Shown in pieces: positions 1 to 64,000 of a stretch of DNA of 64,000 nt. The notes beneath the pieces are model-generated. The model worked only from the letters and a program-made list of their open reading frames with translations, was not told where the DNA came from and ran no database searches. The stretch's first letter is position 1. Every line of letters starts with the position of its first letter. This DNA comes from Tetraselmis striata (taxonomy: Eukaryota; Chlorophyta; Chlorodendrophyceae; Chlorodendrales; Chlorodendraceae). The stretch lies in assembly GCA_006384855.1 (NCBI GenBank), contig VCJN01003207.1:1-64000 (forward strand). The letters are read 5' to 3'. Made by a program: the position numbers and the translations under genes.

Positions 1-64
1 GGTACTTCAAAGAGCTGGCAATGCAAACGCTCGCTGCGGGTACTTCAAAGCGCTGGCAATGCAA
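1..64. repeat. Short direct repeat at window start
   Basis: A 26-bp unit starting GGTACTTCAAAG and ending GGCAATGCAA occurs at 1-26 and again at 39-64 with one mismatch. The first copy abuts the window edge, so more copies may lie upstream. Confidence 0.7.
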
Positions 65-2836
65 TTCATGGAACTGTAGGCCAATGATATAGAACCCGTT
101 CTTTTAAAATTTTCTGAAAAATCGACGCATCGCTGATTCAACTGTCAAGTTACTTCATATATCAAGCGTGAGTAATTGTAACATTTTCCTTTTGACATGT
201 GGATGGTTTATGCAGTGAATTCATTGGCTGTCAAACCACCAAAGAATTACCTTACGCGAACACATATGCGTCCATCCTAGGGTCCTTGGGAATGCGTTGG
301 ATTAATGCATTAAAAGATAGAACCACAAATAGGATTCATTGCTGTTGGTACATCGTACCAGTTCTTTATCAAGGGAATATCTGGGTGTATTCAAACCGTC
401 GATATGGTGTTCATATAATTTTAGAGTGTTGCGTGACATTATCATATGCTAGTATTGTCTTCGCGACATATGATATGCATCTAACCTATGACTTGATACT
501 AAGCGTACGGAATTTAAATGTGCCACCGCCACAGTAATGGCTGCCCAAGTATTGCGGGCACGTGTATATGCAATCGCTAGTATTATTTCACGCATAAAGA
601 TTTCGTGCGCAATCGAAATGCGCCCATCCTATGGATGGACTCGTGGCGTGTTGCACACCACACCACCTTCGCCATATAATATCCTCAGAAATCGTATATA
701 AATTCCGACGACATATATTCATTGATGTGTATCCTTTTCCAGACTTGCCGCGAGGCGTGGAGGTTAATCAATCACGTTTCCGAGCGTAGGCTCTCGGAGA
801 TTCAGCGCGATGTCTTGGATGATACTCTTCCCTTCAAGCGGGCCGCCTAGGGACCCCCTCGCAGCCATGCAAGGGCATGTCTTCACCTCTACTTGTCCGA
901 CGCTAGCGACATGCTTGAACATATTCCCAGCCCGTCTCGCGGAAAAGCGCAATGCCATCTACCATGCTTGATGAGGAAGTCCCGAGTCTGCAAGTGGTGC
1001 TTTGCCGATTCCAAGGATCAGAACAGTGAGTGCTTCATTTCCCTCACTGGGCCCGTAAGCTGTAGTGGGTATAATGGCTTTAGTCGGCAAGAGACTAACA
1101 TTGCACGGTATCACCAATTTGATTTACAGGAGCCCGCATCAATTTCCTCCTTAGTTCCGCCGATCGTGGCTTCAGTTCTTTCCGCATGTGAAGGTTCCGA
1201 AGACCAATCGTTTCACCATATGCAGCGTGTGTGTGCCACTTCCGCCAAGATTTTACGGTACAACGACACTCCTCATTCCCTATATATGTTGGTTAAGCCA
1301 AGGTTCTAGCACGAAAATACTATCTTTGAACGCCGTAACTAATGTATGGGATTGAATGGAATTGATGTCGCAAACATACTATGTACAACAACAACCCTGT
1401 CGACAGAGCCGTCGCTGAGCGCGTGCAATAATAGCAACATCTGGAGACGGTTTTGCACGAGAGGCATTTCCTCGAACTGGCCTTGCAGTACTCCCGCCAA
1501 AACAGAGACCTCTGCTTGCGAGATCGATGGCATGGATCAAGACGAGACCCGTCCTCCTCATCTAGTGCCGTGGGGCACGGGATGTGGAGAAGAAGAACCT
1601 CATGCAATGTCATCTGACATGCGTCAAGTACAACGGGAGCCAGCCGTGAATTGGAGACGAGGGATCGCTCTCCCTTCCGAGTGTTTTGGCCCGAGTCTAC
1701 CAAGGAGCTTGAGAGCTGGCTAGCCGCCTTGATACGTGGCAGAGATCCCGACGCCGACTATCCCACGTTTTGAAAATGTTGAAGATATGATAGTGGTGCG
1801 GTACGCATTTGTAGGGGCCGTAGGGGGGAGGGGGGGGGGGGGGGTAAGTATGCGACTTCTGGCTACTCGCGCGCGTGCCGTTTAGATAATGCGATCACTG
1901 CAACTATGAGTCAGACACTTGAAGTATTTATCCTCGCCCGCCCGCCCCACAATCATACGCCGTCAAAAACAATAAAATGATGGGTGTGGCGCGTGTCCGA
2001 ACAATGGTCATTCCTTGCATCTGTGCAACGCAGGCCCAATTTTGCACGTTTTAAGCGGGCGAACAATGGGATTGAGTGCAAACAATGGGATTGAGTGCAA
2101 TTCTCACTCTAGAACATGCGTAGTTTTAAGATTTGTTTTTGCGAAGTTGCCCAACGGACAAGCTACTATCACAAGTGGACAACCTAACACTTGCTTTGAA
2201 CATTTGTCGATGGAAGTTCGGCAATTAAGAATTGAATAAAATAGAAGTAGAACACAAAGAAAATGTTTTAAAAGAAATTGATATTTCTCCTATTTTGAAA
2301 GAAATTTTGTAGATACATCTTAGTTGTAGCACTAAGGACATTGTTTGATTGTGTATTGCCCATTCAGCCAGGAGAAGTCTACGTACATTGTTTGAGAATA
2401 GATAGCAAGACAGAAATGCGGACCGATGCACGACGATACTGAGATCAAGTTATTAACGACAACTACAAACACGTTACTGGTACGAGCAGTACAACGCGCG
2501 TATATAGCGTCATCGTACTACAAGTACTTTAGTATAATTGTACAATAATACAGATTATTGCGCAAACGCTGTGATGCACGAGTACGGGTACCCGTACCGG
2601 TAGTCACTAATCAGCAGCAGGTAGTACAATCACGACATAATCCGTAGTGCAGCGCGTCTCAACAGTGTGTTGCGATGGAACTGCTTGAGCAATGACAGTG
2701 ACAGAATAACAGGGTACATGCAACAACAAAATACAATTGGAAAACGCTGGAAGGGCGGCAAAACACGGCCCGGCACAGCCACTAACAACTTTTGCCACCT
2801 TCGCGCTAGTATACATCACACACACACACACTCACT

Positions 2837-2867
<31 letters not shown>
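65..2867. other. Gene-free AT-rich spacer
   Basis: No convincing exon is visible: the ORFs are short, have AT-rich codon use unlike the neighbouring genes, and show no recognisable motif. The stretch holds a G tract near 1829-1846, one copy of a dispersed repeat family (about 2218-2438), and a CA/TA microsatellite at about 2815-2870. Confidence 0.6.
2218..2438 (+). repeat. Dispersed repeat family, copy 1
   Basis: This is one of four diverged copies in the window (others at 16326-16540, 39727-39946 and 46341-46558). It starts near TTCGGCAATTA and ends near GCGGACCGATGCACGACGATA-like sequence. Shared internal landmarks are ACATTGTTTGA and TATTGCCCATTC. No ORF or clear terminal inverted repeat is seen, so the class is unknown. 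Confidence 0.7.
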
Positions 2868-2869
<2 letters not shown>

Positions 2870-2870
2870 G
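2843..2870. repeat. (TA)n microsatellite
   Basis: A run of TA dinucleotides follows a CA-rich stretch. It forms the left border of the repeated element at 2868-4648, whose right border is another TA run. Confidence 0.85.
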
Positions 2871-4642
2871 GTCAGATGTAGTCATCTAGAGGTTTACAGT
2901 ACTTAGCAATGTTGTAATGCGCACGATCCCCGCGGTCGGCGCACGGACTGGGGCCTGCCGGCCCGCACCAGCCCCACGACCTGAGGGATCCGCCCTCGGG
3001 CACCGGCACTCTCTGCTTTGCGCTCGCCTCAACCGGCTCGCGCAAGCAGTCTCGACTCTAGCAGTCGAGCAAAGTGTCAGCTTACTTTATGCCGACTCGG
3101 ACCCTAGCCTCGCTCAGCCTCCCGAGACGCTACACCTTCCCCACCCCGCGACAGCAGGATGCCCCCTCGTCCTGTACCGGAAGACGCCCTAGTCGACGAC
3201 GCCCCGCCACTGCGGCATCCATCGCGGAATTGGAGAAACGCCTGACGGCCCAAGCAATAGCCCTGGAGAGGCGGCTGGCCGAGCAGTCCGAGGCGGCTAC
3301 GGCCGCCTTACTCGCTCGACTGGCCCCTCCCGTGCTATCGCCTCCTCCCAAAGGCACCCAGCCAGCCATTCCCGCGGGCGCGCCTGCGCCCGAGGGTGGT
3401 GAGCAAGGAGCGCAAGTCCCCCCTTCCGGTCTGGAGCCACCCCCACGCGACGGCGACGAGCCTCGCTTGTGGATTCTGACCGACGACGACACCGAATTGG
3501 AGAAACGCCTGACGGCCCAAGCAATAGCCCTGGAGAAGCGGCTGGCCGAGCAGTCCGAGGCGGCTACGGCCGCCTTACTCGCTCGACTGGCTCCTCCTGT
3601 GCAACCGCCTCCTCCCAAAGGCACCCAGCCAGCCATTCCCGCGGGCGCGCCTGCGCCCGAGGGTGGTGAGCAAGGAGCGCAAGAGCCCCTTCCTGCTGAG
3701 CTGGACGCACTCGACACCGAGCTCGAGTACGTCGACTCCGCCTACTTCGGTCAAGTCCCCCCTTCCGGTCTGGAGCCACCCCCACGCGACGGCGACGAGC
3801 CTCGCTTGTGGATTCTGACCGACGACACCGCCGCCCGCGGCCTCGCGGAGCAGCGGGGTCTGACCGCGTACGACAAGTACCTGTATCTTCGCTGTTATGC
3901 TAAGGCATGCGGCCAATCCCTGGCGGTACGGCCGTCACTGCAGTACAGTGTACAGTACCCGGGCCGCCCGTCCCGCGCACGGCGCCCGCGCCCGGGCTCT
4001 GGAGCGCCCTGGACGGAGTCGATGGCGGCCGAGCCCCACCTTCTTGCCGACCTCTCTCCGGCGCCGGCCTGCCGACCAAGTTTTGGAGCGTCTCCCCGCT
4101 GGAGCCTTCCGCCGCTTGGTCCTTTTCAGCCACTCCCACTGACTGGCTGCGGGACGCCCGCCTGGCGGCGGGCGCCCAGCCGCCCCCCAGTGTCACGTGG
4201 GCATCGCACAGGTTGCGCAAAGGCGCGGCCTCGGCAGCGAGCTGCTATGCTGCATTTCTGCTGCTAGCTCGCCCCCGTCCGGCCGCTACACTTCGCTACC
4301 TGTGCAAGCCTTTGGCTTTCTTCTCTGGCTAATCGTGCCTCCTTGGGTAAATGGTCAGATGTAGTCATCTAGAGGTTTACAGTACTTAGCAATGTTGAAC
4401 TGCGCACGATCCCCGCGGTCGGCGCACGGACTGGGGCCTGCCGGCCCGCACCAGCACCAGGAACTGAGGGATCCGCCCTCGGGCACCGGCACTCTCTGCT
4501 TTGCGCTCGCCTCAACCGGCTCGCGCACCCACCCACCCACAGCAATCTTTCTGCGCTAGGAGACACCCAGGCCAAGCCTGTGGTTCTCGTCTTAGCCTCC
4601 AATGTAAGCGAGCTGACATTCTTTGGCAAATCGTGCCTCCTT

Positions 4643-4648
<6 letters not shown>
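2868..4648 (+). mobile_element. Tandemly repeated element with coiled-coil ORF
   Basis: Two head-to-tail units are seen. Unit 1 (about 2868-4350) and unit 2 (about 4351-4648) begin with the same stretch of about 180 bp (2868-3049 and 4350-4528, only a few mismatches). Both end with TCGTGCCTCCTTGGGTAAAT (4332-4351 and 4629-4648). Unit 2 lacks the interior of unit 1, including its ORF. TA microsatellites flank both ends. The arrangement could be a degenerate LTR-type element, with the shared stretch as a terminal repeat, or a satellite-like tandem duplication. No reverse transcriptase or integrase is visible. Confidence 0.55.
3089..4267 (+). CDS. Repeat-containing coiled-coil/proline-rich protein, unknown
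   Basis: A single ORF of about 392 aa, taking the ATG at 3089 (the frame opens slightly earlier). An 89-residue module is duplicated in tandem at DNA spacing 267 bp (first copies of its start at 3227 and 3494). Each module has a charged, alanine/leucine-rich predicted coiled coil (ELEKRLTAQAIALE, then LAEQSEAATAALLARL) followed by a proline/glycine linker. A second block with PPSGLEPPPRDGDEPRLWIL also occurs twice. The C-terminal third is arginine/proline-rich low complexity. A gag-like or host structural role is possible, but no zinc knuckle, protease or polymerase motif follows. It lies wholly inside repeat unit 1, so it is probably part of a mobile element. Function unknown. Confidence 0.4.
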   Translation: MPTRTLASLSLPRRYTFPTPRQQDAPSSCTGRRPSRRRPATAASIAELEKRLTAQAIALERRLAEQSEAATAALLARLAPPVLSPPPKGTQPAIPAGAPAPEGGEQGAQVPPSGLEPPPRDGDEPRLWILTDDDTELEKRLTAQAIALEKRLAEQSEAATAALLARLAPPVQPPPPKGTQPAIPAGAPAPEGGEQGAQEPLPAELDALDTELEYVDSAYFGQVPPSGLEPPPRDGDEPRLWILTDDTAARGLAEQRGLTAYDKYLYLRCYAKACGQSLAVRPSLQYSVQYPGRPSRARRPRPGSGAPWTESMAAEPHLLADLSPAPACRPSFGASPRWSLPPLGPFQPLPLTGCGTPAWRRAPSRPPVSRGHRTGCAKARPRQRAAMLHFCC

Positions 4649-4696
<48 letters not shown>

Positions 4697-4798
4697 TATA
4701 TATATGGTATATATATATGTAGACATGTATGTAGCTACACACGTTTATGTATATATGTATATATATGCACATTTACGTATATATACATATATATATGT

Positions 4799-4834
<36 letters not shown>
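4649..4834. repeat. Compound AT/GT microsatellite
   Basis: A (TA)n run covers 4649-4686. TA/TG-rich sequence follows, and a pure (TG)n run lies at 4802-4834. The block borders the repeated element on its right and separates it from the beta-helix gene fragment. Confidence 0.9.
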
Positions 4835-4836
<2 letters not shown>

Positions 4837-4929
4837 TACAATATATCATATGGGCATCTCGATAAAGATTAAAATCGTTGATTCAAGTCGTGCTGGATTT
4901 GACAGGTGTACCATTTGGCCGAAAGACTT

Positions 4930-6017
4930 TGGCAATGGAGTGTTTGTCGCCAAATCTAAGTTCCGCGGCAGCGAACGAGTGTTGGCATTTGCGGGTAGCT
5001 GCATATTGGAGTGTCCAACAAGCACGGAATGATGGTCGGCGCCATGGTGGAGGAGAGCGCGCAAGCTCGGATCACGGGCAACATCATCACCGGCTGCATG
5101 GATGGTGCTTACGTCACATCTCACAAGTCGCTCCACGTGGCCGAGAACGACATTGCTGGATGCACGGACTATGCACTGTCCTTCTTAGTCAAAGACACCG
5201 CCCGTTCCCCAGCGGGATTGAGCACCATGCGGGAAGACATTTTTGGACCTCGCAACAACTGGGGCGGCGTGTTCCTGGGCACTTCGGCCAGCCCTTGCTG
5301 GGTGAGCATCGAAGGCAGCCTCTTCTACAAGGGCGGCAACGGTATCACGTACTTTTAGGGTTCCGAGGTCCCCACACACTGCCAGCAGCCCCCGCGGAAC
5401 AATCTCTTCTTGCACCTTGAGGGCACTGACACTAGGTCCAGGTGGTGGGCAATGGCCATCCAGGCTTTCTTCACGTTGATGGCGATGATCCTGGCTGCGG
5501 ACCACCCCTGCCGGGGAGAAATGCCTACCATAATTGCAAGAATGGGCCCTGCACCCCACACTGCCTTCTCGACGCCAAGGTGAGAGCAGCCAGCGATCGC
5601 CACTCCCTTGAATCTGGTTTCTGGTGCCCTACTCATTGTTGTTGCCTGACTACCTGAGCTGCGCCGTAAGCACAGGCACCGCGGCACAGCGGGCTGGTGC
5701 AGCCCTGCCTGGAGAGCATATATGCGGACTACGAGACTCGCATGCAGAAGGATTGGCCCCCAAAGCGGGTTGTCTGGGACAGAGAGTCGGAGGACGAATG
5801 GCCTGAGGAGCTGCAGGCATGGACGGAAAACCTTGAGGAAAGAGTGAATATGTATGGCCGAGGGGACCAAATGGGCAAAGCAACCACCGTGCAGAGTCGT
5901 CTCATGGGTTTCCTTGCCAATGGCACCAGCGCAGAGGGGCACAGCCTGCGCTGGGCGGTGTGCAGGTGCCGGAGCGGCGACGGTCTATGGCACGTCACCT
6001 GCGACATGTCAAACTGA
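4930..6017 (+). CDS. Beta-helix-like protein, probably partial
   Basis: I cannot name this protein. Three coding blocks are visible. Block 1 (about 4930-5358) encodes residues spaced like a right-handed parallel beta-helix (ARITGNIITGCMDGAYVTSH, then LHVAENDIAGC), as in pectate-lyase-fold or FBXO11-type repeats. Block 2 (5442-5579) reads VVGNGHPGFLHVDGDDPGCG and is bounded by CAG and GTGAGAG. Block 3 (5703-6017) follows a CAG acceptor, joins block 2 in frame, and ends at TGA with an acidic, tryptophan-containing tail. The junction from block 1 to block 2 could not be resolved in frame, so an exon is missing from the model or the gene is damaged. The 5' side runs straight into microsatellite, which suggests truncation. 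No catalytic residues identified. Confidence 0.4.
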
Positions 6018-7355
6018 TAATCGGAAATGCCATAACGCAAGGGCGCCTACGGTCTGAACAACCTTGTCAGAGCCGTTGCCACGGTGTAATCAATGTGCCA
6101 ATGACACAGCCAAGCATCTTTGACAACAAGAAAGTGAGATTGAAATTGCTCACAACGTGCTAGTCTGCCGCTCTCCACTGCTCAAACTAAGTTGTCCTGA
6201 GGGCCCTGGCCTCTACTGGAAACACATAGTGTAATCACAGCTCAAGCTACGGCCGGCCGGACAAGAACACAAATGCTCTACGCTGCATAAAATGTGAAAT
6301 TTGTCACAACTTTGCTCCCGGGCGACCGAGGCCAGCCGTCTTATGGTCCGACTACACGAAGACAGTTAGGGTCCAGTGATTAAAGCGCGTCGCATGTAGC
6401 CCTCTGAAGGCCTGGTCTACACTGCATATTGATGATGGGAGCTTGTGTATCATGAGAAGGTGCGGTATAAAGTGATGAATGCCCAGTCAAGCCAGCCCTC
6501 GGGCCAGCCCACAGCACCCTCATGCTGCTCTTCATGCAGCGGGCTCTTCATGCCGGCTTCCCCCCTCTGGCGCAACCAGGTACCCTCTGACCCGCCCTGG
6601 ACGCATGCCATGGATCCAGGAGGTCAGGCCTCAAATGCGGTGGGTTGATACCCTAAGTCATGGCGTGCTTCCGCCTCGAAGCATCCCTTGCCGCATATAC
6701 CTGCGGTGCCATGGAAGACATGCACACCCAAATAATTGCGCACTGATATGTGCGTAGATCGAGAGCTTGGGAAGTATATGTCATTGCCGACATCACCATA
6801 CCTGCCCCGCACAGGTTCAGTAGAAAGTGCCGAATTTCACATAGTACACCGTACCCATGCGCAGTTGTCGCTGCCCCCAGCAAATGCAGGTGCTTGTTGT
6901 GCAGTCATTTGACCAGTATTAGCCGCACTTCCGCTGACTTTGCACAGGCCACCAAAAAGTACAGTAGCTAAATCCTGACGGAGTGGAGAAAAAGCGCCCG
7001 GGGGGGGGGGGGGGGGGGGAGGACTATCGTGGAACATTGTACGAGCGGTACACATGCGGCGACATATGCATGACATGACTGAGTGTCCTGGGCCGGTGGC
7101 AGCACAGAATTGGAACATCTCAAAGACAGAGGCCATATGCCTTTGGATGTGATGACTGCGAGGCTTGCCGGCTCTACTTCATCATGGAGGGTGCGCTGTT
7201 GTAGATGCGGCTGGACAGGTCCGCCCTGGACTCTGCGAGGCAGCGGGTGGCGAGACAGGAGGTGGCAAATGGTGAGCAGGGTAGCTACCATGAGAGGCGT
7301 GATACCAGAGGGTGCTAACCGCACTTGGCACCCCCATCCGCGGCTACAGCACTCC
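6018..7355. other. Spacer without recognisable gene
   Basis: ORFs on both strands are short and lack motifs. A G homopolymer of about 20 nt lies at about 6999-7019. This is probably the convergent 3' space between the beta-helix gene and the minus-strand PsbP-domain gene. Confidence 0.5.
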
Positions 7356-8838
7356 CTAGAAGAGAGCTCGGCAACGGGCCACGTCATCTGCGCGCGCACC
7401 TTCCGCTGGCACCACGGAGAAGCTCGCCTGCGCCGCTTTCAGGCTGTCCTGGTTGCGGGCCCACTGCTCTGGGGTGCTGTCCAGGGAGAGCACATAGAGG
7501 CCCCCGCCCGTCACCGCCGCACTCAGCAGCATGACGCCTTCCGAGGGCAGGTTCAGCTGCCAGTCGTAGTAGATCACACCGTCACCATCGGTGCGCTGCT
7601 CTGCCTGCAGTGGAACAGGGGGAAGTGGTCTACTGAGCCGGATACTCTGCCTTCCTGATGCACCAATGCAGCCATGCAGTACCAATTCGATGTGTTGCCA
7701 TGGCGCAAGCAGTGGCCTTTCACGCACCGATGCGGTGTCTGCCAGCCGCAGGTCCCCATTCTTTGCCTCGATTCCAAAGGCGTTGGGTGCGTCAATGGCC
7801 TCAAGGGCGCCGAGGTCCGTGATGTCCACGGCATCCTTGGCGGGTGAGGCCTGCACCTGTATCCTATCGCACGTCAAGACCCCCTCGCCGTCCAGCAGCC
7901 TGGGGAACGTGCGCGTGTAGCGGAACACCGGTCCGTATGTGTCTGGCGGCAGGCGCAGCGGGACAGGGCAGCCCGGGCAGGGGAACAGCCGGTCTCAGCC
8001 GCTGCCATGCGATCCGGTGAGCAGCAGATGACTGTCTGAAATATACTACTGTCCTACTCCTAATGGATACGATGGTATAAACACACGCTGATCACGCGCA
8101 TGCTTGCATGCGTGATGCCGTGCATATGCGCTCAAACTAACACCTATGAAGCAATCACCGGTGCCGTAGTAAGCTGCGTGGTGTCTGCTTGATGTAAAAA
8201 TGGTTGAAATGTGCAGGACTGGCACTGGTACATGCTTGGTGGGAACACAAGGCTAACAGGTGCAGTTGCGATCGCGCACCGGTGTAGAGCACGTATTTCT
8301 CCATTTTGGCCCTCTGTCCAGGCCGCGACTTCCAGTCATCTGGAACCGTGAAGGTGGCAGGGCACTGCTGGAACCGCTCCCCAAAGATGCCCTCCGACGC
8401 CAGCTCGGCAGCCGACGACCGCCGCTGGGGCTGCAGCAGCATCGCCAGGCCGGGCGCCAGCAGGGCGGCGCGGCGGGGAAGAGACGGTGGCGACGCAGCG
8501 CACGAAACTGCCCTCCGCAGCGGCGCACCTGCAGCAAGGGCATGTCGAGCCACTGGCTGAGGGGAGTTTGTGTCTCCTCCCGCCAGTGGAAGGACGGTGT
8601 GAGGCCTTGTCGCCTCGCATCCGCGACCCGCCAATCGCGCCCGCGCAACCCCCTCCCTATTCGCAGCATAACGCGAATGCGGGCAGACTGCCGGACGTGC
8701 AATTAAAGTGGAGCTCCACATCTGTGGTCGGCGCAGGAGGCAGCTCTCCAACGCACCTCGCGAAGCAGGTCGGCCCCGCGCTGGGCCTGACGAGACCCGC
8801 AGCTGAGCACCGGTAATCGACACAGCGGAGGACGCCAT
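7356..8838 (-). CDS. PsbP-domain thylakoid lumen protein
   Basis: Model of four exons: 8757-8838, 8280-8528, 7728-7993 and 7356-7604. All junctions keep frame and give 281 aa. The ATG at 8838 opens a serine/arginine/alanine-rich plastid transit peptide. A twin-arginine-led hydrophobic stretch follows (RRAALLAPGLAMLL), the pattern of a lumen-targeting signal that may use the Tat route. The C-terminal half carries the PsbP signature: an aromatic strand (VIYYDWQLNLP), then GGGLYVLSLDS and a tryptophan-containing helix, ending in ASFSVV where family members have a conserved SF-V. PsbP relatives are extrinsic lumen proteins of photosystem II, photosystem I assembly or NDH; which subfamily this belongs to is not clear. 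Lumen location is inferred from the targeting signal. It is divergent from the gene at 9369. Confidence 0.75.
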
Positions 8839-9368
8839 CGTGTGGGCGACAACAGCGGGTGACGTGAGTCGGCGATTCCAGCGACCAGCTCAGCTGGTGG
8901 GTAGTGTACTCGTGGCTTCGGAGGCAAATAAATAACGGACTGTCTGTGTAGGCATACGCTGCTGGCGGTGCTTCAGCGAGCAGGGACCAGTTCCTCTCCG
9001 CGCCACCGCCAACTGTGGAACGAACGACATGATGGGAGTGCTGGTGCTGGTGCACTTCAATCTTGTCAACGTGGCACAAAAGAATGACACGTGCCTAGCT
9101 TCTATCGCTTCTTTTGTTCGTTTTGTACATGACCTGGCGCCAGAGTGGCATTCATGCCTAAAACCCCCAAGGTAGCTCGTCGCCACGCTATCCATTCACC
9201 GCGCGGGGCGGCATCAACCGCCTCAATCGCCAGCTGCTCCCGCAACAGTCGCCCCCCTGAGAACTGTCGTCAACGCATCTCTGCCCCGATACCCTCGCCA
9301 CGCCGCACCGCTTGCCGCTGAGACCCGTCTCTGCGAATCCTAACCCCAGTCTACCATCCGTCCGCAGC
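8839..9368. promoter_or_regulatory. Divergent intergenic region (bidirectional promoter)
   Basis: Only 530 bp separate the start codons of the minus-strand PsbP-domain gene and the plus-strand gene at 9369, so both promoters must lie here. No clear TATA box stands out. Shared light or plastid-development control is an inference from the two plastid-type products. Confidence 0.45.
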
Positions 9369-10955
9369 ATGGCGTTCCAGCACAGCGTGGCGTCTACCCG
9401 TGCCCTCCCGTCGCGCCCGGCGCTCGGCGGCGCGGAGTGCGCTCGTCTCAGGTAAGCTGGCGAGGGGCGGCAGCGCCCGGGAGAGCTGCTATTGCCCTGT
9501 GGACTCGGTGGAGGCAACGCGCCGAACCCACAATTTGGGGGCAACTTGGCATCTCGGCCGGACGGTGGTCAGAGCCTTGGCCCTGATATCGCGCAGGCAG
9601 CCGCTGCGAGGCGCCCCTAGCTGCCCCCATAGGCTCGTCGCAGCCGCCGCCGGAAGCGATCGGAGCGAGAGCGGCCGCGCCGACGGCCCGGCGCTCAGCC
9701 GGCGGGCGGGGCTGGCCGCGGCGCTAGTCACCGGGTCGCAGCTGCTGCGGCCGTCAGACGCAGGGTGTGCCACAGTGGGCCCGCCGCTCTGCTCCGTGCT
9801 GTTCTGTGCTGTTCGGCGCCCGGCGTTGTGACGGCTCACTCGTCTGCTCTGCCCCGCTTGGCAGGGCGTTCGGGAGGGACTATCCGATGGAGATTCTCTC
9901 TTACGACCTGGTCGAGTGCAAGCCAAAGTACAGCACCTGGCCCGCGCCCTTTGCCGCCGCTCAGGCCCTCGACCGACATCGGCATGCGGCAAATAGCCCA
10001 TGCTGAACGCTTGTGATGCCTGTGATGCTATTGAGGGTGCTACGCGCCTTCCCATCAGCCCCGCCTCTCGCAGTTCACTCACCCAGTCGCTGTCTCGCTG
10101 CCACCCTTCGCAGCACATACGTCCCCAAGCGGAAAGGTTTTAAGTGTATGAACGTTCGGGGCAAAGCCAAGGTCACAGGCAAGGACATGGAGGTCAGTCC
10201 CCCCACATTGGCTGTCAATGTGTGTTCTGTACATGTTTACATTGGGGGGTTGGGGGGGCGGGGGGTGGGGGGGGGGGGGGGGACTTGATTGGCGTCCTGC
10301 TAGCAGAGGCATCAGCGCGCATTCACCTCATACCTGTGGGCGGCCGGTGTGCTCATGCAGGCCGCCGACGTGTTTGGCTTTGTCACCGATGCCAGCAACA
10401 ACTCCGCCCTGGCCGTCAACCCGGACGGCAGCTCCCGCACAGTTGTGGCAGGTGCCGGCATGAGGGCGCCGTCAGCACAGTAGCGCCTCGTCCTCGCCCC
10501 CTACAAACATGCACACAATCACCCACTCCCCCCTCCCTGCGTCGCCCTCCTCTTCCAGGCCTCTGAAATTGAACCTCCCCTCCCTCAGGCATCAAACAGC
10601 CAATGAAGGGAGGCGGCACAGAGGTGGAGGTGGAGTTCACGCTCGTAGTCTCAGGTGCGGGCCGATCAGCAGCCCCGAGCGGCAGTCTCCCTTGTGCGCA
10701 TCATCGCCGGCCAAGGACAGCCGCCTGCACCGCTCCCAGCCGCCGCCCTCTCCGCACAGCACCGCTCCAGCCACCTGACGTCCCGCCCCCTCACTCGCAA
10801 TGGATGGCCGCGCACCCCCTGCAGAGAAGGCGCTCGCAGACCCGCCGCTCAAATTCAAGGCGTTCAAGATGACGCCCTCCGTCGGGCTGGTGGAGGACAG
10901 GTTTGCGCCCTTCTCCGACTGCGAGATGGACCTCTCCGCGGAGGGATGCACCTGA
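9369..10955 (+). CDS. Probable plastid-targeted protein, unknown function
   Basis: Six exons: 9369-9451, 9865-9927, 10114-10192, 10361-10451, 10589-10654 and 10825-10955. Every junction keeps frame and the product is 170 aa. The start at 9369 gives a short serine/alanine/arginine-rich presequence (MAFQHSVASTRALPSRPALG) typical of plastid or mitochondrial import. The mature part contains YDLVECKPNTYVPKRKGFKC, a glycine-rich centre with alternating strands (GTEVEVEFTLVVS) and an acidic end with two cysteines (SDCEMDLSAEGCT). No membrane segment is evident. I do not recognise the family. It looks well conserved in style (charged, few low-complexity stretches) and is likely a small soluble plastid protein. 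Intron 4 onset is followed by C-rich sequence, and intron 3 holds a G tract (about 10248-10282). The second donor (GTACAG) was chosen because it alone preserves frame. Confidence 0.6.
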
Positions 10956-13288
10956 GCGGACCATTTCTCCCACACGTGGCGGCTACCCCCAGGCGCTCTG
11001 CCCACTTCATTTTCCTCAGGCAGGTCCCTTGCAGTCATCCTCGCTGGCCCGATATCCCAACGTTCATACGTGGGAGAAGTGTAAGACAAGTGCAATGCTG
11101 CCTGGCGCGGGGCGTCCCCATTGCCTCGGGGGACCGGGGGGGGGGGGGGGGGGGGGGGATACCTGGAGACGTGGTCTACATGCAATTGCGGGGCCACTTG
11201 GACCCGCTGGGTTGTGCATGTAGCTCGTACATTATGCATTCCGCACCTGGTGGCGGTGGCGGCGGGGATACCGGACAGATCGGCTGCCCGCCATCCATCC
11301 CCCCCTAGCGCTCACACCGCCCGCAGCATCACCCGTAGCGACACGGGTACACGGCGGGTGAGAATACCCGCAACAGGCTGATACCCGCGGCCGGCGGCAA
11401 CTGTTCAGTGTCATCAAATTGATGTTGCGGGAGCAAGGGGTGTCGCGCTAGGTGAGATCTTCTCTATATGATCCAACTTAATAATTATTTCATCACAGCA
11501 GTAGCGGTGGAGTTTCGGGGTAGTTGTGCCGTCATTGTCGTCGCGGATTCAAACTTAACAATACACGGCAGTGTCAATAAGGCCGTCGTACGGGTTATTA
11601 TTACCTGTTGCAATAACCTACCTAGTGCCAACTCACATAACATTCTTAATTAGTAGTCAGCGCTCAAAACAAGTCGCTGAAATCAATGGTATTAGTACTG
11701 CTGTGAGACTTCTGTAAAGGTGTAGTGTCGAATCTATAGTCTCACAGGTCGCCAGGATCCGCCGGCGGCTTGTCATTGAGAACACTGCAATAAGTTGCAG
11801 TTCCTAGGCAGCTTGCCACCAAGAATATACTAGCAGCAGGATGATTACAACAACTCTAAAGCGGGATTGATGTAAAGCAGATACTTGCATCATGGTTGTA
11901 AAGCATAGGAACCCTTTATTTCCTCTCATCCGTGATGTGAAGGAATGACCTGCTTCCAACTACGCAAAACGAGTATACCTGTGGGCTATTGTCATGTGAC
12001 TTCCGGTTACCTAGGATCCGAAAAGGACTAGGGTGACTACTGAGTATTTAGTTGCTTTATTATTAACGATGACAAGTGAACATTGTGCAAATTCTAATAT
12101 GTACGGAGCAAAGCAATGAAACTACTATTAATTGCTGTGAGTATAGCAATAAAGCCTATCAGCAGCAGCATAAGACATTATGCACAGGTAGGTGATTTAT
12201 GGCTCCGAAACCAGACACGTGACAGCACACACACGCATGCGGATCCATGCAGTTTTACAAACTGATGGCATCATGCGAGTGCCGTGGCGCCGCCGGCGGT
12301 GATACGAAACACATGTATCGCGCCTTTTGCTCCAAGATGGCGTACAGGAAAACACCGGGCGCGGGAATAACAGAGTGCGTACAGATACAGAATGAAATAG
12401 CTTGAGAAGGGACCACTCGCCTGATGTTTTGGGAGTGCTGACAATGCCATAGCCTAACTCGCCGCCAATATAAGGTGCCATGCGTCCCCTGATCACAGAT
12501 AATTGACATCGCCATTTTTGCCAAGGTGCTCAACAAGCAGTAAGGATTAGACAGCAACGCGCTGAACTATAGGTATAGGGGCGGAGCGGTTATTTTCGTT
12601 ATTATTCTTTTTCTTCCCATCTTAAGAGACGCAGAGCTGAACGACCGAGTTCTAACGGCTCGAGGTCGCTCAGTGTGTACCATGGTACGAGTGGCCCGAG
12701 GCGAAACCGACTGAGTCGCAGCGTAGGTCGGCGCATCAGCAGCCGAAAGTCGACATCGATGATATCAACGCTCTCGACATATGGCTTCACGGTACTCCCA
12801 AGATCCATGATTTTGGCTTGAAAGTCTACTCGTCGACACGACTGATGTACGTCGTGCAACAACTGGAGGGTCGACTCCGTCGCTGCTGGTGGCAGTCGTA
12901 CAAAAATAAACCTGATATTCATTTTCATGAACCTGAAATCAGTGTCTTTTTCGACAACGCGCCGAGCAGCATCATGGAGCCGACACAAACACGGGCACCG
13001 ACACTACCCGTGTAGGCTCACCAAGTAGCGCAAAAGCAGTGCAGTGTGTGCTGCGTGCGATCTCACAGGCAGGCACCTGTCGCGCTTGTGCCTCGGTGCT
13101 TGTACTGGCCTCATGACGCTGGTGTCTACGGTTGGCGGGGGCCGGCCGGACGGCCGGGATATGCCTCCTGGCCTGTGTATGAGATAAAAGTAAGTAGTTA
13201 CAAGGAGCATGGTACCGTTACTAGTGAGGTTCAAATGCCCGTCGGGTCGGCAGTAGTAAGGCCGGAAAAAAGTCGCCCCTCCGCCCCT
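10956..13288. other. Gene-poor spacer
   Basis: A G tract lies at about 11138-11158. An open frame on the minus strand (about 12602-12988) has mixed charged/hydrophobic composition but no ATG start, splice context or motif, so it is not called. Much of 11460-12600 is AT-rich with no coding signature. This is probably the 3' space between the plus-strand gene at 9369 and the minus-strand WD40 gene. Confidence 0.5.
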
Positions 13289-14390
13289 TCACATTCGCAT
13301 GTCGCCCAGCTCCGCCGTGACCTTGGCGGCGCCCGCCGAGCCGGGCGGCTGAGGGTTGCTCAGCAGGGAGCTGCTGCGGCTGAGGGCGCGCGAGCCGGCA
13401 GGGCTAAACTTGGCGATGCGCCGCGGCGGCAGCGGCTTGGGGATCTCTTCGCCCGCGCCCAGCCCGGCGCTGCCCACGATGGCGCCGCGCTGCCCGCCGG
13501 ACGACAGGTGGTGGCGCCCCGCCATCGCCGTCTCCATGGCGCGCCGCGCGCCCAGCGTACCCACCTCCTCACCTGCCGGGAAGCGCAGGATGTTGGCCTG
13601 CTCCGTGCCCACAATGATCTCGTCCGTGTCCGACCTGTACGCACGGCATCCAGCAGGTAGCCTCAGCAGAACGTCGCCACTTGGAATTGCTATAATCTAC
13701 AAGGACTCGGCTAAGGTAGCGCTCACGGTGTTAATTTTCTCAACACGGAACCAGTAGTCGTTAGCCGCTACAGTAGGTAAGGAGATTGCTGCACGTCATT
13801 TCTGGATAATATTTTATTGCGACAAAAACACGTTAGTTGGTAGGATTACAGGCAAGTATTAGTCGCCATCACTTTTTACTTGGCCCGGGAAGGACGACGA
13901 ATATTGACAGCAGCATCAGCGCGCACGGTATATTAGTATTATTATTTACTGCGCTGTATATTATTGATGTATCATATATATGTATATATAATACTAATGG
14001 ATGAGCTGAATATAATATAATATACGAAATTCGGCAATACACTATACCACAAACATGCATTGCTCGAATGAGTGCTTACAAATATACAACCACTTTATTC
14101 AACTTGCAGAATAGTGAATCAACAACTATTGTCGCATGTGCAGTGTGCTGTCGATGTTGTGGAGAGAGTTTATACAACCTGATACCTGCAATTTAGAATG
14201 TGAGCATAATACGCCCCCCCCAGCTCTGCGAGATTACACGTGTCGCTATATTACGCAAGGTCATCGTGAGCACTATATTTCATAGACAAGTCGCAGTGCC
14301 ACTTGATCTGATGAATCCTGAGTCGCACCTATATTGCTCTGGGTCTGCTCTTGTTGCGAGGGTGGGCATCCACTGGAAGACTCATGTTGT

Positions 14391-14425
<35 letters not shown>

Positions 14426-17400
14426 TTCACCTGAGGGCGAGGCAGCGCAGCTCCTCGTGGTGGCTGTACTGCCGCAGGACGACTCCCGTGTTGTAGTTCC
14501 ACACCCGGATGCTGCAGTCCATGGAGCAGCTGACGAGGTGACCCGACAGCGGGATGACGTCCAGGCCGGTGATCGACTGCGTGTGCCCCGCCAGCGTGCG
14601 CAGGTGCGTGCCGGAGCGGAAGACGCCCCCCCTGCGGGGACGCACAAGGCAGCGGCAGCACCCCGATGCTCAGCGCCGCCCCTGGCTGCGCCAGCTGTCC
14701 GAAAGAGGCAACCACAGTTGCATTCAGGAGGGGAGGAAGGCTGCATCTGCTTGCGGAGGGTTCGAATCAAAAGGGCAGGGGGGGGCTCTACCCCGTGTTG
14801 GGCACCGTGTCCCACATCTTTATGTCCGAATCCTCCGAGCCGGAGAACAGAAAGTTGGCATCCAGCGCCATGCACGTCACCGCCTCGCGGTGACCCACGT
14901 GTTCGCCCAGAAGCCGGAAGCTGGAGTTGCTCCACACCTGCGACATCCGGGCCGCCGGGTCGCCGGGAGTCAGCCATGCCGGCGAGCGCGCCCCGCATAA
15001 TACCTGGACCCCCCACTCCTTACAAGTACAAGATGCCGGTCGGACTTCTTGCACGGGCAGCATGAATGTGGGGGTTGGGCGGAAGAGCACGCACCCGGAT
15101 GAGGTTGTCGTTCCCGGCGGTGAGGATGACCCGCTTCATGGGGTCGTAGAGGATGGAGAGCACCTCCACGCCGTTGTGCGCCTCCCAGCGCGCGATCATG
15201 TGCGGCCGGATGTCGCCCTCCTGCGGACACATGAGGGGCGGTATGGTGTCATGCCAGACACATGGCGTGTGGGGGGCGGTTCGTGTACAGGCCACGTGGC
15301 GTTGACCTCCAGGACGAGGTGGGCGTTGTGCGGGGTCCAAGAAGGGGGGGAAGGGGGGGGGGGGGGGGGGTAATACAGGGTGAGGGGATGCGGCGCCCAC
15401 CTTGCGCACTTCCCACACCGCGACCGTGCCGTCAAAGCTGCAGCTGAACAGGCGCTCCCCAAGATGGCCACTGCCCATGTCTATCTGTCCCACCGTCACC
15501 GCCGACACGGTGTTGGTATGTCGCTTCATGTTGAGCGTGGAACAGAGCTCCAGGTTCCACACGCGCACGTGCCCGTCGTCGTGGCCTGCACCCGTCGGGA
15601 GGGAGGGGATGTCGCATTGCCACAACTCCCGTCAGAGGATCGGTCAGGCAGCATTGAAAACTGCCCCCATCCATGTCGGTATTGACAACGACTCGGTTGC
15701 CATTCGCGCTGCCCCATCCTGTCGATGCGGCAATGTGCGGGTGCCGACGCACTTACAGGACTGCATTCGCCAGCACGCGCCATGCCCTTTCTGGCTCAAT
15801 TATAGTAGAAATAATGACAGATATCGGGGTTTTAAAACCCTAAACCATAGAACCCTAAACCCGAGTGTCAGGACGTCATGCCAACATCCGCATTGGAAAT
15901 GTTCACGCTCCCGTAAGTCCGTCGGAACCCCTAGCGAAACATCATCAAGCCGCCAGGCCCAATGCATCCTGCGGCATTCCTTGACATATCAGGCAGAGGG
16001 AGGAGGAGGGAGCTGCGCAACGAAGGGGGATGACGTGTGAGGGCCACCGCTGCCCGGTTGAGTCCATGGCGACTGTTGCATCACGGACGCCAACGCGGTA
16101 ATGACAACAATGATGACAACAATCCGCTCTGCCTGTCAGAGGTGGAGTCCAGACGAAACTATAGCAAGTGGTCGTCTGTGTTGCATGCAGACCCATTTTG
16201 GAGCCTGTAAAGCAGGGTTCTAATAGTTTGCTAGCCAGCCCTATTTCAGGCCCATAATAGGGGTTGTATAGTTATATTGGCACCCGTAGTTCGATAGCAA
16301 ACTCAACAGTCTACTAGGTTATGAATTCGGCAATTAGAAATCGAAACGAAAATTAAAAACGAGTTGACATTTTGGATTATTTTGATAGAAAACAGACCGA
16401 TAGACCTCAGCCGTATTGCGAATCAATTTCGAAAAACACTAAGTACATTGTTAGAGGTTATGTTGCCCATTCACAAGAATAAGTGCATGGTTTGAAACCT
16501 AGATGGCGATACAGGAATGCGGGCCCATGCACAGCGATAAGACACCGTGAATCATGCTGGCAGCATTCCGCGCTTTCCTTCTACGCGTCAGGTAATCCTT
16601 ATACGGTTAAACTAAACGCGTATTTAATGCAAAAATATATACTGGTAAGGATTACTCAACGCGTTGGGTAAGGATATGGCAGATGTATGTACTGCAGCAC
16701 TTTTTTTTTTTTTTACATTAGGGCTTTAACATATGCGCACTACAAACAGAACTAACAGCAACTACGAAAGGTTGCCAGCAAAAGAGAGACATAAGCCTGA
16801 AATGTATGTACTGCAGCAATATTGCACATGAAGAGTAAGTAATCCTTACTATCGCATCCAACCAATCTATGACGATGGAACCTCAGCAACAATTAGACGA
16901 AGAGAGTAGAGCAGAATAGAAATAAAAGTAAAACGCTGGAAAGTTGGCAAAACACGGCCAGCCCAGGCACCGCCGTTCAAAACTTGCCAACTACTGGTAC
17001 GAGTTTGTGTATATAATAATCTTTATGCTTGAGTTGTATGAAAGTCCTTAGAAGAATGACGACACGCCGCTCAGCCGCTACCAGCTTCGCCTCGTGCGGG
17101 ATAGCGGTAATCGCGTACGGGTACAGCGTGGGCGGGTGCGGGCGGACAGTGGCCAGCCGGCGGAGCAGCGCTGGCGGTCAACTCGGATCGTGACATGACC
17201 GGCGAAAAACACACCGCCCAAAGGTAGGGAAGCTCCAGCAGGGGGCGGACCCGTGATGACCAGCCCAAGGGACTCGAAGATGGTGAGGGCCGCGATCTCG
17301 GACTCCTCCTCCTCCAGCACGCGGATGCAGGCCATGTTGTACGGGTCCCACAGCCGCACCGTGCTGTCCAGCGCTGCACTGAACACGCGAAAGTCCTCGC

Positions 17401-17959
17401 TGTGCGCCCCCTGCGGGGAGCACCCGGGGGCGCGACACGCGCGCTTCTGTCAGCGCCAACCGGCTGCCTGGGCGCACGATCATAAGGCGGCCTCAAATCC
17501 CCTTGCCCCCCCCCCCCCCCCCCCCAAAAAAAACAAATCCCTCTGCCCCCTCAGAGGCGGCGAACCTGGCCGCCCTTGATGGCGTACAAGCAGACGACAG
17601 GTCCCTCGTGGCCGCCCGGCACAACGGCGTAGTCGATGTCGTGGTCGATGTCCCAGTACTCAACGCGGTCCTGTGGCACATTAGGCGGAGAGAAGATGAA
17701 TAGGAGGTGGCAATAGTGTCAGTAGGGCAGGGGCAAGGGGGCGCGCCGGTGGGGGGGGGGGGGGGGGAGCGTAAACAGTGGGCGCACGCTGAAGAGGATG
17801 GCGTAGTGGGTGGTGCCCTCCTGGCGCGTAATGCCCAGGATGGGCTCCTGCCCCAGCCGCTTGGTGCAGATGATGTCGGAGCGGTCAAAGGCGTAGATGG
17901 ACAGGTACCCGTTGTTGTCGACCAAAATGAACTGCGGGCGGGACGGAGGGAGGAGGAAA

Positions 17960-17993
<34 letters not shown>

Positions 17994-20449
17994 CGCAGCC
18001 GTCAGCTAGGGTGCTCGCAACAGGAGTTCATCCAGCGCAGTAGCAGCAGGGAGCAGGCGGCGGCCCGCTCCGGCCTGCCACCCATACACTTTTTCACAAA
18101 CAACAGACAAAAGTAAACCTTGGTGTGGAGGACTTCAAAGGTCGGAGCTTGTCGCAGCTTTTGCACTACCATGACGCGCCCATAAAGTAAACCCTATAAT
18201 CCTAAATAGACGATGTTCTGTGACGCTGGGCATAGGGTGGTCCCTGCACCCGGCGGTATCTAGGAGCGCGCCACACCGTCCGGCACGCCCTGCAAAATCG
18301 TCCGGCGCTCTCCGGCTGCAACTACTATGAGAGCCCCCCCCCCCCCCCCCCCCCCCCCGGGAAGGGACAGCTGCTGTTGTGTGGCACTGGTTTGGGGTGG
18401 GACATGACGCCGCGCCCCCCGTAGATGCATGCACCTTCGCACTTCTGCCCATTGCACTGCAAAACCCCCATAACCCCCTTCACTAGTGGACCGAACGTGT
18501 CTCAAACTCGTAGATTTAGTCATGGCATTCAAATTGCAAGAGACTCCATCCTAAAGCCTACCGAATGGCAAGGATATGCCTCCACGTATGCACTTTGCAG
18601 TACTGCGTTTTGTGCCTACCGAGGGGAAAGGGGTTGACGAAATGACATGGGATGCTGCCACAGTGTTGTGGCAAAGTGCATACACTAGGACGCATGTACC
18701 CTACAAGTTCCGGCCCTTCTAGTGTGAATGCATGGGATTCCATGACATCTCAGCCTGTAGTGCTCCAAAACCATTGGCAATACTGAGGCACACAACTAGC
18801 CCTAGATATTGAAGGGGGGGGGGGGGGGGGTGCAACCCCAACCAAGCGAGGTTGTGCGTACACTTCAATGCGTGCACCACCCAGCCCTACATACGCCGAT
18901 CCACCGGTGGGGTATGCAGCTCCCCCCCGCCTCCGCCTTCCTCCCCCTTGCCTGATGGGGCCGGAGGGGGTTGGGGCCAGCAGTGCGCCGCCCTGCCATG
19001 ATACCCACTCTGTGCCACACAGCGCCATGCCGCGCCGCTCGCACCTGGTTGTACGCCGCCTCGTAAGCGAGGCCGGTGAAGTGGCACCCGTTGGCGTTCT
19101 TCACAGTGCGCTCCAGGATGCCGGTGTACGAGTTAAAGACGGTCAGCGTGTTGTCGTACGACAGCACCGCCACACGGTGGATCTCCGGGATGTAGCGCAC
19201 CATCCTGCGCGCCATCACCCCCACCCACCTCAGCCGGCAGACGGGACACGTGAGGCATGTGGCTGTGGGTGCTGGTTGGCGCGTGCGAGAGCAACAAGAG
19301 AAGGAGGAGTAACTTTTCGGGGGTTGGTGTGAGGGGGTGGGCGCTCACGTGATGGTGCGCTCGTGTACTTTGCGGAACGCCAGCGGGGGGCCCTTCCCCT
19401 CTTGGTAGCGCCCATTGACAGTGAAGGTATACTTCTCAACGCTGCCATGGGCAGGGGCAGCAGGGGCAGGGGCAGGGGCAGGGCTTTAGTGGGGGGATAA
19501 CCGGCAGCGGGCAAGCTTGCGGACGTCCGTCCAGGCAGTTGGCGCCTGAGGGGCAAGGGGGGCCCGGCGGGGCGGGGCGCACAGGTGCATCTCTGGCTCG
19601 ACAATGGCGTCGATGTCCACGCGCACGACGTTCCCGCACTCGTCTGACACAAAGATGAGGCCGAGGTCGGGCGTCTGGTAGGAGCGGCTGAAGGAGAGCG
19701 ACCGCACCCAGCCCTGCATCTCCACCACCGTCGCCTGCGCCGGCAGCGCCATTTGCTGCTTAAGGGTGGGGCATCTGTCGCCATCACCGCTGACCCGGGA
19801 GCGGAGGCACGCCATGCCAATGGGCCGCCAGGGCGGGTGCGGAGTCAGAGGGGGGGGGGGGGGGGGGGGGGCTCACCACCGCCTCATACCAGGGGTAAAG
19901 CGCCTGGTCGCGGCCGGGCACGGCGCGCCAGAGGCGCAGCGTGCGGTCGGTGCTGCCACTGAAGACATAGTCGGCGGTGCGCTGCACGCAGGTGACTGTG
20001 CCGCCGTGGCCATTGAGCGTCTGCAGCAGGCAGGAGCCGGTGTTTTTGCCGGCCTGTGCGGGGTCCCACAGCTTGAGGGTGGCGTCCGCGGAGCCGGTGA
20101 TGAGTAGGCCGGCGCCGACGCGGCCGTCGCGCGCCTGCATGACGTGCATCGCGGACACCTGCCCCTTGTGGTTGCCGATCAGCCGGCGCTCCCCCACGCC
20201 TGGTTCCAGCGCGCGTAGGCTCCAGAACCACACCTGCGACGACTGCATGCCCAGGTACAGCCGCCGCGTGCGCGCCTCGTAGTCGCAGCAAACCAGCGCG
20301 TCCACCCGCTTCGCTTTGGGCCCCAGCTCCGGCTTCCCCACGCCGCGGCGCGGCTCCCACTTGCGCTCCTCCGGCTCAGGGGTGATGCTGAACATGTGCG
20401 AGATCTCGATGCACACCACATCCTCCTCACCCTCGCCGTCGCTCGCCAT
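13289..20449 (-). CDS. Large WD40-repeat protein (two propellers likely)
   Basis: Twelve exons in frame: 19877-20449, 19583-19755, 19349-19441, 19045-19204, 17788-17931, 17566-17670, 17251-17410, 15401-15585, 15095-15220, 14792-14937, 14431-14631 and 13289-13634. The product is 803 aa. The ATG at 20449 follows a C-rich leader. WD40 blades with GH...D and terminal W-D-like dipeptides recur: LITGSADATLKLWDP, VFSGSTDRTLRLWR, VFSAALDSTVRLWDP, LFSCSFDGTVAVWEV, LFSGSEDSDIKMWDT and VSCSMDCSIRVWNY. About 12 to 14 blades suggest two seven-blade propellers. The last exon is serine/proline-rich and probably disordered. Such proteins are scaffolds; resemblance to cilium-linked WDR49/WDR64-type proteins is possible, but I see no EF-hand. 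Two long introns (17932-19044 and 15586-17250) carry repeats, and C tracts follow several donors. Confidence 0.8.
14391..14424. repeat. G34 homopolymer in WD40 intron
   Basis: Thirty-four consecutive G on the plus strand. On the gene's sense strand this is C34, starting directly after the donor GTGAAT of the exon that ends at 14431. Confidence 0.95.
15837..15864. repeat. Two CCCTAAA telomere-like motifs
   Basis: CCCTAAA occurs at about 15838 and again within CCCTAAACCC at about 15853, inside the large WD40 intron. Two scattered copies are not a telomere array. The motif matches the plant/algal-type telomere unit, but chance is a fair explanation. Confidence 0.35.
16326..16540 (+). repeat. 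Dispersed repeat family, copy 2
   Basis: This copy lies inside the 1.66-kb intron of the WD40 gene, antisense to the gene. It shares TTCGGCAATTAGAA at its start, GTTGCCCATTCA in the middle and GGGCCCATGCACAGCGATA at its end with the copy at 2218-2438. Confidence 0.7.
17960..17992. repeat. G33 homopolymer in WD40 intron
   Basis: Thirty-three consecutive G lie in the WD40 intron just upstream (in gene sense) of the exon that starts at 17931. On the sense strand it is C33 about 30 nt before the acceptor. Confidence 0.95.
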
Positions 20450-21309
20450 GTCGCCCCACCTGCGACGGCAGCCCGCTGCAACAGCCCAGTCCCCGCTGTC
20501 AGCCGGCGTTGCCGCTCTTACCGCGCCCCGATGCCCACGTTCCGCCCTCCACCCTCCGCCCCACTTGTCGCGCCACCATCACCACCATATCAAACCCTTG
20601 TTCACGAGCCTTCCATCCCCGATATACGCTCTTCCCCGGACGCCTATCCTAGCCGCTGACTCCTTCAGCGCCGCTCTTGGTGCTGATCCATCCCCCACGT
20701 GGTCCTCTACCAGATGTGCGTGCGTATGTCATGTGCAGTGTGTCTCATGGCAACGCCTCGAATCTCATTGGCCGCTGCCTCATGCAATAAGGCATATAGA
20801 AACTAACCAAGTTTGTCAGAAGACATGATGAAGTTGCAACTATCAGCCTCCTGATGCCCCTGCAGCCCAGGGTTGGGTGGCACTCTGCTCTCTACCCACC
20901 ACCACCACCACCCCCTCCCCCCCCCCACACCCGCACACCCTCCCCCCTCCTGCCCTCCTCCCTTGCCCACATACCCTATCGCGAAGCTCTCTCTAAGACC
21001 CTCGCACACTGATTGCTCCCACGCCCCGCAACCCTCTCGCGACAATTTCATCGCGCGCCCGCTCAGCAGCAGCCCCAGGCCAGGTACAGCGCCCTCGCGG
21101 CCAAGCTCCGGGCGGCATCAGGCGAGCCCCTCGGTAGCGGGCGCGCGCCCGCCGCGCCGGAGCTGGGAGGCAGCCAAGCCAATGGGCGCATGGCCCAGCT
21201 GCCGCTGGCCAGCCACGACATGTGCGCGGAGGCATGAACCCCAGAACTTGGAGGGGAGAGGCCGTATGGGCAGGCAATAAAACGGCAGGGGCACTCGCCC
21301 TCCCCCCCC

Positions 21310-21310
<1 letters not shown>

Positions 21311-21341
<31 letters not shown>
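21311..21341. repeat. C31 homopolymer
   Basis: Thirty-one consecutive C in a C/T-rich spacer. No confident gene surrounds this one. Confidence 0.95.
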
Positions 21342-21344
<3 letters not shown>

Positions 21345-21721
21345 TCCTTCTCCCCCGGGCTTGACGCTCTAGCAGCGCACCTGTCACTCAGCCGAGGCGG
21401 GCGAAGGAGCACCAGGCAGCCGCGGCACCCGCAGCGTCGACCACAGCCGCGCCTCCGGCCGACCTCACAAGCGATCCCCGGGGGACGCAGAAATGGCGGC
21501 AGCGGTTGGAGAAGAGTCGCCGGAGGCTGGGCAATGATGGTTTGTAGTGAAGGGCCGCACAGTCGCGGCGGCAGTTGGGGATGAGCGAAGGAAGTTGCCG
21601 CGGCATGCGCTTCCCGCGAGCATTCATGCCGATGCCTGAGCAGTTGCTGCCGCCGCCGATAGCAGCTGTGCCGTCGTACCCGGGTAGTGATGATGCGTTT
21701 GGTTACGTACACACTTAGAGG

Positions 21722-21784
21722 ACCTTTCCGATTGCCTTTTATTTTGGTGATTTCCGATATCGCCTTCTGCTGCTAGCTCATGTA
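21722..21784 (-). mobile_element. Half copy of MITE family
   Basis: 21756-21784 is identical to the 29-bp inverted repeat of the element at 59644-59755 (contains CGCCTTCTGCTGCTAGCTCA). The adjoining 21722-21755 resembles the reverse complement of that element's interior (GGTGATTTCC and a T-rich run). Only one end is present here. Confidence 0.7.
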
Positions 21785-21914
21785 ATTCTATGTTACGTAC
21801 GCACTTACACGGTTACACCCGGGTAGTTCATTTTTTTGGTTACCCGGGTGGCCGGGTAGTCGTCGCCTTATTGCTGCCACTCGCGCGCGATTATTAACAC
21901 CGCCGATAGCGGCA

Positions 21915-22184
21915 TAAGGATGAATAAGGTACGTCCCTTGTCCGCTCGGTAGAGCGGTCGTCTCGTATGCGAGAGACCCGGGTTCGATTCCTGGCCGATG
22001 CATTTCGGCAATATCGGCCCGACGTGTCCCGGGTTGACCCGGTTGATGCATTAGCCCTTCGGGGTTCGAATGAGGCGATGGTCTATGTGCTATGCCAGAC
22101 CTACGACTGCAGTTGGCGCACGAGGTCAAGTCCTGGGGCGGCTTCGGCCGATGTCCCGGGGCAAACTCTTAAGGATGAATAAGG
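21915..22184 (+). mobile_element. tRNA-related SINE with target duplication
   Basis: The body is 21930-22169. It is flanked by an identical 15-bp direct repeat, TAAGGATGAATAAGG, at 21915-21929 and 22170-22184, the mark of retroposition. The head is tRNA-like: a TAGAGCGG region resembling an A box, an anticodon-arm-like hairpin (GTCTCGTATGCGAGAGAC) and a perfect B box, GGTTCGATTCC. The 5' acceptor strand does not pair with CCGATGC, so it is not a working tRNA gene. A tRNA-unrelated tail ends in GGGGCGGCTTCGGCCG. A diverged second copy lies at about 59233-59566. Pol III would transcribe an active copy. The partner LINE is not in this window. Confidence 0.85.
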
Positions 22185-23325
22185 ATTTATATCCATTGCG
22201 AATATCGCGGAGTTTATCATACTGTGCTACTGTATACTCTATTTATGAAAAATTCCGCCCAGCATCTGGAAATAAATATTTGAATGATATCCATCACGAT
22301 TTCACGCGCGGTCGCAATTGCCGTTTTATTTTTCCGCCCCCGGGACAGGACTGGCAAGGCAATTGTCGTCGTTCTAACCGCACAGGTTGGTACGGGCAGC
22401 ATAAATGCAAATCATCACACTCAAATAGCGGCAGTGCTCTTTGACGCTAATCCTTAGTAGCTACATCAGGCGGCCAAAATCGTACTATAATAAAATGATC
22501 CTTAATACGACTGTGATCCTGGGTTCACGTTACGCGCGCTTCTGCTCGCAACAACTACGACGTGCGTCGTCGTAATCCTTAAAGGTTACTCGGAAGCGCT
22601 CCGAGAACGGTATGTGATGGCGCCGCCGCGCGCCGATACAAGCGACGGCGGCGGCAGCCTCACGCAGCATAGCAGTTTGCCTCCGCACAGCCAATTCGAC
22701 TGCCGTTCTTGCCCAAACACTTCCGCGCCAAGGCCGTGCCCAAACACTAGGCGCGGCGGTGGTCTGCTGTAGTCGGCGGTTGTGGTGGGGGTTCGGCCGG
22801 TCCAGGCGCTGGTCGGGCTGGCTCGCTGGGCGGTGGCGGCGCGCGCCGCCGGGAGGGGAGCCGCCCCCGCTCAACGGGGCTGCGCCGCGGCGCGCTCCGC
22901 AGGGCTCACCTGGTCCGCGTGCACGGTCAGGAGGTCGGCAGTGGGAGCGGAGGGGGCGCCGTCTCGAGAGGTGGGAGGGAGAGCAGGGCTAAGCGCAGGT
23001 GAGCTATGCTGGTGCAGGCAGTGCCTTGCAGCATATTGATTGCAACCAACACGACAATCTATTCCACCTGGCGCATTTACATTAATAGCCTCAAAATTTA
23101 GTTTATATAAAATCGTGAGTGATAGCTCATCGAAGTTCAGTTAATTAGCACGCCGTAATCATTTATCAAACTGCAGCGAGAGATAGCGTCCAATGATCGT
23201 CCAGTTCAGCGCGGAGTATTACCAGAGTGCCCCATCAGTTTCCTCCCTTTACAGGCGGTTTGATTCATTTGCCTGCTGCGGTCACTGGGATACTCTGTGA
23301 CGGGTCTGAGCGCTGTGCACGCGGC

Positions 23326-24656
23326 ATGGGCTGGGCAGGCAAAGAGATGGACACAGTGCTGCTTGGACATGAGCAGCTGCAGACAGCGGCGGACCTGCTG
23401 CGCCGAGGGCAGCTGGTGGCTTTCCCCACCGAGACCGTGTACGGTCTCGGCGCAGACGCCACCAATGACTCCGCTGTGCGCGCCATCTACGCCGCTAAGG
23501 GTCGCCCGCAGGACAATCCGCTCATTGTTCACTTTGCAAGCGCGGACGCAGCCCGGCAGGTGAACACCCTGAGTCTGTTGACCCACGCGAAGAGCCGCCC
23601 CCCTAATACAGCAACAATACCAATTCTCCTTCGCAAAACGAAGTCCACCCTACTCCAACCCCCCCCCCCCCCCCTCTGAAGCATACACTTCAATAACTCA
23701 GTATCATTTAAAACAAGTGAGAGGTATGCGAACGGTCCAGCGACTGCCAATGCATTCATAATTAAAGCACAGGCACTGTGCTGAAGAAATGCTGCTTCCT
23801 TGCCTGCAGGTGGTGAATGTGGACGAGGACGGCCCCGCCTGGGCCATTGCTCGCGCCTTTTGGCCGGGGCCGCTCACGCTTGTTCTTCCCCTCAGGTCGC
23901 CCTCCGAGGACAGTAGCGCACCGCAGCTCTCAACAGTCGCCTCCGCGGGGCTGAGCACGGTAGGTGTGAGGGTGCCCGGGAACGACATCGCTCGGCGGTT
24001 GATCGACCTCGCGGGGGTGCCTATTGCGGCGCCAAGTGCCAATCGCAGCGGGAAGCCGAGCCCCACCTGTGCGCGTCACGTGGCGGATGACTTGTCGGGC
24101 CGCATTGCAGCCATCGTGGACGGCGAGGTGTCGGCTGTGGGGCTCGAGTCGACAATCGTGGACGGCACGCGCTCGCCGCTGGTCGTGCTGCGGCCTGGCG
24201 GCATCACCCTGGGGCAGCTGCGGAGCGTGGTGGGCGAGCGGGGGCGTGGTGTCGAGCGCAGAGGCGCAGGAGGGCAGCGCTTCCGAGGCGGCGCCTCGGG
24301 CACCCGGTATGAAGTATGTGCACTACGCGCCGGAGGCACCCGTTTACTTTGTGGAGGGCGCCGTCCCCGAGGAATGCACCGCCTTCATCGCCGCCCTCCG
24401 CGCGCAGCAGCCACCGGGCGCCAGCATAGCCCTGCTGACCAGCCTCGAGCCCGCCGCGGTGGAGGGCTGCGGTGCCGACAGCGTGGTGCGGTGCGGGCGG
24501 TACGAGGCCGCCGAGTCGATTGGGCGGGAGCTGTACGCTTGCCTTCGCCGTTTCGACGAGCAGAAGGCCACCGGCGCGATTGTTTGCTTCGGATTTCCGC
24601 AGGATGGCGTGGGCGAAGCGGTGTTGAACCGGCTGAGGAAAGCCAGCCAAAAGTAG
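23326..24656 (+). CDS. Sua5/YrdC threonylcarbamoyl-AMP synthase, frame disrupted
   Basis: The family makes threonylcarbamoyl-adenylate from threonine, bicarbonate and ATP, for the t6A modification at position 37 of ANN-decoding tRNAs. Exon 1 (23326-23559, ATG at 23326) holds the YrdC motifs PTETVYGLGADA and KGRPQDNPLIVH. Exon 2 (23810-24656) holds FWPGPLTLVL, VGVRVPGNDIA, APSANRSGKPSPT and VGLESTIVDG, then the C-terminal Sua5 domain (MKYVHYAPEAP to LRKASQK). The frame shifts by one base at the G5 run 24240-24244, in the linker between the domains. Removing one G would join both domains into about 359 aa. A sequencing slip in the homopolymer, a tiny unusual intron or a true mutation could explain this. 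Domain identity is certain; whether this copy makes full-length protein is not. Confidence 0.85.
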
Positions 24657-25687
24657 GCAGGCGGGCTAAGTACTGTAATCCTTCGACTGTAGTCCTCTCG
24701 AGCTGTAAGCACCAATATCTTTTTTGTCAGGTCTTGGGCAACCATGGCAGTACGTGCCTAGCTCCGCTGCCAGCCACAGCCCACCATGGGCCAGCCTGCA
24801 GCAGGCTACCAAGCCGGGAGGCTGTTTGCCTTGGAGTGGCTCAGGCTTTCAGGCCACATAAGGCACACGGCACGAGGTGAGGTGATTGAAGGGGACTTGC
24901 GGTTAAAGGTGCATCTCGATGCAGAGGTTCCTGTGCAGTGGCAATAGAAACATCTACCTGATTCCGGATATTAGGAATACTAATAATGAAATTAATAATG
25001 CAATATATGCTCATAGAAAATGGGGAAAACTTGTGCTGTTTAATGTTGTCGCCAGCATTGATTGTCGTTCCTGCTGTGCTATTTTCTTAGTTACTGTGAG
25101 CTGTATGATATAGATGTAAGTGAAAGCAAGCATGGCAACTTCCGTGCAGATGTATCTGAATATATTTATTTAAACCAAAAGCCTCAATATCATAACGAGG
25201 GCAAATCCCATGCCGGGATTTCATCGCCTTTGAAGTCGATAGAATCACTAAGGATTGTGCATCACACACGCAAGCCGGCGACCCCCTGCTACTGATACTA
25301 CCAGCATTATTGCCTCAAACCCCCCCGCTCCCCTGCTGCCGAGCCTGCCCTGCTGATGTCGTATGAGTACTTGTACTCGTATTTGAAGTTATGTACGAGG
25401 GTACAGGGGAAGACGTACAGGCTGTCATCCAGCCTCAAGAATGCCGCTTCACAGAGGGCCACGTCATCACGTTGTGTATTTTTCCGGCAGCACAGCAGCG
25501 GGGGCAGCAGCAGCGCAGCATCCAGTCGGGGGCCTCACATCGTCTTGTGGTGACGACCATCAGCGCCAGCCTCAGCGCTTCCCCCCTCCCCATCCCGAGA
25601 GGCGTGTTGACAATCACATCTAATCCCCGCGGTAGGAAGGCCATACATCGGTAATACCTGAAGGAACTCCTATCAACATCCTCAATC
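24657..25687. other. Spacer between Sua5 and fibrillin genes
   Basis: AT-rich sequence follows the Sua5 stop (24900-25250) and GC-richer sequence precedes the fibrillin start. Frames at 25390-25650 are short and unsupported. No repeat or RNA gene recognised. Confidence 0.45.
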
Positions 25688-27405
25688 ATGTCGTGGTCGA
25701 GCCTCTGCAGCCGCCCCCCGTCCTGCGTCCGGCGCGGACCGTCCCCGGCTCCAGCGGGCCGCATCTCGCGCGCCGCCCCATCTGCTCTCCCCCGTCGCCC
25801 GTGCTCGGGCCTACCCTCCCAGCCCTTGGCATCTCGAGTGGCCCGGGCGCCCCGTGGACGGGCGCTCTCCGCTTCGGCACTCTTCGCGGGCTTGCCATTC
25901 GGGGCCAACTCAGGCGGAGCGGCGGCGAAGCGGGAGGCGCTCAAGGCGGAGGTGCGCCGCTCTGTGGTTGCTGCCTAACCTCATGCGACCCCCCTCCCCC
26001 CCCCCCCCCCCCCCCCACACGCACGCACTCACACAAACTTGTCTCGCTATTCGTATAAAATCCTCGCCCATGTGTCGCGCATACCAGCTGCTGGAACTCT
26101 GTCGTGCGGTGAAGCGAGGTGTGATCGCCAATGACGAGGACAAGGCCGCAATCGAAGCACTGGCAAAGAAGCTGGAGGTGCGATGCACAGTCTCACTGCG
26201 GGCATCTGCACGTTTCGATGCGCTAAGCGGATTTCGATGCTGGGCATCTGGACACTGGCCATTCTTTTCTTGCCCTGATACACAAACCCTAGCTACGTGG
26301 TTTCCCGAAGACTGTCTAAAAGAGGTGGCCGTCCCCAACAAATACACCAGCGTTCAGCCTGTCAGGGTTGATATCAGGGTCGGGCAGGCTTGAGGAAGCG
26401 CATGCTCGGCCAAGTGGCAGTAATTCGGACCCTGCACGGTCATGCAGCATGCCATGCTGTGTGCCGGTGCCCACTCACGCGCTGATGATGTGGCGCATGG
26501 TGACCACTGCATAGGGAATGAACCCCAACAAGAAGCCCCTGGACACAGAGCTGCCCACTGGCAAATGGCTGCTGGAGTACACCACCAGGTGGGCGGTCCG
26601 GTCCTCTTGCACAGCTTGCTAGATGACCTGGCTGCAGAGTGCCAGCAAATTCATACCAACCAGCTGACAGTGTCGCTGCGCTCACAGTGTGTCCATCCTT
26701 GGGCTCGACAAGCCCGCGTTCATCAGACCGTGGGGGCCAATCTACCAGAGCCTGGACGTCGGCAGCCTAAGGGCATCCAACCAGGAGACATGGCCACTCT
26801 TCAATGAGGTTTATGCGGAGCTGACGCCGGAGAACAAGTCCAAGGTCAAGGTGCAGTTCAAGAAGTTCAAGATCTGCGGCCTGATTCCCATCACGGCCCC
26901 GGAGAATGCCAAGGGGGACCTGGATGTAGGTCACCCCAGTCTCCAGGCCATTGCGGCACCTAGGGACTGATGTTGATGTATATTGTTGTGTGCATGGGGG
27001 GCCGGGGAGGAAGGAGGGTGCCCCTACTTTCCTAACTGGAAATTGGGGCGCTCCCCCTACGGCACCCGGCATTGTTCCTGAACTGACACCGCTGTGTGCC
27101 CCCAGATCACATACATTGACGAGGATCTTCGCATCAGCCGGGGCAACAGGTTGGCCAGCCACGCTCTTTGCTCTTTTCATTCCGTTACCATCATTGCTGA
27201 ACATGTGCCCGTACAGTGAATGCTCACAGCCCCCTTGAGCCATCCTCCGGGCGTAGTACCGGGTCCTGATGGACATGCCGTTGTGTGAATGGCCTGCGCT
27301 GCCAGCCTGCTTCTGACAGGGTGGCACCTACTGCACTGCCCACTGATGCGCAGGGGGAATCTGTTTGTGCTCACTCTTGACAGCAAGACGCCCGTGCTAG
27401 GATGA
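25688..27405 (+). CDS. Plastid lipid-associated protein (PAP/fibrillin)
   Basis: Six exons: 25688-25966, 26088-26177, 26515-26588, 26688-26925, 27106-27149 and 27354-27405. All are in frame and the product is 258 aa. The first ~75 residues are a serine/arginine/alanine/proline-rich plastid transit peptide. The PAP/fibrillin domain follows in order: KREALKAEV near the start, AIEALAKKLE, LPTGKWLLEYTT (family consensus L-GKW-LLYTT), the central NEVYAEL and VKVQFKKFKI strands, then TYIDEDLRISRGN and RGNLFVLTL at the end. This matches the whole lipocalin-like family layout. Fibrillins coat plastoglobules and thylakoids and take part in lipid, quinone and carotenoid handling and stress protection. 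The exact ligand cannot be read from sequence. Intron 1 has a C-rich tract about 20 nt after its donor. Confidence 0.9.
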
Positions 27406-29151
27406 GGGGCTGGCTGCATGTTGGCAGCGGTCCTGCTAGCAGAGGAATAATAATTATCCATCTCCATATGCTGACATCACAAGCCAGTGTATAGTGGACA
27501 GCAAAATGTCCCCAAGTGCGCAGAATATGGCTAGAAATGTGTAAAGTACCACTACAGCATGGAGCACCACCACACATACTGAAAGCAGCGGAATTATAAA
27601 GTGATGCAATAGCATGGTCAGCTGCTCAATGCGCCTTCTATTTGAGAATCGGACACCCGCTGGGTGTGCTTACGAGCAGGTGGAGAGTGGTTGCAGCTGA
27701 CGCATCATGAATTCGAAGTCATCACCAGAAAAAAAAACGTGCAGAGCTGTACAGTTCGCGGAGAGGGGTTTCAACTTGTCGTCGTACAGCCATTCTAGGA
27801 CTGTGGTGCTCCACCGCAGGTGCTAGACAGCCGCTATGACGATGGGCGATACCCTGCTCAAACGCAGGTGCCATGCTGTCGTCGGCCCCGTGACGGTACC
27901 GGTGCAGTTACGAAAGCAGATCGCCGCAAATACTTGAAGGGCATACTGTTGCGATTTCATATAAGCGGCGATTCCGAAGGATTACTACGTCATTACCGCC
28001 CAGCACGCCCACAGAATCAAGAACTTTGTATAATTGTACGGATTGTATAATTGTACAGTCAGGTAGGCACGTGGTCAGGTTTATCGGTACGATGCAGAAT
28101 AATACGGAAAGATCTGAGCACCGCGGGGTATTTATTATTCTGCCCGCCAGCTCAGCTAATGCCCTCTCCCCCGCCAGGCCGCCAGGCACCTGAATAACCA
28201 GCCCCGGCGGCGATTCAACCGACAACCTCCACCACTACACCTTCCCCGTTCCTCCACACCGACTTGTTTCCACCTTCCTTTCGGCCCTCCCTCCGAGTCG
28301 GCGCAACCGAAATTTCTACATTTTAAGCCACACAGGTGCTGCACCCTCATGCATGCACGCTGCTGACGCGTGATCGCGCACCACTACCTAAATCGACTCG
28401 CATGCGCCCGGTCAGAGCTGGGGCGCGCGAGGGACGATGAAATCCGTACCACGAGGCATACATCTACCCCACCCTGCCCGACCCGCCGGGCACATCGCGT
28501 GCTGGCCTCGTCCCACCACCGACCTTTCGAGATAATCCACGCATATTGGAGAGCATCAGGTGTTTCAGGATTGATGCAGGTTCCGCAGGATGTCGCGCTC
28601 CGCCGACACAATGCAGCCTGCGTTGAGCCGTCGCGGCTCTTAGTAACCCCCTCGCACGCGGGGCTCGGTCGCCACTCGACTAAAAATCCGGCCTACCCTA
28701 TGGCGGCTGCACAGGCGGCAATCCAGGCAGCATGAGAATTACTAAGGGCGTGCAGGCGAAGGAGAAGCTCGGCGGCTCCGGACACGGCCCGCCGCCCGCC
28801 GCCCCGTACGCCCGTCCCCCCCCCCCCCCCCCTCCGCAACACACACACTCTCGCGCGTAACTCTCAATCCCGCCCGCCCTTCCCACGGGGAGGGGAGCCG
28901 GGACCTTCGTAAAATGGATGGACAGCGCGACAGTCCCTGCACGCCACGATGACACCTAACGAGACTGTCCTGATGCGGCGCAGGAAGGTCAATGTCAAGG
29001 GAGCTGTGGCGCCAGGCCCTCAAGCGCCCGGCCTCGGGTGCGCTGCCCTCCCGCCTACCAAACCGAGCGGCAAAACCATCACAGGCCATCCCCACCTCCA
29101 CTCATCTAGCTGCTGCGCACGCAGGCGCAGCCCTGCGCCTTCCTGACGAAC
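27406..29151. other. Spacer and unresolved 5' region of glycerate kinase
   Basis: 27406-28300 shows no gene. 28300-29151 is GC-rich with several short open frames that may hold the first exon(s) and transit peptide of the downstream kinase, for example a frame around 28574-28735 or 28992-29100. None could be joined with a certain splice phase. A C tract lies at about 28819-28832. Confidence 0.4.
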
Positions 29152-31564
29152 GTGTGCGTAATCCCCCTCCTCCCCCCTTTTCCTTATGTCGGCAGTGGTG
29201 CGCTCAATGGGCCTCACTCGGCGGGTGTGGTGCTGCAGCCGTTGCATTCGCTACCGCTCGCCACGCTCCGGGCCACCCCGCAGGCAGAGGTGCGGCAGCC
29301 GCCCTCACGACCTGCATTGCCACTTCCCACGTGCTGATGCCAAAGGGGGGAAGGGGCAGAGCGGCCTTTAGGGGATGTGGGAGGGAGGGGATAAGACATT
29401 GCTGTTGTCTCGCTTAATGCACCGATGCCCTCCTGCTGCAGGTGGTCACGCTGGAGAGTGAGCTCATCGGTACGGCAGCCATTCCCCCCCCCCCCACCCC
29501 CCTTTGGGTTTGCCACTCTGATACCCGTGGCACTATTATGGGTCTGAGCACCGCACACATGTCCTCACGCACCCACAGACTACATATGCTGCGGGCCGCT
29601 CCTGCCGGCGGCGGGCATTGTGGCTGACGAAGTGCGCGAGAGTGCGGCAGAGTGGATGCGCCTGGGGCGGTGCCTCTGCGACGTGCTGCAGTTTGACTTT
29701 GGCGCGCTGGACAAGGTGCAGCGGCTGCGCGTGTTCCACTACTACCTGCCCGTCTACATGTGGCAGGTCAAGCAGATGCGCGCCCATGCGGAGAAAGGCA
29801 CCGGCAAGCCGTTAGTGGTGCGCCAAGCCGCAATCCAAACCCGGAACCTCTCCCCCCCCCCCCCCCCCCCCCTCTCTGGCACACAGACATAGACACACAT
29901 GCAAGCCCATGCCTACACTCGCAGCCTCCACTAGGCGCAAACGCCCGCGCTGAGCCGGCCACGCGCTTGCAGGTGGGCATCAGCGCGCCGCAGGGCTGCG
30001 GCAAAACCACGCTGGTGACGTGCCTGGAGGAGCTGATGGCCATTGAGGGCATCAGGTGCGCGTCCATCTCAGCCCCCCCCCCCCTGGCGAAACATCTCTC
30101 ACAGCTGCAGCCAGCGCTGCTGCTTCCTGGAATCATACAGTGGGCACCCTCATGCCGCCATCGCCGCTGCCGCTGCCGCCGCAGGGCCGCCTCCATCTCG
30201 GTTGATGACTTTTACCTCACCAACAAGGACCAGACCGCACTGGCAGAGGCCAACCCCTCCAACCCTCTGCTACAGGTGGCCCTCCCTACACTGCCCCCGT
30301 GGCACTGGGCATCTGCCCGGGGACGGCCCCGCACATGGCACCCACGCGCACCGCCGTCGCCCTGACCGCAGCCACTGCCCCGCTTGCCCCCTTGCACGCC
30401 GCAGTACCGCGGCAACGCAGCCACGCATGACATGGCGCTGGGCACCACTACGCTGGCGCAGCTTACCAGCGCCGAGGGCCCCGTGCGGGTGCCACGCTAC
30501 GACAAGTCCAAGTTCAGCGGGCGAGGCGACCGCGCGGAGGAGACCGCCTGGCCCGAGGTGCAGGGCCCGCTGGACGTGGTCCTCTTTGAGGGCTGGATGA
30601 GTGGCTTCAGGTGCGTGCTCCAATCTATTCCCCCCCCCCCACCCACCCACCCTCCTACCCCCCCCCCCCCCCTACCTGTGGCGGCTCAACCCGGACCACT
30701 TTGTGCATTTATTGCACCTTGGGCAGCAGCTTGTCGACCGCGGCTGACAATGTGTGGCGCATGCGTGTGTGGCCGCGGCGCGCAGGCCACTGCCGGACGA
30801 CGACGTGGCGGCGGTTGACGCCAACCTGCTGCCGGTGAATGCGGCTCTGCGGGGGTACCAGGAGGCATGGGACAGCTGGGTCGACAGCTGGCTGGTCATC
30901 CGCGTGGACGACCCTCAGGTCCCCCCCCCCCCCCCTGCCGGCGCCTTCCCTAGCTGCCCCACTTCCCCACAGGACGTACAGCGACAGCAACAGAGAGCGA
31001 AATGCGGGACGAGTGGCGTGGCGTGGTTTGCTAATGTATAATGTATAACTGATACCCCCCCCCCCCCCCTTTTCCCCCGTCCCCATCCCCGATCAGTACG
31101 TGTACAAGTGGCGGCTGCAGGCGGAGGAGGCCATGCGCGCCACCGGGAAGACAGGCATGACCGACGAGCAGATCGCGGATTTTGTGTCGCGATTCATGCC
31201 GGCGTACAAGGTGGGCGATGCGGCCCCCCGCCACCGCCCAAAACGGAACGACAACGCCGCCTGCCGGGCTGCGCTCCCTCTCTGCTCTAGCTGCGCTGCT
31301 TTGGAGGAAGCAGGCGCCATTCAGTGGGCCCGTAAATCCGGAACACGCACCCGTGCAAATCAGCACTCTCCTGATTCGCTGATGCGGCACAGCCTGAGAC
31401 GCGCGATTAACACTTGCATACACCCGCACACGCATTGGCTCAACATAAAGCGTCGATGACTGTGTGTGTGTGTGTGTGTGTATGTTTGAGTGTGGTTGTG
31501 TGCCATTATGCATATCGCTTGTATGGCTGCGGACAAGCTGGCCCCGTAAATATCTTTCGGGCCG

Positions 31565-31605
<41 letters not shown>

Positions 31606-32037
31606 GGAGGGGGCTTGCAGCTGCCCCTCAACACATTCAGCCAAGAATATTTATGTAGCGGGGTTGCTACAATGACCTTTTCAACGACCTGCGCAATCAG
31701 TGCGCATTTCGTACGGCTACGTGTGCTGGTTGTGCGGGCCCGCTATACAGCTCTCAGCTTCCACTGCGTATCTGGGCCCGGCAGTGTCCTTCTTGAAGCC
31801 CCTATACATGCACGCGCGCCTGCATGTAATTGCTGTTGTTTATACCGCCGCCTCTCTGGCCATGCATGATCCGCGGAGTGACCTGACGTGCTGCCCGCCG
31901 CCCGTCTTCCCACTCAGGCGTACCTCCCCGAGCTGTACGAGAAGGGGCCCACCACATGCAAGCCGGGCGCCACACTGGTCATCCAGGTTGACGAGCGCCG
32001 CTCGCCGGTGCCCAACCAGCCGGCGCCGGTGGTGTAG
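29152..32037 (+). CDS. GLYK: D-glycerate 3-kinase (photorespiration), N-term unresolved
   Basis: The enzyme phosphorylates D-glycerate to 3-phosphoglycerate with ATP, the last step of the photorespiratory cycle, in the plastid. Supported exons, all in frame: 29442-29469, 29579-29817, 29973-30055, 30185-30275, 30405-30610, 30786-30918, 31097-31210 and 31918-32037. They give 337 residues to the stop. The P-loop is clear (GISAPQGCGKTT), followed by SISVDDFYLTNKDQ, then RVPRYDKSKFSGRGDR, VVLFEGWMSGF (Walker-B-like), YVYKWRLQAEEAMRATG and FMPAYKAYLPELYEKGP, in the normal family order. An upstream exon at about 29190-29289 (ending ATLRATPQAE) fits by phase; earlier exons and the transit peptide are uncertain. 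At least five introns have C runs just behind the donor. The last intron holds a G38 tract. Confidence 0.88.
31458..31482. repeat. (TG)n microsatellite in GLYK intron
   Basis: A run of TG dinucleotides lies in the last intron of the glycerate kinase gene. Confidence 0.85.
31567..31604. repeat. G38 homopolymer in GLYK intron
   Basis: Thirty-eight consecutive G on the sense strand, the longest homopolymer in the window. It lies mid-intron rather than at a donor and has opposite polarity to most other tracts. Confidence 0.95.
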
Positions 32038-34187
32038 AACTTCGGCGGCACCCGAGACTCCCCTGTGCAGACCCCACTGAAGCTGGAGGTGTGAGGGCGT
32101 AGGCCCCCCCGGAGGCGTGGCTCACGTGCTGCGGCAATGCACGCGCGCATGCCACCTGGTGATAGATCTTCGGGCACATTTTTCCACCTGTCCTTGAACA
32201 AGCTACAAGCGCCCTGGCCACATTTGCTGATGTGCATGATGGTGTCGCATGGAGGGTAGCATGCGCACACGCTCCTGGAGGTCTCCCAGAGGTTATGTCA
32301 TGCCTGGACATGATCATTTAGCGGGGTTGATGTATGTAAGATATTGGGAAACGTGGCCGAATACTATGATGAGGAAAGTACTGCTGTGAACCTTGGATAT
32401 GATTACATGTGCTAGCTGCAAAATTCAAGAAATCCATACATAAATCCAGAAGAAAATCCAGCTACGGGCCACAAGGGGCGGGAAACGCCATGACATCCAC
32501 CGACCAGGCATCGCCACCAGCCAGCTGCCGCTCCACGAAGTAAAGACGCTCTCCTCAGCACGCAATCCCGGGCCACTCCAATAAATGTGAACCTTGGATG
32601 GTGGCCACGAGCAGCAGAGCACCGACACAGCGAAATGGTACTAAAAGCGGGGTCATGAAGCGCGGATGTGGTCCGTGACGCCGAGGAGGGTCTTCACGCG
32701 CCGCCCACCGTGGGGGGAGGGGGGGTCGTCGAAGAGCGGGGAGTCGACCACATGCAATAGCTCCCATTGTCAAAACAGCATATTGACGTGCTAGGACTGC
32801 ATGTGGTGTCGGTCGGGGTAGTCTTGAGAGGGCAGGTTAGCGGGGGGCTGGAGGCCGTGGAGCTCGTTCCACTGTCGGGCTTAGTCGCTAGCTGGCTTAG
32901 CGGCTAGTCTATCGAGCTGTGCCACGTACGCCCGGTTGATGTATAGTGCAATGGGGAGCTGAGAGGGCGGTCGCACGCGTCGGGGTGGTCCTTGGAGCCA
33001 TGATATGACTTAATGTAGGTGCGGCAGGGTGTGTCGCCCCATCAGTGGGTGTGGAGCAGCGCCGCTGGTGATGGGTATTAGTTGCTAGAGCTGCCGGGGC
33101 GGGGCGCGTCGTGCCAGCATGGGCTTGGGCCTTCGTGTTTTGGTTATCCTTTACTACTTGATCGACCTTGCTGGTGAGGGGGGCGATGGCCTTGACCAGC
33201 TTGCTGTACACATCACTTCCCGCGGTAACCCGTACGACATTGCGAGAACTGATGCCCGAATATTAAAATGTTATACTGGAATGCGGTTCGCACCGTTGGT
33301 ACAGTGTTGACATGCGGCAACGCGACGCGCACGTCGCGCGGGTGTCAGTGGGCGCGGGTGCGGGTGTGACTAAGTACCGCACACAGTTTACGGCCCCACT
33401 TATGTAATGCGCGCTTATTTTGCGAGTTTTGCGCATTTTCTTGTTGACTGGCAGTTTCCACCGTTTGTCCGGCGCGAACTACAGGCGAGTATCGCCGATT
33501 TTTGAAGCGCATACGCCAAGCGCGGCCATGGGCTCGCCACGCAAGATAGCCGCAACATGACCCCGCAGATTTTCAGAGTAGGGTGTAGCTTGAAATACCC
33601 TTGATAACTCTAGATGTACACTGCATAGATGCGATGTAACGCATTTGCATTTGGCAATAAGATGTAGCGTTTCACCAATGCTATATGTCCACAATACGAA
33701 TTCATTGTGCGACTACTAGGGACGGCTAGCTTGAAGGAAGATGACAGAGGATGTATGCCCACATGACGGCAATCAGTTTGGCGATATGTGGCGTGCAGCC
33801 TGCGCACGGATTAAGACCCACCCGTTCATTACTTTTGACGCCTGTAGTATCACACACTAAGTACAAACGTCTGCATGCCTCGATCTGACCATGTATAATA
33901 CAGTCGCCTTATTTTTATCGTCGATACATACATTTGTATTTTGCTCTAATCGTCATCCCACACCACCAAAAAGTATTGATTAAAGGCCTGTGGAGGCGCA
34001 AGACCTCTAGAATATAGCGACTGTAGTGGCGGGGATGCTACTCGTACGGGATATTACGGTACGGGTACGCTACTGGGCCCGAGGGCGCCAGGCGGACAAG
34101 GCCAACAGGCGCGCATGACGGCGCTTCATATCTTATTCGGCGCTATCTTCGACCCCAGCAGGTCGGAGCTCGCAACCTGCAGAGCGG
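32038..34187. other. Gene-free spacer with repeat fragments
   Basis: No exon is supported. About 32393-32465 resembles the reverse complement of 43015-43090. A minus-strand frame at 32909-33211 is threonine/alanine/proline-rich with a heptad-like start and could be a relic of a retroelement gag, but nothing confirms it. 33840-34080 is AT-rich. Confidence 0.45.
32393..32465 (-). repeat. Repeat with AAATCCAG motifs, copy A
   Basis: Shares GATTACATGTGCTAG, CAAGAAATCCA and repeated AAATCCAGAAG blocks with the reverse complement of 43015-43090. Probably ends of one unclassified mobile family. Confidence 0.55.
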
Positions 34188-36326
34188 ATGGCTGTGTACA
34201 CGACGGACGTCGCGGATGCCGTTGGCATCCCAGGCGCCAGAGGAGGTGGAAGCTTGGAGCACCCGGTATGGCCCAGTGTGGATGGCAAGCACGGGGCGGC
34301 GGGGAGGTCAGGCGACCTGGGCTGTGCGGTGTGCGGGGCGACCGGCCTGTCCCTGAAGACGTGCGACGGCTGCAAGGGCCCGCGGAGGTACTGCGGCAAG
34401 GCGTGCCAGGTCAAGGTGAGCGGGCATGCGAGGTTCGCGTCACGAGCCCCCCCCGCCCCTCCCTGCGCGCGCGCGTGCCTCCCCGCTGACCTTCGCCCCC
34501 TCCTCACGCGCCTTCCCTCATACCTCCTCCTTCTCCCCTGCTTCCCAATGCCTAGCCCTGAGGAAGGGCACGCATTGCTCCCTGCACTGCTCCTTGCCCT
34601 TGTACAACATGGCTCCTTGTGCCGCCTAAACTTATGTCATGTCCTTGTCACCCGGGGTGTTTGCTGCCTCTCAGCTGCCCCCTAAGAGGTTACTCTGCTG
34701 CCGTGTACCATGACTTGCCCAACATATTACACTGTTCTGATCGCCCCTGTGCATTGCCACCTCGTGTTACGGGCACACCAGGCCTACAGGCAAGCACCCA
34801 ATTGGGGCCTGGTGATGCACTTTACCCAGCCCCCGGGTCTCGGAGCCGGGCACGTTGAAACCAGAAACCATATCATTATGGGCACATTTAAGGTTCCTGA
34901 TGTATCCCCCCCCCCCCCCCCCCCCCGGTTCCTTCCTCTGCTCCGCCAGGACTGGAAGGAGCTAGGGCACAAAAAGGAGTGCAAGAGGCTTCAGGCGGCT
35001 GCTGATCAGGCAGCCCCGCGAGCAGCACGGGCGGCGGCCGTGGATAAGGCAGAGAAGCTCAAGAGTCAAGGCAACAACCATCTGCAGCGCGAGGAGTGGC
35101 AGCAAGCGCTGGACTGCTACTCTGAGGCCAACGCGCTGGCCAGCGGGGCATCCATGGCGGATGTGAAGGCGCGCAAAGCGGGGCATCCCGGAGGGGCAGC
35201 CGCCGACGAGCCGCTGCCGTTCAGTGAATTGGAGCTCAGAGCGAGCCGGCTTGCGGCGGTGGCGGCTGTCAACTCCTCGGTGGCGCTGGCCAGGAGCGGG
35301 GACCCCGCGGCCGCCGCCTCGCTGGCGCGGGAGGCGCTCAGCCTGGACCCCACCTACTTTGAGAAAGCCATGCACCGCCTCCAGCAGGCCCTGTCGCTGC
35401 TCCGGGACGGAGCTGGCAGCCAGGCTGCGGCCAAAAAGGCCGACGCGTTCTCCATGAGCAACAACCTGCGCAACGGCGAGCCCATCGGCCTCCTCATGGC
35501 CGATGTCGTGGACCTCAAGATGTTCCGCCGGCTGCAGGCCCACAGGTTCCGCTGCGTGCTGGAGGCCGAGCGGAACAAGCCGGACCTCCTGCCACACATG
35601 GTGGCCTACCGGCCGCCCTCGGGGAGTATATCCGACGCGTTCCCGCGCGACACGTGGACCACCGTCACCGCCAGGGTGTCGCTTCTCCCCTTCCGGTGCG
35701 GCCAGTGGCTGTCCTGCTCCATCTGTCACGCCATGGCCAAGCCGGACCCCTCGATGCCCGACAGCGGCCCGGCCCAGATCAACCACCTCCACTTCCTGCC
35801 GGCCGACCCCCAAGGCCCAAGCCCCAACGCCACCACGACCACCCCGGCCGGGCTGCGCGGGCCGGGGCGCAGCGGGACTCCAACCGCCCTGGCGGCCGCC
35901 CGGCGGGAGATTCCGCGGTTCCTGCGGCGCCTGGAGGACATGGGCGTGGCGGCGCAGACGCTGCAGCTGGGCGCCGGGCTGCTCGACCTGGCGCCCCTGT
36001 GCAGCCCGCTGGCCTCCGGGCTCCCCACGACCGACGCGCTGGAGCTCATCCTCCCCCGCCCCAGCAGCCGCATGGCCGCCCGGATCGCGCGCGAGCCCAA
36101 GGTCCTGGACGTGGCGCTGCTGCCGGAGTACACGTACCTGCTGCCCGACATCCACCACGTGAGGCGGGAGTGGGGTGAGATACGCCGGCCGAGCGCGGAG
36201 GAGGAGCGGGTCATGGAGGAGGTCAACCACAGCGGCTCAATCTGTGGGTTTGCCCCCGCGCCCGGATGCGAACCTGTTGGCTGGGGCACAACCCAGCCGG
36301 CAGACGGGCAGTGCCCTGTGCAATAA
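34188..36326 (+). CDS. MYND zinc-finger protein with TPR-like region
   Basis: Two exons, 34188-34415 and 34950-36326, joined in phase 0 (534 aa). The ATG at 34188 is the first in frame. Residues about 45-85 form a MYND zinc finger split by the intron: C-x2-C (CAVCGATG), C-x2-C (CDGCKGP), then YCGKACQ and WKELGHKKEC supply the remaining Cys/His ligands. A TPR-like helical pair follows (AEKLKSQGNNHLQREEWQQALDCYSEA), then an alanine-rich helical stretch with further weak TPR character. The last ~250 residues are unrecognised and include CSICH, a proline-rich linker and an acidic C-terminus. MYND domains bind proline-rich partners, and MYND/TPR proteins act in chaperoning or transcription control. 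No SET-domain core (SMYD type) is evident. Specific function unknown. A C tract lies about 25 nt before the acceptor. Confidence 0.75.
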
Positions 36327-37009
36327 CCACCCGAGGCTGCCGGACTTCAGAGGACCAGGCGATTCGTGCAATGCTGCCTCCGGGGGCAGCCGACCCTATG
36401 CGGGGTTGGTGCCGCCGGGCCGTAAGGCAGCTGGCATGTTTCGCATGAAAGACTGTGCGGGAACAAGGTTGAAAGAACTTCCAAACTTCAAATAGACATG
36501 GGGACCCCCCAGAGCAATACAAGTTCTGATCCCGGGATCGAGTTCAAGTGACACCTCGACTCTGGGTACGACATGTCAACAACAAGCGGCCATAGTATAC
36601 CATGTGTGATTCCGCGCAGTTGCCCAACCCCCCCCCCCCCCCCCTCCCCAACCCGGAATTAGGATGCTCATATTCCCCATGGACATTTGGGATTTTGAGG
36701 CAGGCATCCCGAGTGCCCGACGTGCCGCTCCGCACTGCCAGATTGTAGTTGAATAACGCCGCGCAGAATGTACCGTACGCTGGTGGGACACTGCAACTAA
36801 GGGGGCGTAGCCACGATTATCTCACTGCCGCCAGAGAGGACGGGCCGCATGATGGCCTGGCGCACGGCGGGCGATAGGGTCAACCGTTCATGTGCCGCAT
36901 ACCCCACCTTGAAGGGCTGCAACCCGTGAACAGTGCTGAGCCGTTGACATGGTTGCGCCGGCCCTGGCAGCTAGCGCGAGAGTCGCGGCATGGCCTCGGC
37001 CGCGGGCTG
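36327..37009. other. Convergent 3' spacer
   Basis: Lies between the stop of the plus-strand MYND gene and the stop of the minus-strand GST-like gene. A C tract lies at about 36630-36644. No gene seen. Confidence 0.5.
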
Positions 37010-40000
37010 TCACGCCTCCAGGGTGTCGATGAGCCAGTTGAGGTGCGCGCGAAGCTGGCGCGCCGCGGGCAGGTTCATGTCGCGCGGGACCCCGACCCGG
37101 TCGCGCAGATACCCGGCGCTGGCAGCCACATGCAGCGCAGAGAGACCTGAGCGGCGGTGGCGGCGGCGGCGACAGGGCGAACCAACGTCCCACGCTTAGT
37201 ACCGCTGTCTGGAGCGCATGACATGCGGCACGACAACAGCGTGCACGTAGTCCCGACATGCCTTACTAATGCAACACTTCTCACCAGCATTTCAAAAACA
37301 TCAGTTGTGCTTCCACAACAGTCTGTCGTAGTGCATACCGACAAACATCCGAATGGATGTTCGGTCAAGCGTACCGAATCTGATCTCTTGGCTCCTGATG
37401 TGAGTAACTCTTATATGGAAGGCACGCAGATGCCGCTATGCGGGCTTTGTGTTACACTGCTCCATGTTTTAAGACAGGGCACGGGAGGAAGCAGGAAGAG
37501 GGGCCCGGGGAAGAAGGGGGGGGGGGGGGGGGGGGGGTGTCCACCTGACTTCCCGTCGGCGTCCACCTGCAGCGCATGCTCCGACAGCTGCTTGGCCTCC
37601 GGCCCCACCATCAGCGCATGCACCACATGGCGCAGGCCTACACCACAGGGCGTTCCGCCCAGGAGGGGGGGGGGGGGGGAAGAAGCAGGATCGGACGTGA
37701 GTGAGCGCATTAGCATACGGCCGACAGCCGTAGCGGCGGTAAGTATGTTGGCTGGACATGGCGCGACGGCGGGAGGGGGCCCATGTCGGGCTGCGGGGGC
37801 GGCCGCGGCGCACCGGCGTCCACGGCCTCCAGGTGCTCGAGGCCCGGGGACGCAGTGGGGTCAGACAGCGGGGCGGAGACGGGCTTGGAACCCGGCTTGC
37901 CGACCGCCCGGGCAGCAAACCGCGTGATGGCGGCGTGGTTGGCAACCTGCGGGCGGTGGGCAGGGGTGGGGCTTGGCACCGCAGGCGCCTCCCACCAATG
38001 CAGCGAGGGAGAGCACAGGGCAGGAGAAGAGAAGAGGAGGGGGTAGGCATTCACCATCTTGGCGGCTGCCTCGGTGGTGTCCACCGCATGGCTCTCCCCA
38101 GGGGAGTACGGCTCAAAGGAGTCCGTGCGCAGTGGCGCCAGCGGCAGGTGCCAGCTCTCCCCATCGGTGCCATCAATGGCTGCGGCGGCCTTGGCTCCAT
38201 CCGGATGGGGCGCACAACCTGCGCACCACAGCCAGCGACGTCTAGTAAGAGCGGCGCTGTTGGCGGGTAGTGTAGCCGTATGCACAAACTCGCACCATCC
38301 AACGCCTCACGGCCCTCCGCCCCAGGCAACGCCCCCCGGACAAGCCCCCTCCTCCCCCCCGCCCGTTACCGCTGCGATCAACCTCTGTAGAATACTCCGA
38401 GGACACCCCGTCGGATGGCTACATACACTCCTCCGCATATCCCAACAGTCCCTCAAACCCACCATATCCAAACCCCACGCCTCCCACCACCCTACCACGA
38501 CCCGCCAACACTAACAAGCCAAGCTTCCGCGGACCGCCGTCCACAACTCCCCGCTTCGGCAAGGGTGGACACACTAAGCGGCACGGAAGGACGGGTGCAG
38601 ACACAAATGAGGAAGGCCGAAATCTGCATCCCTAATTCTTAGGGTTTCCACAGCGGTTGGATAAAGCAGGTCCTGAAAGCAACTCGGCTGGGCAGTGGAG
38701 AGCAGCCAGTCAGCACGTTGCAATTCAATGTCAAATGTTAATTGGCGGGCAGTGGGGGCGCAGGGCGCCATGGCGTCGCCGGAGAGGGTGGCGCAACGGC
38801 GCAGGGCAGTGCGGGGGAGGCAGGAAGGGGCGCACTATACCTCCAAGCTGTGGCGGCAGGTCGTGCACGTGGGTGTAGTAGTCGGAGCGCGTGCCGATGT
38901 ACGTAGGTCGGCTCTCCATCGCCTCAAACCACCGGCACACGGCGGGCCAGCGCTTCGGGTCACGCACACGCAGGCCCTGCGAGGGGCGCGGCGGGCAAGG
39001 GCGGGAGGTGAGTGTGGGAGACCGGGCGAGGTGCAGTGAGACGCGGGTGCGTTAAGCTCTCGTGGGCAGATTGGAGATAGCCGGCGGGAAGGTTGCGTAA
39101 TGCGGCGCGAGTGGCGGCCACTAGGGGACCAGGAGAGGCCAGGCTGTCGGAAGGAAGGGATCCGGCCAACAGCGTCATCGTCGTCACCAATGCCGGTGCA
39201 ACGGGCTTGGTTTGTGGTGACACCGGGCGCCCAAGACACGATGGCTCCTCGGCAATGCCCTTTCTGCCAGCATAATCATATCACCGCTCGGATTTCCCAC
39301 CCCGTCCCAAGTGCCGTAATGACTTCCTGCACGATCGAACCTACTAGCACGTAGGTGGCAGACATTTTAGACGGCGGTGCCTGGCCGTGATTTGGCCACC
39401 ATGCTAGCGTTTTCCAACGATGTTCTGCTGCCATTACCTCAAGTCTATTCTCCTGTTATTATTGTTGCTCACGTTCCATCCTAGCAGGCCGTTTAGACGC
39501 GTGCTGAGCATTATGTGAACATTCATGTCTACTACGAGGTACAGCAGCTCATGCAGATATTGCTAGAGTAATCGTGACTTATACGGCAACGGTACTGGTA
39601 GGGGTTGGCAATAACCCTTATTGTTACTCGAATACTCGCATAAGGATCAGGATCAAGAGATCTGACGCACTTAATAATAGTAATAAGTGTAGTAATCGTT
39701 GTCAGGGTGTAAGATGAACACAAGCTTATCGTTGTGCACCGGTCCGCATACCTGTATTGCTATCTAATTTCAAACAATGTATGTAAAGCTTCCTGAATAA
39801 ATGGGCAATACCCAATCAAAAGACGCCCTTAGTGCTGTCCGAAATCAATTTGCACTACAATCAAGATGTACCTGGCAGTTTTCTTTTGAGAAATGCCCAA
39901 TCATCAAGACATAATCTTTTCTATCCTTTTCTTTTCCAATTGCGGCACTTTTCTATACTAGTTGCCGCACTTACATCCTAACAGGCTGGTTAGTCAGTCG

Positions 40001-42763
40001 CAATTGGCGCCCCTTAGCTGCCACTGCTGCTGCCCATTGTTCAAGGTGACGCATGGCCAGCCCAGGGAGGACGGGAAAGCCGGGCGGGGCAGGGGCGGAC
40101 CTTGTAGTACAGCAGCGAGGCGTCCATGCGCTCCAGGAAAGGCGTGAAGTTCATGTCCACCAGGCTGATGTCATCGCCCATGAAGTAGGGGCCCTGCAAG
40201 GGGCGCACGGCGCGCCGTCAGGGTGCGCGCAGGGATGCGGGCGCCGCCGCCAGGAGAGAGGGCGCCGCTTGCTCGCTGGGCGCAGCGCTGTGGGCGCACC
40301 CCGCCCTCCGACAGCTGCGTCTCCACCGCGTCCAGCACCTTGCAGAAGCTCGCTTTGCCGGAGTCGTGGCCCCTGTGGGTGGGGCAGCGGAGGCGGAGGC
40401 GGAGGAGGGATTGGTCAGCCAGTGCCCAACTGCTAATAAATCACTATTGACCATGCCAGAATTACGACATTCTTAACCAGACTTGCAAGAAAGTAGTATT
40501 GAATTACATCAAATTAGGTACCCGCGAACAGTGTACGAGTCAGTAATAAGAGTGCATAGTATCAACTTAGAACTATACACCGCGGGCTCTGTATTTCCTC
40601 AGCTTCAAGTGGAGCTGTCACATGTCACTTGATATGGAAACATATGATGGTCGTCATGTTAACGTCAGCTTGCGCGGATATCTTGCAGCCGCATCCGTTT
40701 ACCCAAGACATTACAAACAGTGCTAGTCCACCGCTGAAAGCAGCACTAGGAGATCAACACAAGCCGCTTAACAATGGCATGGGACCCGCACAAGGCGGGG
40801 CTCGTGCACTCGCACAGTGTTCCCACATGGGCCCTTGGCAGCGTGTGGACGATATCGTACACCCCGATTCTGCACCAAGAACTTTGTGATCCGAGCGCTT
40901 ACGGCACGAGTATCCTGCCCGCATAATACGAGCCTGTGAGGTATCGAGCGTTAAACAAAATGCAGACACCCCTGAGTAGAGCATATGGAGCACTCGCGCA
41001 GACAGAGTAGGTAGCCGGGTATCCCCTTTGTCGCGTATTGCCGGCCTTGCCTGCCTCCCGCTTGCCGGGCGAGGCGGGTGCCGCACCAGTTGCTGGTGAG
41101 CCACTGCATCCAGGCGCCGAACAGCGTGCGCTCCAGGCGGTTGAGCAGGTCGGCGCGCTCCCGCTCCGAGCTGCCCGGCGGCGGCAGCAGCGGCCGCTCT
41201 GGGAACAGCGCCTCCAGCTGGCGCTGGATGGCCGCCGAGTCGGCGACCACCTTGCCATCGATCTCCGCCACCGGCACCTGCCCCGACGGCACCTGCGGGC
41301 GGACAGTGGCGTGAATAGACGGTGGCGCGTATAGACTGCGATGCGCTCCCGGTCCAGCTGTCAGGCGTGCTGGGGGTCAGCCTCCTTGTCCATCGCCATT
41401 AAGCTGATTACCACAATCCCCCCTCATAAGCAAGCAAGCAAGGATGAGGGCGCACCATGCGTAGGAATTCTGGCGGCTTGTCGCCATAGCAGCGCATCTG
41501 GGGAAGGCATGGGCGGGGAGGGGGGGGGGGGGGGGGGGTAGTGTCTGTCTCAGTCTTGCTGAGATTGGAAGCCAGGGGACGGGGAGGGGCGTAGCTATGG
41601 TGGGTGGGTGGGTGGGAGGAGCGTAGCTATGATGTTGATGACAATGGGCTGGCGTGATAGTGCTATGGTGGAAGTGGAGATGTTGCTGCGGGGATAGGCT
41701 TCGAAGGGGGGGGGGGGGGGGGTGAGGAGGGGGGCACGCACATTGATCTTCTGCACGGTGTACGGGATCTGCTTCTCTTCCAGCTGCAGCTAGACCTTCT
41801 GGCAGTAGGGGCACCACGCCGCGTGGTCCCTGCGCGCGCAGAGCGCAGCCGGCCCTCCCTCAGCGCCTACCACAGTGTGCAGTGCCGCGAAGCGCCCAGG
41901 CCGGGTGGCGCTGGAGCGGGGCCACGCCGCCAGGTACAGTACCCGGGCGCCACACCTGTACAGAATCACGCGCGGTTCCTCCGCCTTGCCAAAGCGCCGC
42001 GTCATGCTCTTGGCGTTGGTGGGCCCCTGCGACGATACAGCCCGTGCGGGCAGGTTGGGACGGGGAAGGGCGAGGGTTCAGCGGCACGGGGGATGGCCGC
42101 GCAGCGGGAGTGACATCAGGGCGGCGGCGGGGCGGCGGCGCTGCTCACGTTCTCCAGGTCCGGCTCCACCACGCCAAGCTCGGCCTGCTTGGCGGCCACC
42201 ATCGCAGACAGCTCCTCCCACGAGGGCGCGTTGTCGGAGAAGCTCATCGTGCTCGGCGGCCCGCTGCTCTTCGCGCCTGCCTGGTTGCCGGTCACCTGCA
42301 CGCCGCGTCTGCACTCAGCCCACCTGCCGCTACCCCCCGATGTCGCAGCACCTCCCAATGTTGCCCGACCTGAGCCCCGTGTGCCCCCCCTTTTCACAGC
42401 TTGGCGGCCCTGAACCGGCGCCTCACCTTGGCCAGCGCCTTCTCTAGCCACATGCTGCGCACCACGCCGCTGCTGCGTTGCGGAGTGGCGGGAGTAGACC
42501 CGGAGCCACGGCGGAGGCCTCGCCTCGTGCTTGGGGCGGTCCACAGCTGGCGGGCAGCGCGGGTGGTGGCGCTCAGATGCTGCGAGGGGCGGGCCAAGGC
42601 TACGGGACCTGCGAGGGCAGCGGCTTGGAGAGAGGGGGGAGGGGGGTTATTGGTCAGCTACGGCGCCCACCCTGCGGTACAGGTCCGTGTTAAAAACAGA
42701 CGAGCGGAATTGTGTGATAAAGTGGGGGAGGGGGTGTGTGTCTCACTCACCAGAGGCGATCAT
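37010..42763 (-). CDS. Plastid GST-like protein with CPYC motif, internal TAG
   Basis: Fourteen exons, all frame-consistent: 42751-42763, 42427-42608, 42149-42295, 41956-42026, 41742-41829, 41456-41497, 41087-41292, 40300-40372, 40101-40193, 38841-38976, 38055-38218, 37814-37946, 37545-37637 and 37010-37146 (526 codons). The tiny first exon (ATG at 42763, donor GTGAGT) joins a serine/arginine-rich transit peptide. The thioredoxin-fold half has [11 protein letters not shown], then [18 protein letters not shown] with the cis-proline, and [17 protein letters not shown]. The GST C-terminal half has [21 protein letters not shown] long extra C-terminal domain carries [14 protein letters not shown] and [15 protein letters not shown]. 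Codon 41792-41790, just after CPYCQKV, is TAG where Trp (TGG) would be natural. This suggests a recent null allele or a base-call error. Among GST classes, iota-like CPxC proteins of algae are a possible match. Confidence 0.8.
39727..39946 (-). repeat. Dispersed repeat family, copy 3
   Basis: Lies in the 1.1-kb intron (38977-40100) of the GST-like gene, in gene sense. It carries the reverse complement of the landmarks in the 2218-2438 copy, including CAAACAATGT and GGGCAATACCCAA. Confidence 0.7.
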
Positions 42764-43434
42764 TATCGCCGGGGAGTGCGCCCGCCCGCTGCGGTGAAGC
42801 AATACAGCAGCAGCCCGCTCAAGCACCGCAAGACACTGGCGGCCCCACGGGGTAGGTGCTTTATTGCGGTGGAGCCTTTACTTTGGATTGCCCCGGTTGG
42901 TGGCTGATGATGATGACCAGGGCGAGACGATCGTGCATATCATCTGGGGATTTCCTCTCCGCCTCCGCTGTTGCTCCATATTTATTTATATATTGGGCTA
43001 GCGACCAGTATAAGGTGCTGGATTTCCTTCTGGATTTCCTTCTGGATTTCTGTGTGGATTTCTTGTATGTTGCATCTAGCACATGTAATCACATAAGGTA
43101 ACTGGAACCTATGTCCGTAGAAGTGCTGGTACCAGTACTTACGTTCCAGGCAGCGGTGATCATCCCTTACTTGTACTTACCCTGGTACAGGTGAGAGGTG
43201 ATTGCGTCGCGGTATCTATTTTTCATTTATTTATTACATCGCGACAACCTGTACAGCACGATTTTTCTCCGGCGCTATAATCAAGCGACTAGTCGCTATT
43301 TATAGTTATGATATCACATGTACTGCGCATATTTGACAGTGTTTGCTGAGTTGTACATATACGAGAGTGCACGATGGCACGTTACTTACATACGTGGGCG
43401 CCAGAGTGGACGAAATTAAGAACTGAGCTTGATT
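42764..43434. promoter_or_regulatory. Divergent spacer between GST-like and FKBP genes
   Basis: The two genes are divergently arranged, so both promoters should lie in these ~670 bp. The stretch also contains the repeat at 43015-43090, which may have inserted into the promoter region. No TATA box can be assigned with confidence. Confidence 0.4.
43015..43090 (+). repeat. Repeat with CTGGATTTC motifs, copy B
   Basis: Contains two to three CTTCTGGATTTC units followed by TTGTATGTTGCATCTAGCA. It matches the reverse complement of 32393-32465. Confidence 0.55.
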
Positions 43435-45679
43435 ATGTCCGTGATCTCCCATTCTGCGCCTTCCGCTCTATCCGGCGCCCCTCCGGCCGCATTGGCGGCT
43501 TCGACCCGCTGGTGGCTTCGACCTGCCACCTTCGGTACGAGTACAAGAGCAAAGGGAAGCATAACAGCAGCCAGGCGCAAGGCACGACTTCGGTCATCGC
43601 AGCTTACTCGCTCGTCTCCGATCCCATCGGGCCTGCAGTGGTTATCCTAACCGCTGCGACGGGTGGCCGACGCTTGACGCGCTGGCATCCACGACCCTCA
43701 TCTCACCCGCCCCGTTGGCCGGTCCCCACTCGATATGACGGCCGCCACCGTCGGGATGCCGCTGCGGGCCAGACCCTCGCCAAGGCCACTCCGGTCGCAA
43801 GCTCAACCAGCTCAGCGTAACCGTGTGCGGCCCTCTGCCGCGGGCCTGCACCCGACCCGACGTGAGCCACCGTCCCGCTGCCCGCCTCGCTGTGTCTGCG
43901 ACGCCTGTCTCTCCGCTTGCTCCTCTCCTCTCGCAGCCGCTATTCTGAACTGGATAGGATTATCCAGGTTGCTGAAGCCTGCCCCTGCTGCCATTCAACA
44001 GGAATCCGCACCCGCGCCCAGAAGCCGGGCAGGGAAGAGTCGGGCCCGCCGACGGAGACACCGGCAGAGCCGGAGGCCTCACCGGCTGGGCCGCCACCGA
44101 CCACCCGCCGCAAAGTGCGCCCCCCTTGCTTGGCTTGGCTGTCCCCCTCCCCCCCCTCCCTCCCATCCCGAAATTCCCTCTTGCGTGAAAGACTCCACCA
44201 GTGCTGAAGGCGGTGCTGTCTCCCTGGCAGGGTCCGAAACGCCAGGCAGACTCGACGGACTGGGTTGCATCTGCGCTGACACGGCGCTTTGGGTGCGGCA
44301 GCCTCCTCCCTTCACGATGCTCTGCATGACCGCACTGACGGCAGCAAGGAGGCGCAGCTAGCCGATTTGACCTAGATCCAAGTATCCCAGTTCCTCATGC
44401 TTATCCATCTGGCGGCTTCATGGCATGTGCAGGCTGGCGGGCGGGCTGGGCTGGCTAGGCATCCTCACCTTTGGCGTGGTGTCGGAGCAACTGAAGACGC
44501 GGCGGGAGGTGGCCGAGGAGGAGCGCGGCATGCGGGACGTGGAGGTCGTCAAGCAGGTCACCAAGCCGAACGGCCTCAAGTACTCCGACCTCAAGGTGAG
44601 CTGCGCCTCCGGGGATGCAGCTATGCATACCATACCCGCAGGGCTGTGCCCTCCCACCCTGCCCTGCCTTTGCTATGGTTGTCTCGTTATCGCTTTTATC
44701 ACCATTGTCGTCATCTTGTTGTAGTAGTCCCTGTCATGGATATAATTTCTGAATATATAATTCCCATGCTTGTCGGAGTTTCTAAGAGTGCTCTGTCTTC
44801 CCCAGATTGGTGGCGGCTCGTATCCAGTGCGCGGCTACCTCACTGTTGTGGATTTCAAGTGAGCACCGCTCCCAATTCTGGCCACCTGTCTGCCTCCCTC
44901 CCCCTCCCCCGCCCCCCCCCCGCCGCCGCCCCCCCCCCCCCCCGCCCCCCCCCCCCCCCCCCCCCCCGCCCCAGCCCCACCAACGTCCTGTCACCAACGC
45001 AGCAACACGGCCCGGTCGGGATATGGGCAAGCAGAGCTGCCACATGCCTGCGGACACGGGAAAGAGGCGATCACGGGAGGGGTGTTGGTCCTCACATCCA
45101 GGAGCTGCATTGAGTAAGGCATCCCTACGATGCTGCCCGCAGGGTGAGCGCCAACGGGGAGACCATCTTCGACACCAAGCAGCGTGGCAAGCCGTACGTC
45201 TTCATATATGGGGCGCGTCCCTTCACGGGCGGTATCTGTGCTGGTGTGGAGGATGGCCTGGCGGACATGCGCGTGGGTGAGAGCCAGCTACACGCTGTGT
45301 GGCCACTCTGCACCGTCCTACCTAGGGGGCTATAAACCTGCATCTGATTCCCTCTACGGCAGCCCCAACTTTCTTCAATCCTCTCCACCCTGTCCAAGTA
45401 CATAGCACACCTGCACCATCCGGGAGATAGAGGTGGTAGATGGAGACGTGCTTCAGCATTACGGGCGATAGAAACTTCTCCAGCGCCCGGTCTACCCTCT
45501 GACTCTTTCCTTTCTTGCCCGCTCTGCAATGAACCTCAGGGGGGCGGCGGCTGCTGGTGGTGCCGCCCGAGCTTGGCTTTGGTTCTGCGAGGCAGGCGAT
45601 CGGCGACGCGGTGGTGCCGCCCAGCAGCGAGCTTGAGTATGACATCACGCTGCAGCGGATCTCCATCCCGCCCTCCTAA
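43435..45679 (+). CDS. FKBP-type peptidyl-prolyl isomerase, plastid
   Basis: Confident exons in frame: 44022-44114, 44231-44292, 44433-44595, 44806-44858, 45143-45276 and 45540-45679 (214 residues to TAA). A small exon, 43937-43967 (RYSELDRIIQ), fits before them. The first exon is uncertain: ATG 43435 gives a transit-like MSVISHSAPSALSGAPPAAL with a GTACGAG donor, and ATG 43735 is the alternative. A hydrophobic glycine-rich stretch (GLAGGLGWLGILTFGVV) precedes the catalytic domain and may be a membrane or lumen-transfer segment. The FKBP domain runs from GLKYSDLKIGGGSYPVRGYL through VFIYGARPFTGGICAGVEDG to LLVVPPELGFG and LEYDITLQRI. FKBPs catalyse cis-trans isomerisation of prolyl bonds. Many algal and plant lumen FKBPs have diverged active sites, and the usual Asp/Phe pair is not evident here, so activity is uncertain. 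Confidence 0.8.
44929..44967. repeat. C-rich tract in FKBP intron
   Basis: An almost pure C run with a few G, in the intron after the exon ending at 44858, on the sense strand. Confidence 0.85.
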
Positions 45680-46760
45680 GCTCATACTGCGCTGCGCACG
45701 ATGTACCCATGCCCTCAGCCCCATAGCCCTTTGGTCTAGGATGAATTGGCTTTCATCCCACTAGGTTATGGCATCAGGCTGAAGGGGCGCAATCGCGAGT
45801 TCGCGAAGTTGACGAGATTGTTTTGTCTGTGACCTTTTGCCTCCTGGCATCTGGTCTGCCATCCTGCCCCAGCATTGTCTCTCACATGCAGCCTGACCCA
45901 TCGTCATTTACAGCCCTGAATGTTTTAAAATTGTCACCGGAGAAGCTAATCCTTAATTGGCCACGCGAAACAGGCACGACCATAATGGCTGTTGTAAATA
46001 CCACTTCACTCCCAAAAATTTCTCTCCCACAGTCTCTGCTAACGCCATCGGCAAGGCGCTGTGCCATTGCCTCTGCATGGTTGCGCTGCAGAGAAGCAGA
46101 GCCTGCGCGGTGCGCCCTTAATTATCGCGTGGGTGGCAATTAAGCTTAAACAGTGGTGCCTGGTCGTGCCTGGTGCTGTTTAAATTTGCCACCCTTCCAG
46201 CGTGGTGCGAGTACGGTAAGGTCTAGTACCGCTTGCAATGAACCTGACTACTCGCGTACTGGTACTACCAGGACGATACATTATAAGTATGTTGTATTCA
46301 TCATACTAATATCGGGTACGTGGAAATCGTTAACGTAAGCTCATCGTACATCGGCCCGCCTTCCTGTATTACTGTCTAATTTAAAACAATGTACGCAAAC
46401 TTGCCCTGAAAAATGGGCAATGCACAATAACAAAATGTCCCTAGTGCTATCCGACATCAATTCGCATTACCAGGATGTATCGTCTGTCAGCTTTCCTTGA
46501 AGAAAAGGCGAGTTATCAAGACATTTCCTATTTTATTCCCTTCCATTCTAATTGCCAAACTTTCATCCTAACACACTGGTGAGTTACTGTTCATGCAGGT
46601 TATAAGCATTTACTGGGCCGCCACTGATGGTAAAGAAACAAATATTGCAGCAGTGCCTAAATTACAAGATAAGCTGGATTACGAACAGGATACCACTGTA
46701 ACCAGGAGTTCAGCGCCCTCAAAGCGCCCAGTCGCAGGCAACAGGCGCTGGTCCAGGCTG
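45680..46760. other. Convergent 3' spacer with dispersed repeat
   Basis: Lies between the FKBP stop and the stop of the minus-strand NHL-BTB gene. No gene seen. Holds repeat copy 4. Confidence 0.5.
46341..46558 (-). repeat. Dispersed repeat family, copy 4
   Basis: Same orientation as copy 3 and close to it in sequence (AAACAATGTACGCAAAC, GGGCAATGCACAATAAC, ATTCTAATTGCCAAAC at the end). It lies in the spacer 3' of two convergent genes. Confidence 0.7.
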
Positions 46761-49486
46761 TCACAATGCGTCCATCAGCAGCTCCATCATCAGCTCCGGG
46801 TGGTCTATGAGCAGCTGCATCGTCTCTGGCGCCTCCGCCTTGATGCGCCGGAAGTTGGCCTTGATGAAGCCGAGTGCGACGGCGCGGATGTCGGGCAGCT
46901 CCCGCATGTGCGCGCCCACAAACCACTGCACCGCGTTGTCCACGGTAAGGTGCCCCTTGCAGCGCGCGACGCAGAAGTCGTAGAGCGCCTGCACCTGGTA
47001 GCACTGCGCCAGCAGCATCACGTCGATCATCTCTTCATCGTCCACCTGCCGGCAGTCGACAGAGCGGGGGAGTGCAACACGGAGGCTGCTCAGGCGCTGG
47101 ATTCACAGCAGAAGCCTCCCAGTGATATCCACCAGGCGCAACTCTCCACATACTAGATGTAGCTCCCCCCCCTGCCCCCCCCCCCCCCCCCCCGGTACCT
47201 CCCAAATGCCCCCCCTCCCCCCCCCCCCCCCCTCTTCTTCACCACCTGCTAGATGACCGCTGCAGTGCGAGGAGGGGTGAAGGGGAGAGGATGAGGCACC
47301 TGGAGATGGTCGGTGTAGAGATATCGCAGCAGCGCCCGGAAGGCGGATGGCGTGGTGTCGCGGATGGTGATGTCCGCCTTGCCGCGTTGCTCGCCCTCCT
47401 TGAAGCCGGAGCACAGCAAGGAGCGGAAATAGGCGCTGCGCGCCTGCAGGATGCAGGCGTGTGCCGGCACCCGCACCCCCTCCACGCAAAACACCACATC
47501 TGCGAGCTCGCCGCCATCCAGCAGGCCCAGCATGTCCTCCCGGAAGCTGGACAGCGGCAGCGGGGCGCTGGTAGCCTTCCGTCTGGCTGCCGCGGTGGCG
47601 GCCAACAGCGCCGGCGGCGGGCGCAACCCCGCTTTTATAAGCCGCACACGGTGGTTGGAGTAGTCTGCGACCGCCACGTTCCCGGCGGCGTCGATGCACA
47701 GCCCGCGCGGCGTGTTGAACGCCGCTTGCGCCGCTGGCCCGTCCATGTAGCCCAGGGTACCACGCCCTGGCATGGCCACATTGTAGCATGAGATCGTGCA
47801 GCGCGCCATCCATCAGTGCGCACAGTGACTCCACGTGCACGGCTACATGTGCCTTTCCCCTCAACTGAAAAGCAACATCGAACCAGGGGCACTTGAGAAG
47901 GCGTCGAGGCAGGGCAGCGGCACCTGCAAGCACAGACACCACGCCAGCCGGGGACACGCTGCAGATTCGGTGGTTGTCGCGGTCCGACACCAGCACGTTG
48001 TCGTCTCCATCGATGGCCAGCCCAATGGGGAAGCAGAAGCACGATTGGCTACCTGGTGTGCCCCATCAGGCCGGCCAGCCAAATGGAAGATGGTCAGCAC
48101 AAGGTTTGGAGGGAGTCAGTCGGGTTGAACGCCGTGTCATAAAGCCGTGCTAGTCTATAATGCACAAGGCTTTGGCTTGCCGTGCATGCACGTTTTTCAA
48201 TCATTAATAGTCGCTGCTATTATTGTTCGAGCTGGAGCAATCGTTATTAATAATATTGACGCATTGCGCTTGTCGCGATTTTATCAACGACCTCGCACAA
48301 GCGATCCAGGCGGGAAACAGCGGCCGGGAGATCTCACCCACGCCCGTGGCGTTCCCCGGCAAGCCGTTCCCCGCGAGCGTGCTGACGATGCGCCCGCCAC
48401 CCTCTGTGCCGGAGGAAATTTTTCTCACGGCGTGATTGGAAAAGTCCGCGACAAAGATGTCACCGGCGCTGTCGACGGCAACGGCGACGGGGGTGCTGAA
48501 GGCCGCCTGCGCGACGGGGCCGTCGATGTAGTCGGCGCTGCCGGTGCCCGCGAGAGTAGAGACGCTGCCCCTGCGCTGGCGGCTTGGCTGTTGAGATGGA
48601 GCTCTGTTGTCTGGAAATGGTGGGTCGCCGATGTCCTGCGTCCCAGGCTGGTTGCCACCATCGCCGTCGCCTTCGGCGCTGGCGCCAGGTGTGATGCACC
48701 GGATGCGGTGGTTGTTGCTATCAGCGACGATGATGCCCCCCAAAGGATCTATCGCAAGGCCAATCGGCATGCTGAACCAGGCCGCGGTAGCGTCGGTGGG
48801 AGAGTCCGCGAAGCCCACGACGCCGGCGCCTGCTAGCGTGGACACTTCTCCGTTGAGCGCGATGCGTTTTATCTTCATGTTCGCTGAGTCCGCCACTAGC
48901 ACACTGCTGCCGGCGTCCACCGCAACGCCCAAAGGGTTATTGAACTCGCCCACGTCACCGCCACCAGCCAGTGTGGAGCACTCGTGCGGTGGCTCCGGAG
49001 CCAGCACCCGCACGCGCTGGTTCATGGCGTCGGCCAGAAGATAGGCGCCGTCCGCTGGGCGCACCTGTGATAGTCAGGTCCCGACGAGAAACATGCTGTG
49101 ACAAATACAAATATTACTTCCTGGCAGAATAGTGTATATCATGGTCAGCGCAGAAAACATCCGAGTTTGTGGCGACATGCCTTCATCTGTCGATTGAATA
49201 CAGCTCAATAGTTTTTGGAAAGCAATTAATGTAGAAATTGGAAATGCGCTGCCTGTCAGCGGCAAATAATACGAACACGATGATTGACATTTTGAATTTT
49301 ATGAAATAATCACTATAATATATTAATCATTAATTCCCGATTCTTTATTAAAGTCGTTACCCGTTAATTCATACTCACCGCAAGGCCGAACGGGAAGTGG
49401 AATGACGCCGCGGCACCCGCCGCATCCACAAACCCTGGCGTTCCTGCGCCGGCAAGCGTGGTCACCTCCACAATCCGCCCCGCCAT
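46761..49486 (-). CDS. NHL-repeat protein fused to BTB/BACK domain
   Basis: Five exons in frame: 49379-49486, 48338-49064, 47924-48052, 47300-47766 and 46761-47045. The product is 571 aa. The N-terminal ~370 residues form about five to six NHL-type repeats, each with STLAG-x-G, then a P-x-G-(L/V)-A-(V/I)-D strand and (V/I)AD-x-x-N-H-(R/A)-(V/I)-R, for example GLAIDPLGGIIVADSNNHRI and GLCIDAAGNVAVADYSNHRV; these fold as a beta-propeller. A BTB/POZ domain follows (LADVVFCVEGVRVPAHACIL, ARSAYFRSLLCSGFKE, FRALLRYLYTDHL), then a short BACK-like helical end (QCYQVQALYDFCVARC). BTB proteins usually dimerise and serve as CUL3 E3-ligase adaptors; the propeller would then select substrate. That role is inferred. 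The ATG at 49486 may not be the true first exon. Confidence 0.82.
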
Positions 49487-52436
49487 GCTAAGTTGGCACG
49501 TCGCAGCGTGTCTGCAGGTTTGGATATTGAGTGCGGCGAGTCCTCCACCGGCGAACAGGCTGCGTTGTGCGAGTGCGAGATGCTTGAATATGGTATTCTA
49601 TCGTCGGTACTAGTCGCTACGTGCTGGGTCGCTACCGGTACCGCGGCACCTGCGCCGGCGACGAAAGCAGGGCGGCCTGCTGCTGCTGGCTATCTGTAAG
49701 GATTAGTCGTAGCCGCGGGGTGGTGTATGATATATGGTACACCCCTCCACATAAGTTTGGGGTCCTTTTTGGCTGAATATGAAATGAAAAATACTAGGGC
49801 ATCTAAACGTAGGGCTTTAGGGCTAGAACCCGGGAATGTTTTAGGTTGTTATAAAACCTTTTGCTTGATAGGGTCTGAATTATAACCTAGTACCCTAAGA
49901 ATAGGGTATTGCGATCTGGCGCGGGGCTCAAAGGGCATGACGCAGTGATGCACAACAATACATGTTATTGGCACATATATAATGGCCCACATGCATAGAG
50001 CATTGTATGGTGCAATGCCCGTAGATGTGTGAGGAAACATAGTAGCTCGCGAGTTGGGTGGGTTTGGGTGGGCATAGTCACGTAAGGCAGAGTGGGCACA
50101 CGTGCGTGTGACGATGCTAGGACCAGTGCAGTTCTGCCCACTGCAAGCGACACCCCCTTGACTTCAAACGCTTATAGCGGCTCAGGGAGTGCTCCAAAAA
50201 TTCTAAAAAAATGCGCAAAAAAATCCTTGCGTCAAACGCGAGAGGTAAATTTCTGTTTTTGAGCACCTAATTTGCACGTTTTGACCACTTTCTAGCGATG
50301 AACATAAAATACATCAATCACGGCATCATTTCGCAACACTCAGCCTCAACATGGGGGCGTAGCTTTGCGCTATGTGTGTCCCCTTACTCCATACGCATTT
50401 GTGTGACAGTGTTATGAATGTAGATGCACACGGGCGGCGCAAACTTGCCACATGCTCCCTCTCTAGCCATGTCCTCGATGGCCAACAACATTATGTTGTT
50501 TTCAACATATTATGATTGCTGACATTCAAGCATTTAATAGCGCGCTGCTATGTGGCATTCAACTTGTGATTCGGCGCAATTGCCATGCGTGCACGTGACC
50601 CCCATTGATGCGCTCTCGCCTAAGCCAAGGAGGGCTCAATAAGCCTTTCATGCGTGAGTAGGCAACAATACCAGCACCATTTTTGCTTTGGCCGAAAATC
50701 ACGCCATGTAGTGGTGAAACTGTAATTTAGGGCTTGTGCAATACCCTTAGTGACCTAATCTTGGTGCCCCACACATGTTGCAGGTGAAACTTACACTAAA
50801 GATGGCAGCATGTCAGTACGGCGTGGATTTGCGCGTTGGATGTATGCGTACGAAGGGATGGCGCAACTTGTTATTTTCCAGTGCAAGTTTTACACGCATT
50901 GATTTGCCATTTCTCGAGGGGCGCAGAATGACGCATGCCATGTCACACGGTTAGGCCTAGAGCGCGCCCCCATTTTTTCCCAAGTCGACCTCGCCCTTAG
51001 TCACTTGCATGCAATTGCCCACGCCGTATTTTCTACATGACATGCGCATGTCGAACAAAACTGCAAAACCAAAACTTATGTGGAAGGGTGTATATAGCGT
51101 CAGCATGGTCGCGTGGCGCCGGAATATACTGTCCCACAAAAGTTCGCCCTGTGCCTTGTCCCACAAAAGTTCGCCCTGCATGTGCGCGCATCGCGCTGGG
51201 CACTAGCATATGGCGAAAACACGGATACAAGTAGTCTTTTACTTAGAATACCGAAGGTTAGCTTCCGTGACCTTGCTTTGGTTGCAGCGCACTCTCCGAA
51301 ACATCGCACTGATGCGTCATTTTCTGTACAGGTAGTGTTTTTTTTGCCGCTTTTCAACAGAAAATGGCACAATACGATATTGTACGCGTTCCAGCTTCAT
51401 GGGGCTGCGCCTGCCCCCAAGCTTTTACGCACGGATAATATGATAGCAAATGAATAAATTATGGGAGTATCGTGCCATTTGGGTGATGACGTGGCATCGC
51501 AGCCGTGCACGCGCCACTACCCCTACTGTTTTGTCAGTGCTCGAAAGGCCTAAAATTGTAGTTTATTGGCAGCATAACCCGCGACGTGCTATCTGTCCCA
51601 AACTTCACCATGTGGATAGCCGAATATCAAAGTCCGTCCCATGCACTGCTGCCACAACGCAGCGCGCGAGGTTCGGGAGGAAAGATAGGCATTGTGCCAA
51701 AGCACCGAATACTGCGAAATCGCACAGAAATTCCTACGCATTGCGAGCAAAAAAATTCTACAGGTTTGGGGAAACGCTACAATGAAGAGTTGTGTGTTTA
51801 CTTGAGAGTAGAGACCTATAGTGAGCTTAAGTCTGAGGCACTATGGGTTGCACCTAGGTGCCCGTTACTTACGGGGCCTAACATTGGGCTCGAAATTTGA
51901 AAACGACATGTTTTGGGGCTCCCAGACCCCTGCAACGTTAGCAAATGGCAATTCTGAGCGCGAAACTTCGGGCCATGCACGTACCAACTGAAAGCGTTTT
52001 TCCCATGCGCTTTCCAACGCGACCTCTTAATACGCCTCAATTCGACACCGTTGCACGAATATATATATGCCTCTTGATATACCTCCCAAAACTGCAATTG
52101 CAACAATTGCTCCAACACTGCCGGCGCTCAGGTTCATGTACCCTCTCGCGAAGAGACTCATTGTTACTCAATAAAATCACGGAGTGCTCGCATGACACCA
52201 CTGTGTCAGCGAATTTGGAAGAATATCGCACCTATACTTGCCCAAAACCGTTACTTATATGATCCGAACTTGCTTACAATGCTAAAAATGGGGTGATGTT
52301 GCGGTTATTGTTATACCGCTTTATCACACACTTCTCCGCGCCAAAAACAACCGAATTTTTTCGATTTAAGACGATGCACTCAGTGGCTATTGACTACTGC
52401 ACCCGCGGATGGTTGAATATTTGGGAATGGGACAAG
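49487..52436. other. Gene-free AT-rich region
   Basis: Nearly 3 kb without a believable exon; frames are short and their translations lack motifs. A short direct repeat with TCCCACAAAAGTTCGCCCTG lies at 51131-51150 and 51160-51179. Probably decayed mobile DNA next to the transposon. Confidence 0.5.
51131..51179. repeat. Two-copy 20-bp direct repeat
   Basis: TCCCACAAAAGTTCGCCCTG occurs twice, 29 bp apart start to start. Confidence 0.75.
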
Positions 52437-52614
52437 ATTATAGCGTAAACGGTAGAGGCCACTATACTTCACTTATGAGTCACTGAAAATGGGACAGTTT
52501 ACTAGCTTTAAACCCTGTGCAGGTTTTTAGGGTTCGCGTGTACTGGCACAAAGTACATGATCACTTGGTGGCGGCGGAACGAGGCAAAGGCGGCGGGTCG
52601 AGGCAGGTTCTCCG

Positions 52615-52638
52615 AAGGTAGGTAGGTAGGTAGGTTGC
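52615..52638. repeat. (GTAG)n microsatellite
   Basis: About five GTAG units lie between the left TIR and the transposase start. Confidence 0.8.
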
Positions 52639-52723
52639 CGCGAAGTCGGGGCAGTTCTCCGCCTCCCACACCTGCCTAACCGTTCTCGCTGAAACAAGTA
52701 GGAAGTAGGGCTGCGGGGTCAGT

Positions 52724-54051
52724 ATGGGTTCCCCCTTGCGGACTATCGACGAACTTGGCGCTGCACTTGAGCGGGCGGAGGCACTTCTTCAAGCGCATGA
52801 GGGAACGTTCGGTAGGGAAGTTCTTCTCGAGATGGCAGCAAGTTGTATCGGGTCTGCCGTCGGCCGGCCCGTCTCCTCGCGTGGGGCAGCATTGCGTGAT
52901 GTTGCGACCTTCGAAGAGTCGTTAAGGGGGGGTGCCCAGCGCCCCACTGCGTCTTTGGCCGAAGTAGTGGCGTCTAAAGAGGGTGCCCCAGGCAGCCCCG
53001 GCATGCAAGGCAGCGCTAGGCGTTCCGACACGGCAGTTGCAGGCGCCCCACGGCCCACCCCGGCTGAGGCTGAGGTACAACCACACCATATCGGTAGTCA
53101 CTGGCTTCCTGCCGAAGACGGCCACACTGAATATGCCGACTACAAAGCGGTCAAGTCGGTGATCTCAGGCCTCCCTACTAAATGGCGGTTTTTGTATGCC
53201 TCGGCGGCTACAAAGGTATGCTGCCCCTCGTCAAATAATTTCCGCGTGCAGGTAGCATTCACCTGCGGTCGAACCAACGGACCTCTGTTTGTTTACAGGT
53301 GTACCAGTGCCGGCAGCATGTAGCTTGCCCGGCCCGGATGCGCGCGGTTGTCAACAAGCAAACCGGCAGGTGGGAGTTGCAGTTCAGCAACGATGTTCAC
53401 ACGACTACACTTGTCGATATCCGTGGTGGGGAGGGTGTACCTCAGTCGCTTCGGGGCATACTGCAGCCGCTCCTGCTTCGGGGAATGTCGCCAAAGAATG
53501 CGTTGGAGCATGTACCACGCTCGACCATACGCGCTGCCGGAGTCTTGGATGGCATGCGGCCCCAGCTCCTAACTCAGCTACGGCGGTGGAAAAAGTATTT
53601 GATCAAGCTCGGCAAAGGAGCGTTTCAGCTCACATCTTTTCACGATCTGCGCGAGTGGGCCGAGTCAAAGGCATTGCCATCAGGGACTGCGTTGGATAGA
53701 GTGTCAGAAACTGACTTGGTTGTGCTCCGAGACGGAGTAGATGAGGAGTCGAGTGCTGTGGCGTTTTCTTCACTCGAGCTCTTGACCACGCTTCGGATGG
53801 CTTTGCTTTCTGGACTGCCCTTGCACCTTATGACTGACGGCACGCACAAGGTGTCGTTCAACAAGTGGGTCCTTCTGACAGTCGGCACGACTACGATCAG
53901 AAAATCCAGCTTCAAACGGAAACTCGTCAACACGTTCTTGCCAATTGCGTTTTGCTTCGCTCGCTCTGAGACTGCGCCTGCCTTTCTGACACTCTTTCGG
54001 GGTCTCTCGCTGGTCCTTTGCCTTTCGCCGGGTCTCGGTGGATGGGGTTGA
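52724..54051 (+). CDS. Truncated MULE-type transposase
   Basis: Two exons, 52724-53215 and 53299-54051, joined in phase 0 (413 aa). The N-terminal ~140 residues are unrecognised, with low-complexity linkers. Exon 2 opens with a Cys/His cluster (VYQCRQHVACPAR ... VHTTT) like the FLYWCH/WRKY-GCM1-type zinc fingers of Mutator-like transposases. Helical DNA-binding sequence follows, and then the start of a DDE catalytic core: LMTDGTHKVSFNKWVLLTVG, with the first catalytic Asp in TDGTHK, and LPIAFCFARSETAPAFLTLF after it. The frame then runs into a stop, so the second Asp and the Glu of the triad are absent. Downstream frames do not restore them. The enzyme is therefore probably inactive. Confidence 0.72.
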
Positions 54052-55463
54052 CTGCCTATGCGGCAATGTTTTGTGTCAGTTTCACGCGCAAACTAATTCG
54101 CCGGCCGGGACATGAAGCAATTACCACTCCATGCCTGACGAAACAGAGACAACTAAGTAAAGGCGGGAGGGGGGGGGGCGTACTGCCACATCCGGCAGTC
54201 CAAATGTTGCGGCCCTAGAGGTACTCGGGCCTGCCTCGTCGGGTGGGGGTACCTGTCGCACAAGGTTGACACGACGATATTTGTGTTTGGTTCCCGCCAT
54301 TCCGTTAGTTCCGAAGGAGGACAGAACACATTCGAGACTACCCAATAATAGCACGCGGGGTGGTTGTGGAAGGTGGGGCGCACTGCCACGGGCGCAAAAA
54401 TACTTCGCGCAGCCCTAGAGGTACTGGGTCCTGCGTCGTCCTTTGTTGGAACCTGTGGCGGGGCAGATTACATGCAAGAGTGTTAATTCATGAACCACCA
54501 TGCCCCCCCCCCCCCCACACACACACACACATCCCGTGTATTCCATAGGTCTTACCGTGCGCATGGATGTCTCGCCTTTAGCCTCCGAGCCTGTGGTATC
54601 CGGTACGCCCTCACCCCGGCCTAGTACGGGCGCATGTCCTGAGGGTGTGACTGCCGACGCGCCGGCTACCTGCCCGCCGCTCTCGCCAGCGTTGCTATCG
54701 CCAGGCGTAGCAACCAAACCGGCTCCATCGCCAGCTGCAACCAAGCTGCTCGGCAACCTTTCTGCCGCTGACGGGCCCTGACCCTGACCCGCCACTGACT
54801 GCGTGTCGGCATGTCTACGTCCAGCGGCCAGGGACGCCACGCGACGGGAGCGTCGGGCAGGTCGAGCAGACACAGCCCTTGGCCGAGAGGGTCGGGCGGG
54901 CCGGCTGGCGGACTCTGGTGAGGGTTGTCGCGTGCGGGGGGGGGGCTGTGCTAGGCAGCTCCAGCGGGATGGGGCCTACACCAGCCTGCACGGCAGTAAG
55001 TAAGGGCGTGAGCTGCGACTCTCGATAGGAAGTAGGGCAGGAGGGATAGGGACGCAGGGACGTAAGAGGCGGCAGCATCCCTACTCACCAGCCGTGCAGA
55101 CCTACGCCGAAGGTAGGCGGAGTCCATTCATGTCACGGATCCGGGCGTCTCCGCCATTTTATGAAAGTTAAGACCCCGCAGGCCAGTGAGTGTCGCGTGG
55201 GATCCTATGAACGGCTGCCGGCCACGGTTTGGGTTCTGGGGCGGCCTTGGCGGTGGTGGAAAGGTAGTGGTACTGCGCAGCCCCCCCCCCCCCCCTCCAC
55301 TCGAGTGGGCGGGAGAAGGGATGGCGGCGGCGACGGCGAGTACAGTACTTTGCGCTGTATATGTATGTCTGTAGTACATTGTTTGGCGCGTGAGCTAGTA
55401 AATTGTCCCATTTTCAGTGAGTCAAAAGTGAAGTATAGTGGCCTCTACCGTTTACGCTATAAT

Positions 55464-58400
55464 ATTGCGCTTTTCTCGGTTGAATGGCATCCAATAATAT
55501 TGCCGTATACATACCCACGCAACAGTGAATTCCCGCGTGTTGTGAGATTTGGGCGGGGGGCGGGGGCGGGGGGGGGGGGGGGGGGGGGCGGCAGAAACTA
55601 CCGCACCCACATATATATATACTATATGAAACCATATATATATCACCATATTCTTAAGTAGGTAATCATACGGTATGTATTGTGAATGAATGTATTATCA
55701 GAAATACTGCAGTGCGCTGTTGCTATATATGCTAGCACTGATATGCGGGCGGTCTCATATCCGCGTTATATCGTCATCGCACCGCACTAGAATGTCGGAA
55801 TTTGCGTAATAAATGACCCGCTTTATCGGAGCAAATTTTGAACGCGGCCAATTTTCGCAAAACTCTTCGGCAGAGTTGGAAGACCTTTTCAAAACATTGT
55901 GAATCTGCCATTACAAGTCAATTTGGACATTTCCTCATCCCACCCCACTTCGCAAGGTCAAGTATTGCATGTGTACTGCACACTCATGTTTTCCGGGCAT
56001 AATCTTGTTGTCCGTTCTGATTCCCTGACACTTTCAATTGGTTTTCGCATGCCTTAAAGTGCCTAATATACCCACCGGACCGAGTTTCGATTGGACATGT
56101 TTATCATGAATTATGCAATGCACGGATTTTATTTAGCACGTAGTTGTGGTCCGCCCTTTTGCTTAAGTACTTAGGTGCCACAACTACTAGTCTAGTGGCA
56201 TTCGACCCTGCCTCGACTGCGCCGCGGTCATAGGCGTCCATCTCAGAAGTGCTTGCCAGTAGCGACTAGTATCAGTATCCCCGTGGATGCCGGCATCCGC
56301 CACATGGCTAGCGGTGTCCGTGACGCCGCCTTCATCCAGTGAATGAACGACACCCTCCCGAGATTCCTCCACTGAAATCTCCGACATCAACAGCCCCCGC
56401 CCTTGTTTTCGTTGACCCATAGCTCGAGCCCGTGCTTGGCCGAGGCAGCTTCAACGCAACTTACTCCACCCGCTAGTACAATCACTTCATCAACAATGCA
56501 ACATGGCCTGCTACACCACGGCGGTGTGCAAGGCGTGGGGGCGCCTTCATGCGACTACTGTTGGCCACCTCAGCGATGCGAACGCCCGTGTGCTGGAGCG
56601 GGAGGCGAGGTCGCGCCGGACTCCACAGAGCCAACGGCATGCCTAGACCAAGTCAAAAACTCCCGGCTGACTTTAGAAATGAGATGAGCACTCTCCTTGT
56701 CACATGCAGGGGACGGAATGATCTTGTCGGGCAGTCGGGCGTGTGGACGGTAGTGGCCATCCCAACCGCGCGAACGGTCTTGACTCCGCCGGACGGTCAT
56801 GACTCTGCGGGGGAGAGAGGGCGGTGAGACGCTGCCGGGTACTTCTTTTTGCTTAGCCCATGCTTGGCCCCGGTGGTTCGGAGCGAGATCATCTTGTCAT
56901 GGAAAGAGCACAACAACCCCTGTCACTGCGAGTCGACATCTAACTAAGGCGACGCGCTCATGAACCATCCGGCACATGGAGACGCTCACTGGTTAGTACA
57001 GCACGATGCTATCGCATACGCATATCGCAATCAACGCTGTGTTCACGATCTGGGCCTCGTTGTTTGCGGGGAGGTGGGTGACTTGTTTCAAAAAGCGGTG
57101 CCTCTCGGCAACACTGTATACCCAGGGATGAACTCAAGGATGGGTGCCGGATGCATAGCTCTCCCTCCCGGCCTTCAACGCCGCGACCGGGAGCTATGAT
57201 TCTCGGAGCTTGAAGCCCACGCCATTGGAGTTCAAGACTAAGACAGTTTTTGATACGGGGTCAAGTATAATGCGGTGCCCCGGGCCACAGCTGTATATCG
57301 ATCTGAGCGCTCCATGTTTGGCGACATGCAACGGGGGATGGCAGCGCGGAATACGGCGTGGCACAACACCGACGGGGCTGGGGCAGCATAAGCGCGGCCC
57401 ATTTCGAGACATCTTGGACATGTCGTGATGCCGGAGTACACGGGCATGGTCTTTGGCACAGCGGGTGAGGTGAGCAAGGGGGTGCGCTGCACGGTGCGCG
57501 CTGTCGTGTGCTTGGCCGCGGATCGGGGTGCACTTTCATCGCGCGGGGCACTCGGTGCACCACCGGGGCTCACCAAGAGGCCTTCGAGGCCTTATTCCTA
57601 AGAGATTTCCTCGGAGTCTTGAGCTTGATGGCGGCTGAAGAGCGTGCTCGCTGCCTCATCAAACGGCGCAGATTCATCCGCCATCCTTTTGCCGAAGCTG
57701 CACGGCGTGTCCGTGGATTACCCTTGCACATCCCAGACTCTCAATTGGGCGCGCATCACTCATCCATCCCGCCTCGTGCGGGATGCCGGCCGCTTTTATG
57801 CGGCTTTGGTTGATCTTTAGTACTGCGTTTTTAGCAGTGGATTACTAATGGACATAATGTAGTTCACACAAGTATCACCAACAATTTACACCAGTCCACA
57901 TAAGTCTTTGCGCATAGAAATTTGCGCGTATCCTCGCCTCGGTGCCGAAGCCATGGGGCCACGGGGGCATGGAGCCTTGTAATCCAGTGTCTGCAAGCCT
58001 CCTACGCCAAGGAGGCAGCCGTTTCTCCCGGGTATCGCACTTTGACATTGTTCTTTGGCAATGGGATTGCATGGCATATGGCTAAAACCTCAGAAAAAAC
58101 GGGCGATGAATAGTGGCAACTTGTTGGCGGCGTAGCTACCATCCGTCGCATATGCCCGCGCGCTGTCGGTGGTGGGTGGACGTATGCATGCGCTGTAAGA
58201 CGACCGAGCTTGAGCCCAATCCATGCGCGCTACCGATGCAATGCTTGGCATTTCCCTTAGAGTGTGCCAGTAACCATGTCGTCGTGATGGGGCTAATCAT
58301 CCCCCAATTTTCCAAGCTGCAAGATAAGCGCCGTTGGCCGCGCCTCGCTGGGTGAAAGTAGCACACATAAAGTGCCTTCGATTCCATAGGTGCTTGCCTA

Positions 58401-59643
58401 TACCGCCCGCACCGTAGCGGGCTAAGCACGGGCTGGCCCCCTCGACCACAATGTCGCCCATGTTACACATGTCTGCGTGCATGTTATCACACATGTCATC
58501 CATCATCCAAGGGGAAAAGCCAAGATGATGACGTGGTCCGCGCGACGTGGAGACCTATCCAAGGGGTTCTCGCGCCTAGGAGCTTGCGTGGAAGGGCACA
58601 TTACATGCCCCCATCATGCGCCCCCGCCCACAGTGAGTGGGTTGGCTGGGATACCGGAACATGGGGGAACTTTGACAGGCCATAACATCCCGACGTTGTA
58701 TTAGACTGGCCTGTGCATTAGTGCGTCGGAAAGCGCAGGTCACGGGCTTTCCATTGCACTAATTTACAGCCCGATATGATAAAACGCCGAAATGCTATGA
58801 ATTAAAACTTGATTATTGCAATATATAGGACTGATTCTTGCAGGGCGAACAACCGGTTTGCGAATGTCGCATGCAGCCCGCTAGCTGACCATAGACTCCA
58901 AACCATGCGCCGCGCGGCATGGGGTAGGTGGCCAACACATGTATCTCGGCGACCATGGGAGAAAAACACGGTTCTTTATGTCCAAATGTCGGCGTGCCGT
59001 GCGCTCAAACCGTTTAGAGCCCGGCCGTGCAACACTTGTTACACTGGTAGTGCCGCAAGACAGGCCACGCGCGCGCCACCGCATTGGCCTTAGCATACCA
59101 TGTGCACGCTCTTTCACGGGTATCCTCTCAATGGCTGCAACTACGTAGACTATGCGTGGGTTTACCGACTAGAAGCGACCAAACCCAAATCATACCCATA
59201 GAAACATGCAGAGACTTTTGTGGGATGTTGTACATTCCTTGTCCGCTCATCAGTATGTAGTTCAGCGTTGGTCTCGAACTCATCCAAGTTGTCCCATGTT
59301 GGATTCCTGGTCGATGTATTTCGGCAATATATCGGCGGCCCGGCGGGTCCCGGGTTTACGCATTGAGTCCTTCGGGGTTTGAGTGAGATGGTCCATGAGG
59401 AGAACGGCCACGCCAGACCTACGACTGCCGGTTGGCGTAAGCAGAGGTCATAGGGACGCTGCAAGGGTTTCACTGGTACCAGTCCTGTCACGGGGGCGAA
59501 AGAAAAAACAAAAAAAGATGTCACTTGCTGGGGCGGCTTCGGCCGCTGTCCCGAGGCGAACTGTACAGTAGTCGCTACCTTTCTTTGTCTCATCTATACT
59601 GATTTCGTCTAGGAGTGTGACACCGCCTAGCTAGTACTATAAT
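55464..59643. other. Gene-poor region
   Basis: A G tract lies at about 55571-55588, followed by a TA-rich stretch. Frames at 56400-57810 are moderately GC-rich, but none shows a motif or splice-consistent continuation. 58100-59200 is similar. A diverged SINE copy closes the region. Probably old mobile DNA. Confidence 0.5.
59233..59566 (+). mobile_element. Second, diverged SINE copy
   Basis: Aligns with the SINE at 21930-22169: CCTTGTCCGCTC at the start, GGATTCCTGGTCGATG at the decayed B box, TTTCGGCAATAT, GCCAGACCTACGACTGC, and the tail GGGGCGGCTTCGGCCG. It carries an extra ~60-bp A-rich stretch near 59470-59525. The B box has lost its consensus and no clear target duplication remains, so this copy is older. 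Confidence 0.75.
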
Positions 59644-59755
59644 TACATGAGCTAGCAGCAGAAGGCGATATCAGGAAATCACCAAAAAAAAAGGACAATC
59701 AGAAGCTAGTACTATCAGGGGTCTCCGATATCGCCTTCTGCTGCTAGCTCATGTA
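59644..59755. mobile_element. 112-bp MITE with perfect 29-bp TIRs
   Basis: 59644-59672 (starting TACATGAGCTAGCAGCAGAA) is the exact reverse complement of 59727-59755. The 54-bp interior includes an A9 run. A 13-bp direct repeat containing ACTATCAGGGGT lies at about 59711-59723 and 59758-59770, around the right arm. One arm plus part of the interior recurs at 21722-21784. Confidence 0.8.
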
Positions 59756-60005
59756 TTTACTATCAGGGGTGACCCCTGGTACTCTGAGAAAACAAGCAAA
59801 ACAACCCAGCCATCATCAGACTCTTGACCCTCTCCCTGTAACCAAAAAGTATGTCAGACCCTGGCTCGACTGCTGCGACGTCACAGCAGCCCACACTTGT
59901 CGCCGCGGCGGCACCCTCCTTCCCTTCCTACCCGCGTATACGCTGGGATATACTGCGTGCACTCAGCCCCTCCACTGCTTTGCTTCCAGGAGCGCGCACG
60001 CGTCC

Positions 60006-61499
60006 ATGTCGTGCGTGGCGGTGCTGGCCGGACATCCGCCGGCGGCGCCGTCCCGTCGGGCGTCGTCGATCAAGGTAAGGAGACACGCGCAGCCGGCGGG
60101 CCGATTGGCGGGCACCGCTGGCGACTGGACAGCTGCGTGGACATATGGGGCGTCCAAGGGGCTTCGGAAGACACAGGTATGGGCACACCAGAGAGCGCCG
60201 GCCAAGGCAGAGGCGGCGCGCAAGGACCGCCAGCGCATCCGTGGCGGCGCTGATGGCGAAGGCAGTCTCGGCGGCGACACAGCCGGCAAAGGCGCTTCGC
60301 GTCGACTGCACGCCCAGGCCACGGCGGCCGCCAAGGCTGGGCGGACCCCCAAGGCGTTGGAGCTGCTGGCGCAGGGGCGCGCGGCCTTCCCGCTCGACAA
60401 GTTCTTCGCCATCTCGGCCGCCCACCTTCTGCGCCGGCGCGCTCTGCCGGCGGACGTCCGCGAGGCGCGCCGCTTGTACGCCGCCGCTGTGGAGCTGGAC
60501 CCCGCGGACTCACGCACGCTGCAGGTGAGACTGGACCCCCGCCAGCGGGGAAGGACGTCAGACGAGGGATTTTCCTCACCAGGCACCTCCCTGCATGCGC
60601 CGCTCTCTCAGGCATGGGCGGTGCTGGAGTCCAAGCACGGCGACGCTGCCGAGGCGTCACGCCTCTTTGCCGATGCTGTGGCTGCCGACCCGTCGCACCT
60701 GGCGGCGCTGCAGGCATGCCCCTCCTCCCACCCCCTGCAGCGAATCAGCGCCGGCATGCCCCCCCCCCCCCCCCCCCCCACTCCCCTTCCCCATCCCTTC
60801 AGTGCAGCTATGCCGGCATGCACTGGCTGACATGGGGCCTGGACAGGCGTGGGGGTTGCATGAGCAGGCGGCCGGCAACGCGGAGCGGGGGCAGGAGCTG
60901 CTGAAGCAAGCAGCAGAGCGGCATAGCCCGGAGGCGCTGCAGGTGAGCCAGCTCCAGCGCAGGCCTCCCCCAGGCCTCGCCCGCGCGTTCGACCCCTGGA
61001 GCTGAGCATGGCGGAGGGGCGGTCATGCTACAAAGGGACGCGCAGTGCCACCAGTAGCAGCGCATCTACGCTGAAGCGCAGGATGCATCCCCCAGGCATC
61101 CGTCATCCGCCTGCGGCGCCATGGCTGAGCACATGCACTGAGCGCGCAACGCCTTGGGGTCACGAGCGTGCTTCAGCGCTTAGCTGCAAGTGGATGAGGC
61201 AGTTTGGAAGTGGGTGTTTGCGCAAGGAGCAGGAGAAGGGGTATAATCCCGGGAGGGAGGGGGGGGGGGGGGGGGGAGGTCAAGAGAGGAGGGGGGGAGG
61301 GGGGTCTTGCACGGTACCACCGCCATGACATCCCGCAGGGGGCTCCTCTGATGGATGAATGCGACCAAGGAGCTCTGGGTTGCCGATGCTCATACCCTTT
61401 CCCTTTCGCACCCTCTCATCAGGCGCTGGGGCAGGCCGAGGAGCGCAGCGGGAAGCACAAGGCGGCTGCCAGGTGCGCTGGAACCCCGGATTCCCCCTC

Positions 61500-61530
<31 letters not shown>

Positions 61531-64000
61531 AACTACATGGGCTAGTCGCCATGTTAGGGCGAGAGGAGGACAGGCAGTCAGCGCGATGCTTGAATGGGCT
61601 TTGGCACGGACATAGCAGCCTCCTGAGCACAGCCCCGCCGCGCCTGTGGGCTCGGCCATTCCCGCCGCCCATTGGAGCAGACTGTACACGCAGGCGACAG
61701 AGGCAGACGCGCGACACGGACCCTCCTGGACGGTGAGCCCTCCTCTCCCTCCCCCCCCCCCCCCTCCCTCCTTTGCAGTGAGAGAGCCCTTGCTGGTCAG
61801 GCTGATGTCTGTCCGCGCCCTCCATGCCAGGCTTGGGCGCTTCTCACCGCGCGCTTGGGCGCGATTGGCAAGGCCCGCAAGCTCTTTGACGCGGCGCTCG
61901 CAGCAGACGCGCAGCCAGCCGTCCCGCTTCTCAACGCCTACGCCCACACAGAGGTGCCCTCCTACAGTGCCCCCATGCCCTGCACTCTGCACATGCCACT
62001 CAGGTGATGGCTGTGCGTGGGGGAGGGGCGGGGGGGGGGGGGGGGCTGTCCCCGGTGAGGGATCTCCGGGCTGTTGTTATGGCGGATTGGGCGGAGGCGT
62101 GGGTGCGCCACCAGCCCTCAGCTCAGATCAGTCAGGGGGTGGGAGAGTACCACTCTGGTCTGGGGTACGGAGGGGTTCCAGGCAGGTGGCATGGTGGCGG
62201 CCCTTAGCAACCCCCCCCCCCCCCCCCCGCTCCCTTCTGCCCCTTACCCCCCCCCCCCCCTTCTCTCCCTGCCCGGTGGTGGGCCGGGGGGCGCAGGCGC
62301 GACACGGCGGACTCTCCAAGGCGCGGCGGCTGTACAGCCAGGCCCTGGAGCTGGAGCCGGGGCGGGTGGAGTCCCTGCTGGGCCTGGGCGCCCTGGAGGT
62401 CGGCGCCACCCCGCAGCCCCTCCCGCAAGTGCCTTCCATATCCTGCCTAGGGCGCTATCACAAGGATCTAGTGCTGGTTGTTGTGGAGGTTGCTGCGGTG
62501 GTCTCATTTGATCCCGTGTATTATCCGCTTGCGATTGTGTCATCCCGGGGCGGCAGGCGCGTGCCGGGAACGTTCCCAAGGCGGTCGCGCTGTACGAGAA
62601 GGCGCTGGAGACGGAGCCGTGCAACGTGAAGGTATGGGGGGAACCCTCGTGCCTCCTCCGCCCCTTCCTCCTTGACTCCTCGCGCTACTTTGTTTGGGGC
62701 TGCTCCTGGTAGCTACTTCAGCCCAAGTGTGGGACATAGCATGGCTGACAGCGCAAGCTTTCCCTGCAGGTGCGGCACACGCTGGCGCAGCTCCATGTGC
62801 AGCTGGGAGACGATGAGGTGCGCCCCGCCCCCCCCCCCGCCCCCCCCCCCCCCCAGTGCGGCCGACATGACCGGGAAGTGGATGTGTGGGTTCAGAAAAG
62901 GCTGGGTGTCTTGAGCTTCGGAAGAACTCTGCTCAGCGTCCTGTGGTTGAGCGCTCACGCGGGAGGCAACTTCGCGGCAACGGCACGCTCATCACGATGG
63001 GTGGCGAGTGCGGGAGGGATGCATACTATGCGATGGCGTGATGGCGTGTGGTTGAGCGGGTGAGGGCGCGGTTGGCGGGGATGCATGCGCAGAGTGCGAG
63101 GCGGATTCTGGAGGAGCTGCTGGCCGGGGCGCCCGGGAACGCGCGCGTGCGGCGCAGCGCGGGCGAGCTGGCGCAGGGGCGCGGGGAGTTTAAGGCCGCC
63201 GCGGCGCACTACCAGGCGGGGATGGACAGCCCGGGTGCCCCCCCCCCCCCCCCCCCTTGGCCTCTGTCGCTGTCACGCCGCACCAGCCACCGTCATCAAG
63301 GGGCAGCTGGAAGGTTGCGTGGCACCTGTCTCCACGCAACCTTCCAGCCCCCCCTTCTGCCCTCCCACGCTGACTCTGCCTCCCCCCCCACCCCCCAACC
63401 ACCCCCCGCCGCGCCTTGGCGTGCACTGCATGCGGCAGGCATGGACGCTCTGCTGTGCTTTGAGGCCTATGCCGGCCTACAGGAATTCTTAGGTGCCGGC
63501 GCCCGCTCCCTGGCTCGTGTTCCTCGCACCCCCTCCCTCCCTCTGTCACCATCCACGTGCTCAGTCCTATCATTGGCCTGGCCAGGGCAGTCCTGTGCCG
63601 CCGTTCAAAGGCACCCGCAGCGCTTCACTATGTCGCAACAGCACCGCTGGAGCTGACGCAGCATGCGGCATCCCCCCTCCCCCCCCCCCCCCCCCCCCCC
63701 CACCCCCTCCCTGTCCTTCGGCGCTTTCCTGGGCGGCCAGGTGAGATCGACGAGGCGAAGGCCGTGTTCCGGGCGGGCGAGGCCCGGCTGCCAGGCGGCC
63801 GGCGGGGCGCCCCCAGCCAGCGTGGCTGCCACGCCACGGGCCGCTTCCTGCGCATGTGGGCCCTCTTTGAGCGCCGCCGCGGCAGCTTCCAGGTGCCCCC
63901 CCCCCCCCCCCCCCCCCTTACCTTCCCCCCATGAAGCTGTCCTCAGCTGCCGTGAGGCTGTCCCTCTTTCCCAGCAGTCCCGTTGGAAAGACGGTGCGCT
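60006..64000 (+). CDS. TPR/HAT repeat protein, plastid RNA-factor-like, partial
   Basis: Exons in frame: 60006-60074, 60192-60524, 60612-60713, 60847-60942, 61423-61472, 61681-61732, 61831-61953, 62297-62398, 62557-62631, 62770-62817, 63057-63234, 63439-63492, 63741-63892 and 63975-63993. The gene runs past the window. The ATG at 60006 gives a short transit-like MSCVAVLAGHPPAAPSRRAS before a GTAAGG donor. At least nine half-a-TPR units follow, with aromatic and acidic anchors: AWAVLESKHGDAAEASRLF, AWGLHEQAAGNAERGQELL, AWALLTARLGAIGKARKLF, ARRLYSQALELEP, AVALYEKALETEP and MWALFERRRGSF. Exons often begin at a repeat boundary. The style matches HCF107/Mbb1-type proteins that stabilise or process plastid mRNAs, but this is inference. 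One intron (60714-60846) would need a GC donor, and the acceptor before 63057 is weak. Confidence 0.7.

Follow-up and report, generated by a model that had tools for sequence, protein, structure and literature searches.

Pure C homopolymers concentrate behind 5' splice sites in introns of Tetraselmis striata

Why should long homopolymers lie directly behind 5' splice sites? The question is raised by a 64,000-nucleotide stretch of Tetraselmis striata DNA (contig VCJN01003207.1, positions 1 to 64,000; the window), which contains 33 C, 20 G, 2 A and 1 T runs of at least 9 nt. With 53 C/G against 3 A/T runs in 64 kb, G/C homopolymers are far above chance. A preliminary description of the window had proposed that many introns carry C runs close to the donor, that their polarity follows transcription, and that repeats of this kind must be tolerated or renewed.

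Spliced protein alignments defined the exon ends in the window and yielded 32 homology-supported introns. The GLYK gene was aligned to P0087 (404 of 406 whole codons identical), the TPR gene to P0207 (491 of 502 codons) and the WD40 gene to P0002 (390 of 392 identical) and P0001. Identity to P0001 is 454 of 709, so that some of the WD40 exon ends derived from it are less sure. Sense-C runs of 9 nt or more number 23 in these introns, and sense-G runs 5. Runs starting within 40 nt of the donor comprise 15 C and 1 G (Table 1); random placement predicts 5.5 ± 1.9 C, and 15 was reached in none of 5000 trials. A C9+ run is present in the first 60 nt of 14 of the 32 introns, compared with 0.4 introns (largest 3) in shuffled run-free sequence and 3.0 (largest 8) when shuffling retained the runs. 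The 15 donor tracts start 2–34 nt into the intron and 66–756 nt before its end. Five other C runs are located 27–39 nt before acceptors.

Table 1. C runs near donors and opposite-polarity runs in the window. Runs are named as read on the sense strand; P-numbers denote the proteins used for spliced alignment.
Run	Positions	Strand	Placement	Basis	Second genomic copy
GLYK C17	28816..28832	+	10 nt into intron 28806-28983	P0087	C20
GLYK C12	29484..29495	+	14 nt into intron 29470-29578	P0087	C12
GLYK C21	29852..29872	+	34 nt into intron 29818-29972	P0087	C19
GLYK C12	30073..30084	+	17 nt into intron 30056-30184	P0087	C16
GLYK C11	30630..30640	+	19 nt into intron 30611-30785	P0087	C11
GLYK C15	30658-30672	+	second run of intron 30611-30785		C14
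GLYK C15	30921..30935	+	right after GT of intron 30919-31096 (exon end CAG, intron start GTCCCC)	P0087	C/T tract, no run of 9
TPR C18	61499..61516	+	26 nt into intron 61473-61680	P0207	C21
TPR C14	61751..61764	+	18 nt into intron 61733-61830	P0207	C11
TPR C11-G-C15	62828..62854	+	10 nt into intron 62818-63092	P0207	C20
TPR C19	63238..63256	+	3 nt into intron 63235-63438, donor GTGCCC	P0207	C20
TPR C22	63896..63917	+	3 nt behind exon end 63892	P0207	C18
WD40 C22	19850..19871	-	5 nt into intron 19735-19876	P0001	
WD40 C17	17751..17767	-	20 nt into intron 17671-17787	P0001	
WD40 C18	15353..15370	-	30 nt into intron 15221-15400	P0001 + P0002	
WD40 C34	14391..14424	-	6 nt into intron 13635-14430	P0001 + P0002	
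GST-gene C22	37516..37537	-	7 nt behind predicted donor 37544	gene model only	no run of 9
GST-gene C17	41706..41722	-	19 nt behind predicted donor 41741	gene model only	20
PAP/fibrillin C21	25996..26016	+	44 nt behind predicted donor 25952	gene model + Pfam PAP_fibrillin	C18
WD40 G20	17506..17525	-	40 nt into intron 17411-17565		
GLYK G38	31567..31604	+	356 nt into intron 31211-31917		absent

The alignments recovered most of the donors named in the preliminary description: 19876, 14430 and 17787 in WD40, 29470, 30056, 30611 and 30919 in GLYK, and 61473, 61733, 62818 and 63235 in TPR. They added the run-bearing donors 28806, 29818 and 15400. For the donor proposed at 63893, the exon end is given by the P0207 alignment, while its acceptor was not found in the window; no forward frame of 63893-64000, of the three, encodes the residues that follow in P0207 (AARELF), which probably places the acceptor past the end of the window. 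The GST donors are predicted, with C runs behind them, by the gene model alone. The fibrillin donor proposed at 25967 was not confirmed, the model placing it at 25952. The runs of opposite polarity that had been pointed out are present, including, by gene model, NHL-BTB 47175/47217. Two C-run introns are missing from P0002, which comes from a transcript-like contig; these introns appear to be removed by splicing. Among predicted introns outside GLYK, TPR and WD40 just 2 of 44 carry a donor run, indicating that the genes first singled out are the run-rich ones.

The pattern is repeated in 110 well-supported introns from 12 other algal contigs (a bacterial-looking contig, C2280, was left out). 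This sample contains 42 sense-C and 13 sense-G runs. Its donor zones (up to 40 nt) hold 22 of the 42 C runs, where 7.4 are expected, and 1 G run; the last 40 nt before an acceptor hold the ends of 4 of the 42. Both the donor proximity of the C runs and their transcription-linked polarity are therefore upheld in the two sets, and the placement and shuffling tests in the window, together with the sample count, reject chance and base composition as explanations. The donor tract is not required: most introns do without one (18 of 32 in the window, 90 of 110 in the sample), and the 20 run-bearing sample introns are confined to 5 contigs.

Gene-predictor bias was also rejected. When all C/G runs of at least 6 nt were swapped for random bases before prediction, three replicates gave 21–22 C against 1 G at donors in the sample (108–111 introns, C2280 left out); in the window, run-blind prediction gave 10 C against 1 G in 48 introns. 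The donor excess of C is unchanged. Counting the motif [ACG]AGGT[AG] independently of gene models gave a weak result: in the sample it stands before C runs in 18 of 100 cases and before G runs in 12 of 100 (P 0.32), with 4 and 9 for the motif reversed, and in the window in 12 and 8 of 53 (reversed, 4 and 3).

Pooling window and sample (142 introns) gives 37 C and 2 G runs in donor zones; 37 of all 65 sense-C runs thus start within 40 nt of a donor. These 37 lie in 5.5 kb of donor zone, against 28 in the remaining 41.6 kb of intron. The densities are 6.7 sense-C runs per kb in the donor zone, 0.67 in the rest of the introns and 0.18 per strand in intergenic DNA, where 142.9 kb of strand carries 26 C or G runs. 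It was considered that C and G runs arise anywhere outside exons and that sense-G runs are merely purged from pre-mRNA, where they could cause G4 structures, R-loops or mis-splicing. In the sample without C2280, 38.3 kb of predicted exon contains no C/G run, compared with 74 in 55.7 kb of intron and 26 in 71.4 kb of intergenic DNA; the rest of the pooled introns shows 28 C against 16 G runs, and a similar orientation bias is described in C. elegans, all as such asymmetric tolerance predicts. However, purging of G cannot raise C, and donor zones are about 37-fold denser in sense-C runs than an intergenic strand and 10-fold denser than other intron sequence. Tolerance alone is therefore insufficient, and we consider this explanation improbable.

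The excess is specific to long C runs. The ratio of long to short (4–8 nt) C runs is 4.0-fold higher in the donor zone (odds ratio; P 1e-6), so short C runs do not explain it; the corresponding odds ratio for G runs is 0.94. The surrounding sequence is C-rich and G-poor over the first 40–60 nt even without long runs, clearly in the 32 window introns and slightly in the sample. With runs of at least 6 nt masked, window introns have C 0.475 and G 0.242 at positions 7–20 and C 0.321 and G 0.305 at 61–90; the sample values are C 0.373 and G 0.256, and C 0.344 and G 0.265.

A second genomic copy allowed 32 of the 53 window runs to be compared (the non-aligning L247 and runs 20917, 21302 and 21311 were left out). 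Of 14 donor runs, 12 are still at least 9 nt long, two with identical length, and one donor zone of the second copy has a C23 missing from the window. At donors 30919, 60943 and 37544 a tract is present in one copy only. Length differs for 23 of the 25 kept runs overall. Runs have thus been kept, resized, lost and gained between copies, which bears out the view of tolerated or renewed repeats. Stronger retention of donor runs was not seen among the 32 compared: persistence does not separate the classes, with 12 of 14 kept for donor C, 9 of 13 for other sense C and 4 of 5 for sense G.

The equal persistence of the classes, the length changes and the fourfold shift towards long runs would all fit a transcription-linked mutational process. 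Slippage might be likelier, or biased towards expansion, where the template reads G behind exon ends, through a paused polymerase or an exposed non-template strand; the cell would gain nothing from it. This model does not explain why the first 40 nt of each intron should be affected and not the whole transcript, and C exceeds G by just 28 to 16 in the intron remainder. We regard it as possible, if rather doubtful.

Some long reads are prone to errors in homopolymer length, which raises the question of a sequencing or assembly artefact. Such errors would be blind to the transcription strand. The two genomic copies agree in the place of the runs and twice in exact length. Contig C2280 of the same assembly (30 kb read, GC 0.63–0.67) contains no C/G run of 9. 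An artefact is thus extremely unlikely. A tract common to many introns could also reflect introner-like mobile introns carrying poly-C. With runs of at least 5 nt masked, the sole match (E ≤0.01) among the 32 window introns is 14 nt long (E 0.009); introner elements were rejected on this lack of further shared sequence and are extremely unlikely.

The runs had also been suggested to affect donor choice. Rescue of weak donors was not seen, since run-bearing donors are no weaker: the two mean strengths in the window are 2.71 and 2.70 (P 1.0), and in the sample the means are 2.87 with and 1.82 without a run, a non-significant difference (P 0.07) in which run-bearing donors are the stronger. Alternatively, a G-poor sequence could leave the donor unpaired. 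In 15 introns, mean predicted donor accessibility is 0.305 with the native run and 0.235 with G in its place, a drop in the expected direction but non-significant (P 0.15). Random filler gives 0.295 (P 0.56), deletion of the run 0.332 (P 1.0), and 17 run-free introns 0.274. As predicted donor pairing does not differ significantly from these controls, avoidance of RNA structure is very unlikely, and an effect through weak-site rescue or structure is unsupported.

Polarity and position point to an RNA-level or transcription-linked force acting on intron repeats. We tentatively favour selection on RNA that keeps slippage-grown C tracts at donors, perhaps as a putative splicing enhancer bound by a poly(C)-binding protein. 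C runs behind the 5' splice site would lengthen through DNA slippage to pure tracts of 9–34 nt; slippage is suggested by the length changes, by a site with a pure tract in one copy and a mixed C/T tract in the other, and by gains and losses between copies. Tracts would be kept where the pre-mRNA reads C; where it reads G they are nearly absent (37 against 2 in 142 introns), and G runs at the donor-side position would be removed. The C-rich sequence adjoining the donor may help, or at least not harm, early splice-site recognition. The probable binder would be a KH-domain protein of the PCBP/hnRNP K type. Counting against this reading are the slight C-richness of the masked sample introns, which lowered our confidence a little, the many introns lacking a run, the confinement of run-bearing sample introns to 5 contigs, donors that are no weaker where runs lie, the equal persistence of the run classes and the weak motif count. 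A bolder version, in which a donor-side polypyrimidine tract is read by such a protein in intron definition and C-run slippage provides a length-variable, allele-specific splicing tuner in a large share of introns, seems unlikely.

Parts of this picture have counterparts elsewhere. The report on Caenorhabditis describes G/C homopolymers as abundant and lying largely outside exons; in C. elegans, 84 tracts have G on the non-coding strand and 47 on the coding strand, so that C is preferred on the coding side, and a reason of the purged-sense-G kind is proposed (PMC2211496). Tracts of this type depend on a DOG-1/FANCJ helicase for their maintenance. T. striata runs are likewise abundant, absent from predicted exons and preferentially C on the coding strand (23:5 in the window, 42:13 in the sample). 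They differ in being biased in place, with 15 of 23 C runs in the window and 22 of 42 in the sample lying within 40 nt of the donor, whereas tract location within Caenorhabditis introns is stated to be unbiased (PMC2211496).

In Euglena gracilis a C-rich polypyrimidine tract is described as a 3' splice-site feature (PMC11170887), and C enrichment at intron 3' ends is described for Chlamydomonas (PMC2830987). As in these algae, C replaces U in a pyrimidine-rich intron segment of T. striata, but there the long pure runs gather mainly near the 5' end of the intron. The 15 donor tracts are not 3' polypyrimidine tracts, as they do not lie between branch point and acceptor. Branch-point-like YTNAY words occur 10 times in the region 20–40 nt before acceptors (5.0 when shuffled) and show no excess 20–40 nt behind donors (2 against 3.9 shuffled).

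The closest functional parallel is mammalian. C-rich sequence behind the 5' splice site is described as enhancing SMN2 splicing, poly-C of at least 4 nt behind the exon 7 donor forming a strong enhancer class, and PCBP1/2 depletion as reducing inclusion of exons with C-rich motifs adjoining either splice site (PMC8789036). The alphaCP-dependent elements described in mammals are C-rich and located at 3' tracts (PMC4797308). C-rich sequence adjoining a splice site, the 5' site in T. striata, is common to these systems; the mammalian elements studied are short motifs at alternative exons, in contrast to pure tracts of 9–34 nt with a putative role. A search by title and opening of the abstract, with subscription journals mostly outside its reach, returned no paper on donor-side poly-C homopolymers.

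A scan of genome contigs for C14 returned at least 119 stretches with one match each. Among the matches listed, 16 loci have at least 4 C/G runs; of nine viewed, six are low-complexity-looking and three eukaryotic-looking, all from one bin. In this second eukaryote, 25 distinct CAGGT-C12 and 18 CAGGT-G12 sites were counted by hand (42 against 29 in the raw counts, and 45 against 55 for the reversed patterns), and a donor excess of C runs was not seen in the donor-like sites of that bin. Viral contigs showed no preference for C14 over G14 behind a donor-like word (39 against 53 stretches), and a GLYK protein search of them found no relative.

If mutation makes the runs, a strand- and position-specific mutator tied to exon ends would be as surprising as selection on them. 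If selection keeps them and the proportion in the sample (20 of 110 introns) holds generally, a single genome would hold a very large natural variant set of one intronic element. The C-versus-G strand contrast would then serve as a built-in control, and what C-rich sequence does at 5' splice sites could be tested directly. Either way, homopolymers of up to 34 nt adjoining donors are relevant to gene annotation and may be relevant to allele-specific splicing.

The window contains 33 C, 20 G, 2 A and 1 T homopolymers of at least 9 nt. To avoid judging by eye, we fixed exon ends by spliced protein-to-DNA alignment, which gave 32 homology-supported introns (GLYK, 10; TPR gene, 11; WD40 gene, 11). 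These genes were picked in the preliminary description, are rich in runs compared with the rest of the window, and were identified via homologues. Pfam searches of the predicted genes returned PsbP, Sua5/YrdC, PAP/fibrillin, MYND-TPR, GST, FKBP and NHL-BTB, with one of eight predicted proteins lacking a match. The glycerate kinase and TPR homologues (P0087, jgi/Tetstr1 TSEL_035613; P0207, TSEL_040645) match the window proteins near-exactly, and we read the label Tetstr1 as T. striata; both are gene-catalogue models given without their underlying evidence. The WD40 homologues come from contigs no longer than 1287 bases (P0002) and 2376 bases (P0001); they read without introns and therefore most likely derive from transcripts.

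The preliminary description placed C runs close behind donors (5' splice sites), with a polarity that follows transcription, and the aligned introns bear this out. They hold 23 C and 5 G runs on the sense strand. Within 40 nt of the donor start 15 C runs, spread over 14 of the 32 introns, versus 1 G run; random placement predicts 5.5 C runs there, and none of 5000 trials reached 15. The acceptor side has no excess, with 5 of the 23 C runs ending within 60 nt (8.1 expected). Three runs start so near the exon that they displace some bases of the standard GTGCG or GTGAG (Table). C-run lengths are bimodal (4 of 7–10 nt, 23 of at least 11 nt), as expected for repeats beyond an expansion threshold. 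Among predicted window introns outside the three genes, 2 of 44 carry a C run in the 40 nt behind the donor. Three sense-C runs lie shortly upstream of acceptors, two of them preceded by a CTGA word.

Coordinates of features in the window, with their state in the second copy on contig C2431 where compared
Position	Strand	Feature	Observation
30921		donor run	starts at third or fourth base after exon; GT-C15 in one copy, GTGCCCCTCCTCCTCCCCC in the other (pure versus mixed tract, same spot)
63238		donor run	starts at third or fourth base after exon
63896		donor run	starts at third or fourth base after exon
62828/62840		split donor run	
60943		intron donor	C23 in C2431, absent from window
31567		G38	absent from C2431
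11136-11158	minus	C23	directly follows CAG/GTAT; no gene model; possibly an unannotated donor
31055-31069		sense-C run	27-28 nt upstream of acceptor; possible 3' polypyrimidine tract
17960-17992		sense-C run	as above
60759-60779		sense-C run	as above
31000 to 37400		between counterparts	~12.9 kb extra DNA in C2431
47800 to 61833		between counterparts	~3.1 kb less DNA in C2431
38280-38734		dispersed repeat	~76-78 percent identical copies on many other contigs (best 40 candidates)
46123-46586		dispersed repeat	~69-74 percent identical copies on many other contigs (best 40 candidates)

The assembly comprises 224,097,584 bases in 2903 contigs, and the window is positions 1-64000 of contig C2591. 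Outside the window, 20 stretches were sought at evenly spaced contig numbers, of which 6 were absent, the contigs being too short. Another 6, picked before any content was seen, adjoined earlier stretches on four long contigs, giving 195,453 bases from 14 contigs. A gene finder trained on the window alone predicted 170 introns; for 120 of them, both flanking exons were well supported. Ten of these were on the bacterial-looking contig C2280 and were excluded, leaving 110 introns on 12 contigs. Counted by donor distance and strand, their 42 C and 13 G runs repeat the pattern of the window: 22 C runs versus 1 G run lie within 40 nt of the donor, where 7.4 C runs are expected and none of 5000 random trials reached 22. 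A stricter threshold gives 18 versus 0 in 79 introns. Masking all runs from the predictor changes little (21–22 versus 1 in 108–111 introns). The spread is uneven, all 20 run-bearing introns being on C880, C1580, C1860, C2140 and C2700, and four of these five contigs have stretches with GC above 0.6. C2280, a 293-kb contig with dense frames and a GC of 0.63–0.67, is likely bacterial contamination, judging by its sequence; its translations include what we take to be purH- and rlmN-like proteins. The 30 kb examined, which served as an internal control, contained no C or G runs of 9.

C-run starts in successive 10-nt bins from the donor number 9, 16, 6, 6, 1, 1 and 4 (152 introns, including those of C2280, which hold no C runs). 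Over 142 introns, the donor zone (first 40 nt) has 37 long C runs in 5538 bases and the remaining intron 28 in 41,551; long G runs number 2 and 16. Intergenic sample DNA has 26 C or G runs in 71,445 bases, or 142,890 bases of strand. Predicted exons have none in 38,340 bases, where the predictor itself tends to shun such runs. Purging of sense-G runs alone would account for the polarity, but it cannot give an excess over intergenic DNA. Short C runs (4–8 nt) are also commoner near the donor (80 in 5.5 kb versus 244 in 41.6 kb), and composition and short runs account for part of the excess. The ratio of long to short C runs is four times higher in the donor zone (P 1e-6); the corresponding odds ratio for G runs is 0.94. 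With runs of at least 6 masked, the donor zone of window introns stays strongly C-rich, fading by position 61–90, while the sample has a slight C skew, nearly flat across the first 90 nt. C-richness near the donor that does not stem from the runs is thus clear only in the window.

Contig C2431 carries a diverged copy of much of the window, either an allele or a duplicate. Identity is 97 percent for the GLYK stretch, 90 percent for the TPR stretch and 96 percent for two others; the WD40 stretch as query found no comparable copy. Substitutions number 84/1978 in GLYK introns and 9/1211 in its exons, and 143/2420 in noncoding and 17/1209 in exonic positions of the TPR region. Among 32 runs compared, 12 of 14 donor runs, two of which depend on the GST gene model, are kept at 9 nt or more (counting the split run as one gives 11 of 13), as are 9 of 13 other sense-C and 4 of 5 sense-G runs. 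Length is identical in 2 of the 25 kept runs. C2431 additionally carries a C22 and a G23, the latter beyond the window's end. With places kept, lengths altered, and gains and losses, the tracts of every class act like repeats that change quickly while their sites stay largely fixed.

A GTDB bin under the label Verrucomicrobiaceae (JAIYDP01, MAG H1_MAG_00039; L096, L171, L181, G001) has contigs that look eukaryotic from their sequence, and we read their translations as kinesin-like and other intron-bearing genes. Poly-C in these contigs mainly forms a 3' tract that follows a branch-point-like TGAC; the pattern TGAC9-N0-30-CAG has 58 raw matches, its reverse 16. In L096, a few apparent donors run straight into C (CAG-GTT-C14, AAA-GT-C15), and one, at 2597, into G (CAG-GTG9-like). 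The bin as a whole has no donor excess of poly-C, unlike Tetraselmis; the donor form therefore does not hold generally for introns with poly-C.

The closest known system is the intragenic G/C tracts of C. elegans, which show a coding-strand preference for C (84 to 47) and whose position within introns is stated to be unbiased (PMC2211496). The rest of the Tetraselmis introns resembles this, with a mild bias of 28 C to 16 G, whereas the donor zone, at 37 to 2, differs and is the new part. Euglena has a 3' polypyrimidine tract that is C-rich (PMC11170887), and Chlamydomonas shows C enrichment at intron 3' ends (PMC2830987, section 5), so C in intron signals is already known in such organisms. 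The literature surveyed, partly as excerpts, contained no description of the donor-side form.

Place, polarity and excess are the three features that need an explanation. For the residual excess, one account is selection favouring donor-adjacent C-rich RNA, or tolerance limited to it; the other is a mutation process linked with transcription and the ends of exons. An effect of the tracts on donor choice, as suggested earlier, found no support, either as rescue of weak donors (donor strength compared across window and sample introns) or in predicted donor pairing. Since, in addition, persistence between the copies does not separate the run classes, the functional step is one that we infer, and the mutation process follows close behind. 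We prefer selection at the RNA level, which would favour C-rich sequence adjoining donors, because the splice site defines the place and because C-rich sequence behind the donor enhances splicing in an SMN2 screen, whose authors point to PCBP1/2 (PMC8789036, citing Ji et al.).
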